From Salinisphaera japonica YTM-1 (lineage in GTDB: Bacteria > Pseudomonadota > Gammaproteobacteria > Nevskiales > Salinisphaeraceae), in the NCBI RefSeq assembly GCF_003788585.1, contig NZ_AYKG01000020.1, forward strand, positions 1 to 50,918: a stretch of 50,918 bases of DNA, given 5' to 3'. Made by a program: the position numbers and the translations under genes. Each line of letters opens with the position of its first letter. Position 1 is the first letter of the stretch. The notes under the pieces were generated by a model. The model had not been told where the DNA came from. It made no database searches and was given only the letters and a program-made list of their open reading frames with translations. Of this stretch, positions 1-50,918 are shown one piece after another.

Positions 1-199
1 TCGGCTCGCGTCGGCGGCTGTGCCGCCGGTCGAACCCTCGGTACGGGGCCTAAACATCACCGGGCACACCCGCTTTCCAAGAGCGCTCCTTTGACCGCTC
101 GGACACCTCTCCATCGAGCGGCGCGAATTGTAACTTAAACCGGACACCCACGCGACCGTATTTTCGAAACACGGCCATATTCTGCGAACGCCGGGCGTT
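1..199. other. non-coding window edge, nothing identified
   Basis: No convincing reading frame is seen. A short inverted repeat, CGGCGG at 12-17 and CCGCCG at 23-28, could form a hairpin downstream of the minus-strand yjb operon. It has no T-run on either strand, so I do not call it a terminator. Confidence 0.4.
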
Positions 200-538
200 T
201 TAGCGCCTGGTTTGGAGGACTGGGGGTGTGGTCAAACACCGTGACTGGTCGTTATCCGGCTCGGTGCCGACCGGCGCCTCGCCGTAGGCTGCGACGGGCC
301 CGTTGCGAACATCCGGTACGCTCATCTGATCATCGGATTTCGGCACTTCAAGCCCGGCGGGGGCCTTAAGCTTGGGAAACGCGATGGCATCGGCATAGCC
401 CTGGCGTTTCAGGCAATTGGGCGTGCTACTGCAGGCAGTCGCTGAAATAGCAACAACAACCAGCGCTGTGACGTTCACAAGTTTACGCATACCAATCCGG
501 CGCATAGAAAAAACAGGGTGTCGTGGCGCATCGATCAT
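200..538 (-). CDS. short lipoprotein resembling the N-terminal segment of BamC
   Basis: Predicted 112-residue lipoprotein. A hydrophobic stretch ends in a lipobox SATAC with Cys36, so lipid anchoring is expected, probably in the outer membrane. After the Cys, the order KRQ, then LKAPAGLEVP, then MSVPDVRNG resembles the unstructured N-terminal stretch by which BamC contacts BamD. The two folded BamC domains are absent. The first ATG overlaps the yjbH stop as ATGA, which favours coupled translation; an internal ATG at 490 would give a more usual 20-residue signal peptide. bamC normally follows dapA directly, and here the yjb operon lies between them. It could be a reduced BamC or a dedicated accessory of the Yjb system. 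Function is inferred only. Confidence 0.72.
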   Translation of the reverse strand: MIDAPRHPVFSMRRIGMRKLVNVTALVVVAISATACSSTPNCLKRQGYADAIAFPKLKAPAGLEVPKSDDQMSVPDVRNGPVAAYGEAPVGTEPDNDQSRCLTTPPVLQTRR

Positions 539-2706
539 CGCGATTCCGGTGGCTCGAAGCCTTGCCAGTAATCGTCAACGTCTCGATCGTAAGTCAGACC
601 GTACAACGAGTAACGTCGATTCAGGAACGCCCCGCCGTCTCGTGTCAGCGGGCTCCATTTCAGACCGAGCGCGTTACGCGTTGAACGTGTGAAGAAGGTA
701 TCCAGCGGGATCGTCACATAGATTCCCTTGTCAAAACCGCCTTCGCCGAAGTTGTCGTTATAACTGGCATCCGTATAGGTGGCATAAGCTCCGATGCGGA
801 CACCTGACTCGAACTGGCGCGACAGATCCAGTGTGCCGCCGTAATCGCCGGCAAGATACTGGCCGACGCTGGCCCGCATCAGCACATCCTTGATGCCGGT
901 ATCGATATAGGCGGTCGCATGGCCGGTCACGACATCGTAGTCGCGAAAATCGAACTGTGTCTTGAAATCGCGCTGACGCACGTAGTTTACGTCGATACCG
1001 AACGCTGCACGGCTGTTGAACGGACGATAAAGCACTTCGCCACCGACGCCGCCAAACATCTGTTCGAGCAGACCGGCGTATCCCATGCCGAACCAGTTGT
1101 CGGCCAGGCGCGCGGTACGCGTGTATTGCAGGTTGTAGACGCCGAGATCGGTCTCGTCCGTATAACGGTTGATGAACGTACGTACCCGAGGGAGATCAGA
1201 ATCGGCGACGTAGTCGAAGTCGTCGTAGTTGTCGATCAGCGAGTAGCCGAGCGTTCCCGTGAACCAGCCGTGATCATCGGTACGCAACTCGGCACTGGCC
1301 TGAACCAATACCTGATACAAGTAACCGTCGGGGCCGCCATAGTTCTGTATCAACGCCGGACGAATGTTCCAATCAAACCGATCCGGGTGCTGTTCATAAA
1401 CCGTAGTTTCAATCTCTGAGAGATCCGCGGTCTCGCTCTGGCTCACATCCACGACTTTCACACCGCGGCGATAATCATCGTAAGCGAACACACTGCCCGG
1501 CTCGGTCAAGAACGGTGCGTCGTTCGGCATTGGATCGCGCGGCAAATTGTCTTGCCGCAGATAGAAGCCGCGCTTGGTATAGCGATACTGAAACGAGCTG
1601 ATGTCGTCGTTGGTCACGCTATTGAGGATTCGGTTCCCGCGTAGTTCGCCCTGTGCCAGGTCACGATAGCGAGACTGCGCGCCCTCCACGATGACGGTAT
1701 CGCCCCGTGTCTTGATACGGCGCACTTGGATGCCTGCGTTCTCGCCGAGCGCCTGCGCGGTTTTTTGCCAGTTGTCGGTCGTTTCCACGGGCGCCGGCTG
1801 AACGGGCACCGGCGGCGCGTCGGACTTCGGCTGATAAAGGTGCGCCAGGCCGACACTTAACGTTGCACCGAACATTGCTGTCGTACCGCGCTCATAGGCG
1901 CCGGTAAGCGTCAGATTGTCGTTGACCCGAAGACGCGCACCGAAATTGACCGGGAGATCCTGTTCGATGGACAGCCCTAACGGCTCGCTCTCGTAGTCAT
2001 TACCTTCGTACTCGACTTGCAGCGTGAGCGGCTCGAACGGTGTGTGGTACTCAACGCCACCAAAAAACGCGCTTCGCCCGGTGAAAAGGCTTTTGAAGTT
2101 GAAGTCGCCGCCGCCAGCCGAGCGATCGCGGTCGCGATCATCAAAGCCGTCGTCGATATAAGAAAACGGATTTTTTACATCGCCGCGCGCGCCGAGATAA
2201 CCCCAGGCCATGCCAAAGCTGAAGTCGAGGTCATACCAGCGTTTATTGGCAACCAGATACTCACTTCCAAAAAGGCCGGTGCCGCCGAAATCGCGAAAAC
2301 CGAGCGCGATCTGCGGCGCCCAGCGTGATTCGCTTAGCAGCCGAAGCTTAAGATCGACACCCTTGTCCAGATAATCCCGATCCGAGCCGGCACCGAAATC
2401 CCGGCCCGAGATACTGGTGTAGCGGAAACCGCCTTGCAGCCAGGAAAACGGCTGAAAGCTGAAGGCAAAGTTACTGTATGGGTCAGCATTGGAATAGGTG
2501 AAGGCGAATTCGCCGACCGGCGCCATGCGTGCCGTGGGCGTTTCCAACAGCCCTGTGCCGCCATAGTTCGCCTGAAACGGCGCATAGTCCCCGGTGAAGT
2601 CCTTTGCCGGTGCCGGCAGGCTGACCACCGGCGTGACCGCAACGGCGAGGCTGAAGGCAACGAACGATCGTCTGGACCGAGCCGGCCTATTCCTTGGCTC
2701 TCGCAC
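535..2706 (-). CDS. yjbH: YjbH family outer-membrane exopolysaccharide protein
   Basis: Large secreted protein of 723 residues. An Arg-rich N-terminus is followed by a hydrophobic signal segment (about residues 15-34). The family start is clear in the NYGGTGLLETPTARM motif followed by alternating aromatic and glycine-rich strands, typical of a beta-rich envelope protein (YjbH/GfcD type). Family members act in export or assembly of an exopolysaccharide encoded by yjbEFGH, a colanic-acid- and biofilm-associated operon in enterics. The start overlaps the end of yjbG by 20 bp and its TGA overlaps the next lipoprotein start, so the genes are tightly coupled. The family identity is secure; the polysaccharide and the exact role are unknown here. 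Confidence 0.88.
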   Translation of the reverse strand: MREPRNRPARSRRSFVAFSLAVAVTPVVSLPAPAKDFTGDYAPFQANYGGTGLLETPTARMAPVGEFAFTYSNADPYSNFAFSFQPFSWLQGGFRYTSISGRDFGAGSDRDYLDKGVDLKLRLLSESRWAPQIALGFRDFGGTGLFGSEYLVANKRWYDLDFSFGMAWGYLGARGDVKNPFSYIDDGFDDRDRDRSAGGGDFNFKSLFTGRSAFFGGVEYHTPFEPLTLQVEYEGNDYESEPLGLSIEQDLPVNFGARLRVNDNLTLTGAYERGTTAMFGATLSVGLAHLYQPKSDAPPVPVQPAPVETTDNWQKTAQALGENAGIQVRRIKTRGDTVIVEGAQSRYRDLAQGELRGNRILNSVTNDDISSFQYRYTKRGFYLRQDNLPRDPMPNDAPFLTEPGSVFAYDDYRRGVKVVDVSQSETADLSEIETTVYEQHPDRFDWNIRPALIQNYGGPDGYLYQVLVQASAELRTDDHGWFTGTLGYSLIDNYDDFDYVADSDLPRVRTFINRYTDETDLGVYNLQYTRTARLADNWFGMGYAGLLEQMFGGVGGEVLYRPFNSRAAFGIDVNYVRQRDFKTQFDFRDYDVVTGHATAYIDTGIKDVLMRASVGQYLAGDYGGTLDLSRQFESGVRIGAYATYTDASYNDNFGEGGFDKGIYVTIPLDTFFTRSTRNALGLKWSPLTRDGGAFLNRRYSLYGLTYDRDVDDYWQGFEPPESR

Positions 2707-3472
2707 TCACCCTCTCCCCTGAAAGATCTTGTTCGCGACAGTCGATACCCGACGGGGTATGCGCGAGATAGTCTGCCATCGCGTCCTGCATCCAGCCGAA
2801 CACCTGGCCCGACAGTGGAAAGCTACCCACGACCTGAGCCCCGGGTGACAACACGCCATCTGCGTAATTCCAGGCCTGCGTGCCGTAGCGATTGACCTGC
2901 CCATCGGGCGTTACGACAGACACGAAGCCGGTCGTACCATCGCGCACAGCGGGCACCTGCTCGTAAAGATCACTGAGCCTGAAGTCGGATTGCCAGGTGA
3001 TCTGTTCATGGCCGGCCGAAGACCATACCCCGACGGTGTCCGGCACGTCACAGGCGCCGATCGCGACAACACGCGCCACAGGCGGGCGGCTGTTCGGGTG
3101 TGACAATAAATAAGACGGCGACCAATCCCCCGGCACACGAGAGCGATCGCGCTGACCGAGCCCGGCCTTCCAGGCATCAAGTGCCGCGACATACCGCGCA
3201 TAACCGCCCGCATCCAGACGCCACCGCAGACGCTCGAACTCGGCGATCAGATCCTCACGTGCGCCATCGAGCCGCTGGGCCGACTCATCGGCACGGATAA
3301 ACGCATAAGGCGGAATGATATCACTGGCTGCCGGAAATCCAAGCCATGCGTCCAATAGCGAAGACGGTGCCCCGGGGGCTACGGCTGCCGAGCTGCCGGC
3401 ATACATAATCATCGGCGCGACCAAGGCGCTCAACGTGAGTCTCACCACCCCACGGGCATTATTCAGAACCAT
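2687..3472 (-). CDS. yjbG: YjbG / GfcC-like capsule biosynthesis protein
   Basis: Periplasmic protein of about 261 residues. I chose the ATG at 3472, two bases after the yjbF stop, because it starts a clean signal peptide ending near AGSSAAVA; the open frame runs upstream to 3607 but that part overlaps yjbF. The order after yjbF and before yjbH, together with a C-terminal region mentioning sugar-export-like features (VTPDGQVNRYGTQAWNY and a WMQDAMADYL helix), fits the GfcC/YjbG family. These proteins are thought to assist polysaccharide secretion in the periplasm. Its last 20 bases overlap yjbH. Confidence 0.8.
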   Translation of the reverse strand: MVLNNARGVVRLTLSALVAPMIMYAGSSAAVAPGAPSSLLDAWLGFPAASDIIPPYAFIRADESAQRLDGAREDLIAEFERLRWRLDAGGYARYVAALDAWKAGLGQRDRSRVPGDWSPSYLLSHPNSRPPVARVVAIGACDVPDTVGVWSSAGHEQITWQSDFRLSDLYEQVPAVRDGTTGFVSVVTPDGQVNRYGTQAWNYADGVLSPGAQVVGSFPLSGQVFGWMQDAMADYLAHTPSGIDCREQDLSGERVSARAKE

Positions 3473-3474
3473 GA

Positions 3475-4185
3475 CTACCACCAGGGTCGAGCGACGGACC
3501 AAGCAAAGGACGGGCTGCCCGGCCAGGGCTCGGTTCTGCCTTTCCATATCCGGTGTGTGTCCGGAGCAAGCCAGTAAACCGAGCGCGTCGTACCGGCCCC
3601 CACCCAATCAAGCGTCTCTTCACAGCGCAACAGAGGCAGCCGCGCAAGCGGGAGTTCAACCACTTCGGTTTCTCCGGCACAGGTCAAAACCGCTGAAGCC
3701 GCCATTGCTTTCGTCTGGGACGACGATGCATTTCGCCACTGCCGGATAACGCGATAAGAGCGCGGCTCATCCAAAGCGCCCGGAAACGGCGTCGATGCCT
3801 TGGGCGCCGGCGACAAACCCTCGAACGAGGTCATGTCGAGGTTGTTTTTAAGGCCAGCCGTCGATGACAGATACCCACGCGAGAGCGTCACGGTTTCGGA
3901 GCGCCCGGATTGCCAATACGTTACGCCGGGTTGTTGTTCGGCAAGCACGAGCAGGCCACCCCGGCTGTCCTGTGTGAACTTAATCGTGGCGAACGAGATC
4001 TCTTCAGCACGGCCGGACACGTCAGCGTTGTCGAACGGCCAGAGCGCCGCAGTGGTGGCGATCAGCGGATGATCGTTCGCGTCGAAATACGAACAGCCGG
4101 ACAGCGCGATGCTCGCGAGACCCACATAAAGAAGGGCCGCCTTACGGCGGCCCTTCTTGACACGATCGAATCGTGATCCAGTCAT
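3475..4185 (-). CDS. yjbF: YjbF / GfcB-like lipoprotein
   Basis: Lipoprotein of 236 residues with a positively charged n-region (KKGRRK), a hydrophobic core and a lipobox LSGC at Cys31. Position between yjbE and yjbG and the TIKFTQDSRGGLLVLAEQQPG region with a following SGRSETVTLSRGYL stretch match the YjbF/GfcB family, an outer-membrane lipoprotein of the exopolysaccharide export set. The ATG at 4185 is 10 bases after the yjbE stop; a longer frame reaches 4245 but overlaps yjbE. A perfect 13-bp inverted repeat lies in the codons of the signal peptide n-region (separate entry) and may limit expression relative to yjbE. Confidence 0.83.
   Translation of the reverse strand: MTGSRFDRVKKGRRKAALLYVGLASIALSGCSYFDANDHPLIATTAALWPFDNADVSGRAEEISFATIKFTQDSRGGLLVLAEQQPGVTYWQSGRSETVTLSRGYLSSTAGLKNNLDMTSFEGLSPAPKASTPFPGALDEPRSYRVIRQWRNASSSQTKAMAASAVLTCAGETEVVELPLARLPLLRCEETLDWVGAGTTRSVYWLAPDTHRIWKGRTEPWPGSPSFAWSVARPWW
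4129..4158 (-). promoter_or_regulatory. perfect 13-bp hairpin in the 5' coding region of yjbF
   Basis: AAGAAGGGCCGCC (4129-4141), a four-base loop, then the exact complement (4146-4158). On the transcribed strand it is followed by TATGTG, so the T-run is limited to the stem's own CTTCTT end. It resembles an intrinsic terminator or attenuator placed after yjbE, within codons for KKGRRKAAL of yjbF. A role in lowering yjbFGH relative to yjbE is inference. Confidence 0.6.
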
Positions 4186-4195
4186 GAGCGACGGA

Positions 4196-4504
4196 TCAGT
4201 TCGTGGTGCCAGTCGTACCCGTCGTACCCGTCGTGCCGGTAGCACCGTTCAGGTCGACGTTTTCATCGTCACTACCGCTGTTGGCGACAGCGAAAGCGGC
4301 GCCGATAGCAGCGCCGGCACCGACAACGGCCAATGCCGTATAACCAGCGACTTCGCCAGCGCTGGCACCGGCAGAACCGCCGCTGGCCGGCGTGTAGGTC
4401 GCCGCTTCGCGGTTATCGTTGCTGGTGTCGTTCGCCTGGGCAAACGTGATGGCCGGCGCAAAAGCCAGCAGCGTGATAGAAGCAGCAGTCAAAAACTTTT
4501 TCAT
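4196..4504 (-). CDS. yjbE: YjbE-like small secreted protein
   Basis: Small protein of 102 residues with a Sec signal peptide (MKKFLTAASITLLAF...TFA, about 22 residues). The mature part is rich in Ala, Gly and Ser with a hydrophobic AVVGAGAAIGAAFAVA stretch, and ends in the tandem tract GTTGTTGTTGTTN. Enteric YjbE has the same design, a Gly/Ala segment followed by a Thr-rich tail, and is the first gene of yjbEFGH. A strong ribosome binding site (GGGAGG, nine bases before ATG) suggests high expression. The repeated GTT codons could slip and vary tract length. Function is unknown beyond the exopolysaccharide operon. Confidence 0.85.
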   Translation of the reverse strand: MKKFLTAASITLLAFAPAITFAQANDTSNDNREAATYTPASGGSAGASAGEVAGYTALAVVGAGAAIGAAFAVANSGSDDENVDLNGATGTTGTTGTTGTTN

Positions 4505-4622
4505 AATTAAGCCTCCCGTAGGCGCAATGTGGTCGACGCGCTATGTGAAAAACTACTAAATACGCGCGACCAATACAAGTAGAACACAGTATTTATTTCT
4601 TCATGCCGAGACGCGCAAGTCG
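4505..4622 (-). promoter_or_regulatory. probable yjbE promoter region
   Basis: The 118 bases between dapA and yjbE contain the most AT-rich stretch of the neighbourhood (about 4540-4600: TATTTAGTAGTTTTTCACAT on the minus strand). The yjb operon probably has its own promoter here. No hexamer pair is good enough to name, and I could not recognise an RcsB box. Confidence 0.35.
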
Positions 4623-5528
4623 TTAATCACGCAGCAAATCAAGGCCGCGCAAGGCCTCGCGCACGTATTCATGAAAATGTTCGGCAAGCGGCGTCAGCGG
4701 CAGGCGAATTCCGGCCTCGATCCACCCCATGTCCTGTAGCGCCCATTTGACCGGAATCGGGTTGGCTTCCATAAAGAGCGCGGTGTGCAGACTCTGCATA
4801 TCGGCATCCAGTCTTTCGGCGCGCTCACGTTCACCGGCGGTCGCGGCGAGACACATGTCGCTCATCAATCGCGGCACGACGTTCGCCACGACCGAGATAT
4901 TACCCTTGCCGCCCACCAGCATGGACTCCATGGCCGTGCCATCGTCGCCCGAGTAGATATCCATGCCGTCGCCCACGTGCTCGATGAGATCATGAATACG
5001 CTCGATCGAGCCCTTGGCTTCCTTGATGGCAACGATGTTGTCGATCTCGGCCAGCCGGCCCACGGTTTCCGGCAACATATCCACGCCGGTCCGGCTCGGC
5101 ACGTTGTAAAGGATCTGGGGGATATCCACCGCCATCGCGATGGCATGGAAATGACGATACAGCCCTTCCTGGCTCGGCTTGTTGTAATAAGGACAGACCA
5201 GCAGTGAGGCATCCGCGCCCACCCGCTTGGCGTGGCGCGTCAGTCGGATGGCTTCGTCGGTCGCGTTGCCCCCCGTGCCGGCAATCACCGGGATGCGTTT
5301 GTCCACGATCTCGACCGTTCGCTCGATCACTTCGTCGTGTTCGCGAAAACCCAACGTCGCCGACTCACCGGTCGTGCCGACCGCCACAATGCCGTGCGTG
5401 CCCTGCTCGATATGCCAGTTGACCAAGCGCTCGAGCGCCTGCCAGTCCACGCTGCCATCGGCATGCATGGGCGTCACCAGCGCCACCATGCTGCCGCCGA
5501 GTTGTTGTCTGTCTATTGCCACGGTCAT
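4623..5528 (-). CDS. dapA: 4-hydroxy-tetrahydrodipicolinate synthase
   Basis: Condenses pyruvate with aspartate semialdehyde, the first committed step of lysine and diaminopimelate synthesis, in the cytoplasm. A TIM-barrel aldolase of 301 residues, the usual length. The Schiff-base lysine is K169 in VAIKEAKGS, the catalytic tyrosine Y141 in ILYNVPSRTG, and the Thr pair is in GTTGES at 51-56. AGGAG sits immediately next to the annotated ATG, which is too close; a GTG two codons later (5522) has the same AGGAG at six bases and may be the true start. Divergent from gcvR-bcp, an arrangement common in gammaproteobacteria. The usual downstream bamC is displaced by the yjb operon. Confidence 0.97.
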   Translation of the reverse strand: MTVAIDRQQLGGSMVALVTPMHADGSVDWQALERLVNWHIEQGTHGIVAVGTTGESATLGFREHDEVIERTVEIVDKRIPVIAGTGGNATDEAIRLTRHAKRVGADASLLVCPYYNKPSQEGLYRHFHAIAMAVDIPQILYNVPSRTGVDMLPETVGRLAEIDNIVAIKEAKGSIERIHDLIEHVGDGMDIYSGDDGTAMESMLVGGKGNISVVANVVPRLMSDMCLAATAGERERAERLDADMQSLHTALFMEANPIPVKWALQDMGWIEAGIRLPLTPLAEHFHEYVREALRGLDLLRD

Positions 5529-5551
5529 CTCCTACCCTTGCGCAGGCCGGG

Positions 5552-5557
5552 ATTGTA
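5552..5557 (-). promoter_or_regulatory. candidate -10 element of dapA
   Basis: The minus strand reads TACAAT, five of six to the sigma-70 -10 consensus, about 23 bases before the dapA ATG. The -35 region at 16-17 bases spacing (ATGTTA/TATGTT) is weak, so this is only a candidate. Confidence 0.35.
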
Positions 5558-5732
5558 CCGAGCTTGTTGGTGCTAACATAGCCGGCTTTTAAAATGCCGT
5601 CGACGGCTCTCAAGCCGCGCTGCGTTGCGCTGATGCATCCCGCACGGCCGTAGCGCATCGCGTACTGCCTGTGCCACCGTCGATGCTCCGCGGCGCGCGT
5701 GCTGCGTGTCGCTAGTTCTGTTCTGAGCGGTC

Positions 5733-6272
5733 ATGCCTGAAATCAAGAAATATCTATCCCTTGTCGCACTCGGCACTGCCCGCGAGCGGCTCGCTCACGA
5801 TTTGATCGGCGCCGTGGCACGCCGCGGCTGCGCAGTGGAGGAATGTCGCATCACGCCGCTGGGCGATCATTTCTCGGCGGTCATGCTGCTGGCCGGTAAT
5901 TGGAGTGCCATGGGCAAGATGGCCTCTGCCCTGCCGGGCCTGGCGGAGACGCTCGGGCTATCCATCCAGTTTGAACATACGGAGCCTGGCGTGCCGGCAC
6001 CCGATTACCGCCCGTATGCCGCCGAGGTCGTCGGCCCACAGCAGCCCCGGACGCTGGGCGAGCTCGTGGCCTTCTTTTCCGAGCAGGACGTATTGATCCA
6101 CGAATTGAGCGTCCAGGCGTATGACGCCGGGATGACCGGCGCGGCGATGTGCACCGTGCATATGTCGCTGCGGGTACCCATCAACCAGCATCCACAAACG
6201 CTGCGCGATGCCTTCATGGATATCTGCGACGACCTGAATGCTGACGGCCTGCTCGACCCGATCAAAACCTAG
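5733..6272 (+). CDS. gcvR: GcvR-like tandem ACT-domain regulator
   Basis: Protein of 179 residues with two ACT-type domains, the first opening YLSLVALGTARERLAHDLIG and the second around RTLGELVAFFSEQDVLIHEL. This is the layout of GcvR, which in E. coli binds GcvA and represses the glycine cleavage operon when glycine is scarce. The gene order dapA (divergent), gcvR, bcp is the same as in E. coli and Pseudomonas and supports the assignment. No GcvA or gcv gene is in the window, so the target is inferred. Eleven bases separate it from bcp, so they are likely cotranscribed. Confidence 0.87.
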   Translation: MPEIKKYLSLVALGTARERLAHDLIGAVARRGCAVEECRITPLGDHFSAVMLLAGNWSAMGKMASALPGLAETLGLSIQFEHTEPGVPAPDYRPYAAEVVGPQQPRTLGELVAFFSEQDVLIHELSVQAYDAGMTGAAMCTVHMSLRVPINQHPQTLRDAFMDICDDLNADGLLDPIKT

Positions 6273-6283
6273 AAGGACTCGCC

Positions 6284-6751
6284 ATGGCCGTAGAACCCAA
6301 CGATCGCGCACCGGATTTCAAAGCGCCCGCAACCGGGGATCAGACGCTTTCACTGTCGGATTTTTCCAATCGTATTCTCGTGCTTTATTTCTACCCGCGT
6401 GACAACACGCCCGGCTGCACACAAGAGGGCCAGGGCTTTCGTGACATCTACCCGGCGCTGCAACAGGCCGGGGCCGACGTGCTCGGCGTCTCGCGGGATT
6501 CGTTGCGCAGGCATGAGAACTTTCGTACCAAGCATGCTTTTCCGTTTGATTTGATCAGCGACGCGGACGAGCGCGTATGCAAGGCCTACGAGGTACTCAA
6601 GGAAAAGAACATGTACGGCCGCACACATATCGGCATCGAACGCTCGACGTTTGTCATCGACACGCACGGCATCATTCGCTATGTCTGGCGGGGCGTGAAG
6701 GTCGCCGATCACGCCCAGGACGTCCTACAGGCCGTCACAGCCATCGACTGA
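6284..6751 (+). CDS. bcp: thioredoxin-dependent peroxiredoxin, Bcp/PrxQ type
   Basis: Reduces hydrogen peroxide and organic hydroperoxides in the cytoplasm. At 155 residues it has the usual length. The active site FYPRDNTPGCT gives the peroxidatic Cys45 with Thr42 and Pro43. The resolving Cys found five residues later in E. coli Bcp is Gln50 here, and another Cys occurs only at about residue 99 (ADERVCKAYE). It is thus either a one-Cys enzyme or uses a different resolving partner. AAGGA lies eight bases before the ATG. Confidence 0.95.
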   Translation: MAVEPNDRAPDFKAPATGDQTLSLSDFSNRILVLYFYPRDNTPGCTQEGQGFRDIYPALQQAGADVLGVSRDSLRRHENFRTKHAFPFDLISDADERVCKAYEVLKEKNMYGRTHIGIERSTFVIDTHGIIRYVWRGVKVADHAQDVLQAVTAID

Positions 6752-6769
6752 GCGCCCGGCGGCGGGCGC
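6752..6769. repeat. GC-rich inverted repeat between bcp and phoH
   Basis: GCGCCCG and CGGGCGC are separated by four bases directly after the bcp stop. No T-run follows on either strand; it may stabilise the bcp transcript end or act as a weak terminator. Confidence 0.4.
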
Positions 6770-6778
6770 CACTAAACC

Positions 6779-8203
6779 ATGAGTCTGTCTATGAGCCCAC
6801 GGGTATTCGTACTTGATACGAACGTGCTGATGCACGATCCGACCTCGATCTTCCGGTTCGCCGAGCATCATGTGTTTCTGCCCATGGTGGTGCTCGAAGA
6901 GCTGGACGGCGGCAAGAAAGGCCTGTCCGAAGTCGCGCGCAATGTGCGCCAGGTCAGCCGCTTTCTCGACGAACTGATGGCCGGCCAGTCACACGAGACG
7001 ATCGAAGCCGGCATTCCACTCGAGCAGCGTGACGAGCTGGCCAACCGTGCCAATGGCCAGAACCCGCCTCAGCCGAGCGGCCGACTGTTTTTTGAAACCC
7101 GCCCTCCGGAAGGCCAGCTGCCCACCATGTTGCCCGGCAGCAAGGCCGACAACTCGATCCTGTTGTCGGCACTGGCGCTTCGAAATGTCTTCTCCCAGGC
7201 CGAAATCGTTCTGGTGTCGAAGGACATCAATCTGCGGATCAAGGCCTCGGTCATCGGTATCCAGGCCCAGGATTACTTCAACGACAAGGTTCTGGAAGAC
7301 CTGGATCTGCTGCATACCGGCAGTGCGGCCCTGCCCGAGGATTTCTGGGCCGGCCACGCCGACGACATGAAATCCTGGCAAGAAGGCGGCGAGACGCTCT
7401 ATCAGCTCGAAGGCGATGACGTCGCCGACTGGCATCTCAACGAGCTGCTGTATTTCGATCGCGATAATGACGTCGAGCTCATCACGCGCGATATCGAAAA
7501 CAACGAGGCCCTGCTTGCGCTGGCGGAAAACTATCGCGAGGGCAAGCGAAACGTCTGGGGCGTGCATGCGCGCAATCGCGAACAGAACTTCGCGCTCAAT
7601 CTGTTGATGGACCCGGACATCGACGTGGTCACGTTGCTGGGTGCCGCCGGTACCGGCAAGACACTGCTCACCCTGGCCGCGGCCCTGGCCCAGACGCTGG
7701 ACGAGTCGCGTTATCGCGAAATCATCATGACGCGCGTGACCGTGCCCGTGGGCGACGACATCGGTTTCTTGCCGGGAACCGAAGAAGAAAAGATGACGCC
7801 CTGGATGGGCGCACTGATGGACAACCTGGAAGTGCTGACCGGCAGCTCCGGAGCCTCGGACTGGGAAAAAGCCGCGACCAACGAACTGCTGGCCAATCGG
7901 ATCAAGATCCGGTCGGTCAACTTCATGCGCGGGCGAACGTTTCTGGAACGCTTCGTGATCCTGGACGAAGCCCAGAACCTGACACCCAAGCAGATGAAAA
8001 CATTGATCACCCGTGCCGGCCCGGGTACCAAGTTCGTCTGTCTGGGCAATCTGGCCCAGATCGACACGCCCTATCTGACCGAGAACAGCTCCGGCCTGAC
8101 CCGCGTGGTTGATGCATTCCGCAACTGGCGTCATGCCGGCCACGTAACCCTCGCCCAGGGCGAGCGCTCACGCCTGGCTCATTTCGCATCAGAACATTTA
8201 TAG
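6779..8203 (+). CDS. PIN-PhoH fusion ATPase/ribonuclease (YlaK type)
   Basis: A 474-residue fusion of an N-terminal PIN nuclease-like domain and a C-terminal PhoH-type ATPase. The PIN start FVLDTNVLMHDP supplies the acidic Asp13 and further acids follow (EELDGGKKG; the KADNSILL region near 120). The PhoH part has a Walker A GAAGTGKT at 288-295 and a Walker B-like ILDEAQN near 400, followed by CLGNLAQIDTPYL. Members of this family act in RNA processing and unwinding; the cellular target is not known. An in-frame ATG four codons in (MSPRVF) is an alternative start. No obvious ribosome binding site precedes either. Confidence 0.9.
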   Translation: MSLSMSPRVFVLDTNVLMHDPTSIFRFAEHHVFLPMVVLEELDGGKKGLSEVARNVRQVSRFLDELMAGQSHETIEAGIPLEQRDELANRANGQNPPQPSGRLFFETRPPEGQLPTMLPGSKADNSILLSALALRNVFSQAEIVLVSKDINLRIKASVIGIQAQDYFNDKVLEDLDLLHTGSAALPEDFWAGHADDMKSWQEGGETLYQLEGDDVADWHLNELLYFDRDNDVELITRDIENNEALLALAENYREGKRNVWGVHARNREQNFALNLLMDPDIDVVTLLGAAGTGKTLLTLAAALAQTLDESRYREIIMTRVTVPVGDDIGFLPGTEEEKMTPWMGALMDNLEVLTGSSGASDWEKAATNELLANRIKIRSVNFMRGRTFLERFVILDEAQNLTPKQMKTLITRAGPGTKFVCLGNLAQIDTPYLTENSSGLTRVVDAFRNWRHAGHVTLAQGERSRLAHFASEHL

Positions 8204-8300
8204 TAAGACGTAGTAACAGCGATTGTTCAACCGCTCGATCATCGGCCTGACGGCCTCAAATAAAAAACAGATCGAACGGTATAGCCCGAGGAGACAACTT
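8204..8300 (+). promoter_or_regulatory. glcDEF upstream region with an imperfect inverted repeat
   Basis: Between the phoH stop and glcD, CCGCTCGATC (about 8231-8240) and GATCGAACGG (about 8270-8279) form an imperfect 10-bp inverted repeat. It could be an operator for a glycolate-responsive regulator; no regulator gene is present here, so this is only a suggestion. AGGAG precedes the glcD ATG. Confidence 0.3.
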
Positions 8301-9809
8301 ATGTCGGATGTAACAACCGACGATCGTGCCCGCGCGCTTGACGCCGCGGGCTGCATCGGCAAGCCAGAAATGGTCGCCGCCCTGCAGGCCGAACTGCCGC
8401 ACGACATCGTGCTGCACGACGATGAAAGCCTGCGGCCCTTTGAGTGCGACGGCCTGTCGGCGTATCGCACGCTTCCCATGATCGCGGTCTTGCCGGCCAC
8501 CATCGAGCAGGTTCAGACCGTCATGCGGATCTGCTACGAATACGATACCCCCGTGGTCGCGCGCGGCGCGGGTACCGGGCTGTCAGGCGGCGCCTTGCCG
8601 CTGGAACGCGGCGTGCTGCTCTCGCTCGCCAAATTCAACCGTATTCTGGATGTCGATACCGATAACCTGCGCGCCACCGTCCAGCCGGGCGTACGCAATC
8701 TGGCGATCTCGCAGGAAGTCGATCATCTGGGCCTGTACTACGCCCCGGACCCGTCCTCGCAGATCGCCTGCTCGATCGGGGGCAACGTGGCGGAAAATTC
8801 GGGCGGCGTGCATTGCCTGAAATACGGGCTGACCACCCACAACATCATCAAGCTCGAGATCGTGACCGTCGACGGCGAACGCCTGACCATCGGCAGCGAT
8901 GCACTCGACTCGCCCGGCTATGATCTACTGGCCCTGATGACCGGCTCGGAAGGGCTGCTGGGGGTAATCGTCGAGATCGTGGTCAAACTGCTGCCCAAGC
9001 CCGAGCTGGCTCAGGTCGCCATGGTGGCCTTCGACGATGTGCGCGCCGCCGGCGACGCCGTGGCAAACATCATCAAGGCCGGTATCGTTCCGGCCGGTCT
9101 CGAGATGCTGGATTCACCGGCCATCATCGCGACCGAAGAGTTCGTGCACGCCGGCTACCCGACCGAGGCTGCGGCTATTCTGCTGTGCGAGATCGACGGC
9201 ACCGAAGCCGAGGTCGCCGAGGACATCGAGCGCGTACGCCAGGTCGTCAACGACTCTGGCGCCAGTGACGTGCGCATCTCGAAAAACGACGGCGAGCGCG
9301 CTTTGTTCTGGGCCGGTCGCAAGGCCGCTTTCCCGGCAATGGGCCGTATCTCGCCCGATTATTACTGCATGGACGGCACGATCCCCCGCAAGGCATTGGC
9401 CGACGTGCTGATCGGTATTGGTGAATTGTCGAAGAAATACGGCCAGCGCGTGGCCAATGTCTTCCACGCCGGCGACGGCAACCTGCACCCGTTGATTCTT
9501 TATGACGCCAATAACCCCGGCGAACTCGAACGCACCGAAGAGTTCGGCGGCGCGATCTGTGAGCTGTGCCTGAAACACGGCGGCACCATTACCGGCGAGC
9601 ACGGCGTGGGCGTCGAAAAGATCGACCAGATGTGTGTCCAGTTCCCCAAAGCCGAGCTGTTGCAGTTTCACGCCGTGAAAGCCGCTTTTGACGACAAGAC
9701 GCTGCTCAATCCCGGCAAAGCGGTGCCCACCCTGCACCGCTGTGCCGAGTTTGGCGCCATGCATGTGCACCACGGCGAAATGCCCTTCCCGGAACTGGAG
9801 CGGCTATGA
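8301..9809 (+). CDS. glcD: glycolate oxidase FAD subunit GlcD
   Basis: FAD-binding catalytic subunit of glycolate dehydrogenase, oxidising glycolate to glyoxylate with electrons passed to the membrane quinone pool through GlcE and GlcF. The 502-residue protein has the PCMH-type FAD domain, with VVARGAGTGLSGGALP and the following IACSIGGNVAENSGGVHCLKYG, and a C-terminal substrate domain with NVFHAGDGNLHPL and ITGEHGVGVEK, all hallmarks of GlcD. I chose the ATG at 8301 (MSDVTTDD), preceded by GAGGAGAC; the frame extends to a TTG at 8223 without support. The TGA overlaps the glcE start. Confidence 0.96.
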   Translation: MSDVTTDDRARALDAAGCIGKPEMVAALQAELPHDIVLHDDESLRPFECDGLSAYRTLPMIAVLPATIEQVQTVMRICYEYDTPVVARGAGTGLSGGALPLERGVLLSLAKFNRILDVDTDNLRATVQPGVRNLAISQEVDHLGLYYAPDPSSQIACSIGGNVAENSGGVHCLKYGLTTHNIIKLEIVTVDGERLTIGSDALDSPGYDLLALMTGSEGLLGVIVEIVVKLLPKPELAQVAMVAFDDVRAAGDAVANIIKAGIVPAGLEMLDSPAIIATEEFVHAGYPTEAAAILLCEIDGTEAEVAEDIERVRQVVNDSGASDVRISKNDGERALFWAGRKAAFPAMGRISPDYYCMDGTIPRKALADVLIGIGELSKKYGQRVANVFHAGDGNLHPLILYDANNPGELERTEEFGGAICELCLKHGGTITGEHGVGVEKIDQMCVQFPKAELLQFHAVKAAFDDKTLLNPGKAVPTLHRCAEFGAMHVHHGEMPFPELERL

Positions 9810-10888
9810 CCTCCACCGTCGAATCCCAGGATCAGACCGACGCCCTGGCCGAGCGCATCAAGCAGGCCCACGCCGCAGGCACGCCGATAGCGATCGCCGG
9901 CAGCGGCTCGAAGCGTTTTCTCGGTGAGCCGGTCGACACGAGCGCACACGACACGCTCGACATAACCGCGCATCGCGGCATCGTGTCCTACGAACCGGGC
10001 GAGCTCGTGCTGACGGCCCGTGCCGGCACACCGCTGGCTGATATCGAAGCCGCCCTGACCGCCGAAGGCCAGCGCCTGGCCTTCGAGCCGCCGCACTACG
10101 GCGCCGGTGCCACGCTTGGCGGCACGATCGCGGCCGGCGTATCCGGCCCGGCCCGGCCCTATACCGGGGCAGCGCGTGATTTCGTGCTCGGCACCAAGAT
10201 CATCAATGGCCAGGGCGAGATACTGCGCTTTGGCGGCGAGGTGATGAAAAACGTGGCCGGCTACGACCTGTCGCGGCTCATGGCCGGTGCCCACGGCACG
10301 CTGGGCGTACTGCTGGAAATCAGCCTCAAGGTACTGCCCACGCCCCGTACGCAGGCCACCCGCGTGTTCGAGCACAACGCCGAACAGGCCCTGGCCGCGT
10401 TTTCGAGCTGGGCGGCTCGGCCCTGGCCCATATCGGCCACATACTGGGAAGCCGGCAGGACCTATCTGCGGCTCTCCGGAGCCACGAGTTCCGTGGACGC
10501 CGCGGCCCAGGCTCTGGGCGGTGAGCCGGTGGCCGACGATGTCGACTTCTGGCGCGGGGTGCGTGAACACGAACGTGTGTTTTTCACCGACGGCGAGAAC
10601 GCGCTCTGGCGTGTGTCGTGCGCCCCGGCGGCACCCATCACCGAGCTGCCCGGCTCGCTCGCGCTGGACTGGGGCGGCGCGCAGCGTTGGCGCGTCACCG
10701 ATGCACCGGCCGAGGCCGTGCGTGACGCGGCCCGCCTGCACGGTGGACACGCCACCCTCTATCGCGGCGATGCGCACCCGCGCGGCCAAGCCTTGGCGCC
10801 CGCGCTGCTGGCAGCTCATCATCGTCTCAAACACGCCATGGATCCGGCCGGTATCTTGAATCCCGGCCGCCTGATCCCGGAGGGCTGA
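9806..10888 (+). CDS. glcE: glycolate oxidase FAD-binding subunit GlcE
   Basis: A 360-residue second flavin subunit of the GlcDEF complex. The FAD-binding region shows AGSGSKRFLGEP near residues 31-42, GATLGGTIAAGVSGPARPYTG near 108-128 and FGGEVMKNVAGYDLSRLMAG, which are characteristic of GlcE. It is shorter than GlcD because it lacks much of the substrate domain. Starts by ATGA overlap with glcD, and the glcF ATG follows three bases after its stop. The three genes form a compact operon without the regulator GlcC or malate synthase G. Confidence 0.95.
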   Translation: MTSTVESQDQTDALAERIKQAHAAGTPIAIAGSGSKRFLGEPVDTSAHDTLDITAHRGIVSYEPGELVLTARAGTPLADIEAALTAEGQRLAFEPPHYGAGATLGGTIAAGVSGPARPYTGAARDFVLGTKIINGQGEILRFGGEVMKNVAGYDLSRLMAGAHGTLGVLLEISLKVLPTPRTQATRVFEHNAEQALAAFSSWAARPWPISATYWEAGRTYLRLSGATSSVDAAAQALGGEPVADDVDFWRGVREHERVFFTDGENALWRVSCAPAAPITELPGSLALDWGGAQRWRVTDAPAEAVRDAARLHGGHATLYRGDAHPRGQALAPALLAAHHRLKHAMDPAGILNPGRLIPEG

Positions 10889-10891
10889 ATC

Positions 10892-12109
10892 ATGCAGACC
10901 TCGATTGTCGAATCCTTTCTCAACACGCCCGACGGCCAGGAAGCCGATCGTATTCTGCGCGCCTGCACGCACTGCGGTTTCTGTACGGCCACTTGCCCGA
11001 CCTATCAGCTGACCGGGGACGAGCGAGACAGCCCGCGCGGGCGTATCTATCTCATCAAACAAGTGCTTGAGGGCAACACGCCGACCGAGCGCACGCAGTA
11101 TCACCTGGATCGCTGCCTGACCTGCCGGGCCTGTGAAACCACCTGCCCGTCCGGCGTGGAATACGCCAAACTCGCCGATATCGGCCGTCATCTGGTCGAT
11201 CAAAACGTCGAGCGCAGCAACCGAGAGAAAGCCATCCGGTTCGCGCTTCGACATATCGCGGCTTATCGGCACCGGTTTGCGTTCGTGCTCGCCATGGGCC
11301 GCGCCGTGGCGCCCCTGCTCGTCGGCCCGTTGGCCCCGCTACGCGAGAAGATACCGCCGCGTCGCGAGGCGATCGCCGCCCCGAGCGAGCGGCGCCACGC
11401 ACGCAAGATGCTGGTCTTGCAGGGCTGCGTGCAGCCGGCAGCAGCGCCCAATACCAACGCCGTGGCCGCGCGCGTGTTCGACCGTTTGGGCATTGATCTG
11501 GTCGCGGCCCCCGGGGCCGGATGTTGTGGCGCCTTGAACCAGCATCTATCCCAGCGTGATCAGGCGCTGGATAACGCACGGCAGAATATCGATGCCTGGT
11601 GGCCTTATATCGAGGACGGCGCCGAGGCCATCGTCATGACGGCCAGCGGCTGCGGTGCCGAGGTTTGTGAATACGGCCACATGCTGCGTAACGATCCGGT
11701 CTATGCCGAACGCGCGGCACGGGTCTCCGAATTGACCTGCGATCTATCGGATGCGCTGGCCCGCGAGGATCTGTCGGGCCTGGCCGATACCGGCAACGGG
11801 CGACGCGTGGCCTATCATCCGCCGTGCACGCTACAAAACGCCCCCGGCCTGCATGACAACGTCGCCGAAATTCTGGCACAGGCCGGCTATAAGCTGACGC
11901 ATGTCTCCAACTCGCATCTGTGCTGTGGGTCGGCCGGGAGTTATTCGATCCTGCAGCCGGAAATGGCCGGCGAGCTGCGCCAGAACAAGCTGACCAGCCT
12001 GGCAGCGGGCAATCCCGATATGATCGCCACCGCCAACATCGGCTGCCAGCTGCATCTCGAAGCCAAGGCCGGCATGCCGGTTCGTCATTGGGTAGAGCTG
12101 CTGGCCTGA
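10892..12109 (+). CDS. glcF: glycolate oxidase iron-sulfur subunit GlcF
   Basis: Electron-transfer subunit of glycolate dehydrogenase, 405 residues. Two ferredoxin-type 4Fe-4S motifs are seen: C25, C28, C31, C35 in CTHCGFCTATCP and C75, C78, C81, C85 in CLTCRACETTCP. Two CCG-domain signatures follow (GCCGALNQHL and CCGSAGSYS), as in heterodisulfide-reductase-like membrane-associated subunits. Last gene of the operon. The first 180 bases after the stop are non-coding and a MITE-like element starts at 12289. Confidence 0.96.
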   Translation: MQTSIVESFLNTPDGQEADRILRACTHCGFCTATCPTYQLTGDERDSPRGRIYLIKQVLEGNTPTERTQYHLDRCLTCRACETTCPSGVEYAKLADIGRHLVDQNVERSNREKAIRFALRHIAAYRHRFAFVLAMGRAVAPLLVGPLAPLREKIPPRREAIAAPSERRHARKMLVLQGCVQPAAAPNTNAVAARVFDRLGIDLVAAPGAGCCGALNQHLSQRDQALDNARQNIDAWWPYIEDGAEAIVMTASGCGAEVCEYGHMLRNDPVYAERAARVSELTCDLSDALAREDLSGLADTGNGRRVAYHPPCTLQNAPGLHDNVAEILAQAGYKLTHVSNSHLCCGSAGSYSILQPEMAGELRQNKLTSLAAGNPDMIATANIGCQLHLEAKAGMPVRHWVELLA

Positions 12110-12138
12110 GCGGCGATAGCTCGGGCAGGAGTGGCTTT

Positions 12139-12170
12139 ATCCGCAGATGACGCAGATTGCGCCGATGCGG
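12139..12170 (+). repeat. foldback repeat, forward half-unit
   Basis: ATCCGCAGATGACGCAGATT followed by GCGCCGATGCGG, a copy of the roughly 10-bp-periodic unit abundant at 31.8-32.2 and 35.2-35.8 kb. Its opposite-strand partner is at 12784-12825. Confidence 0.7.
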
Positions 12171-12288
12171 GCTCGGTAGCGCGGCGGGCTGGCGGCTGAA
12201 TAATCGGCTCGCGGATGGCGGACAGCTGATCGATCGTGCATCGGTCGGCTGACGTTCCACGGCTTCTTGCCGGGCCGGCGCGCCGCTA

Positions 12289-12568
12289 GGGCCTGTTGCC
12301 GTTTCATGCGAGCGCCGCGTTGGAGACCGCAAATCGTGTCCTGCAAGGCGCGAGTCGCCGCATCGTGGCGTGCCACGATCAAGACTCGTAACGCCGCAGG
12401 GCGCGATTTGCGGCCCAACCCTTCGGGACAAGCGCGCTGAAATTAACGACACGTCGGCAATACAGCGTTCTAGCCCACTAGCGCAGAATGACTGCGCGGC
12501 GTGGGCTACGCCTCGTCTTGCCGCAAAACAGCGCTTGGCGCGGGCTCGTATGAAACGGCAACAGGCCC
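12289..12568 (+). mobile_element. MITE-like element, copy 1 (complete)
   Basis: A 280-bp non-coding element. Its termini are 25-bp inverted repeats (12289-12313 and 12544-12568; outer part GGGCCTGTTGCCGTTTCAT) with one mismatch. It is flanked by TA on both sides (12287-12288, 12569-12570), as expected for an IS630/mariner-type TA duplication. Internally an inverted repeat TTTGCGGC (12407-12414) pairs with GCCGCAAA (12520-12527), and there are local hairpins ATCGTGGC/GCCACGAT (12362-12379) and TAGCCCAC/GTGGGCTA enclosing GCGCAG/CTGCGC (about 12472-12507). It encodes no protein, so it would have to be mobilised by a transposase elsewhere. It lies between two convergent genes. Confidence 0.8.
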
Positions 12569-12604
12569 TAGCTCGCCCATCGACTCACAGTCGCTGAGCA
12601 GATG

Positions 12605-12633
12605 CCAACCCGAGCCGCTGCGGCCCGGGTTGG
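12605..12633. repeat. GC-rich hairpin in the glcF-perM gap
   Basis: CCAACCCG (12605-12612) pairs with CGGGTTGG (12626-12633), with an inner GCCGC/GCGGC stem. No T-run follows on either strand; a terminator function is possible but not shown. Confidence 0.45.
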
Positions 12634-12783
12634 ATTGTGCCTGCTTGATCTTGCGCAGCACGGGTGTAGGCAAATCGAAACGATAGCCGGGCGGTTTCAA
12701 GGCAACATTAAATCGCCTGCCGTGAATATCGAGTCTCGCATCCAGCTGGCAATCTCAACGTTCCGCCAAGCCCACATCGGCGT

Positions 12784-12825
12784 AATCTGCGTCCATCTGC
12801 GTTTACCCCTGAAAGAACGAAGCCA
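12784..12825 (-). repeat. foldback repeat, inverted half-unit
   Basis: Reads AATCTGCGTCCATCTGCG and then GAAAGAACGAAGCC, which is the reverse complement of the GGCTTCGTTCTTTC leader of the 35.2-kb array (35232-35245). It pairs with the forward half at 12139-12170, and the MITE-like element lies between them. Confidence 0.65.
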
Positions 12826-12899
12826 AGAAAGCAGTGGCGCCCTGATGCCGTATCTCCTGATCGGCAAACCCGTTATTTGCGTCAGTACGGCCCCGAGGG

Positions 12900-14030
12900 C
12901 TACGGCGTTGTGCCAGACGTCTCGTCCGGCATGGCCGCGCCTATGGCCGTGCCCTGTCTCGGCCAGGCGTTGATGACGGCATGAACCAGTGTGGCCAGGG
13001 GAATTGCGAAGAACACGCCCCAGAACCCCCAGATACCGCCAAAGAACAACACGGCCGTGATGATCGCGACCGGGTGCAGGTTGACAGCTTCCGAGAACAG
13101 AATCGGCACCAGCACGTTGCCGTCGGCCATCTGCAACACGGTATAGGCCACCAGTACCGTCAGGGTTTCAGTTTCCATGCCCCACTGGGCATATGCCACG
13201 AGCATGACCGGAATCGTCATGCCAAAGGCGCCCACGTAAGGTACGAGGACCGAAAACCCCACCAGGGCTGATAACAACATCGCGTAATTCAGCCCCAGGG
13301 CCCAGAACACCAGATAAGCCGCGATCCATACGATGAGAATTTCCAGCGCCTTGCCACGGATATAGTTGCCGAGCTGGACGTTGACCTCGTCCCAGACACG
13401 GCGCAGCAACGCGCCGTTCTTCGGCACGAAGCCACCACACCAACGCATCAACAGGCGCTTGTCGCGGAGCATGAAGAACACCATCAACGGCACCAGCACC
13501 ATATAGACCGTGAGATACAGCAGGCCGGCACCGACCATCAATGACCGGCTGACCAATGCCTGACGCCATTCTCCGAAATCGATCGACATACTGCTGACCA
13601 GCCCGTTGATCTGTCCTCGGGTGATCAGCGAGGGATACTGGGCCGGCAGGCTGCGGATCCAGTCCTGGCTGCGATGCACGAGACCCGGCAATTCCTGTAT
13701 TACCTGGCCAGCCTGGCGGGTCAAGAGCGGCAACAACGCGAAACTGACCCAGACCACGGCGAGTATCAACATCACGGCCATCAGTGCCGCACCCAGACTG
13801 CGGGGCACGTGCCAGCGCTCGAGTCGTTCAACCGGGGCATCGCATAGATAGGCAATGACGAGTGCTGCCAGCACCGGCGTGACAAGCTGGCCCGCAAACA
13901 GCACCAACGCCAGGCCGGCCAGCAGGATGAGGATCAGCGAGACAAGCTGCGGATCACTGGCATACCGTACAAACCAGGCACGAAAAACATTCATTGAAGA
14001 AACATGTTGAGAAGAGGACAGGCCAGTCAT
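12900..14030 (-). CDS. perM: AI-2E/PerM family membrane protein
   Basis: Polytopic inner-membrane protein of about 376 residues with hydrophobic segments around LVSLILILLAGLALVLFAG, VTPVLAALVIAYL, AALMAVMLILAVVWVSFALL, a middle block including YLTVYMVLVPLMVFFML, and later paired helices (VWIAAYLVFWALGLNYAMLLSALVGF). This is the AI-2E/UPF0118 family; PerM substrates are not settled. I prefer the ATG at 14030, which has AGGA eight bases upstream, over the open-frame start at 14087 or the ATG at 13994. It is divergent from bepA, the arrangement also seen for perM and bepA in E. coli. Confidence 0.9.
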   Translation of the reverse strand: MTGLSSSQHVSSMNVFRAWFVRYASDPQLVSLILILLAGLALVLFAGQLVTPVLAALVIAYLCDAPVERLERWHVPRSLGAALMAVMLILAVVWVSFALLPLLTRQAGQVIQELPGLVHRSQDWIRSLPAQYPSLITRGQINGLVSSMSIDFGEWRQALVSRSLMVGAGLLYLTVYMVLVPLMVFFMLRDKRLLMRWCGGFVPKNGALLRRVWDEVNVQLGNYIRGKALEILIVWIAAYLVFWALGLNYAMLLSALVGFSVLVPYVGAFGMTIPVMLVAYAQWGMETETLTVLVAYTVLQMADGNVLVPILFSEAVNLHPVAIITAVLFFGGIWGFWGVFFAIPLATLVHAVINAWPRQGTAIGAAMPDETSGTTP

Positions 14031-14149
14031 GGCCGTATCCTGCCCGATCTGCCGGGCGCTTACGAGCGCTGCGCCCACTCCGATCACCTGTTCGCCGCAT
14101 GCCCGGGAATCGCGGTAGTCTGTAACTCTTCGCGGGAGCGCGCTTAACC

Positions 14150-15649
14150 ATGAAAACGCTTGTTCGAACCGCCGGATGGATCGCAGGCGCGGCCTTGATC
14201 GCAGGCCTGGGTAGTGCGTGGGTACCGGCCTCGGCCGAAGGCTATAATCTGCCCGATCTCGGCCAGCCGGCTGATACCGCCATGTCGCCCGCCGAGGAAA
14301 AAAAACTCGGCGCCCAGGTGGTCACCCAGCTGCGCTCTCAGGATCGGATCATCGAGGATCCCGAGCTCAACGAATATCTCGCCGAGGTCGGGCATCGGCT
14401 GTTACAGGCCACGAATCGACCTTCGCATGACGTACAGTTCTATGTCATCGATACCGGTGATATCAACGCCTTCGCCCTGCCCGGCGGCTATATCGGCGTG
14501 AACGCCGGCCTCATCATGGCCACCAAGACCGAAAGCGAGCTGGCCAGCGTGCTCGCCCACGAGCTGGCACACGTTACCCAGCGCCATATTGCACGCCAGA
14601 TGGCGGACAGCAAGGGCGACGCCATCGCGACCATGGCCACAGCACTTGTGGCCGCAATCGCCGGCGCATCGGCCGGCGCCGGGCAGGCCGCCTCGGCGGC
14701 GATCATGGGCGGTATGAGCCATCTGGGCATGCAACAGATCTCGTATACGCGCACACACGAATACGAGGCCGATCGGGTGGGGATACATACCCTGGCCGAC
14801 GCCGGCTACGATGCGCATGCCATGTCGCGCTTTTTTGGCACCCTGCAACGCCAGTCCGATCTGTATGGACGACAGCCGCCCCAGATCCTGTTAAGTCACC
14901 CGGTCAGCTCCACGCGTATGGCCGAAGCCGAGGCCCGCGCGGCCGGTTACCCCGACCGGGCCGCGCACACCAATCCCGAATATGCGTACATGAAGGCGCG
15001 CGTACGCATGCTTACGGCTAACAGCCCGAATCAAATGCGCGATTATTTCGCTCGGGAACGCGCCGAGCACGACAGCCCGGATCTGGACTATGGCTATGCA
15101 CTGGGCCTGATCCGTACCAGCAACGAACGCGCGGCCGTGGATCTATTGGCGGCCGGACAAAAGACCCATCCGGACATCGTGGCCTGGCCCCTGGCTCGAG
15201 CCGAGGCCTGGTCACAGGCCGGGGTCTATGACAAGGCTAACGAGATCCTCGAGGCGGCCAGCAAGCGATTTCCCAAAGACGAAGCCGTCGCCCTGGCGCT
15301 GGCACGTAACCGCTTTGATCGCGGCGACTATCGCAGCCTGCGTAACCAGCTGATCGCCGATCGCCGGCTGCTGGATACCTACCCAAGCGCACAGCGCCTG
15401 CTGGCCGAGGCAGCAGCCAAGACCGACGACTACGGCGAGGCGTATTATCGCCAGGCCCGTTACTTCGCCATGATCGGCGATTACCCGCAGGCGATCAATC
15501 AGCTGCGCACCGCGCTTCAGACTGCTGACCTCGACCAATACAATCAGGAGCGTTTAAGCGCGTTGCGTAATCAGATGGTCTCGGCCTGTCATGCGGCCTG
15601 GTCACCCGAGAAGTGCGAACGCGCCGTGGCCCAGAACGCGGACTATTGA
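14150..15649 (+). CDS. bepA: BepA-like M48 periplasmic metalloprotease/chaperone
   Basis: Periplasmic zinc protease of 499 residues involved in quality control of LptD and outer-membrane biogenesis. It has an N-terminal signal peptide ending near SAWVPASA. The zinc motif HELAH is at 137-141, with Glu138 catalytic, and the third ligand is Glu204 in HEYEADRVG. A C-terminal tetratricopeptide-rich region (about 290-490) is expected to bind the Bam complex, matching BepA/YfgC rather than LoiP. A MITE-like element begins only 17 bases after its stop, leaving little room for any other terminator. Confidence 0.94.
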   Translation: MKTLVRTAGWIAGAALIAGLGSAWVPASAEGYNLPDLGQPADTAMSPAEEKKLGAQVVTQLRSQDRIIEDPELNEYLAEVGHRLLQATNRPSHDVQFYVIDTGDINAFALPGGYIGVNAGLIMATKTESELASVLAHELAHVTQRHIARQMADSKGDAIATMATALVAAIAGASAGAGQAASAAIMGGMSHLGMQQISYTRTHEYEADRVGIHTLADAGYDAHAMSRFFGTLQRQSDLYGRQPPQILLSHPVSSTRMAEAEARAAGYPDRAAHTNPEYAYMKARVRMLTANSPNQMRDYFARERAEHDSPDLDYGYALGLIRTSNERAAVDLLAAGQKTHPDIVAWPLARAEAWSQAGVYDKANEILEAASKRFPKDEAVALALARNRFDRGDYRSLRNQLIADRRLLDTYPSAQRLLAEAAAKTDDYGEAYYRQARYFAMIGDYPQAINQLRTALQTADLDQYNQERLSALRNQMVSACHAAWSPEKCERAVAQNADY

Positions 15650-15665
15650 GCCGGCACTTGAGCCA

Positions 15666-15972
15666 GGGCCTGTTGCCGTCTCGTGCGAGCGCCGCTTTTG
15701 TCGAGAGCCCGCCGTGTGTCGTGAACGGCGCGAGTCACAGCGTCGTGGTATCCCACGGTCAAGACTTGCAACGCGCCAGGGGCCCATCTTCAATTTCATG
15801 GGCGGCCCAACCTTTCGGGACAAGCGCCCTGAAACCAACGAGACGTCGGCAATACAGCGTTCTAGGCAATTTGCACAGGACGACACGCTAGGTGAGCTAG
15901 GCCTCGTCTTGCCGCCCATAGCCACAACCATGCAGCGCTTGGCGCGGACTCGTATGAATGGGTAGCAGACCC
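15666..15972 (+). mobile_element. MITE-like element, copy 2 (complete, diverged)
   Basis: A 307-bp copy in the same orientation as copy 1. The left terminus GGGCCTGTTGCCGTCTCGTG is well kept; the right one is degraded (ACTCGTATGAATGGGTAGC then AGACCC). A TA follows the right end (15973-15974) but the left flank is CA. The inner inverted repeat is ATGGGCGGC (15798-15806) with GCCGCCCAT (15911-15919), different in sequence from copy 1 but still fully paired. It fills the space between the convergent bepA and lapB genes, and its last base and the adjacent TA form the lapB stop codon. Confidence 0.78.
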
Positions 15973-17162
15973 TAAACCGCGCGAGACGGCCCGATATCGC
16001 TCAGCGGGCGTACTTGGTCCCAACGCCGGCAGTTCGGGCACTGCCAGTGTAGATAACGACTGGCAAAGCCACATGCGTGACAGGCATGGCTGGGCGCCGT
16101 CGCGATGATACGTGAGAGCGCCAGCCGTAGACTGTCCAGTGGCCCGCTCAAGCGGGTCTTGCCATGTTGTGCCGAATATTCGAGCAGCGCATGAAAAGCC
16201 AGCCAGTTCGCCTCACTTTGTAGATAGCGTGACAGGTGGGCGATCGCCTCATCCGTACGCCCGGCCTCGTTGAGCGCCCGTGCTCTGGCAATCTCAGCCG
16301 CCGGCGACGTCGAACGGGCCGACATCTGATCGAAAAACCGCAAGAGTCCTTCTGAATCGGCCAGTCCGCGATGTGCCTCGATCACCGGGGCAACGATTTC
16401 ACTGCCAAGCCTCGGATCCTGTATCAACACGCGCCGATAGGCTCGGACCGCTTCGTTGTAGGCCCCGGCCTGGAGATGCCAGCGTCCTCGCAGCAAGCCG
16501 GCCCGAGCGCAGTTCGGCGCCGCGCCTTCAGCTGTTGCCAGCGCATCGAAGGCAGTATCAACCTGGCCTGAATTAAAAGCTTCTTCAGCCAGTTCGCAGT
16601 GATACTGACCGATCAGCGTCGCCGAGTTCTCGTCTGTCTCGGTGAACAACCTACCGGCGACTTCGATCGCGCTCTGCCACTCTCGGGTCTGCTCGTGAAT
16701 ACCCAGCAGGCGAGACAAGCTTTGTCGGCCATGAACATCGTCATCAGCCAGATCGCCGAACAGTCGCTCGGCCCGATCGAGCACGCCGGCTCGCAGATAA
16801 TCACAGGCCAGCTCAAAACGGGCGTGGTTACGCTGCCGATTGGACAGCTGAGGCCGCGTGATCAGGTTCTGGTGCACCTTGAGCGCGCGATCGATCTCAC
16901 CCTGGCGTCGAAACAGGTTGCCCAATGCCAAATGGGTCTCGACCGTGTCGTCGTCGACGGCCAGCACGCGCGAGAACGTTTCGATGGCGCGCTCGGCATC
17001 ATCATTGACCAGATGCGTGATCCCGCTCACGTAATCGCGGGTAACAGCGGATTCGGTCTCGCATGCACTGTCGCTGGTGCGCTCGGCTCGTGCGCGCGCC
17101 CACCAGCCCGAAGCTGCCGCGACTGGCAACAACAGGACCAGCCAGACAATCGGATCAGGCAT
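15972..17162 (-). CDS. lapB: LapB (YciM), regulator of lipopolysaccharide synthesis
   Basis: Membrane-anchored TPR protein of 396 residues that, in E. coli, links FtsH to LpxC turnover and coordinates LPS assembly. An N-terminal membrane segment (PIVWLVLLLPVAAASGWWARAR) is followed by RDYVSGITHLVND and tandem TPRs (for example VETHLALGNLFRRQGEIDRALKVH). A C-terminal rubredoxin-like knuckle CHACGF...HWQCPNCRRW supplies four cysteines. The ATG at 17162 overlaps the lapA stop by eight bases; an upstream GTG at 17177 is a weaker option. The TAG stop is built from the edge of MITE-like copy 2, and the last few residues (DIGPSRAV) may have been altered by that insertion. Confidence 0.95.
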   Translation of the reverse strand: MPDPIVWLVLLLPVAAASGWWARARAERTSDSACETESAVTRDYVSGITHLVNDDAERAIETFSRVLAVDDDTVETHLALGNLFRRQGEIDRALKVHQNLITRPQLSNRQRNHARFELACDYLRAGVLDRAERLFGDLADDDVHGRQSLSRLLGIHEQTREWQSAIEVAGRLFTETDENSATLIGQYHCELAEEAFNSGQVDTAFDALATAEGAAPNCARAGLLRGRWHLQAGAYNEAVRAYRRVLIQDPRLGSEIVAPVIEAHRGLADSEGLLRFFDQMSARSTSPAAEIARARALNEAGRTDEAIAHLSRYLQSEANWLAFHALLEYSAQHGKTRLSGPLDSLRLALSRIIATAPSHACHACGFASRYLHWQCPNCRRWDQVRPLSDIGPSRAV

Positions 17163-17445
17163 TGCCGGCGTGTGCACTCCGCAAACTGTCGATCTCGGCT
17201 TCAGCGTCCCTGAGCTTGCGCTTGGACGACGACAGCCGCGTCTTCAAGCGAATCACGCGCAGCGTAAACAGGACCACAGCGATCAGCAGGCCAAGCACGA
17301 ACGCCGCTGCCAGCAGTACCACCAGGGGGGCTTGTGTTCGAACCACAAGCAGATCGATCGGCGCACTCTGGAAATTCAGATAACCGAACAGCAGCCCGAT
17401 GACGGTAGCGACAAAGACAACGAGAATACGCAGCAAGCTCAACAT
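17155..17445 (-). CDS. lapA: LapA, small inner-membrane partner of LapB
   Basis: Protein of 96 residues with two transmembrane helices (about 2-21 and 40-62) connected by NFQSAPIDLLVVRTQAPL, and a basic coiled C-terminal tail (VIRLKTRLSSSKRKLRDAEAEIDSL). This is the LapA/YciS (DUF1049) family, cotranscribed with lapB and involved in LPS assembly. It overlaps lapB by eight bases. The upstream gene is ihfB, with 112 bases between. Confidence 0.93.
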   Translation of the reverse strand: MLSLLRILVVFVATVIGLLFGYLNFQSAPIDLLVVRTQAPLVVLLAAAFVLGLLIAVVLFTLRVIRLKTRLSSSKRKLRDAEAEIDSLRSAHAGNA

Positions 17446-17557
17446 GCACCAAGATCCTGTAGACGAGGACCGCGAATGGACAGCCGACGTTGTCGCCTGG
17501 GCGGTCCGTTCGTGATCGTTGCGCTCGGCATCATATCAGCCGCGCGCGGGTCATGAT

Positions 17558-17848
17558 TCAGTCGGCAACCGCGAGATTCACGCGCTCACGCAATTCCTTG
17601 CCGGGTTTGAAATGCGAAACATATTTCGGCGGGATTTCGACCGATTCGCCGGTTTTCGGATTTCGCCCATGGCGTGCCGGGCGATGATGCACCGAAAAAC
17701 TGCCGAAGCCGCGTATTTCCACGCGCCCCCCTTCGGCCATGTGATCAATCATGCGATCGAGCAGAAGGCGAACCGCCAATTCGACGTCTCGTTGGGTCAG
17801 ATCGTCGTATTGATCGACCAGCCGCTCGATTAATTCTGATTTGGTCAT
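17558..17848 (-). CDS. ihfB: integration host factor beta subunit
   Basis: DNA-bending nucleoid protein subunit of 96 residues that pairs with IhfA. It opens [17 protein letters not shown] and carries the HU/IHF beta-arm signature [16 protein letters not shown] with the intercalating Pro in RNPKTG. The ATG at 17848 has GGGGAGAG about seven bases upstream; the frame stays open to 18022, but that part is unlike the family. The order rpsA, ihfB is conserved in gammaproteobacteria. A strong terminator-like structure lies between it and rpsA. Confidence 0.97.
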
Positions 17849-17997
17849 GCAGCGCTCTCCCCAAACGCCGTCGCGCGACAAACGTCTCGCTGACGCAGAC
17901 CCCGTGGCACGCTTCCCCCGCGTTACCGTGGCCCATAAAACAACGCCCGACGTTGGCCGATAGAGCCAGGCGCCGGGCGCGTTCTTCAAGGCTATTT

Positions 17998-18053
17998 CAA
18001 AACAAGAGATGCTTGCAAGCATCTCTCGTCTCGGGACGTGTCAAAGACACGTC
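17998..18053 (-). terminator. rpsA terminator, tandem hairpins
   Basis: On the minus strand, just after the rpsA stop, GACGTGTC/GACACGTC (18035-18053) is followed by the perfect 22-base palindrome AGAGATGCTTGCAAGCATCT... (18005-18026) and then TTGTTTTG. The second stem with its T-run is a good Rho-independent terminator; the first stem may add strength. Confidence 0.8.
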
Positions 18054-18062
18054 TCAAACCGA

Positions 18063-19742
18063 TCAACTGTCGCGATCGGCCATCTGCTCCTTGAGCAGAT
18101 CACCCAGGCTGGTGGTGCCGGTCGAGGCATCGGTATCCGCGTAATCGCGCATGGCCTGCTGCTCGTCCTTCTCTTCCTTCGCCCGGATCGACAGGCTGAT
18201 CGAACGGTTACGACGATCCACGCCGACAAAGCGTGCTTCGACGGACTCGCCCTCGGACAGCGCGGTACGGGCGTCTTCGACGCGCTCGCGGGCGATATCC
18301 GAAGCCCGGATATAACCGACGACTTCGTTGCCCAGATCCACGCTGGCACCACGGGCATCGACCGTGGCGATCGTGCCGGTGACGAGGCTGCCCTTGGGAT
18401 GATCAGCGACGAAGGAGCCCAGCGGATCGGTGGCCAGCTGCTTGATGCCCAGCGAGATCCGCTCGCGATCGGCATCGATGGCCAGCACGGCGGCTTCGAC
18501 CGAATCGCCCTTGGAATATTCGCGCACGACTTCTTCGCCGGCCTCGTTCCAGGACAGATCTGACAGATGCACCAGACCGTCGATGTTGCCCGGCAGGCCC
18601 ACGAAGATACCGAAATCGGTGATCGACTTGATCTGGCCGGAGACCGTATCGCCACGCTGATGTGCAGCGGCGAAGTCTTCCCACGGGTTGGACTGGCACT
18701 GCTTCATGCCGAGCGAGATACGACGACGCTCTTCGTCGATCTCGAGCACCATGACCTCGACTTCTTCGCCCACGGAGACGATCTGGTTCGGGTTGACGTT
18801 CTTGTTGGTCCAGTCCATCTCGGAGACGTGCACCAGGCCTTCCACGCCTTCCTCGATCTCGACGAAGGAGCCGTAGTCGGTGATGTTGGTGACGTTGCCG
18901 AACAGACGCGTGTGCTCGGGATAACGACGCGCGATATCGACCCACGGGTCATCGCCCAGCTGTTTGAGGCCCAGCGAGACACGGGTGCGCTCACGATCGA
19001 ACTTGAGCACCTTGACCTCGATCTCCGAGCCCACGGTGACCACGTCAGACGGGTCCTTGATGCGCTTCCAGGACATGTCGGTGATGTGCAGCAGGCCGTC
19101 GATGCCACCCAGGTCCACGAACGCGCCGTAGTCCACCAGGTTCTTGACGATACCCTTGAGCACGATGCCTTCCTGGAGCGTGTCCAGCAGCTGCTTGCGC
19201 TCTTCGCTGTACTCTTCCTTGAGCACGTCGCGACGCGAGACAACCACGTTGTTGCGCAGGCGATCCAGCTTGATGACACGGAACTCGAGCGGCTTGCCCT
19301 CGAGATAGGTCGTGTCGCGCACCGGGCGTACGTCCACCAGCGAGCCGGGCAGGAACGCACGAATGTTGCCGACGTCCACGGTGTAGCCGCCCTTGACCTT
19401 GCCACTGATGTGGCCGACCACGGACTCGCTGTTCTCGTAGGCCTCGGTGAGGAAGTCCCAGGTGCGGATGCGCTGGGCTTTTTCCTTCGACAGGCGCGTG
19501 GCACCGAAACCGTCTTCCACGGCTTCCAGTGCGACTTCGACCTTGTCGCCCTCGACAACGGTCAGTTCGCCGTTCTCGTCGTAGAATTCATCGACGGGGA
19601 TCACGCCTTCGGACTTCAGGCCCGCGTCGACGATCACGACATCGTTCTTTACTTCCAGCACCTCAGCGTTGATGAGGGAACCGGGCTGCATGGTGCGACC
19701 TTGCAGACTCTGCTCGAATAGCTCGGCGAAACTTTCAGACAT
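18063..19742 (-). CDS. rpsA: 30S ribosomal protein S1
   Basis: RNA-binding ribosomal protein of 559 residues needed to load mRNAs with structured or weak initiation regions. Six S1 (OB-fold) domains are visible from repeats such as [31 protein letters not shown], each with GxFVxL-like and GLxHxSD motifs. The ATG at 19742 ([12 protein letters not shown]) is the family start. Like E. coli rpsA it has no good Shine-Dalgarno sequence next to the start (CCCTCAC precedes it), consistent with autoregulated initiation. It lies 114 bases after cmk, as usual. Confidence 0.98.
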
Positions 19743-19792
19743 GTGAGGGAAAAATCCTGCGGCGCGACAACTGACACGCCATCGGTTGTTGG

Positions 19793-19829
19793 AAAAACAA
19801 AAACACCGCCCAAGGCATTGCACCCTGGC
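19793..19829 (-). terminator. possible terminator/attenuator between cmk and rpsA
   Basis: On the minus strand an imperfect stem (GCCAGGG with CCTTGGGC, about 19808-19829) is followed by GGTGTTTTTGTTTTT (19793-19807). It could end some cmk-operon transcripts before rpsA. The stem is imperfect, so the call is tentative. Confidence 0.42.
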
Positions 19830-19856
19830 CGGACCCGGTGGACCCGCGCGCCGCGA

Positions 19857-20552
19857 TCAGTCGACGAGCCAGCCCTTGGCCACCACGAGATCACGCACCT
19901 TGCGCGCACTCGCAGTCACACTATCGCCCGTGGTATCAATGACATAGGCATCGTCCGCCGGTTTCAGCGGCGAGGCCTTGCGCGAGGCATCGCGCGTATC
20001 ACGATCCACGATTTCGCGATATATCCGCGAGAGACTAGCAGGCTCGCCCTGGGCCGACAACTGTTCGTGGCGCCGACGAGCCCGCTCCTCGGCCGAGGCG
20101 GTCACGAATATCTTCAGATCGGCCTCGGGGAAGATCATGGTGCCCATGTCACGGCCATCGGCGATCAGCCCCGGGGCCGCGGCAAACGTACGCTGGCGCG
20201 CCAACAACGCCTCGCGCACGGCGGGAATCGTCGCCCAGCGCGAGGCTGCCTTGGCAATCTCGTCCTGGCGAATGGTTTGGGTGACGTTCTCACCTGCCAG
20301 CTCGATACGCTGACCGTCGTCGCCGGCGATGAAACGCACGTCCAAGGCCCGGGCCTGATCTGCTGCCCGCTGGATATCGTCGTCGATGTCGACCGACAGG
20401 TTTTCACGGAGCGCGCCAAGGCCCACCAGCCGATAGAGCGCCCCGCTATCGAGAAGCGACCAGCCAAGCCAGGTCGAAAGTTTGCCCGCCAGCGTGCCCT
20501 TGCCGGCACCACCTGGCCCGTCCAACGTGATGACCGGCACCTGTGCACTCAT
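19857..20552 (-). CDS. cmk: cytidylate kinase
   Basis: Phosphorylates CMP and dCMP with ATP. The 231-residue enzyme has the P-loop GPGGAGKGT at 12-20, and the CMP-binding parts LDSGALYR, DGRDMGTMIFPEA and ERARRRHEQL. I chose the ATG at 20552, which overlaps the aroA stop as ATGA; the open frame continues to 20924 inside aroA. Order aroA-cmk-rpsA is conserved. Confidence 0.97.
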   Translation of the reverse strand: MSAQVPVITLDGPGGAGKGTLAGKLSTWLGWSLLDSGALYRLVGLGALRENLSVDIDDDIQRAADQARALDVRFIAGDDGQRIELAGENVTQTIRQDEIAKAASRWATIPAVREALLARQRTFAAAPGLIADGRDMGTMIFPEADLKIFVTASAEERARRRHEQLSAQGEPASLSRIYREIVDRDTRDASRKASPLKPADDAYVIDTTGDSVTASARKVRDLVVAKGWLVD

Positions 20553-21877
20553 CCTGCACCCTCCGCCACTTGGATCTGCAGCCCGGCCTCTTCGGCCAGG
20601 GCCACGAAGTTGGGAAATGAAGTCGCGACATAGTCGCAGTCGTCGATACTGATCGGCGCATTGGCACGCAGAGCGGCCATGGCAAAGGCCATGGCGATGC
20701 GATGATCCTCGTGCGAGGCGATCGCCCCGCCGGTGAAGGCAGCACCCGTGGGCCGGCCGTGTATCACGATGCCGTCCTCGGTTTCCTGGCAATCCACGCC
20801 AAGCGTGCGCAGCCCTTCGGCCATGACGGCCAGGCGGTCGCACTCCTTGACACGCAGCTCGCCGGCACCGGTGACCCGCGTGGTGCCCTGGGCACAGGCC
20901 GCGGCGATGAACAACGCCGGACACTCATCGATGGCCAGCGCCACCAGATCACCGCCGATATCGGCGGCCTGCAGGCCGCCGCCACGGATATGGATATCGG
21001 CGACCGGTTCGCCCGCTGCTTCGCGCTCGTTATCCAGGCGGATATCAGCCTGCATGGCCTGCAGCACATCGATCACGCCGCGGCGCGTTGGATTGATACC
21101 CACCGCTTCGAGAACCAGGTCACTACCGGGGCTGATCGCGGCCCCGACCAGAAAGAACGCGGCCGATGACAGGTCCGCAGGCACGGAGACATCCGTGGCT
21201 ACCAGCCGCTGCCCGCCGGCGACCGATACGCTGCGGCCCTGGCGCTCGACGTTGACGCCGAAGCCGACCAGCATGCGCTCGGTATGATCGCGACTCACGC
21301 CCGGCTCGTGTACCTGTGTTGTGCCGTGGGCATACAGCCCGGCCAACAGCACACAGGATTTGATCTGGGCACTGGCCACGGGGGCAGCGTATTCGGTGGC
21401 CGAAAGCCGATGCCCCCCGCTGATATGAAGCGGCGCGCGACCGCCATCGGCGCTGGCAATCGCCGCGCCCATACGCGACAACGGTTCGATCACACGCTGC
21501 ATGGGGCGGCGTGAAAGACTGGCGTCTCCGGTGAGCGTGCTGTCAAAGGCCTGCCCCGCCATGATGCCGCACAGAAGCCGCATCGAGGTGCCGGAGTTGC
21601 CCAGATCCAGCGCGGCGTCGGGGCGCATCAGGCCGTGCAGACCGCGGCCCTCGATCACCCGTATATCGCCGTCCAGATGATGAGCAACGCCCATCGCCTC
21701 GAACGCGGTCAGCGTGGCCAGACAATCCGCACTTTCCAGAAAACCGGTGATACGGCTCGTGCCCTCGGCCAGGGCAGCGAACATGATCGCACGGTGCGAG
21801 ACCGATTTATCGCCCGGCACGCCAAGCGAGCCACGCAGCTGACCGCCCGGGGCGACATCGAACCGACGCCCGCTCAC
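20549..21877 (-). CDS. aroA: 3-phosphoshikimate 1-carboxyvinyltransferase (EPSP synthase)
   Basis: Sixth step of the shikimate pathway: transfers enolpyruvyl from PEP to shikimate 3-phosphate. It has 442 residues with the SHKP-binding GDKSVSHRA near 22-30, LDLGNSGTSMRLL, ASLSRRPMQRV, ASAQIKS and SRDHTERML. The last three resemble class II EPSP synthases (Bacillus/Agrobacterium CP4 type) more than the E. coli class I form. The usual RVKESDR reads RVKECDR and the catalytic Asp loop reads IDECPAL, so two Cys substitutions flank the active site. It overlaps tyrA upstream and cmk downstream by four bases each. Confidence 0.97.
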   Translation of the reverse strand: MSGRRFDVAPGGQLRGSLGVPGDKSVSHRAIMFAALAEGTSRITGFLESADCLATLTAFEAMGVAHHLDGDIRVIEGRGLHGLMRPDAALDLGNSGTSMRLLCGIMAGQAFDSTLTGDASLSRRPMQRVIEPLSRMGAAIASADGGRAPLHISGGHRLSATEYAAPVASAQIKSCVLLAGLYAHGTTQVHEPGVSRDHTERMLVGFGVNVERQGRSVSVAGGQRLVATDVSVPADLSSAAFFLVGAAISPGSDLVLEAVGINPTRRGVIDVLQAMQADIRLDNEREAAGEPVADIHIRGGGLQAADIGGDLVALAIDECPALFIAAACAQGTTRVTGAGELRVKECDRLAVMAEGLRTLGVDCQETEDGIVIHGRPTGAAFTGGAIASHEDHRIAMAFAMAALRANAPISIDDCDYVATSFPNFVALAEEAGLQIQVAEGAG

Positions 21878-22776
21878 GAGGCACTCTCTCTGCGATCAGC
21901 ACCGTACTCATCGCGTGCGGCTTTTGCCCGGCCGAAGACACCGTCGATGGTGTCGTGATCGTCATCGGCGATCGCGCTGCGTATACGGGCCAGGCGCTCG
22001 ATATAGGTATCGAGCACGTCGAGTACCGGGCCGCGGTTGGCCACGACGATATCCCGCCACAGCCGGGCGTCGCTGGAGGCGATCCGCGTGAAGTCGGCGA
22101 ATCCGCCGGCCGCAAAGGCGAATATCTCCTGGCGCTCGGACAGGGCAGCCAATGTATCGACCAGCGTATACGCCAACACATGCGGCAGATGGCTGGTCGC
22201 GGCCAGCACGTCGTCGTGGTGGGCGGCGTCCATCTCGATCACGCTGGCACCAAGCTCTTTCCAGAGCCCGACCACGCAGTCCAACGCGCTGGCTGCGGTG
22301 TCCTGGCTCGGCGTGAGAATTACACGACGCCCGTCGAACAACGTATTGAACCCGGCATCCAGGCCCTGGTTCTCGGTCCCGGCGATCGGATGGCCGGGCA
22401 CGAAATACGCCAGACGATCGGCCAGATGCGCTTGCGCAAGGGCGACCACGCTCTGCTTGCTGCTGCCCGTGTCGGTGATGATCGCATCGCGCGGGGCATG
22501 GGCGGCAATCTGGGCCAGCACCTCGGCCAAGGCCGCCGGCGGCACGGCCACCACGATCAGATCGGCCTGGCCGACCGCACTGGCGATATCGGTGTGACAG
22601 GCATCGACCAGGCCGAGCGTAAGCGCGCGTTTGACGTCGGCCTCGTTCTCGACCGCCCCGACCAGCTCACCACGAAACCCGGCACGATAAATTCCGCGTG
22701 CCACCGAGCCGCCAATCAGGCCCAGGCCGATGATGGCCACATGTTTGGCATTGAAGATATGTTTCTTTTCGCTCAT
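21874..22776 (-). CDS. tyrA: prephenate/arogenate dehydrogenase
   Basis: Tyrosine branch: NAD(P)-dependent oxidative decarboxylation of prephenate or arogenate. 300 residues with the Rossmann motif GLGLIGGSVARG near 17-28, the GHPIAGTENQG substrate motif and the ATSHLPHVLAY helix. In Pseudomonas tyrA is fused to aroA; here the two are separate frames overlapping by ATGA, showing the unfused state of the same neighbourhood. Its ATG directly follows the hisC TAA. Confidence 0.95.
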   Translation of the reverse strand: MSEKKHIFNAKHVAIIGLGLIGGSVARGIYRAGFRGELVGAVENEADVKRALTLGLVDACHTDIASAVGQADLIVVAVPPAALAEVLAQIAAHAPRDAIITDTGSSKQSVVALAQAHLADRLAYFVPGHPIAGTENQGLDAGFNTLFDGRRVILTPSQDTAASALDCVVGLWKELGASVIEMDAAHHDDVLAATSHLPHVLAYTLVDTLAALSERQEIFAFAAGGFADFTRIASSDARLWRDIVVANRGPVLDVLDTYIERLARIRSAIADDDHDTIDGVFGRAKAARDEYGADRRESAS

Positions 22777-23895
22777 TTAAGCAAACACCGTGTCCAACGC
22801 GGCCAGGAACGCCTGATTCTCTTCGGCGCCGCCCACCGTCACGCGCAGGTGCTGTGGCAGGTCATAGCTGGCCAGCGGACGCACGATCATGCCCTGGCGC
22901 AGCAACGCATCGAAGACCTCGGCTGCATCTCGCCCGGTATCGAAGGTGATGAAGTTGGCCTCGGACGGCAGGCAGGCAAAGCCGCGGGCAGCCAGTTCGC
23001 GGGCCAGACTGGCGCGCTCAGCGGTGTTCGAGGCCACCGACCGGCTGATGAATTCGGAATCATCAAGGGCAGCGCGCGCGCAGTGCATGGCCACCGTGTT
23101 CACATTGAACGGGGCCCGCACGCGGTTGAGGAAATCGGCGATACGCGGGCTCGACAGCCCATAGCCAAAACGCAGCGCGGCCATGCCATAGATCTTGGAG
23201 AACGTCCGCGTGACGATGAGATTATCGTAGCGCGCCAGCCAGTCGAGCACCGGCGGATGGCTGGCCCCGCTCTGGTATTCGATATACGCCTGGTCGAGCA
23301 CGACGACCGTGGTCGCGGGCACGCGATCCAGAAAATCGGCCAGCGTGTCGTTGTCGATCCAGGTGCCGGTCGGATTGTTGGGGCTGGCCATGAAGACCAC
23401 CCCCGTATCCGGGCCGATCGCCGCCAGCATCGCTTCCAGATCATGCCCGTAGGGCATATCGGCGGCCGGGTCGAGGGCCGGCACTTCGCGCACCTCGGCG
23501 CCCACCGCCTGAGAGACGATCGGATAGACGGCAAAGGCGTGCTGAGAGACCACCGCGTTACGCCCCGGGCCCAGAAAGACCCGGGCCGTCAGCTCGAGCA
23601 CGTCGTCGGAGCCGTTGCCCAGTGTGAGCTGGTCGGTCGTGACGCCGTGTCGCGCGGCCAGTGCGGACTTGATCTCGTAGCCCGCCCCGTCGGGATAGCG
23701 ATACAGCGCGCCGTCGAAATTCGCCAGTGCCGCCTGGGCGGCCGGCGAAGTCCCCAGCGGGTTCTCGTTCGAGGCCAGTTTGATGATCGACGACAGCCCA
23801 AGCTCGCGCTTCAAGTCCTCGATGGGCTTGCCGGGCACATAGGTCTTGAGCCGTTCTATGCCGGCGTGCGGCATGGGGCGTTTGTTATTGGACAT
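22777..23895 (-). CDS. hisC: histidinol-phosphate aminotransferase
   Basis: PLP-dependent class I/II aminotransferase of 372 residues. ASNENPLGTSP near the N-terminus, SPNNPTGTW, the PLP lysine in TRTFSKIYGMAALRFGY and the final GGAEEN all fit HisC. Between pheA and tyrA, this paralogue may serve aromatic transamination as well as histidine synthesis; the rest of the his pathway is not here. No good ribosome binding site precedes the ATG. Confidence 0.94.
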   Translation of the reverse strand: MSNNKRPMPHAGIERLKTYVPGKPIEDLKRELGLSSIIKLASNENPLGTSPAAQAALANFDGALYRYPDGAGYEIKSALAARHGVTTDQLTLGNGSDDVLELTARVFLGPGRNAVVSQHAFAVYPIVSQAVGAEVREVPALDPAADMPYGHDLEAMLAAIGPDTGVVFMASPNNPTGTWIDNDTLADFLDRVPATTVVVLDQAYIEYQSGASHPPVLDWLARYDNLIVTRTFSKIYGMAALRFGYGLSSPRIADFLNRVRAPFNVNTVAMHCARAALDDSEFISRSVASNTAERASLARELAARGFACLPSEANFITFDTGRDAAEVFDALLRQGMIVRPLASYDLPQHLRVTVGGAEENQAFLAALDTVFA

Positions 23896-23919
23896 GACAG
23901 CTAGCGATGAGAGAGCGCG

Positions 23920-25026
23920 TTACTCGGCCTCAAGGCCGATCGAGCGCGGATAAGAACCCAGAATCTTGATCAGGGCCGCCTCGGACTGGATGGCCTCGAT
24001 GACGCGACGAACCGGCGGATCGTCAGCGTGGCCTTCCATGTCGATGAAGAAATTGTAATCCCAGGCCTGACGACGCGACGGGCGCGACTCGATACGCGCC
24101 AGATCCACGCCGGCCTCGGCCGCCGGGGCCAACAGACGATACAACATGCCCGGCCGGTTATGGATCGAGACCAGAATCGAGGTCATATCACGGCCCGAGC
24201 GCGGCACGCTTTGCCGGCCCAACACCAGAAAACGCGTGGTGTTGTTCGGATCGTCCTCGATGTTAGAGGCCAGAATCGGCAGATCATAATAGTCACTGGC
24301 CGCCCGGGCCGCGATCGCGGCGGCCCCGTTTTCGCCGGCCACTCGGCGTGCGGCCTCGCCGTTGGATGACACGGCCTCGCGCACCACGCCCGGCATATGG
24401 CTGTCCAGCCAGTTGCGACACTGGGCCAAGGACTGGGCGTGGGCCACCACACGTTTGATACGGCCGATATCGCGCTCGTGCGAAAGCAGGTGATGATGCA
24501 CGGGCAGTGCCACCTCCCCGCAGATGATCAACGCGCTGCCCACCAGCTGATCCAGCGTGTGGCTGACCACGCCCTCGGTCGAGTTCTCGACCGGCACGAC
24601 GCCGAAATGCGCGTTGCCGGCCTCGACGTCGCGAAAGATATCGTTGATCGCAGCATGAGGTGAGGCCGCGACCGCATGGCCGAAGTGCTTGTAGACCGCG
24701 GCCTGGGTATAAGTGCCCTCGGGCCCCAGATACGCCACCGTCATCGGCTGCTCCAGCGCCAGACAGGCCGACATGATCTCGCGAACGATGCGCGCCATGG
24801 CCTGGTCAGGCAACGGGCCGGCGTTGCGCTCGGCCACGCGGGCCAGAACCTGGGCTTCGCGCTCGGGCCGGTAGAAATCGGTTCTACCCTGGCGCTGCTT
24901 GATTTCGGCGACCTGCACAGCCACACCGGCCCGCTCGTTGACCAACGCCTGGATCTGTTGATCCAGAGCATCGATGCGCTGGCGGGCATCGTTCAAGGCA
25001 TCGTCATCGGCGCTTGGCTGGGTCAT
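23920..25026 (-). CDS. pheA: bifunctional chorismate mutase/prephenate dehydratase (P-protein)
   Basis: Phenylalanine branch enzyme, 368 residues. The N-terminal AroQ chorismate mutase (about 8-90) has RIDALDQQIQALVNERAGVA and YRPEREAQVLARV; the dehydratase follows from YLGPEGTYTQAA and includes VPVENSTEGVV and NNTTRFLVLG, whose Thr-Arg-Phe is catalytic; the C-terminal ACT domain has ESRPSRRQAWDYNFFID, the Phe-binding ESRP site. No Phe-rich leader is upstream, so allosteric feedback is the visible control. Twenty-four bases separate it from hisC. Confidence 0.97.
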   Translation of the reverse strand: MTQPSADDDALNDARQRIDALDQQIQALVNERAGVAVQVAEIKQRQGRTDFYRPEREAQVLARVAERNAGPLPDQAMARIVREIMSACLALEQPMTVAYLGPEGTYTQAAVYKHFGHAVAASPHAAINDIFRDVEAGNAHFGVVPVENSTEGVVSHTLDQLVGSALIICGEVALPVHHHLLSHERDIGRIKRVVAHAQSLAQCRNWLDSHMPGVVREAVSSNGEAARRVAGENGAAAIAARAASDYYDLPILASNIEDDPNNTTRFLVLGRQSVPRSGRDMTSILVSIHNRPGMLYRLLAPAAEAGVDLARIESRPSRRQAWDYNFFIDMEGHADDPPVRRVIEAIQSEAALIKILGSYPRSIGLEAE

Positions 25027-25086
25027 GGACAGAACAACGCGGCGCGTCGGACAACGCGCCAGTAGCAGGTGGATCGAATGACGAGC

Positions 25087-25113
25087 GCCGGGCAGGCGGC
25101 CTACCCGCCCGGC
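25087..25113 (-). repeat. GC-rich hairpin between serA and pheA
   Basis: GCCGGGC (25087-25093) pairs with GCCCGGC (25107-25113) in the 108-base gap between serA and pheA. There is no T-run. It may slow readthrough or stabilise the serA transcript end. Confidence 0.4.
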
Positions 25114-25134
25114 AACGGCGTGATCTGCGCTGGG

Positions 25135-26328
25135 CTAACGCGCGTCGCGCCCGATCGCGCCAAGATACCGCACGCAGAGGACGCCGGAAATAGCCCGCAG
25201 CTCGTCCAGTGCCCCGTCGGTGACCTCGGCATCGATATCGACCAGCGACAGCGCGATCTCGCCCTTCGACTTGTTCAGCAGATCAGCGATATTGTGCTCG
25301 TAGCGTGCCAGCGTCGAGGTGATCTGACCCACCATGTTGGGCTGGTTCTTGTTGATCACCACGATGCGATGGGCATGCGCGGTCGGCGGCATGATCGCTT
25401 CAGGAAAGTTCACCGAGTTACGGATATTGCCGATCTCCAGCCACTCACGCAGCTGATCGGCGATCATCATCGCGCTGTTGTCCTCAGCCTCGTCGGTGGA
25501 GGCGCCCAGGTGCGGCAGCGTGATGACCTGATCGTGGGCCCGCAGTTTTTCCGAGGGGAAATCACAGACGTAGTATTTCAGGTGGCCTTCGTCGAGCGAG
25601 GCCAGCACCGCGTCTTCATCGACGATTTCGGCGCGCGAGAAATTGAGCAACACGCCGCCCTTGGGCATCAGCTTCAGCCGTTCGGCGTTAACCAAGCCAC
25701 GCGTGGCGTCAATCAGCGGGACGTGTAGCGAGACGAACTCGGAGCCCGAAATCAGATCGTCCACCGATACCGCGCCGTGCACGCTGGCATGCAGGCGCCA
25801 GGCGTTGTTGATGGTGATACCCGGGTCGAAACCGGTCACGTTCATGCCCAGGCCTTGCGCCGAATTGGCCACGTTCACGCCCACGGCACCCAGGCCAATC
25901 ACGCCCAGCGTCCGTCCGGGCAGTTCCATGCCCTTGAACTTCTTCTTGCCGGCTTCGACCTCCTTGTGAAGATCTTCACCGGTCGAGGTCAGGCCCTCGA
26001 CATAGCGCCAGGCGCCCAAGATGTTACGCGCCGACAGCAACATGCCGGACAGCACGAGCTCCTTGACCGCGTTGGCGTTGGCGCCGGGCGCGTTGAATAC
26101 GGGCACGCCGCGCTCGGTCATGTCGTTGACCGGGATATTGTTGACCCCGGCACCGGCCCGGCCGATCGCGCGTACGCTGGCCGGGATATCCATATCGTGC
26201 ATATTGGCCGAGCGCAGGATGATGGCATCCGGCTCGTTCATCTCGGAGGCGACTTCGTAGCGCTCACGCGGCAAGCGATCCAGGCCGCGCGGCGAGATAT
26301 TGTTCAGGGTCTGAACCTTGAGCGTCAT
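25135..26328 (-). CDS. serA: D-3-phosphoglycerate dehydrogenase, short ACT form
   Basis: First step of serine synthesis from 3-phosphoglycerate, NAD-dependent. The 397-residue form has the lid/substrate region GRAGAGVNNIPV, a Rossmann motif GLGAVGVNVANSAQGLGM, catalytic Arg and Glu in NFSRAEIVDED, and catalytic His in LPHLGASTDEAEDNSA. The C-terminal ACT domain (about 325-397, RIVVINKNQPNMVGQI) would bind serine. AAGGA precedes the ATG by seven bases. It lies between serC and pheA; in Pseudomonas serC and pheA are adjacent. Confidence 0.96.
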   Translation of the reverse strand: MTLKVQTLNNISPRGLDRLPRERYEVASEMNEPDAIILRSANMHDMDIPASVRAIGRAGAGVNNIPVNDMTERGVPVFNAPGANANAVKELVLSGMLLSARNILGAWRYVEGLTSTGEDLHKEVEAGKKKFKGMELPGRTLGVIGLGAVGVNVANSAQGLGMNVTGFDPGITINNAWRLHASVHGAVSVDDLISGSEFVSLHVPLIDATRGLVNAERLKLMPKGGVLLNFSRAEIVDEDAVLASLDEGHLKYYVCDFPSEKLRAHDQVITLPHLGASTDEAEDNSAMMIADQLREWLEIGNIRNSVNFPEAIMPPTAHAHRIVVINKNQPNMVGQITSTLARYEHNIADLLNKSKGEIALSLVDIDAEVTDGALDELRAISGVLCVRYLGAIGRDAR

Positions 26329-26360
26329 GGTCTATCCTTGATCAAGCATTGAAAACGGCA

Positions 26361-26381
26361 GCGGCCGGCTCGCCCGGCCGC
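26361..26381 (-). repeat. hairpin between serC and serA
   Basis: GCGGCCGG (26361-26368) and CCGGCCGC (26374-26381) form an 8-bp stem. On the minus strand TGCCGTTTTCAATG follows, a poor four-T tail; possibly a partial terminator that tunes serA relative to serC. Confidence 0.45.
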
Positions 26382-26390
26382 CCGATTTGT

Positions 26391-27473
26391 TCAGCCGTTT
26401 TTCTTTTCGAACGTCTGCATGAAATCGATCAGCGCATCGACACCGGATTCCGGCATGGCGTTGTAGATCGAGGCACGCATGCCGCCAACCGATCGATGGC
26501 CCTTGAGCGTGGTCAGATCCGCGGCCTCGGCCTGTGCCAAGAAATCGGCGTTCAAGTTGTCGTCGGCCAGCAGGAACGGCACGTTCATGCGCGAGCGCAC
26601 GGATGTCTCGACCGGATTGGAATAGAAATCCGAGGCGTCGATGAAGTCATAGAGCTTGGCCGCCTTGCGCTTGTTGATGGCCTCGATAGCGTCGAGCCCA
26701 CCCTGGTTTTCCAGCCAGGCGAAGGTCAGGCCGCACATATACCAGGCATAGCAGGCCGGCGTATTGAGCATCGAATCGGCATCGGCCTGCTGCTGATAGT
26801 CCAGGATCATCGGGCAGCCCGACTGTGGCTTGCCCATCAGATCGTTGCGCACGATCACCATCGTGATGCCGGCCGGCCCGGCGTTCTTCTGCGCGCCGGC
26901 ATAGATCACGCCGTATTTCGAGACGTCGACCGGGCGCGACAGGAAGTTCGAGGACATATCCGCCACCAGCGGCACGCCACCCACGTCCGGTGTGTCCTGA
27001 AACTCCACGCCCTGGATGGTCTCGTTGGGCGTGTAGTGGACGAACGCGGCATCGTCGGTCAGCTGCCAGCTATTGCGACCGGGGATCGTGGTGAAGGTTG
27101 TGTCTTCCGACGAGGCAGCCTTGTTCGGCTGGCCGTACTTGGCGGCTTCCTTGATCGCCTTCTTGCCCCAGTTGCCGGTCACGATGTAATCGGCCTTGGG
27201 ATTGCTGCCCATAAGATTCAGCGGCACACCGGCGAATTGGCCGGCCGCCCCGCCCTGCAAGAACAGCACCGAATAATTGTCGGGCACGTTCAGCAGACGG
27301 CGCAGGCGCGCAGTCGCGTCTTCGGCGATCGAGACGAACGCCTTGCCGCGATGGCTCATTTCCATGACCGACATGCCGGTGCCCTGCCAATCCAGCATCT
27401 CGGCCTTGGCCTGCTCGAGTACGTCGACCGGCAACGTGGCCGGGCCGGCACTGAAGTTATAAACACGTGACAT
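26391..27473 (-). CDS. serC: phosphoserine aminotransferase
   Basis: Converts 3-phosphohydroxypyruvate to phosphoserine, also used in the pyridoxine branch. 360 residues beginning MSRVYNFSAGPATLP; the PLP lysine is in IYAGAQKNAGPAG, and substrate contacts include LQGGAAGQFAGVPLNL and the final VGGMRASIYNAM. The ATG at 27473 has GAGGAG eight bases upstream, better than the GTG at 27482. It lies 44 bases downstream of gyrA, the order also found in Pseudomonas. Confidence 0.97.
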   Translation of the reverse strand: MSRVYNFSAGPATLPVDVLEQAKAEMLDWQGTGMSVMEMSHRGKAFVSIAEDATARLRRLLNVPDNYSVLFLQGGAAGQFAGVPLNLMGSNPKADYIVTGNWGKKAIKEAAKYGQPNKAASSEDTTFTTIPGRNSWQLTDDAAFVHYTPNETIQGVEFQDTPDVGGVPLVADMSSNFLSRPVDVSKYGVIYAGAQKNAGPAGITMVIVRNDLMGKPQSGCPMILDYQQQADADSMLNTPACYAWYMCGLTFAWLENQGGLDAIEAINKRKAAKLYDFIDASDFYSNPVETSVRSRMNVPFLLADDNLNADFLAQAEAADLTTLKGHRSVGGMRASIYNAMPESGVDALIDFMQTFEKKNG

Positions 27474-27517
27474 GCAAACCACTCCTCGTGGAACTCAAAG
27501 CCTGTGACGCGCCGTAA

Positions 27518-30169
27518 TCAGTCGTCGCTGGTCGGCGTGTCGTCGTTCGATTCGTCGGTAGCACCGGCATCCGGCGCCGTATCAGCGGCGGCATCCGTAT
27601 CGCCGGCCTCGGACGAGACCTGATCATCGTCCGAATCCTCGACGGCGATACGATCCACGCCCACCAGGTGTTGCTCGCCTGCCAGACGGATGATGCGTAC
27701 ACCCTGTGTGTTACGCCCCAGTGTCGACACCTCGGCCACGGCCGTACGGATCAGCGTCCCCATGTTGGAGATCAACATGATCTCGTCGTCGGCCAACACC
27801 TGGGTGGCCCCGATCACGGCACCGGTCTTGTCCGACTGCTTGAGTGCAAGCACGCCCTGACCGCCACGACCCCGCAAGGGGTAGTCGTCGGTGGGGGTGC
27901 GTTTGCCGTAGCCATGTTCGGTGACGGTCAGGATATCGCCGTCGCGCACCACGATGAGCCCGATGACGCGGCCGGTGTCATCGTCACCGAAACGAATACC
28001 ACGCACGCCGGCCGCATTTCGGCCCATCTCGCGCACGTCGTTCTCGGCAAAACGGATGACCTTGCCGTTGCTGCCAAACAGCATGATGTGATCATCGCCG
28101 GCCGTGAGATCCACGCCCACCAGCGCATCGTCGTCTCTGAGATCGATGGCGATGATGCCGTTGGTGCGCGGGCGCGAGAATTGTTCGAGCGCGGTCTTTT
28201 TCACCGTGCCCGAGCGGGTCGCGAAAAAGACGTTCTCGCCGGTAGCGAAATCCTTGATGGGCAACACCTGGCTGATGCGCTCGTCGGCCTCCAACGGCAA
28301 CAGATTCACGATCGGCTTGCCGCGCGCACCGCGCCCGGCGCTCGGCAGTTCGTAGACCTTGAGCCAGTACGCCTTGCCCAGCGAGGAGAAGCACAGCAGC
28401 GTGTCGTGGGTATGGGTGACCCATAGCTTCTCGATGAAGTCCGCGTCCTTGGTCGACGTGGCCGACTTGCCGCGCCCGCCGCGACGCTGGGCGCGATAGG
28501 CATCCAGCGGCTGGGACTTCACATAGCCTTCATGGGTGAGCGTGACGACCACGTCTTCGGGCGAGATCAGATCCGCCGTTGTCAGATCGAGATGATTATC
28601 CAGAATCTCGGTCTTGCGCTCGTCGCCGTATTCGTCGCGAATAGCCACCAGCTCGTCACGGATGACCTCGAACAGACGCGCCATCGACGACAGGATCTCC
28701 ATGTAATCGGCGATATCGACCAGGAGTTTCTCGAACTCCTCGAGAATCTTGTCCTGTTCCAGCCCGGTCAGCCGGTGCAGGCGCAGATCCAGGATGGCCT
28801 GGGCCTGCGTATCGGTCAGGCGATAACGGTTTTCGTCGAGCATGCCGTAATCACGCGACAACTCGGCCGGGCGCGAGGCCTCGGCACCGGCGCGCCCGAG
28901 CATGGTGGTCACCTGCCCCGGCGCCCACACGCGGCCCATCAGCCCGTCCTTGGCCTCGGCCGGGCTACCGGCAGCACGAATCAGGGCGATGACCTCGTCG
29001 ATATTGGCCAGCGCCACGGCCAGGCCTTCCAGAACATGGGCCCGCGCCCGTGCCTTGGCCAAGTCATACTGCGTACGCCGTGTAACGACCTCGCGCCGAT
29101 GCCGGATGAAGGCCGTGAGCATCTGCTTGAGGCTCAGCGTGCGTGGCTGGCCGTCGTCGAGGGCCACCATGTTGATGCCGAACACGGTCTGCATCTGTGA
29201 GTGACGATACAGATTGTTGAGCACCACCTCGGGCGTTTCCCCGCGGCGCAGCTCGATCACCATGCGCATGCCGTCCTTGTCGGACTCGTCACGCAGCTCG
29301 GTGATGCCCTCGATGCGTTTTTCCTTCACCAGCTCGGCGATCTTTTCCAGCAGCCGGGCCTTGTTGACCTGATACGGCAGCTCGGTGACCACGATGGACT
29401 GTTTGCCGCGCGCATCGACATCCTCGAAATGCGCGCGTGCCCGGATATGGATCCGCCCGCGGCCGGTTTCGTAGGCCTCGCGGATACCGCCGGCGCCATT
29501 GATCACGCCGGCGGTCGGAAAATCCGGGCCCGGCAGATGGGTCATCAGCTCGTCAATGGTGACGTCTTCGTTATCGATGACGGCCAGACAGGCGCCGATG
29601 ATCTCGCGGATGTTGTGCGGCGGGATATTGGTGGCCATGCCGACCGCGATGCCCGTGCCGCCGTTGACCAGCAGGTTGGGCAGACGCGTGGGTAGTACGG
29701 CCGGCTCGGATTCCGATTCGTCATAGTTCGGAATGAAATCGACCGTGTCCTTGCCGATATCCGCCAATAGCTCGTGGGCGAGCTTGTCCATGCGCACTTC
29801 GGTATAGCGCATCGCTGCGGGCGCATCGCCATCGACCGAGCCGAAGTTGCCCTGGCCGTCAACCAGGACATAGCGCATGGAAAAATCCTGGGCCATGCGC
29901 ACGATCGTGTCGTAGACCGCCGAATCCCCGTGCGGGTGATACTTACCGATCACATCACCGACCACGCGGGCCGATTTCTTGTACGGCTTGTTCCAGTCGT
30001 TGGACAGCTCGGCCATGGCATAGAGCACACGCCGATGCACGGGTTTCAAACCATCACGCACATCGGGAAGCGCACGGCCCACGATCACGCTCATGGCGTA
30101 GTCGAGATACGACTGGCGCATCTCGTCTTCGAGGTTGATCGAGAGAATCTCTTTTGCGACGTCGGCCAT
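27518..30169 (-). CDS. gyrA: DNA gyrase subunit A
   Basis: Breakage-reunion subunit of gyrase, 883 residues. The catalytic tyrosine is Y122 in [10 protein letters not shown], and the quinolone-resistance positions are S83 and D87 in [11 protein letters not shown], both wild type. The C-terminal domain carries the GyrA box QRRGGRGK, needed for supercoiling, and beta-pinwheel repeats. An acidic tail (many Asp, Glu, Ala) ends the protein. First gene of a minus-strand run including serC, serA and pheA. Confidence 0.98.
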
Positions 30170-30426
30170 AGATCAGATCGTCTTGGGTCGGGCGCATGGC
30201 CGCCTCGGGCTCATCCATGACATGCCGCGCCTGGGACGCGACAACGCGCCAACACGGGCCCGAGAGAGCGCTTGCGCTAAGCCCGGCATATTACCACAGG
30301 CCACGGGTAAAACCTTGCCCTGCACAGCGTTGGCATCACACCCACACGCAAGCCGCGCGCTTTTCGTAAGATGCCGGCATCAATTGACTCGATGCACAGC
30401 TCGCCATGCCCTGTGCCGGACCCGCC
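30170..30426. promoter_or_regulatory. divergent gyrA / mtaD intergenic region
   Basis: 257 non-coding bases. TAATAT on the minus strand (around 30292) and TAAGAT on the plus strand (around 30367) are possible -10 boxes for gyrA and mtaD, but neither has a convincing -35. A small inverted repeat AGCGC/GCGCT lies near 30268. Nothing else is recognised. Confidence 0.35.
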
Positions 30427-31749
30427 ATGACAAACGTCGACACAATTATTCATGCCCGCTGGATCGCCCCAATGGAGCGCGGCGCGGCTCGCCTGCTTGA
30501 GCACCACGCCGTGGCCATTGCCGACGGCCGTATCCAGGCCTTGGGCACAAGTGCGGAGATCACGGCCGGGTTCGCCGCGTCCGAGGTCATCGACCGGCCG
30601 GATCATCTGCTCATCCCCGGGCTGATCAATACCCATACCCACGCCGCGATGAATCTCATGCGCGGCATCGCCAACGACAAGCCGTTGATGCCCTGGCTGA
30701 CCGAAAACATCTGGCCGATCGAAGCCGCGGAGATGACGCGTGACTACGTCGCCGACGGCACCGATCTGGCCATGGCCGAGATGATCCGTTCCGGCACCAC
30801 CACATTCAATGACATGTACTTCTTCCCGGACGTGGTTGCCGAGCGTGTGGATGAAGCCGGCCTGCGGGCGATGCTGGGCATGATCGTCATCGATTTTCCC
30901 ACCGCCTGGGCCAGCGGTCCGGACGAATACTTCGACAAGGGACTGGCCCTGCACGACGCACTCAAGCGTCACCCGCGGATTCATACGGCGTTTGCCCCGC
31001 ACGCGCCTTACACCGTGTCCGACGAGCCACTGACCAAGATCCGTACCTATGCCGACGAGCTGGACGTGCGCGTCCATATGCATATCCACGAAACCGCCGG
31101 TGAAGTCAGCGACAGCCAGGACAAATACGGCAAGCGCCCGTTGGCACGTCTGGACGAGCTGGGTTTGCTCAACGACAACCTGCTGGCCGTGCACATGACC
31201 CAGCTCACCAGCCACGAGATCGCCCGCTGTGCAGCCACCGGCGTGCAGGTGCTGCACTCGCCCGAATCCAACCTAAAACTGGCCAGCGGCCTGTGCTCGG
31301 TACAGGGCCTGCTCGATGCCGGCATCAACGTGGCACTCGGCACCGACAGCGTGGCTTCAAACAACGATCTCGACATGATCGGCGAAATGCGTACCGCAGC
31401 CTTCATCGGCAAGATCGCCGCCGACGATGCGGCCGCCGTCTCGGCCGACACCGCACTGGCCATGGCCACCATCAACGGCGCCCGGGCGCTGGGCCTGGCC
31501 GAGACCACCGGCAGCATCACCGCCGGCAAACAGGCCGATCTCGCCGCCGTCGATCTGTCGGCTCTTGAAACCCGCCCCCTGTTCGATCCCATCGCGGCAC
31601 TCGTCTACAACACCAGCCGCGAACAGGTCACCGATACCTGGGTGGCCGGTAAAGCCTTGATGCGCGACAGAGGCCTCACCACACTCGACGAAGCCGAGCT
31701 GCTCACACGCGCCGATGCGTGGGCCGATCGTCTTGTCCGCTATGCGTGA
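30427..31749 (+). CDS. mtaD: 5-methylthioadenosine/S-adenosylhomocysteine deaminase
   Basis: Amidohydrolase of the TRZ/ATZ family, 440 residues. Metal and substrate residues: NTHTHAAMNLMRG (two His), HIHETAGEV, MTQLTSHE, HSPESNLKLASG and the metal Asp in GTDSVASNNDLDM. Substrate is expected to be 5'-methylthioadenosine or related nucleosides, by homology. The ATG at 30427 starts the family alignment; 30406 is an upstream alternative. In Pseudomonas ubiG follows directly; here a 511-base repeat array separates them. Confidence 0.9.
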   Translation: MTNVDTIIHARWIAPMERGAARLLEHHAVAIADGRIQALGTSAEITAGFAASEVIDRPDHLLIPGLINTHTHAAMNLMRGIANDKPLMPWLTENIWPIEAAEMTRDYVADGTDLAMAEMIRSGTTTFNDMYFFPDVVAERVDEAGLRAMLGMIVIDFPTAWASGPDEYFDKGLALHDALKRHPRIHTAFAPHAPYTVSDEPLTKIRTYADELDVRVHMHIHETAGEVSDSQDKYGKRPLARLDELGLLNDNLLAVHMTQLTSHEIARCAATGVQVLHSPESNLKLASGLCSVQGLLDAGINVALGTDSVASNNDLDMIGEMRTAAFIGKIAADDAAAVSADTALAMATINGARALGLAETTGSITAGKQADLAAVDLSALETRPLFDPIAALVYNTSREQVTDTWVAGKALMRDRGLTTLDEAELLTRADAWADRLVRYA

Positions 31750-31755
31750 AAATCG

Positions 31756-31945
31756 GTCCGCAAATGAACGCGAATAAAAAGAAAAGACAATCCGCAAACT
31801 TCGCAGATGACGCAGATTGGTTGTGAGGCCGTCCACCTCTGAGTCACCGAACTAAAGCGATCAGCCAGAGCATCAATTAATTCGTCTTTTTAATCTGCGT
31901 AACCTGCGGATGACCGCCTGTATTCATTCGCGTTCATTTACGGAC
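31756..31945. repeat. foldback repeat array P2 between mtaD and ubiG
   Basis: Forward arm 31756-31820 opens GTCCGCAAATGAACGCGAAT and ends with CGCAGATGACGCAGATT. The inverted arm (31880-31945) ends ATTCGCGTTCATTTACGGAC, the near-exact complement, giving a long imperfect foldback around a 60-base centre. Units recur about every 10 bases. No gene is present in this gap. Confidence 0.82.
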
Positions 31946-31980
31946 AGTTCAAAAGAACTAACCCCGAAGTACAGGCGTTT

Positions 31981-32177
31981 GTCCGCACATAGACACAGAT
32001 GAAGCGCAGACGGGTTTCTGGGCGCGTGTGGCACGCATTGTCGCCGCTTTTTAGACAGTCGCACGCTTTAAGATTGAGCTTTCTGTTTCAACGCTTATCG
32101 TTTTCATTTGCATTAATCGGCGTGAATCGGCGAATTTTCTTCCCGTTATTTGCGCTCATTAGCGTTCATTCGCGGAC
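31981..32177. repeat. foldback repeat array P3 upstream of ubiG
   Basis: A degenerate forward arm (GTCCGCACATAGACACAGAT, 31981 on) and an inverted arm ending CATTAGCGTTCATTCGCGGAC at 32177, which carries CGGCGAAT and CGGCGTGAAT variants of the unit. The remaining bases up to the ubiG ribosome binding site (AAGG at 32251) show nothing I can name. Confidence 0.75.
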
Positions 32178-32260
32178 GATATCTGTCCCGGACGCGCCTC
32201 CAAGCGGCTGACTTCGCGCATAGTAGGCACCATACGATCGTTTTTCCGACAAGGCACCCC

Positions 32261-32962
32261 ATGCCCAGCAATCAACAAAGCGAACTCAACAAATTCGATG
32301 CCATGGCCGCCGACTGGTGGGATCCCGAAGGCGAGATGAAGCCGTTGCATGACATCAACCCCTTGCGTACGGATTACATCGAGCGCAAGGCCGGTCTGAA
32401 GGGGTTGAACGTGCTGGATATCGGCTGCGGCGCCGGCCTGTTGGCCGAGGCTATGGCCCAGCGCGGCGCGCACGTCACGGGGATCGATCTGGCAGGCGAC
32501 ACCATCGAGGCCGCCAAGCGCCACGCCGAGCAATCGGGGTTGGATATCGATTATCGCGTGGTTGCCTCGCGCGATCTGGCCGCCGACATGGCCGGCGCCT
32601 TCGATATCGTTGTGGCCTATGAAATGCTCGAACACGTCGACGAGCCGGCCCATACGGTCGACGACTGCGCACGCCTTACCGCCCCCGGCGGTGATCTTTT
32701 CTTCTCGACGATCAACCGTAATCCATTGTCCTGGGCCGTAGCCATCGGCGGCGGCGAATATGTTCTGGGTCTGCTGCCGCGGGGCACCCACGAGTACGCC
32801 AAGCTCATCAAGCCGGCCGAGCTGTCCGGCTGGTGTCGAAACGCCGGCCTACACGTCGCTGATCTGACGGGCATGTTCTATAACCCGCTGCTACGCAAGG
32901 CCACGCTCGGCCACCGGCCGGATGTGAACTACTTCATTCACGCCACCAAGCCGGACGCCTGA
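32261..32962 (+). CDS. ubiG: ubiquinone biosynthesis O-methyltransferase
   Basis: SAM-dependent enzyme of 233 residues performing both O-methylations of ubiquinone synthesis. Opening MPSNQQSELNKFDAMAADWWDPEGEMKPLHDINPLR is the UbiG signature; SAM motif I is VLDIGCGAGLLAEAMA. The ATG at 32261 has AAGG ten bases upstream. One base separates its stop from mupP, so they form an operon. Confidence 0.97.
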   Translation: MPSNQQSELNKFDAMAADWWDPEGEMKPLHDINPLRTDYIERKAGLKGLNVLDIGCGAGLLAEAMAQRGAHVTGIDLAGDTIEAAKRHAEQSGLDIDYRVVASRDLAADMAGAFDIVVAYEMLEHVDEPAHTVDDCARLTAPGGDLFFSTINRNPLSWAVAIGGGEYVLGLLPRGTHEYAKLIKPAELSGWCRNAGLHVADLTGMFYNPLLRKATLGHRPDVNYFIHATKPDA

Positions 32963-32963
32963 C

Positions 32964-33644
32964 ATGGCGCCGTCCATACAACGCGCTGTCCTGTTCGATC
33001 TGGACGGCACCGTGGTGCACACCGCGCCCGATCTCGCAGGCGCCGCCAACGACATGCGCCAGGCGCGCGGTCTGCCGGCGCTACCCGAGGCCGAGCTGGC
33101 CCCGTTCTGCTCCTACGGCGGGCGCGGCATGATCGGCAAGGCCTTCGAGCGTGCGCCGGGTGACGATGGCTACGACGCCCTCATCAAGGAATTCATGACG
33201 ACCTATGAAAGGCGCATGACGCGGGCTTCGCACCCGTACGACGGCATACGCGAGCTCGTCAGCCAGCTCGCCGCGGATGGTATTCCCTGGGGCATCGTGA
33301 CCAACAAGCCCGAATACATGGCCGTGCCGTTAATGGATCATCTGGCGTTCGACCCGGCCGCGGGCTGCGTGATCGGCGGCGATACGGCCGGCGTGTCCAA
33401 GCCCAATCCGGCCCCGATTTATCTAGCCTGTGAGCGCATGGGGCTAGCGCCGGCGCACTGTATATATGTCGGCGACTCGGATCGCGATATCGCCGCCGGG
33501 CGCGCGGCCGGCACGGCGACCATCACGGCCGGCTATGGCTACATCCCGGCCGGCGAAAATGCCCTTGCCTGGCCGGCCGATCGGCATGTCGCTTCGGTCA
33601 GCGAATTGCGCGAGGCGATCACGAGCTTATGGCACAAGCCATAA
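32964..33644 (+). CDS. mupP: HAD phosphatase, MupP/Gph-like
   Basis: Haloacid-dehalogenase phosphatase of 226 residues. Motif I is FDLDGTV with nucleophile Asp12 and Asp14; a cap domain follows (GRGMIGKAFE); motif II is VTNK and the later acid motif GDSDRDIAAGRAAG. Immediately following ubiG, the position of Pseudomonas mupP, it is more likely N-acetylmuramic acid 6-phosphate phosphatase of cell-wall recycling than phosphoglycolate phosphatase. A phosphoglycolate phosphatase (gph) would also make sense beside glcDEF, so substrate is uncertain. Confidence 0.75.
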   Translation: MAPSIQRAVLFDLDGTVVHTAPDLAGAANDMRQARGLPALPEAELAPFCSYGGRGMIGKAFERAPGDDGYDALIKEFMTTYERRMTRASHPYDGIRELVSQLAADGIPWGIVTNKPEYMAVPLMDHLAFDPAAGCVIGGDTAGVSKPNPAPIYLACERMGLAPAHCIYVGDSDRDIAAGRAAGTATITAGYGYIPAGENALAWPADRHVASVSELREAITSLWHKP

Positions 33645-33667
33645 CAACCCCGTCGCGCGGGGCGATA

Positions 33668-34375
33668 CTAGGTGTCCGTTACCCCGATTTGTGCGCAGCG
33701 CTCGGCTAGCGGGCAATTCGCACAGTCGGGGTGTCGTTTATGACACAGCGCGATCGCGTGGCGCACGACCAGAGCGTGTATCTCGTCGTACTCAGCCGCG
33801 CGCCAATGTTCGGGCGCGGCGGCTTCGACCTGCTCTCGCAGGGTTTCATAACGCCGGGTGTTGCCCTGCCACCAGCCCAGGCGCTCGAAAATACGAAACG
33901 CATAGGCATCGGCGATGAAGCGCGGCCGGTCGGCGGCATATAGCGCGATGACGTCGGCTGTTTCCGGCCCGATGCCACGAATCGCGCGTAAATCACTACA
34001 CAGTTTAGCGGTCGACATGGCCTCGATGCCGCCAAAGCCGCCGGCATTGATGAACCACCGGCACAGGCCCTTCAGCCGTTCGGCCTTGACGCGATGCGGC
34101 CCCGCTCGCCGGATCAGCTCGGCCAGATCTTCGTGGGCCAGAAGCGTTTCCGCGGTCAACGGACCGGCGCCGAGCAGCGTGCCGATCGCCCGCTCCACGT
34201 TGGCCCAGGCGGTGTGCTGCGTCAGCACCGCACCCACGAGTATCTCGAAACGCGGGTTGTTGTCATCCAGGTTCGGCCACCAGCACTGTGGCCCGTAATA
34301 TTCAGCCAGGCGGGCGTAGAATTCCGTCAGGCCGTGCGTGGTGATGGCGGCCGCCGGCGTTTGTGCCGCGCTCAT
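33668..34375 (-). CDS. endonuclease III-related HhH-GPD glycosylase without the lyase lysine
   Basis: 235-residue base-excision-repair family protein. The helix-hairpin-helix is GIGPETAD at 134-141, with Glu138 where endonuclease III has its catalytic Lys; the catalytic Asp of the GPD motif is retained (Asp156 in FIADAYAFRI). A complete 4Fe-4S loop C211-x6-C218-x2-C221-x5-C227 is present. This pattern belongs to the endonuclease III-like group related to MagIII alkyladenine glycosylases, which act without AP lyase activity. Four bases after rluB, so cotranscribed. The damaged base recognised is unknown. Confidence 0.82.
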   Translation of the reverse strand: MSAAQTPAAAITTHGLTEFYARLAEYYGPQCWWPNLDDNNPRFEILVGAVLTQHTAWANVERAIGTLLGAGPLTAETLLAHEDLAELIRRAGPHRVKAERLKGLCRWFINAGGFGGIEAMSTAKLCSDLRAIRGIGPETADVIALYAADRPRFIADAYAFRIFERLGWWQGNTRRYETLREQVEAAAPEHWRAAEYDEIHALVVRHAIALCHKRHPDCANCPLAERCAQIGVTDT

Positions 34376-34379
34376 GCGT

Positions 34380-35123
34380 TCATCGCTTGAGATCGACCAC
34401 GGCGGCCAGTGCTTTCACCTCCTTGCGCGACAGCTCGTAGTAGCTGCCTGCCTTCACCCCGCCCGGCAAGGGCACCGGGCCGAAGCCGGTACGCATCAAG
34501 CGCGAGACCGTCACACCTTGACTGGCCCAGAGCCGGCGCACCACGCGATTGCGCCCCTGGCGCACGACGACCTCGAACCAGCGGTTGGCCTTGTTTTCGT
34601 CGTCGGCCACGCGAACCGATTCAAAATGCGCCATGCCATCCTCAAGCTCGACACCGTCGACCAGGCGATCGATCATCGCCTGATCCACGCGACCGTGGAT
34701 ACGCACGGCATAGGTGCGGGGCAACTCGTAGCTCGGGTGTTCGAGCCGGCGCTTGAGCTCGCCGTCGGTGGTCATCAAAAGCAGGCCTGACGTATTCACG
34801 TCCAGCCGGCCGACGGCCAGCCAGCGCCCGCCTTCCAGCTTGGGCAGCTTGCGGAAGACCGTCGCCCGGCCTTCCGGATCAGACCGGGTGACGACCTGAT
34901 CGACGTGTTTTTTATAAGCCAGCACCCGGCACGGCACGTCGATGCGTTTTTCCCAGTTCACAAACCGCCCGTCGATCGACACCCGATCACCGGCGGACAG
35001 AGACGCCCCCAGCTCGGCTGTCTTGTCGTTGACTCGCACCCGCCCGGCGGCAATGGCGGCCTCGATCTCGCGCCGCGAGCCAAAACCCGCATGGGCCAGT
35101 GTTTTTTGAATACGATCGGCCAA
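34380..35123 (-). CDS. rluB: 23S rRNA pseudouridine(2605) synthase RluB-like
   Basis: RsuA/RluB-family pseudouridine synthase, 247 residues. N-terminal S4 RNA-binding domain (about 3-60, RIQKTLAHAGFGSRREIEAAI), and the catalytic Asp is in GRLDVNTSGLLL. QGRNRVVRRLW is the family C-terminal motif. It starts with TTG at 35123, preceded by AGAGG at five bases. In relatives it follows scpB directly; here fpr and a repeat array lie between. Confidence 0.92.
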   Translation of the reverse strand: MADRIQKTLAHAGFGSRREIEAAIAAGRVRVNDKTAELGASLSAGDRVSIDGRFVNWEKRIDVPCRVLAYKKHVDQVVTRSDPEGRATVFRKLPKLEGGRWLAVGRLDVNTSGLLLMTTDGELKRRLEHPSYELPRTYAVRIHGRVDQAMIDRLVDGVELEDGMAHFESVRVADDENKANRWFEVVVRQGRNRVVRRLWASQGVTVSRLMRTGFGPVPLPGGVKAGSYYELSRKEVKALAAVVDLKR

Positions 35124-35770
35124 GAGAACCTCTGTTTGGATCAGTCGCTAACGGAATGCGCGAATGAAAGCTTGTGACGACGGACGGGCAAAGACAATCC
35201 GCCAATGAGCGCCGGTCGCGGCTGGCTCGTCGGCTTCGTTCTTTCTAGATGTCCGCAAATGCACGCAAATAAGCGCGAATGAATAAACGAATACAGGCGG
35301 TTATCCGCAGATGAACGCCGATTAGCGCAGATGAAAGACAGGATTAATGGATTGATGACGATGGCACCGGGCTCATCCGGTTTTTCGGCTTCTTTCGTTC
35401 TGTACGTCCGCAAATGAACGAAAATAATACAAATGGTTATCCGCAGATTAAAAGACGGGTTAATCGATCCTTGAGCTGATCGGTCGAGTTCGGATACTCG
35501 AGGCGGGCAGTCTCCAAACCGTCTGCGTGATCCGCTCAATCTGCGAATTATCTTGTCTTTTTATTCGCGCTTATTTGCGTGCATTCGCGGACAGCCTTTC
35601 TTTTTAAGTCGCTTCTTTCACAGATAATTGATCGATCCTCGTAAAGATCGTTCGAGTTCGACAACTCGCGAGCGGGCAGCCTCTCAATCAATCTGCGCAA
35701 TCTGTGGATTGTCTTTTTTTTATTCGCGCTCGTTAGCGTTCATTCGCGGACAAACGGTTCGAACGCGTCG
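35124..35770. repeat. foldback repeat array P4 between fpr and rluB
   Basis: A 647-base gap with no gene. Two forward units begin at 35251 and 35406 (both GTCCGCAAATG), each preceded by a GGCTTC...TTC leader (35232-35245, 35387-35400). Two inverted units end in CGGAC at 35592 and 35751. A further worn unit is near 35150-35215. The unit mixes CGCRAATNAA and CGCAGATTNA motifs with about 10-base spacing. A separate 52-base module (35463-35514 and 35631-35685) repeats in direct orientation, each copy with its own small hairpin. Confidence 0.82.
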
Positions 35771-36550
35771 TTATTTCTCGACGAACGCCCGTTCGATGAC
35801 GTATTCACCCGGCGCGCCGATATGCGGTGAGACGGTGAAACCACGCTCGTCGAGCAGTTGGGCAGTGTCGTCGAGCATGGCCGGGCTGCCGCAGATCATG
35901 GCGCGGTCGTGCCGGGGATCCAGATCCGGCAGGCCGAGATCGGCGGTCATCTGCCCGGACGCCAGGCGCGTGGTCAGGCGGCCTTCGTATTTGAAAGGCT
36001 CGCGCGAGACGACCGGATAATAATACAGATGGCCGCTGATCATCTCGCCCAGCAGCTCATCACCCGGCAGCTCGGTCTCCAGGAGACCGTCGTAGGCCAG
36101 ATCGTTGATATGGCGCACGCCGTGGACCACGATCACGTTATCGAAACGCTCGTAGGTTTCCGGGTCACGAACGATCGAAAGAAACGGCGCCAGTCCGGTG
36201 CCGGTCGACAACAGATACAGATTGCGTCCCGGATGCAGGTCCGAAATCAGCAGCGTACCCGTGGGTTTGGTCGAGACAAATACTTCGTCGCCGGTCTTCA
36301 AATGCTGCAGACGCGAGGTCAGCGGGCCGTCCGGCACCTTGATCGAGAAGAATTCAAGGTGCTCCTCATAGTTGGCCGATACGATGCTGTAGGCCCGCAG
36401 CAGCGGCTTGCCGTTGTCCTTGGACAGGCCGATCATCACGAACTGCCCGTTCTCGAAGCGCAACGAGGGATCGCGCGTGGTCTTGAACGAAAACAGCGCT
36501 TCGTTCCAATGGGTTACCTCGGTCACGGTTTCGGTGTTCAGGGCGGCCAT
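35771..36550 (-). CDS. fpr: ferredoxin/flavodoxin--NADP+ reductase
   Basis: FAD-dependent Fpr of 259 residues moving electrons between NADPH and ferredoxin or flavodoxin. FAD binding by RAYSIVSANYEEHLEFFSIK, NADP binding by LSTGTGLAPFLSIVRD and VIVVHGVR, and the C-terminal CGSPAMLDDT are the Fpr motifs; the end AFVEK is the usual FVEK-type terminus. AAGGAAG precedes the ATG. Its place within scpB-rluB is unusual. Confidence 0.95.
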   Translation of the reverse strand: MAALNTETVTEVTHWNEALFSFKTTRDPSLRFENGQFVMIGLSKDNGKPLLRAYSIVSANYEEHLEFFSIKVPDGPLTSRLQHLKTGDEVFVSTKPTGTLLISDLHPGRNLYLLSTGTGLAPFLSIVRDPETYERFDNVIVVHGVRHINDLAYDGLLETELPGDELLGEMISGHLYYYPVVSREPFKYEGRLTTRLASGQMTADLGLPDLDPRHDRAMICGSPAMLDDTAQLLDERGFTVSPHIGAPGEYVIERAFVEK

Positions 36551-36639
36551 GTTCTTCCTTGTCGATCGGCCATCTTGTCATTGGCCGGTGATAAGTTTAT
36601 CGCGGTTATTCTGGCGACGCGCGCCGACGATTCCAAGTG

Positions 36640-37242
36640 CTAGCCTTGGCCGTCAGTGCCCTCGGGCCCGGAAAGCCGTGCCATAGCGGCCTCGAGCGCC
36701 TCGGGGTCCTTGATTTCGGGCAGGCGCGGCAGATCAGCCAGGCGCGCGATACCGAAGTCATCCAGAAACCGCGGCGTGGTGGCATACAGCGCCGGCCGGC
36801 CGGGCACGTCGCGATGGCCGACCACCTTGATCCACTCGTAGTCGTCCAGTGTCTTCATGATCTGGGTGGATACCGACACCCCACGGATCGCCTCGATATC
36901 CGAGCGCGCCAGCGGTTGGCGATAGACGATGATGGCCAACGTTTCCAGCACTGCGCGCGAGAGCTTGGGTGGGCGCGCCTCCCAGAGACGAGCGATAAGC
37001 GCGCTGTGTGTGGCCCTGACCTGCAAACGCCAACCGCTGGCCACCTCGACCACCTCGGCCGCCGAATCGACGTAGCGCGCGGCCAGCACGGCCAGGGCGT
37101 CCTCGACCCGAGCCGCATCCGCCGCGTGATCGGGGGCCAGAAGCCAGACGAGGCGCGAGACCGGCAACGGGGCGTCGGCGGCCTGAAGCAACGCCTCGAG
37201 CGATTGAACAAGCCGGCCTTCATTCCAAGCGATCTCGTTCAT
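36640..37242 (-). CDS. scpB: segregation and condensation protein B
   Basis: Winged-helix kleisin-associated subunit of the SMC-ScpAB condensin, 200 residues. Motifs LVQSLEALLQAADAPL, LSRAVLETLAIIVYRQPLARSDIEAIRGVS and GRPALYATTPRFLDDFGI are typical. Overlaps scpA by ATGA. Unusually for gammaproteobacteria outside the MukBEF group, the organism keeps Smc (at 44.5-48.0 kb), so the complex is complete. Confidence 0.95.
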   Translation of the reverse strand: MNEIAWNEGRLVQSLEALLQAADAPLPVSRLVWLLAPDHAADAARVEDALAVLAARYVDSAAEVVEVASGWRLQVRATHSALIARLWEARPPKLSRAVLETLAIIVYRQPLARSDIEAIRGVSVSTQIMKTLDDYEWIKVVGHRDVPGRPALYATTPRFLDDFGIARLADLPRLPEIKDPEALEAAMARLSGPEGTDGQG

Positions 37243-38048
37243 CGCGACCCCGCCAGGCGCAGTGTCAGCGGCGCATAGGCACGCTCCTGCTCGAGCGTGA
37301 TCAATGCTTCGCGCGCCAGTTCCAGGATCGCCAGAAACGATACGACCACGCCGAGGCGTCCTTCGCTTGTCGTGACCAGCTCGCTGAAGCGGGTCTCGCC
37401 GCGGCTGCCGAGACGCTCGAGCATTCGTGTCATGTGCTCGCGCACGGTCAGCGTCTCGCGCTCGATGACGTGCTCGGTGTTGAGCTCGGCGCGGGCAAGC
37501 ACGTCATGCAGCGCACCGAGAAGCGCGCCGATATCGGCGACCGGACGCGGGCGTTCGACATCCAGCGCCGGCAGTGCCACGGCCAGGCTCGCCGTATCTC
37601 GGCCCTGCCGGGGCAGCTCGTCGAGCGTCTGGGCCGCCGCCTTGAACTGTTCGTATTCGGCCAGGCGCCGCACCAGCTCGGCCCGCGGGTCGCCCTCGTC
37701 CTCCGGGTCTTGTTCGACGGTGCGCGGCAAGAGCATGCGCGATTTGATCTCGGCCAGCATCGCCGCCATCAGCAGATACTCACCGGCCAGCTCGATGGCC
37801 ATTTCTTCCATGAGCTCGATATAGGCCAGATACTGCTGGGTGATTCGGAACACCGGAATATCCAGAATATCCAGGTTCTGGCGCCGGATCAGATAGAGCA
37901 GCAGATCCAGCGGGCCCTCGAAGGCTTCGAGAAACACCCGCAGCGCGTCCGGCGGGATATACAGATCCTCGGGCAACGTCTCATACGGCGCCCCGGCCAC
38001 GCGGATCGGGGCATCCGTGGAATCGACTTCGGCTGGAGCGTCAACCAC
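37239..38048 (-). CDS. scpA: segregation and condensation protein A (kleisin)
   Basis: Kleisin subunit bridging the Smc head domains, about 269 residues. ALRVFLEAFEGPLDLLLYLIRRQNLDILDIPV is the conserved N-terminal domain, preceded by the gammaproteobacterial LPEDLYIPPDA stretch. I chose the GTG at 38048, eight bases after the trpS stop, because it avoids the Arg/Pro-rich overlap; ATGs at 38087 or 38096 would overlap trpS. The longer open frame to 38225 is an artefact of trpS. Confidence 0.93.
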   Translation of the reverse strand: MVDAPAEVDSTDAPIRVAGAPYETLPEDLYIPPDALRVFLEAFEGPLDLLLYLIRRQNLDILDIPVFRITQQYLAYIELMEEMAIELAGEYLLMAAMLAEIKSRMLLPRTVEQDPEDEGDPRAELVRRLAEYEQFKAAAQTLDELPRQGRDTASLAVALPALDVERPRPVADIGALLGALHDVLARAELNTEHVIERETLTVREHMTRMLERLGSRGETRFSELVTTSEGRLGVVVSFLAILELAREALITLEQERAYAPLTLRLAGSR

Positions 38049-38055
38049 CCGGCGC

Positions 38056-39069
38056 TCAGCCCTGCGCCAGAAACCCGGTCGCGCCATAGGCCGCATCGAG
38101 CGTGGGCTGGGCCCGCTCGCGGGCGGCGGCCGCACCCCGGGCCAGAATCGCATCCAGGCCGGCACGATCCTCGGCGAACTCGGCGTAGCGCGCCTGTAGC
38201 GGCTCCAGGAATGCCACGACGGCATCGGCCAGATCGCCCTTCAGCGCGCCATAGCCCGCGCCGGCGTAATCCGCTTCCAAATCGGCGATCGGCCGGTCGG
38301 TGACCGCGGAGAAGATCGACAACAGATTGGACACGCCCGGCTTAGCCTCCAGATCGAAACGCACCTCGCCGTCGGAATCGGTCACGGCCCGCTTGAGTTT
38401 CTTGACCACTTTCTTCGGCGGGTCCAGCAGCTTGATGACGTTGGCTTCGACGTCATCGGACTTGCTCATCTTGGCCAACGGATCCCCCAGGCTCATCACC
38501 CGCGCGCCCACTTCCGGGATGAACGGCTCGGGCACGGTGAACACATCTTGCCCCGCCCGATGATTGAAGCGCTCGGCCAGATTGCGGGCCAGCTCCAGAT
38601 GCTGTTTCTGGTCGTTGCCCACCGGCACTTCGTCGGCCTGGTACAGCAGGATATCCGCGGCCATGAGCACCGGATAATCGAACAGCCCGGCGTTGACGTT
38701 ATCCACGTTCTTGGCCGATTTGTCCTTGAACTGGGTCATGCGATTGAGCTCACCCATCGAGGTATGACAGTTCAAAAGCCAGGCCAGCTGGGCGTGTTGG
38801 GGCACGTGCGACTGCACGAACAACGTGGCGTTGTCCGGGTCCACGCCGGCGGCCAGATACAGGCACAGAAATTCGTGGCAGCGCGCGCGCAGGGCCGCCG
38901 GATCCTGACGCACCGTGATGGCATGCATGTCGACCAGCGCAAACAGGCAGTCGCGGCTGGCCTGCAGATTCACCCAGTGCTTCAAGGCACCGATATAGTT
39001 ACCGAGCGTCAGCTCGCCGGACGGCTGGATACCGGACAGCACGACCGGGCGGGAAGTAGGCTCTGACAC
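38056..39069 (-). CDS. trpS: tryptophanyl-tRNA synthetase
   Basis: Class Ic synthetase of 337 residues. The HIGH-equivalent is in [18 protein letters not shown] and KMSKS is exact in LAKMSKSDD. The start is GTG at 39069 (reading VSEPTSRP as Met-SEPTSRP), with AGGAG seven bases before it; the upstream ATG at 39120 has no support. First gene of the trpS-scpA-scpB run. Confidence 0.97.
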
Positions 39070-39157
39070 GCGATGACTCCTGTGACTGGCAAGCGTTCGG
39101 GCGGCGGCAGTATAAAGCACCGGCCGCGCGGACTCAGGCCGAGGTTCAGCCCAAAGT

Positions 39158-39781
39158 TCAGCCCAGGCCGATCTCCTCGGGCCTGCCCTTGCCCTGGCGC
39201 AGAATCTCGGGCGGCTCGGTGGTCAAGTCCACGACGGTCGTGGGCTCGATGCCCGTCGGCCCGCCGTCGAGTACCAGATCAATATGCCGGTCAAAGGCCT
39301 CGCGCACATCCAGGGCCTCCGACAGATTCTGATCATCGGCGGTCATGGCCGTTACGGTAAGAAACGGCTCGCCCAGCGCCTCCACCAGGGCACGCGCCAC
39401 GGGATGGGCCGGCACGCGGATACCGATCGTCTTGCGTTTGGGGTGTGCCAGCCAGTTCGGCACCTGTTTCGAGGCGGGGAGCACAAACGTATAAGCCCCG
39501 GGCGTCGCTGCCTTGAGCAATCGGAACGCGGTGTTCTCGACCTTCGCGTAGTTGGCGATCTCGGACAGATCACGACACACCAGGGTGAAGAAATGATGCT
39601 TGTCCAGATCGCGGATCCAGCGAATCCGCTCCATCGCGTTCTTGTTGCCCATGGCACAGGCCAGGCCATACGACGAGTCGGTGGGATAAGCCACCACCGA
39701 GCCGGCTTTCAGCGCATCGGCGGCGCGGGTGATCCGCCGCGGCTGCGGCGTTTCGGCGTGGACGTGTAGAAGTTCTGCCAT
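39158..39781 (-). CDS. yciO: YciO, Sua5/TsaC-type protein
   Basis: 207-residue member of the Sua5/YrdC/YciO family, which makes or resembles makers of threonylcarbamoyl-AMP for tRNA t6A. Conserved [20 protein letters not shown], the KxR and [15 protein letters not shown] regions and [10 protein letters not shown] are visible. YciO proteins differ from TsaC and their reaction is less certain. Divergent from yciI. Confidence 0.9.
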
Positions 39782-39871
39782 GGCCCGATTATACCGCGTG
39801 ATAGCCGGCTACGGGCGCGATCGGGCACACTGGGCCACGTATTCACGCACATGTCCGACAGGAGCCGACCG

Positions 39872-40171
39872 ATGGATTATTTCGCAATCGTGAGTTTCGA
39901 CGTGGCCGATAGTGCCGACGGCCGCAAGCGAGCCCAGGACGAGCACCGGGCCCGTATCAAGGCGCTGGCCGAGGAGAACCGTCTGCTCACCGCCGGGCCC
40001 ATGCCCAAGACCGATGAATACGGCCAGATCGTCGAGGGGTTTCAGGGCAGCCTGATCGTGGCCCAGTTCGAAAGCCTGGACGCCGCCCGCCAGTGGGCCC
40101 AGGTCGATCCTTACCAGGGCGAAGGGGTTTACATGGAAAGTAACGTTTACCCGTACAAGAAGGTCTTTTAG
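39872..40171 (+). CDS. yciI: YciI family protein
   Basis: Small 99-residue ferredoxin-like dimer-type protein (YciI/YCII family). YFAIVSFDVADSADGRKRAQDEHRARIKAL is the hallmark His-containing N-terminus, and AARQWAQVDPYQGEGVY the C-terminal motif. The ATG at 39872 has AGGAG eight bases upstream; 39851 is an upstream ATG without support. Enzymatic role unknown. Followed by bolA 32 bases later. Confidence 0.9.
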   Translation: MDYFAIVSFDVADSADGRKRAQDEHRARIKALAEENRLLTAGPMPKTDEYGQIVEGFQGSLIVAQFESLDAARQWAQVDPYQGEGVYMESNVYPYKKVF

Positions 40172-40203
40172 GCCACTACCGACCAAACGACCACGAGCCC
40201 GAT

Positions 40204-40470
40204 ATGAGCGACCGTATCCCCCGGATCCGTGCGGCCCTGCAGGCGCATCTGAACACCGACGACATCGCGATCCGCGATGAAAGCCATTTGCATGCCGGCC
40301 ATGCCGGCGCCAAGACCGGCCTGGGGCATTTCCACGTTACGATCCGCAGCGCTGTCTTCGAGGGCGTCTCGCCGATCAAGCGTCATCGCCTGGTCTACGA
40401 GGCGATGGGCGATCTCATGCAAACCGATGTACACGCGCTGTCGATCCGCGCGCTGGCGCCAGCCGAGTAG
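40204..40470 (+). CDS. bolA: BolA family protein
   Basis: 88-residue BolA with the invariant DESHLHAGHAGAKTG loop and the HFHVTIRSAVFEG strand, then KRHRLVYEAMGDLM. BolA proteins pair with monothiol glutaredoxins in Fe-S and stress biology and can bind DNA. yciI-bolA is a common pair. Nine bases separate its stop from the convergent unknown gene. Confidence 0.93.
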   Translation: MSDRIPRIRAALQAHLNTDDIAIRDESHLHAGHAGAKTGLGHFHVTIRSAVFEGVSPIKRHRLVYEAMGDLMQTDVHALSIRALAPAE

Positions 40471-40478
40471 GCCGAGGC

Positions 40479-40895
40479 TCAGGCCGCGCTGGGCGTTTCA
40501 GCGAGAAAAGCGTCCAGCGTCTCGCCGTCGAGGTTATCGACGTGCACCGTACGGGACTCGACCGGGGCCCCGGCGCCCTCGGCCTTGCGACGCAGGATCA
40601 CGAGCGGCTGATAGGCATCGAACTCGGCCTCGTGAAACGCGACCCGCGGGTCCTGCTCGACTGCACCGATACCGTAGATGCCGCAGCTGGCCACGCCCCA
40701 CTCGGTATCGCCGGCCATACGAAACTCGCGTTCGCCGATACGCTCGGCTGCAGCCTGAAAAGTCGGGGCCACGGTCTGCTCGATCAGCGCCCAGGCGCGA
40801 TCGGCCATGACATCGCGCCGCTCGGCCAGCCGCTCGCTTGCGCCCAGCTTGGCGTGCACTTCTGTTGTCGTTACCTCGAGCCAGTTTCGCGCCAC
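40479..40895 (-). CDS. unknown 138-residue protein
   Basis: I do not recognise this protein. It starts with GTG (AGGGGCATGAAGC lies ahead). No signal peptide or membrane helix is seen. The N-terminal half is helical (AERRDVMADRAWALIEQTVAPTFQAAAERIGE), followed by a compact mixed region with GVASCGIYGIGAV. Acidic and rich in Ala and Glu. It ends next to bolA (convergent) and lies 69 bases downstream of a small periplasmic gene. Codon third positions are GC-rich like the neighbours, so it is probably a real gene. Confidence 0.6.
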   Translation of the reverse strand: MARNWLEVTTTEVHAKLGASERLAERRDVMADRAWALIEQTVAPTFQAAAERIGEREFRMAGDTEWGVASCGIYGIGAVEQDPRVAFHEAEFDAYQPLVILRRKAEGAGAPVESRTVHVDNLDGETLDAFLAETPSAA

Positions 40896-40964
40896 CGCTT
40901 CATGCCCCTGCCTGATAATTTTAGAGCGCCAAGACTAAGCCGTGCGCCGATGGGCGGCAAGCCG

Positions 40965-44423
<3,459 letters not shown>

Positions 44424-44475
44424 ACGCTCGTTCGAAAAATGTATTGGGCCGACCCGCCGACCGCGCGTTTCAACG

Positions 44476-47400
44476 TTACCCGGCCATGCCAAGCGCGGTA
44501 TCGATATCCACGCTGACCAGCCGGGACACGCCCGGCTCGGCCATGGTCACACCGTGTAACTGCTCGGTCAGCTCCATGGTCAGCTTATTATGCGTGATGA
44601 CGATGAACTGCACCTTGTCCGACATGGTGCGCACCAGATCACAGAATCGTGCCACGTTGGCGTCGTCCAGCGGCGCATCGATTTCATCGAGCATACAAAA
44701 CGGCGCCGGGTTGAGCTCGAACAGCGCGAACAACAACGCGACCGCCGTCAGTGTCTTCTCGCCCCCTGAGAGCATCTGGATCGAGGCGTTTCGCTTGCCG
44801 GGTGGGCGGGCCATCACCCGTACGCCGGTGGTCAGCCAGTCCTGCTCGGTGAGCGTGAGTGCGGCCTCCCCGCCGCCGAAAAGCTCGGGGAACATCGCTG
44901 AAAAACGGTCGTTGATCTGTTCGTAGGTGTGCTTGAAGCGCTGGCGGGTTTCGCGATCGATGCGCGCGATGGCGGCCTCCAGTGTTTCCAGCGCCTCGAC
45001 CAGATCCTCGTGCTGGGCAGCCAGATAGCGCTCGCGCTCACCGGCCTCTTGATATTCATCGATAGCCGCCAGGTTGATGGCGCCGAGGCGCGCGATCTGT
45101 TTTTCCACCGTCTCGATGGCCGCCTGCCACTGCCCAGGTACGGCCGCGCCCGGCAGCTGGTCAATGATCGGCGCCGGGGCCGCGCCGATCTCGCGCAGCT
45201 GCTCCACCACGCCGCTGCGTCGCGTGGTCGCGGCCTCGAGCGCCAGACGGGCGTCGTTCTGACGCTCGCGCACGGCCTCCAGTGCCTGTTCGGCGCGCAT
45301 CTCGTCATCGCGCGCCGCTTCAAGCCTTCGTTCTTGTGCCTTGGCGGTCTCGCGTGCCTGACGCAGGGCTGTTTCGGCCTCTTCGCGCTCGGTCTTGGCG
45401 GCCGTGAGGTCCTGGGCCGTATAGCTTTCGCTGGCCGCTGCCGGCGTGGCAGCGTCGAAGGCCGCAATTTCGTCGTTTAGTGCAGCGACGGTGTCGCGGC
45501 TGTCGGCAATTCGTGTGGCCACTGCCTCGCGCTGGGTTGCGTGCTGCGCGCGCCGGGCTTCGAGCTGCTCGATACGACGGCGTTTCTCGCCCGCCGTATG
45601 CCGGGCCCTGTCGCGCACGCGTCGCGTCTCGGCCAGCGTTGCCCGGGCCTGGCTGCGCTCGGCCTCGAAGCGCTCGGCTGCCTCGCGCAAGTTGTCGATC
45701 TGGGTCTGGGTCTGGTCCCGCGTGGTTTTCAGCGTGGCCAACTGGTCGTCCAGCTCGGCGATTTCGGTCTCGAGCTCGGCGACGCGGCGCCGGGTCTCGG
45801 CCGCGCGCAGGGTGTCGCCCTCGAGCTCGGCCTCGGCGGTTTCGATCTTGCGCCGACGTGCGCCCAGCCGCTGCTCCAAAGTCTGGCGCGCCCGCGTGGC
45901 GTCACCGGCCTGTTCACGCTCGCGCTCGGCACTCTCGCCGGTTTCATCCCGCTGCCTGCCGGCGTCGGCGATCACGGTGTCGAGCGCCGCGATCCGCTGC
46001 TCTCGCGCATAGGCGCTGGGCGCATCCGTATCGTCGCCCGGCGGCGGCGTGGCCAGCCACCCCGGCCCAAGCAATACCCCGGCTTCGGTCACGATTCGCT
46101 GATGGGCGGCCAGCTGCGGCAGCGCCGCGCGCGCCGTATCGATATCACCGGCAACAAAGATATCGGCCGCGGCTCGCATGACGACCGCCGGGCCGGCGAT
46201 ACCGTGCGCCAGCGGCACCAGGCCGTCGGCCGGGGCCACGATGTCGTCACCCGCTGGCTCGGCCGTGCCGGCGGCCAGCGTCAAACGCTCGCCCGGCCAT
46301 GCCGTGGCGTGTGCACCGTCCGCGGGCGTGGCGATTTCAAACGCGGCCAGCCAGTCACCGAGTGCGGCCTTGGCCAGGCTTTCATAGCCGGACTCGAAGC
46401 GGATCCGCCGTGCCAGGCCGGCCGGTGCCCCCAGCCCCTGCGCGTCAAACCAGGCCTGCAGGGCGGTATCGTCTTCGCGCAGCAGGGCCTGTTGCATGCG
46501 GCGTGCGGCCGCCCGCTCGGCCTCGGCTGCGGCAATCTCGCGTCGCGCATCGGCCAGCGTCTGTTCGGCTTCGGCTGCCGCTGCGATATGACGACGCTCC
46601 TGCGCCTGCGCGACCTCGTGCTCGTCTGTTTCACTGGCCTGGGTGTCCTTGAGGGCGCGAAGCGCTTCCCGCTGAGCGTCGAGATCAGCGTCAGCCTCGG
46701 TGTCCAGGTCTCGATGTTCCTGTATGCGCTTGTCACGGCGCATCGTCAGTTTCTCGAGCTCGGCCTCGGCGTAGCGGGCCCGCGTGCGCTCGGCTTCGAG
46801 CTGCTGGATCGGGTTGGTCGTCTGCTGTGACAGCTCGTCCCAGATGCGTTCGGCCTCATCAGCAGCCTGTTCTGCGGCCTGCCGGTCGTGACGGGCCGTT
46901 TCGTGCTCGTGGCCGGCCTGTTTCAGATGATCCTGATCGCGGGCGATCTCGCGATCGAGTGTGCCAAGCTGGGTTTCATCGGCGTCGCGGCTGCGCGCGG
47001 CACGATCCAGCCGGTCGACAAGCGACTGGCGCTCCTTGTCGAGGCGCTCGGCCAGCGTCTTGGCGTGTGCCAGGGCCTGCTCGATGCGCCCCACGCTGGC
47101 CTGGGCATCGTAGTAGACCGCCTGGCTGGCCTGGACAGCCTCACCGGCGGCGTGCTGGTCGTGCCCGGCCTGCTCACGGGCCGCGAGCGCGTCACGGCGC
47201 GTCGTGGTCGCCGCGCGCAGCTCATGCTCGACCTGGCCGAGATGCGACTGGGCCGCGTCGACCGCTCGCGCTTCATCCTGCCACTTAAGTGCCAGCAGTT
47301 CGGTCCTGAGCTGGCGTTCGCGGGCCTTGAGCGTCTTGTATTTTTCGGCGCTGTCGGCCTGGCGTTTCAGTGTCGTCAGGCGCTCGGTGATCTCACCGAT

Positions 47401-47994
47401 CAGATCGTTGAGCCGGTCGAGGTTCTCGCGGGTGTGGCGAATCCGGCTTTCGGTTTCGCGACGACGCGCCTTGTATTTTGAAATGCCGGCCGCTTCTTCC
47501 AGCACCTGGCGCATATCCTCGGGCCGGGCCTCGATCAAGCGATTCACCGCGCCTTGTTCGATGACCGCATAATTGCTGCGCCCGCCCAGCCCGGTGCCCA
47601 GAAACAGATCGACCACATCGCGCCGGCGTGCGCGGGTATTGTTGATCGTGTACTTGGAGGCCCCGTCGCGCGTGAGCTCACGACGCACGCTGATCTCGGC
47701 GTAGCTGGCCCATTCGCCGCCGAGCTTGCCCTGGCTGTTATCAAAACGCAGCTCGACCGAGGCCCGGCCGACCGGCTTTCGTGCGTTCGAGCCGTTGAAG
47801 ATGACGTCCTCAAGCGCTTCGCCGCGCAGGTGGCGTGCATTGGACTCACCGGTCACCCAGCGCACGGCATCGATCACGTTGGATTTGCCACAGCCGTTGG
47901 GCCCGACCACACCGGTCAGGTTCGAGGCCAGGCTCAACGTCGTCGGATCGACAAAGGATTTGAAGCCGGCGAGTTTGATGTGCGTCAAGCGCAT
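44476..47994 (-). CDS. smc: chromosome segregation protein SMC
   Basis: Condensin ATPase of 1172 residues. Walker [10 protein letters not shown] near 31-39, two long coiled coils separated by a hinge at about 500-650 (region rich in Gly/Ala and few heptads), and a C-terminal head with signature [19 protein letters not shown] and Walker [15 protein letters not shown]. The ATG at 47994 ([14 protein letters not shown]) is the family start. Works with ScpA and ScpB encoded at 36.6-38.0 kb. Head of the smc-zipA-ligA operon. Confidence 0.98.
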
Positions 47995-48156
47995 GATGAA
48001 AGTCGCGATCGAAGGCCTGCATCCAACGCCCGCCGGGCGCCGGATGGTCAATCGGCTAGTGTAACCTATGCGCTGTCGACGCCGGCTCCGCGGCCACGCA
48101 CATGCCGGCGTGATCTGTTTCTGTTTTGTTCAACCGTCTGGCCACGGCCATCGATT
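47995..48156. promoter_or_regulatory. divergent smc / queF region
   Basis: 162 bases, the only place for the smc operon and queF promoters. TACACT on the minus strand (about 48059) is a weak -10 candidate for smc. I see no preQ1 riboswitch fold ahead of queF. Confidence 0.3.
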
Positions 48157-48546
48157 ATGTCTACTGCCCCCAATCGCGATCTCGAAACCTTTGACAACCC
48201 GTCGCCCGAGCGCGACTACACGATTCGAATGCGCATTCCGGAGTTCACCTGCCTGTGCCCGAAGACCGGCCAGCCGGATTTCGCCACGCTGCATCTGGCC
48301 TACGTGCCGAACGAGCGATGCGTCGAGCTGAAGTCGCTCAAGCTCTATATCTGGTCGTTTCGCGATGTCGGCGCGTTTCATGAGGCCGTCACCAACCAGA
48401 TGCTGGCCGATCTGGTGGCCGCGACCGCACCGCGGTTCATGCGTCTCACCGCCGAGTTCTGGGTTCGTGGCGGTATCGACACGTCGGTGATCGCAGAACG
48501 CCGCGCCGAGGGCTGGCAGCCACCGACGCCGGTCGTGTTGCCCTAG
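48157..48546 (+). CDS. queF: NADPH-dependent 7-cyano-7-deazaguanine reductase QueF (short form)
   Basis: Reduces preQ0 to preQ1 in queuosine synthesis. A 129-residue single-domain type I QueF, unlike the double-length form of E. coli. The catalytic Cys34 and Asp41 are in [36 protein letters not shown] is the QueF motif. The ATG at 48157 begins [13 protein letters not shown]; the frame runs far upstream over smc but is not coding there. A strong terminator follows. Confidence 0.96.
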
Positions 48547-48581
48547 ATCACGTCTAGATACCACCTCGTCATGGGATGAAG

Positions 48582-48609
48582 AAGCCGGCCGCAAGCAGCC
48601 GGCTTTTTT
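48582..48609 (+). terminator. Rho-independent terminator of queF
   Basis: AAGCCGGC (48582-48589), an 8-base loop, GCCGGCTT (48598-48605) with a run of six T at 48604-48609. Also near the 3' end of the opposing lipoprotein gene (stop at 48628), for which the other strand offers a poorer CTTCTTC tail. Confidence 0.9.
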
Positions 48610-48627
48610 ATGCAAGCGAGGCTGGCG

Positions 48628-49341
48628 TTATTGCAGCAAGGCAACGCTGTCGCCGACCACGCGTACGCGCGTGCCGCTGCTCAGCCCGTTTGCGGTATCC
48701 AGCGTGACCTGGCGCGAGCCGCCGGCGTCCATCGCCACGTTGACCTGATAGACCGTGGTCTTGCGAATCTTCTTCTCGGCATAGTTGCCCGCGTAGGCAC
48801 CGCCCAGGGTGCCGGCGATCGCCGCGATGGTCTTGCCCGTACCGCCGCCGATCTGGCTGCCCAGCGCACCACCGGCCACGCCGCCAGCGATGGCGCCGAC
48901 GCCCGAGCCGCTGTCGACGTTCTGGCGTACCGGCGTAATCGAGCTCACGGTGCCACAGTTGTCGCATACGGCCGGTTTGGGGTCGGCCTCGGCCCGCTGC
49001 TGGGCCGGCTCCGGCGATGTTTTCGGCGTCGACGTCTGTGGTGGCGGCGATGCGGGCTTGCGGCTATCCGAGGTGGACGCCTGCTTGCCGGCGTTGTTGG
49101 CCGACTCGGCTGCTGCGGCCTTGTCGTCCTGGCGCTCGGCCTTGGCCTCGGACTTCGCGCTGGCCAGGTTTTGCTGTGCCTGTTCGAGGTTCTGATTGGC
49201 CTGTTCGAGCTGTTGCTCGGCCGAGTCGACCGAGGTGGCATCGGTCTCGGCGTTGTTCTGACCATCCGAGCAACCGGCAACGAGTACCGTTAAACAAAGC
49301 GCGCTGATGGCGGCGAGTCGAGTCGTGGTGTGCAGGGTCAT
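48628..49341 (-). CDS. glycine-zipper 2TM lipoprotein
   Basis: 237-residue lipoprotein. Lipobox LVAGC at about residue 24 ends the signal peptide. Then come a Gln/Glu/Ala coiled coil (AEQQLEQANQNLEQAQQNLASAK), a Pro/Ser/Ala linker, a CDNCGTV knuckle, and a glycine-zipper double helix GVGAIAGGVAGGALGSQIGGGTG...AIAGTLGGAYAGNYAEKKI, as in SlyB/YcfJ-like outer-membrane lipoproteins. A C-terminal region QVNVAMDAGGSRQVTLDT follows. Likely envelope integrity; the exact role is not known. Confidence 0.85.
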   Translation of the reverse strand: MTLHTTTRLAAISALCLTVLVAGCSDGQNNAETDATSVDSAEQQLEQANQNLEQAQQNLASAKSEAKAERQDDKAAAAESANNAGKQASTSDSRKPASPPPQTSTPKTSPEPAQQRAEADPKPAVCDNCGTVSSITPVRQNVDSGSGVGAIAGGVAGGALGSQIGGGTGKTIAAIAGTLGGAYAGNYAEKKIRKTTVYQVNVAMDAGGSRQVTLDTANGLSSGTRVRVVGDSVALLQ

Positions 49342-49401
49342 CTAAAGCGCTCCGTGATCGATACAATGGCGGCAGAATAAGAAGGCGATGCCGAACACCG
49401 A

Positions 49402-50181
49402 ATGAATCCCGTTACCGAGCTCTCTGCCGGGCCGCGTTGCCTGGCTCGCGGTTTTTCCATGCTCACCCAGCCCGGCCTGCGACGTTATGTCGTGATTCCG
49501 GTCCTGGTGAACATCGTGCTCATCGTGGGCCTGGTAAGCCTGCTGGGCTGGCAGGTGAACGACTGGTTGAACGCCTGGCTCTCCGGGCTGCCGGACTGGC
49601 TGGCCTGGCTCGACGATGTACTCTGGTGGATCGTCATGGCCCTGGTGACCCTGGCGTTCTGTTATTTCTTCACGCTACTGGCCAACCTGATTGCCAGCCC
49701 TTTCAACGGGATACTGTCCTCAAGGGTGGAGCAGCTGATCACTGGACGCACGCCGCAGACGCGCATGAGCCTGGCAGGTGAAATGTGGGACGGCGTAGCC
49801 GGCGAGGTGCGCCGGCTACGCTATTACGCGGGGCGCGCCCTGATGCTGGCCTTGGTCAGTCTGGTTCTTCTGTTCATTCCCGTGGCCAACCTGGCGATCG
49901 CGCCCCTCTGGTTCATCTTTGGCGCATACATGCTGGCCTTCGAGTATATGGATGGCCCGATGGGCAATCGCGGCTGGGCTTTCGAAGCCAAGCTGGCACA
50001 TCTAGATACCCATCGCATGCGCCATCTCGGCTTTGGCAGCCTGGTGACGCTGATGACCGCCATCCCGTTGGCAAATCTGGTCGTGATGCCGGCCGCGGTT
50101 ATCGGCGCCACCCTGCTCTATCTGGATACCATAGGCCCGCTCGATACCTCGCTCGGCCCAACGCCAAACCGTGAACGTTGA
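49402..50181 (+). CDS. cysZ: CysZ-type sulfate transporter (EI24 family)
   Basis: Inner-membrane protein of 259 residues with hydrophobic segments near VVIPVLVNIVLIVGLVSLL, VLWWIVMALVTLAFCYFFTLL, ALMLALVSLVLLFIPVANLAIAP and VTLMTAIPLANLVVMPAAVIGA. LANLIASPFNGILSSRVEQLI is the CysZ family block. It transports sulfate for cysteine synthesis in E. coli. Its ATG overlaps the TGA of a five-codon frame (ATG at 49388) as ATGA. Confidence 0.92.
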   Translation: MNPVTELSAGPRCLARGFSMLTQPGLRRYVVIPVLVNIVLIVGLVSLLGWQVNDWLNAWLSGLPDWLAWLDDVLWWIVMALVTLAFCYFFTLLANLIASPFNGILSSRVEQLITGRTPQTRMSLAGEMWDGVAGEVRRLRYYAGRALMLALVSLVLLFIPVANLAIAPLWFIFGAYMLAFEYMDGPMGNRGWAFEAKLAHLDTHRMRHLGFGSLVTLMTAIPLANLVVMPAAVIGATLLYLDTIGPLDTSLGPTPNRER

Positions 50182-50270
50182 GCCCGACACTCGGTTGCGC
50201 TCAACCCAAATATTGCGCAACCGGCATATTTTTTGCTAAAGCTACGCGCTGCTCCAGATGCGAGAACACC
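50182..50270 (+). promoter_or_regulatory. dksA upstream region
   Basis: 89 AT-enriched bases with ATATTGCGCAACCGGCATATTTTTT just ahead of dksA. TTGCGC with a 17-base spacer to CTAAAG is a poor promoter match, so the element is not assigned. Only GAGA precedes the dksA ATG. Confidence 0.3.
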
Positions 50271-50714
50271 ATGTCGACCACTGAAAAATCCCAGAAACTC
50301 GATGCGCCTCAAGAGTTTACGCCTTATGTCCCAGCCGAGGACGAGGAGTATATGAATGAGGCACAGCGCAACCACTTCCGCGGACTGCTCGCGCAGTGGA
50401 AGCGTGAGCTGATGGAAGAAGTCGATCGCACCATGCATCACATGAAGGACGAGGCAGCCAATTTCCCCGACCCGACGGACCGTGCCAGCCAGGAGTCGGA
50501 GTTCAGCCTCGAGCTACGCACACGCGATCGCGAGCGAAAACTGATCCGCAAGATCGACCAGGCCATTGGCCGGGTAGACCGGGACGACTATGGCTTCTGC
50601 GATACCTGCGGTCTGGAAATCGGTATCCGTCGGCTGGAAGCACGCCCGACCGCCACGCTGTGTGTCGATTGCAAGAGCCTCGACGAGATCCGTGAGCGTC
50701 AACTCGGCCGCTAA
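50271..50714 (+). CDS. dksA: RNA polymerase-binding transcription factor DksA
   Basis: 147-residue regulator that acts in the secondary channel of RNA polymerase with ppGpp. Coiled coil with the acidic tip DPTDRASQE (Asp70, Ala72), and a four-Cys zinc finger C110, C113, C131, C134 in CDTCGLEIG...CVDC, so it is the zinc-binding form. The ATG at 50271 (MSTTEKSQ) gives the usual length; the frame runs up to 50178 over the cysZ end. A MITE-like copy starts 28 bases after its stop. Confidence 0.97.
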   Translation: MSTTEKSQKLDAPQEFTPYVPAEDEEYMNEAQRNHFRGLLAQWKRELMEEVDRTMHHMKDEAANFPDPTDRASQESEFSLELRTRDRERKLIRKIDQAIGRVDRDDYGFCDTCGLEIGIRRLEARPTATLCVDCKSLDEIRERQLGR

Positions 50715-50741
50715 ACGGTCCGTGTTGATAGCGCGTGACTA

Positions 50742-50918
50742 GGGCCTGTTGCCGTTTCATGCGAGCCCGCGCCAAGCGCTCCCTGAAATTGACTATGGGC
50801 GGCAAGACGAGGCGTAGCCCGGGCCGCGCAGTCACTCTGCGCAAGAGGGCTAGAACACTGTATTGCCGACGTGTCGTTAATTTCAGGGCGCTTGTCCCGA
50901 AGGGTTGGGCCGCCCATA
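50742..50918 (-). mobile_element. MITE-like element, copy 3 (cut by the window end)
   Basis: Opens with GGGCCTGTTGCCGTTTCATG after a TA (50740-50741), and the interior is the reverse complement of copies 1 and 2, so it is inverted. It is close to copy 1 (GTATTGCCGACGTGTCGTTA and GCTTGTCCCGAAGGGTTGGG are shared). The inner inverted repeat TATGGGCGGC (50794-50803) with GCCGCCCATA (50909-50918) is intact. The other end lies beyond the window. Confidence 0.78.

Follow-up and report, generated by a model that had tools for sequence, protein, structure and literature searches.

A MITE-like element of Salinisphaera with an interior fold maintained by paired substitution and ends shared with IS5-family insertion sequences

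What is the short repeat that occurs three times in a stretch of 50,918 nucleotides from Salinisphaera japonica YTM-1 (hereafter the window), and is there anything in its interior upon which selection may act? A first-pass annotation had taken the repeat for a MITE-like element in which paired substitutions preserve a fold, a view that proved both stronger and of wider application than could be seen from three copies. The copies, together with the parts of the complete one, are as follows.

12289..12568, plus strand: copy 1, a complete element of 280 bp; interior matches the covariance model at 147.5 bits (model 1-218)
12287..12288, no strand: TA target duplication to the left of copy 1 (C-TA), from the sequence
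12569..12570, no strand: TA target duplication to the right of copy 1 (TA-G), from the sequence
12289..12313, plus strand: left terminal inverted repeat of copy 1; at 18 of the first 19 bases, the TA counted in, it agrees with the L105-type insertion sequence
12544..12568, minus strand: right terminal inverted repeat of copy 1
12315..12319, plus strand: inner part of the terminal stem of copy 1, CCGCG, paired with 12539-12543 in the predicted fold
12320..12418, plus strand: arm 1 of copy 1, a predicted 99-nt hairpin with the internal motif GCAAGGCG...AACGCC (also from the consensus)
12419..12427, plus strand: central mini-hairpin of copy 1, CCC-TTC-GGG, predicted and compared with other elements
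12429..12537, minus strand: arm 2 of copy 1, a second predicted hairpin, inverted relative to arm 1
15666..15972, plus strand: copy 2, degenerate; model match of 30.4 bits
50742..50918, minus strand: copy 3, truncated where the contig ends and starting 27 bp past dksA; partial model match of 30.8 bits

The 25-bp terminal repeats ascribed to all three copies are present at both ends of copy 1 (where they are 96% complementary and flanked by C-TA and TA-G) and at the start of copy 3, which opens with the same 25 bp in the opposite orientation and runs to the contig end, also the end of the window; those of copy 2 are degenerate, with two mismatches on the left and more on the right. The TA duplication likewise holds on both sides of copy 1 and fails on the left of copy 2 (CCA/GGG), while copy 3 is cut off. 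The TAG stop codon of a TPR/LapB-like gene (minus strand, 15972-15974) is completed by the final C of copy 2. The interior of copy 1 folds better than chance (z = -7.3). In arm 2 of this copy the alleles on the 5′ and 3′ sides do not match. An Rfam scan of the window returned nothing at gathering score, and the three matches from a scan of five order-level loci all lay far under it.

Searching the genome and its relatives with the ends revealed 139 terminal-repeat sites (80 + 59) in the genome itself, where the reversed pattern gave 0; all 14 Salinisphaera genomes have matches. The 106 copies examined are short (227-312 bp) and gene-free; 64 have TA on both sides and 37 the fuller CTA..TAG. 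Copies 1 and 2 do have convergent genes on either side, and the start of copy 3 does fall just past dksA, as annotated; a general preference for such placement was not seen, with 8 of the 47 copies with enough flank (from two genomes) between convergent genes, 17 between tandem genes, 13 between divergent genes and 9 with coding sequence reaching the element on both flanks. Nor is there bias relative to tandem genes, the element sharing their orientation in 7 cases and opposing it in 10. A different regularity is evident in Salinisphaera, where 22 of 37 coding flanks run in frame into the TA, which together with the element's G forms a TAG stop; this excess is absent from a small class-level sample (6 of 16).

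The ends vary, and IS5-family elements with matching ends were found for two end types, in relatives within the genus and in a genome represented by a single contig (G205); for the other end types no partner was found. The transposase of a matching-end element scores 266.9 bits against NCBIfam NF033580 (IS5 family; cut-off 110) and also matches DUF4096/DDE_Tnp_1. The first-pass annotation had suggested looking for an IS630-type transposase; the partner identified here is of the IS5 family. G205 holds five insertion sequence copies of 811-812 bp alongside the six MITE copies examined there (269-270 bp), and the terminal 18 bases of the two kinds differ at one position. The one insertion sequence copy tested has DUF4096 and DDE_Tnp_1 in two frames; five of the six MITE copies are 99-100% identical and occupy different sites. 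No IS5-type transposase was detected in the S. japonica genome, where a search with profile PF01609 gave none, or in a second single-contig genome, G009; three one-sided repeat ends occur in G009, and inspection by eye of the ORF lists of loci L115 and L117 recognised no transposase.

A critical issue is the pairing within the element. The first-pass annotation had proposed a main inner stem in which ATGGGCGGC covaries with GCCGCCCAT. Allele association across the 104 oriented copies (2 without an anchor; two of the 106, of unknown orientation, were left out) led us to reject this stem: of the 35 copies with ATGGGCGGC, 4 carry GCCGCCCAT, 29 a GCCGCAAAAC-type arm and 2 neither, and the GCCGCAAAAC-type arm accompanies TTTGCGGC in 47 of 50 copies (Fisher p 0.21). 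In the predicted folds the partner of TTTGCGG is CCGCAAA in arm 1, and that of GCCGCAAAAC is GTTTTGCGGC in arm 2. Mismatched arm-2 alleles occur in 14 Salinisphaera copies, a count that we set against our own explanation. The smaller hairpins of the same annotation were confirmed: in the predicted fold ATCGTGGC/GCCACGAT is the tip of arm 1 and GCGCAG/CTGCGC that of arm 2, and both covary across genera, with changes on both sides at 6 of 8 pairs (helix 4) and 6 of 6 pairs (helix 7), respectively.

Folded as a whole, the element comprises a terminal stem of about 30 bp, a hairpin arm of about 100 nt, a 7-nt mini-hairpin and an inverted second arm, again of about 100 nt. Where extended, the terminal stem reaches about 27-35 bp – longer than the ends of the insertion sequences – while 11 of 48 class- and phylum-level elements have no complementary extension of at least 20 bp past the model. 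Eleven elements of other genera were then read through the fold of one copy: 76.4% of cells paired, against 28.5-30.5% when it was slid, and 48 of 87 pairs had changed on both sides. These 11, our set A1, are what remained of 20 order-level loci, 13 of which had a clean outer repeat; the set leans towards well-folding elements because only parsed rows were kept. A further order-level locus, L220, resembles an element missed by the repeat finder.

The geometry is similarly constant. The architecture was found in 38 of 48 real interiors and 2 of 480 shuffled ones (the z-scores behind this test rest on 10 shuffles per element); arm length is 99-101 in 42 of 55 cases for arm 1 and 37 of 55 for arm 2; and exactly CC-NNN-GG separates the arms in 29 of 44 parsed elements. 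Non-redundant arms are 83% and 89% Watson-Crick (slid, 28-42%), and in each arm set 13 of 21 lower-stem pairs show at least three Watson-Crick types (slid, 1-7 and 0-6). The pairing in these sets is in part a product of how they were collected: a structure model served to locate the class and phylum loci, and parsing was the condition on which the 11 order-level rows stayed in. Of 117 sequences, 24 were set aside for want of a fold that resolved into two arms. In the position tables, which cover arms of length 100, the AA at positions 26-27 stays unpaired in 14 of 15 non-redundant arms of one set and 14 of 16 of the other; for position 6, of variable base, the counts are 10 of 15 and 13 of 16, respectively. 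The upper part of the arms carries conserved sequence, and the two arms have the GCAAGGCG / CAACGC motif in common. When the 104 Salinisphaera copies were aligned with MAFFT and submitted to RNAalifold, no more than the terminal stem and portions of the arms emerged, a result probably due to misaligned alternative blocks.

Run against 274 genomes from the class (Gammaproteobacteria), the covariance model found matches in 87; in a phylum sample it matched 56 of 200 genomes, 35 of them outside the class. Four plasmid records matched each of two elements, none matched a third, and the phage records searched with one element gave no match; the gene table consulted, most of whose entries are protein genes, shows no feature at the plasmid copies examined.

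In which molecule might the fold act? As RNA, an arm gives a better fold than its complement in 34 of 38 cases for arm 1 and 45 of 51 for arm 2, so that each strand has one hairpin in the proper orientation. Taken over the entire interior, strand bias is absent (56 of 104, p 0.43). An RNA-only reading drawn from an initial excess of G-T was rejected as biased, the structure having been predicted on the plus strand. Arm-wise tests hold for both arms on their own strands – the ratio of G-T to A-C mismatches is 25:5 and 19:7 when non-redundant arms are each read in the arm's own direction, against 412:415 and 360:290 for all arms slid – but the folding preference appears with DNA energy parameters too (33 of 38 and 42 of 51), and an RNA-only reading does not survive this. 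With G-U pairs forbidden the preference stays (31 of 38 and 46 of 51), albeit weaker for arm 1 in Salinisphaera (15 of 20, p 0.08).

Our preferred explanation, to which we assign a probability of about 0.5, is that these elements are MITEs moved in trans by IS5-family transposases, and that the interior is a structured module selected as a single-stranded fold. Its basis is in sequence: ends shared with IS5 elements (two end types), TA-flanked copies, fixed geometry, massive paired substitution and orientation-specific folding of the arms. IS5-family transposases would recognise the outer ends of the non-autonomous elements and insert them at CTAG-like sites, duplicating the TA; mobilisation of this type may well extend to the other end types. 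The interior would consist of the terminal stem, two opposite arms of some 100 nt and the mini-hairpin, meeting in a junction that leaves at most a few bases unpaired, and the inverted arms would ensure that either strand shows one correctly oriented arm, whichever the direction of landing. We lean somewhat towards action in RNA, an inclination that stems from the TAG-stop entry seen at Salinisphaera coding flanks: read-through transcripts, there often entering the element at a stop codon, could present the fold to a conserved host factor, whose binding might render insertion tolerable. Besides the mismatched arm-2 alleles, several results count against the explanation: the missing strand bias of the interior as a whole, the lack of orientation bias at tandem genes, an arm preference that persists with DNA parameters or with G-U pairs forbidden, a stop-codon excess confined to Salinisphaera, and the failure to detect an IS5-type transposase in S. 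japonica or G009 and partners for the remaining end types. Whether the module constitutes a mobile structured lineage across the Pseudomonadota – fixed in itself, exchanging only its ends between IS5-type transposases, its arms working in either orientation through a conserved host RNA- or single-stranded-DNA-binding factor – is a question on which we would offer even odds.

It is possible, if distinctly less probable, that the fold serves transposition itself: in single-stranded DNA (on the lagging strand, or during transformation or conjugation) or in an extruded cruciform the arms would fold and the terminal repeats meet as a duplex, a better substrate for the transposase. That the entire element folds, both arms included, that its terminal stem exceeds the ends of the insertion sequences, that no link to gene orientation was seen and that the arm preference persists with DNA parameters all fit such a role. 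Yet the conserved upper-arm sequence would be needless for joining ends, and, in the copies inspected for gene and repeats, the insertion sequences with the same ends are transposase genes between short repeats. The stop-codon placement in Salinisphaera is neutral in this respect.

Two further explanations seem to us improbable. Template switching between the arms might homogenise the palindromes and yield paired substitutions neutrally, as the inverted loop of the mini-hairpin in some elements (TTC versus GAA), the blockwise differences between arms and the near-perfect terminal stems could suggest; but such a process would erase mismatches, and positions 26-27 and 6 remain mostly unpaired, arm length is constant, and G-T exceeds A-C in the direction of each arm. 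We think it equally unlikely that a dimeric host protein recognises the arms as duplex DNA, much as gyrase or IHF does with REP/BIME units, and that pairing simply follows from the inversion of its half-sites. The two inverted arms do share a motif; the lower stems, however, pair with free choice of sequence, something that sequence-specific duplex binding does not require.

MITEs are usually viewed as decayed insertion sequences with an unimportant interior. Here it is the interior that is conserved across the phylum sample, in shape more than in sequence, and most of the end sequence that changes; the passenger, and not the transposase, would then be the long-lived lineage. Dozens of natural compensatory variants offer a ready system for studying the role of a folded interior in a bacterial transposon and its host, and the covariance model a way to annotate these repeats.

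A literature search, with most subscription journals outside its reach, found no description of the element, and no Rfam family was found to resemble it. Several known systems share some of its features. MITEPsy1 of Pseudomonas syringae (100 nt, 18-nt repeats) is likewise non-autonomous, bears the ends of a probable IS5-type insertion sequence and duplicates a CTAG or YTAA target; unlike here, the available part of its description reports no conserved fold and does not use the term "secondary structure" (PMC3189936). QMITE2 of Coxiella, with direct repeats of 7-9 bp and a core of 113-145 bp, is also a gammaproteobacterial MITE with a transcript predicted to fold strongly, but the portion of the account at hand describes no fold conserved across genera (PMC10969869). 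BOX, RUP and SPRITE of the pneumococcus – less frequent in S. mitis, very rare in other streptococci – are small, interspersed, highly paired repeats too; in BOX and RUP the repeats at the two ends pair with each other, and BOX is modular. They are typically under 200 bp, however, and in the accessible text have no fixed 100-7-100 geometry, the strings "covari" and "compensatory" not occurring there (PMC3049150). REPs and REPINs resemble the element in their palindromic units, alternating orientation and link to a transposase elsewhere in the genome (PMC3116915, PMC2817692, PMC3733652). REPs are associated with tyrosine transposases (PMC2817692) and measure 20-40 bp (PMC3733652), whereas the arms described here are about 100 nt long and lie inside IS5-type terminal repeats.

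As far as our searches show, the MITE-like elements carry a new, conserved fold of fixed geometry that is spread over the phylum sample, with ends that change around it. Three copies lie in the window:

12289-12568: copy 1, complete; 280 bp with terminal repeats of 25 bp and C-TA..TA-G at its junctions
15666-15972: copy 2, degenerate; left TA absent
50742-50918: copy 3, truncated where contig and window both end

The first-pass annotation was exact on copy 1, but its picture of three similar copies must be qualified for the other two. Copy 2 supplies the stop of a TPR/LapB-like gene, the element's G completing TAG; between copies 1 and 2 lies an M48 peptidase with 63% and 60% identity to two Salinisphaera records, the sole relatives returned.

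A genome search with the terminal repeat (≤3 mismatches), as had been suggested, gave 80 forward and 59 reverse sites in the 3.26-Mb genome and 0 for the reversed-pattern control; all 14 genomes of the genus match the MITE at E ≤ 0.001. Among the 106 copies extracted from the genus, 45 of them from S. japonica, TA stands on both sides of 64 and CTA..TAG frames 37, which points to CTAG as the probable usual target, TA being duplicated. Lengths fall into groups near 267, 282, 295 and 309, since blocks found in one copy may be missing or swapped in another: the Salinisphaera copies are mosaics. Several contigs of the S. japonica assembly, including the window's (position 50918), stop about 60-180 bp from an element's outer end; the assembly probably breaks at the repeat, so copy counts may be low. 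Two adjoining copies, one incomplete, occupy positions 1347-1774 of fetched locus L041. Three identical ends, GGGCCTGTTGCCGTTTCACGCGACG, occur in the single-contig genus genome G009 (C1:438754, 1541477 and 1766143; loci L115-L117); no clear second end or core could be located there, L115 giving only a poor core-less candidate, and they perhaps belong to another element type.

Folded as RNA, the copy-1 interior reaches -122.6 kcal/mol (z -7.3; with DNA parameters, z -7.2), in the order terminal stem extended by CCGCG/CGCGG, arm 1, mini-hairpin CCC-TTC-GGG and inverted arm 2. The two small hairpins recognized earlier turn out to be the apical ends of arms 1 and 2; the main inner pair, once thought to be linked by compensatory change, shows no linkage (4/35, Fisher p 0.21). 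Block variants stay paired, as CCGCAAATCG/CGATTTGCGG in some copies and CCCAAAATCTGGCCA/TGGCCAGATTTTGGG in others. In arm 2, linkage between 5′ alleles (p, q) and 3′ alleles (y, x) follows the pairing prediction (p-y 4, p-x 14, q-y 1, q-x 68, others uncalled; Fisher p 0.006), and yet mismatched p-x chimeras – copy 1 is of this type by its sequence letters – outnumber matched p-y copies.

Beyond the genus, a one-copy nucleotide search of the order matched 52/85 genomes and 14/21 genera (the 14 genomes of the genus itself included). From 20 fetched loci, 13 had a clean outer repeat, with ends nearly all different beyond the first bases and still complementary, and 11 could be parsed into arms that surround CCTTCGG or CCTCCGG, arm 1 measuring 100 nt in all 11 and arm 2 99-102 nt. 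One order-level element (L214:110-479, 370 bp) has about 100 nt more between its outer repeats than its relatives. When these 11 interiors were aligned with seven from Salinisphaera, three rows being turned to align like arms, 91.9% of cells were paired (75.7% shuffled; 35-41% in the slid control), the covariation score was 0.440 versus 0.151 (sd 0.009), and 49/77 pairs had changed on both sides. That structure was derived from the same rows; a cleaner test is thus to take the fold predicted for one Salinisphaera copy and impose it on the 11 other rows. It yields 724/948 Watson-Crick cells (76.4%) versus 28.5-30.5% slid, and 48/87 pairs changed on both sides, versus 15-22 slid. The 11 rows had been found by nucleotide similarity, but retaining only those that parsed somewhat favours pairing. 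By helix, pairing ranges from 91.6% in the long stem of arm 1 through 57.7% in the upper part of arm 2 to 43.2% in a 4-pair helix of arm 1.

Of 55 parsed elements, 29 have an arm 1 of exactly 100 nt and 42 one of 99-101 nt; arm 2 falls within 99-101 nt in 37. Reverse-complemented, arm 2 follows the plan of arm 1: a foot of 5 bp, position 6 usually unpaired, some 16 bp whose sequence is largely free, a conserved stretch GCAAGGCG...CAACGC in which AA is unpaired, and an apical hairpin. In non-redundant arms (<80% identical, length 100; 15 of arm 1, 16 of arm 2, respectively) the lower stem is 83.2% and 89.0% Watson-Crick (28-42% slid), with both-side changes in 19/21 and 17/21 pairs (slid 9-15 and 7-12). 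Template switching alone might be offered as the source of such paired changes, but conserved unpaired bases persist inside the covarying stems – AA 26-27 in 14/15 and 14/16 arms, position 6 in 10/15 and 13/16 – and these it can hardly explain. In some elements (loci L215, L222, L224, L176 and L187) the mini-hairpin loop is inverted relative to the arms (CCCGAAGGG versus CCCTTCGGG).

Read in its own direction, each arm has more G-T than A-C mismatches (25:5 for non-redundant copies of arm 1, 19:7 for those of arm 2; the slid control, run over all arms, gave 412:415 and 360:290). Folding energy is lower in that direction in 34/38 and 45/51 non-redundant arms as RNA and in 33/38 and 42/51 with DNA parameters; for Salinisphaera arms the figures are 17/20 and 10/12 (p 0.06) and, with DNA parameters, 19/20 and 11/12. 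The whole interior has no strand preference (56/104 copies) because the arms are inverted, so each strand presents one properly oriented arm. These data indicate a single-stranded fold, compatible with RNA or DNA; what the fold does we can only infer, leaning slightly to RNA.

A covariance model built from the 18-row alignment matched 87/274 genomes and 71/221 genera of the class (Gammaproteobacteria), and 56/200 genomes of the phylum sample (Pseudomonadota), 35 of them outside the class. In keeping with these ranks, blastn matches fall on Azotobacter, Pseudomonas and Halomonas plasmids; in the P. aeruginosa plasmid the copy lies between two genes. When 48 elements were folded freely, 47 of them from the class and phylum searches and the other being order-level locus L223, two arms formed in 44, and in 29 of the 44 they are separated by exactly CC-NNN-GG. 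Under a stricter length requirement, 38/48 had arms of 94-106 nt, versus 2/480 shuffled interiors (10 shuffles per element; median z -8.4). Complementarity extends at least 20 bp beyond the model in 37/48, which are 264-281 bp long.

Placement was scored with our own simple gene caller for the 47 copies, of 67 extracted from two genomes, that had sufficient flank. Convergent flanking genes, noted earlier for copies 1 and 2, account for only 8; 17 are tandem (element in the same orientation 7, opposite 10), 13 divergent, and 9 have both flanks coding to the element. Coding runs right up to the element in 37/94 flanks; 22 of those 37 frames close with TA, which the element's first G turns into TAG (p 0.001 versus one third); this excess is absent from a model-free class-level sample (6/16). 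The opposite flank starts with TAG in 19/22 and not in 3/22; we read that TAG as the original stop, at which an insertion completing TAG leaves the protein unchanged. In a related record the element starts at the TAG that terminates the M48 gene. One copy (L046:1508-1774) seems to interrupt a gene resembling, by eye, a sodium:solute symporter on both flanks.

Relatives in the genus carry ~860-bp IS elements, of the kind called the IS427 group. Some of their ends read TAGGGCGTGTTGCCGTTTC, and in others AGG or ATG replaces CCG. Compared with TAGGGCGTGTTGCCGTTTC, the MITE end TAGGGCCTGTTGCCGTTTC has a single mismatch in 19 bases, and the AGG and ATG versions are found among MITE ends too. Five IS junctions read C-TA..TA-G in four cases and C-TA..TA-A in one. 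The transposase tested is of the IS5 family (NF033580, 266.9 bits, cut-off 110), with DUF4096 and DDE_Tnp_1 domains. Across the 14 genus genomes its relatives, some mere fragments, were found in eight and not in S. japonica or in G009, which has 69 MITE matches. Class and phylum ends are of many kinds (TAGGGCCTGTTAACACTA, TAGGGAAACGCTGATTAATG, GTACTCCGTCCAGGC and CTAGTACTCTTTCAAGG, for example); IS partners were found for the genus types and for another single-contig genome, G205, and for none of the others. G205 holds five IS copies of 811-812 bp with ends TAGGGCGTGTTAACACTA, the one tested having two frames with DUF4096 and DDE_Tnp_1, beside MITE copies of 269-270 bp, six of which were read, with ends TAGGGCCTGTTAACACTA. 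The elements have the testable features of MITEs and, to judge from sequence, are most likely moved by IS5-family transposases.
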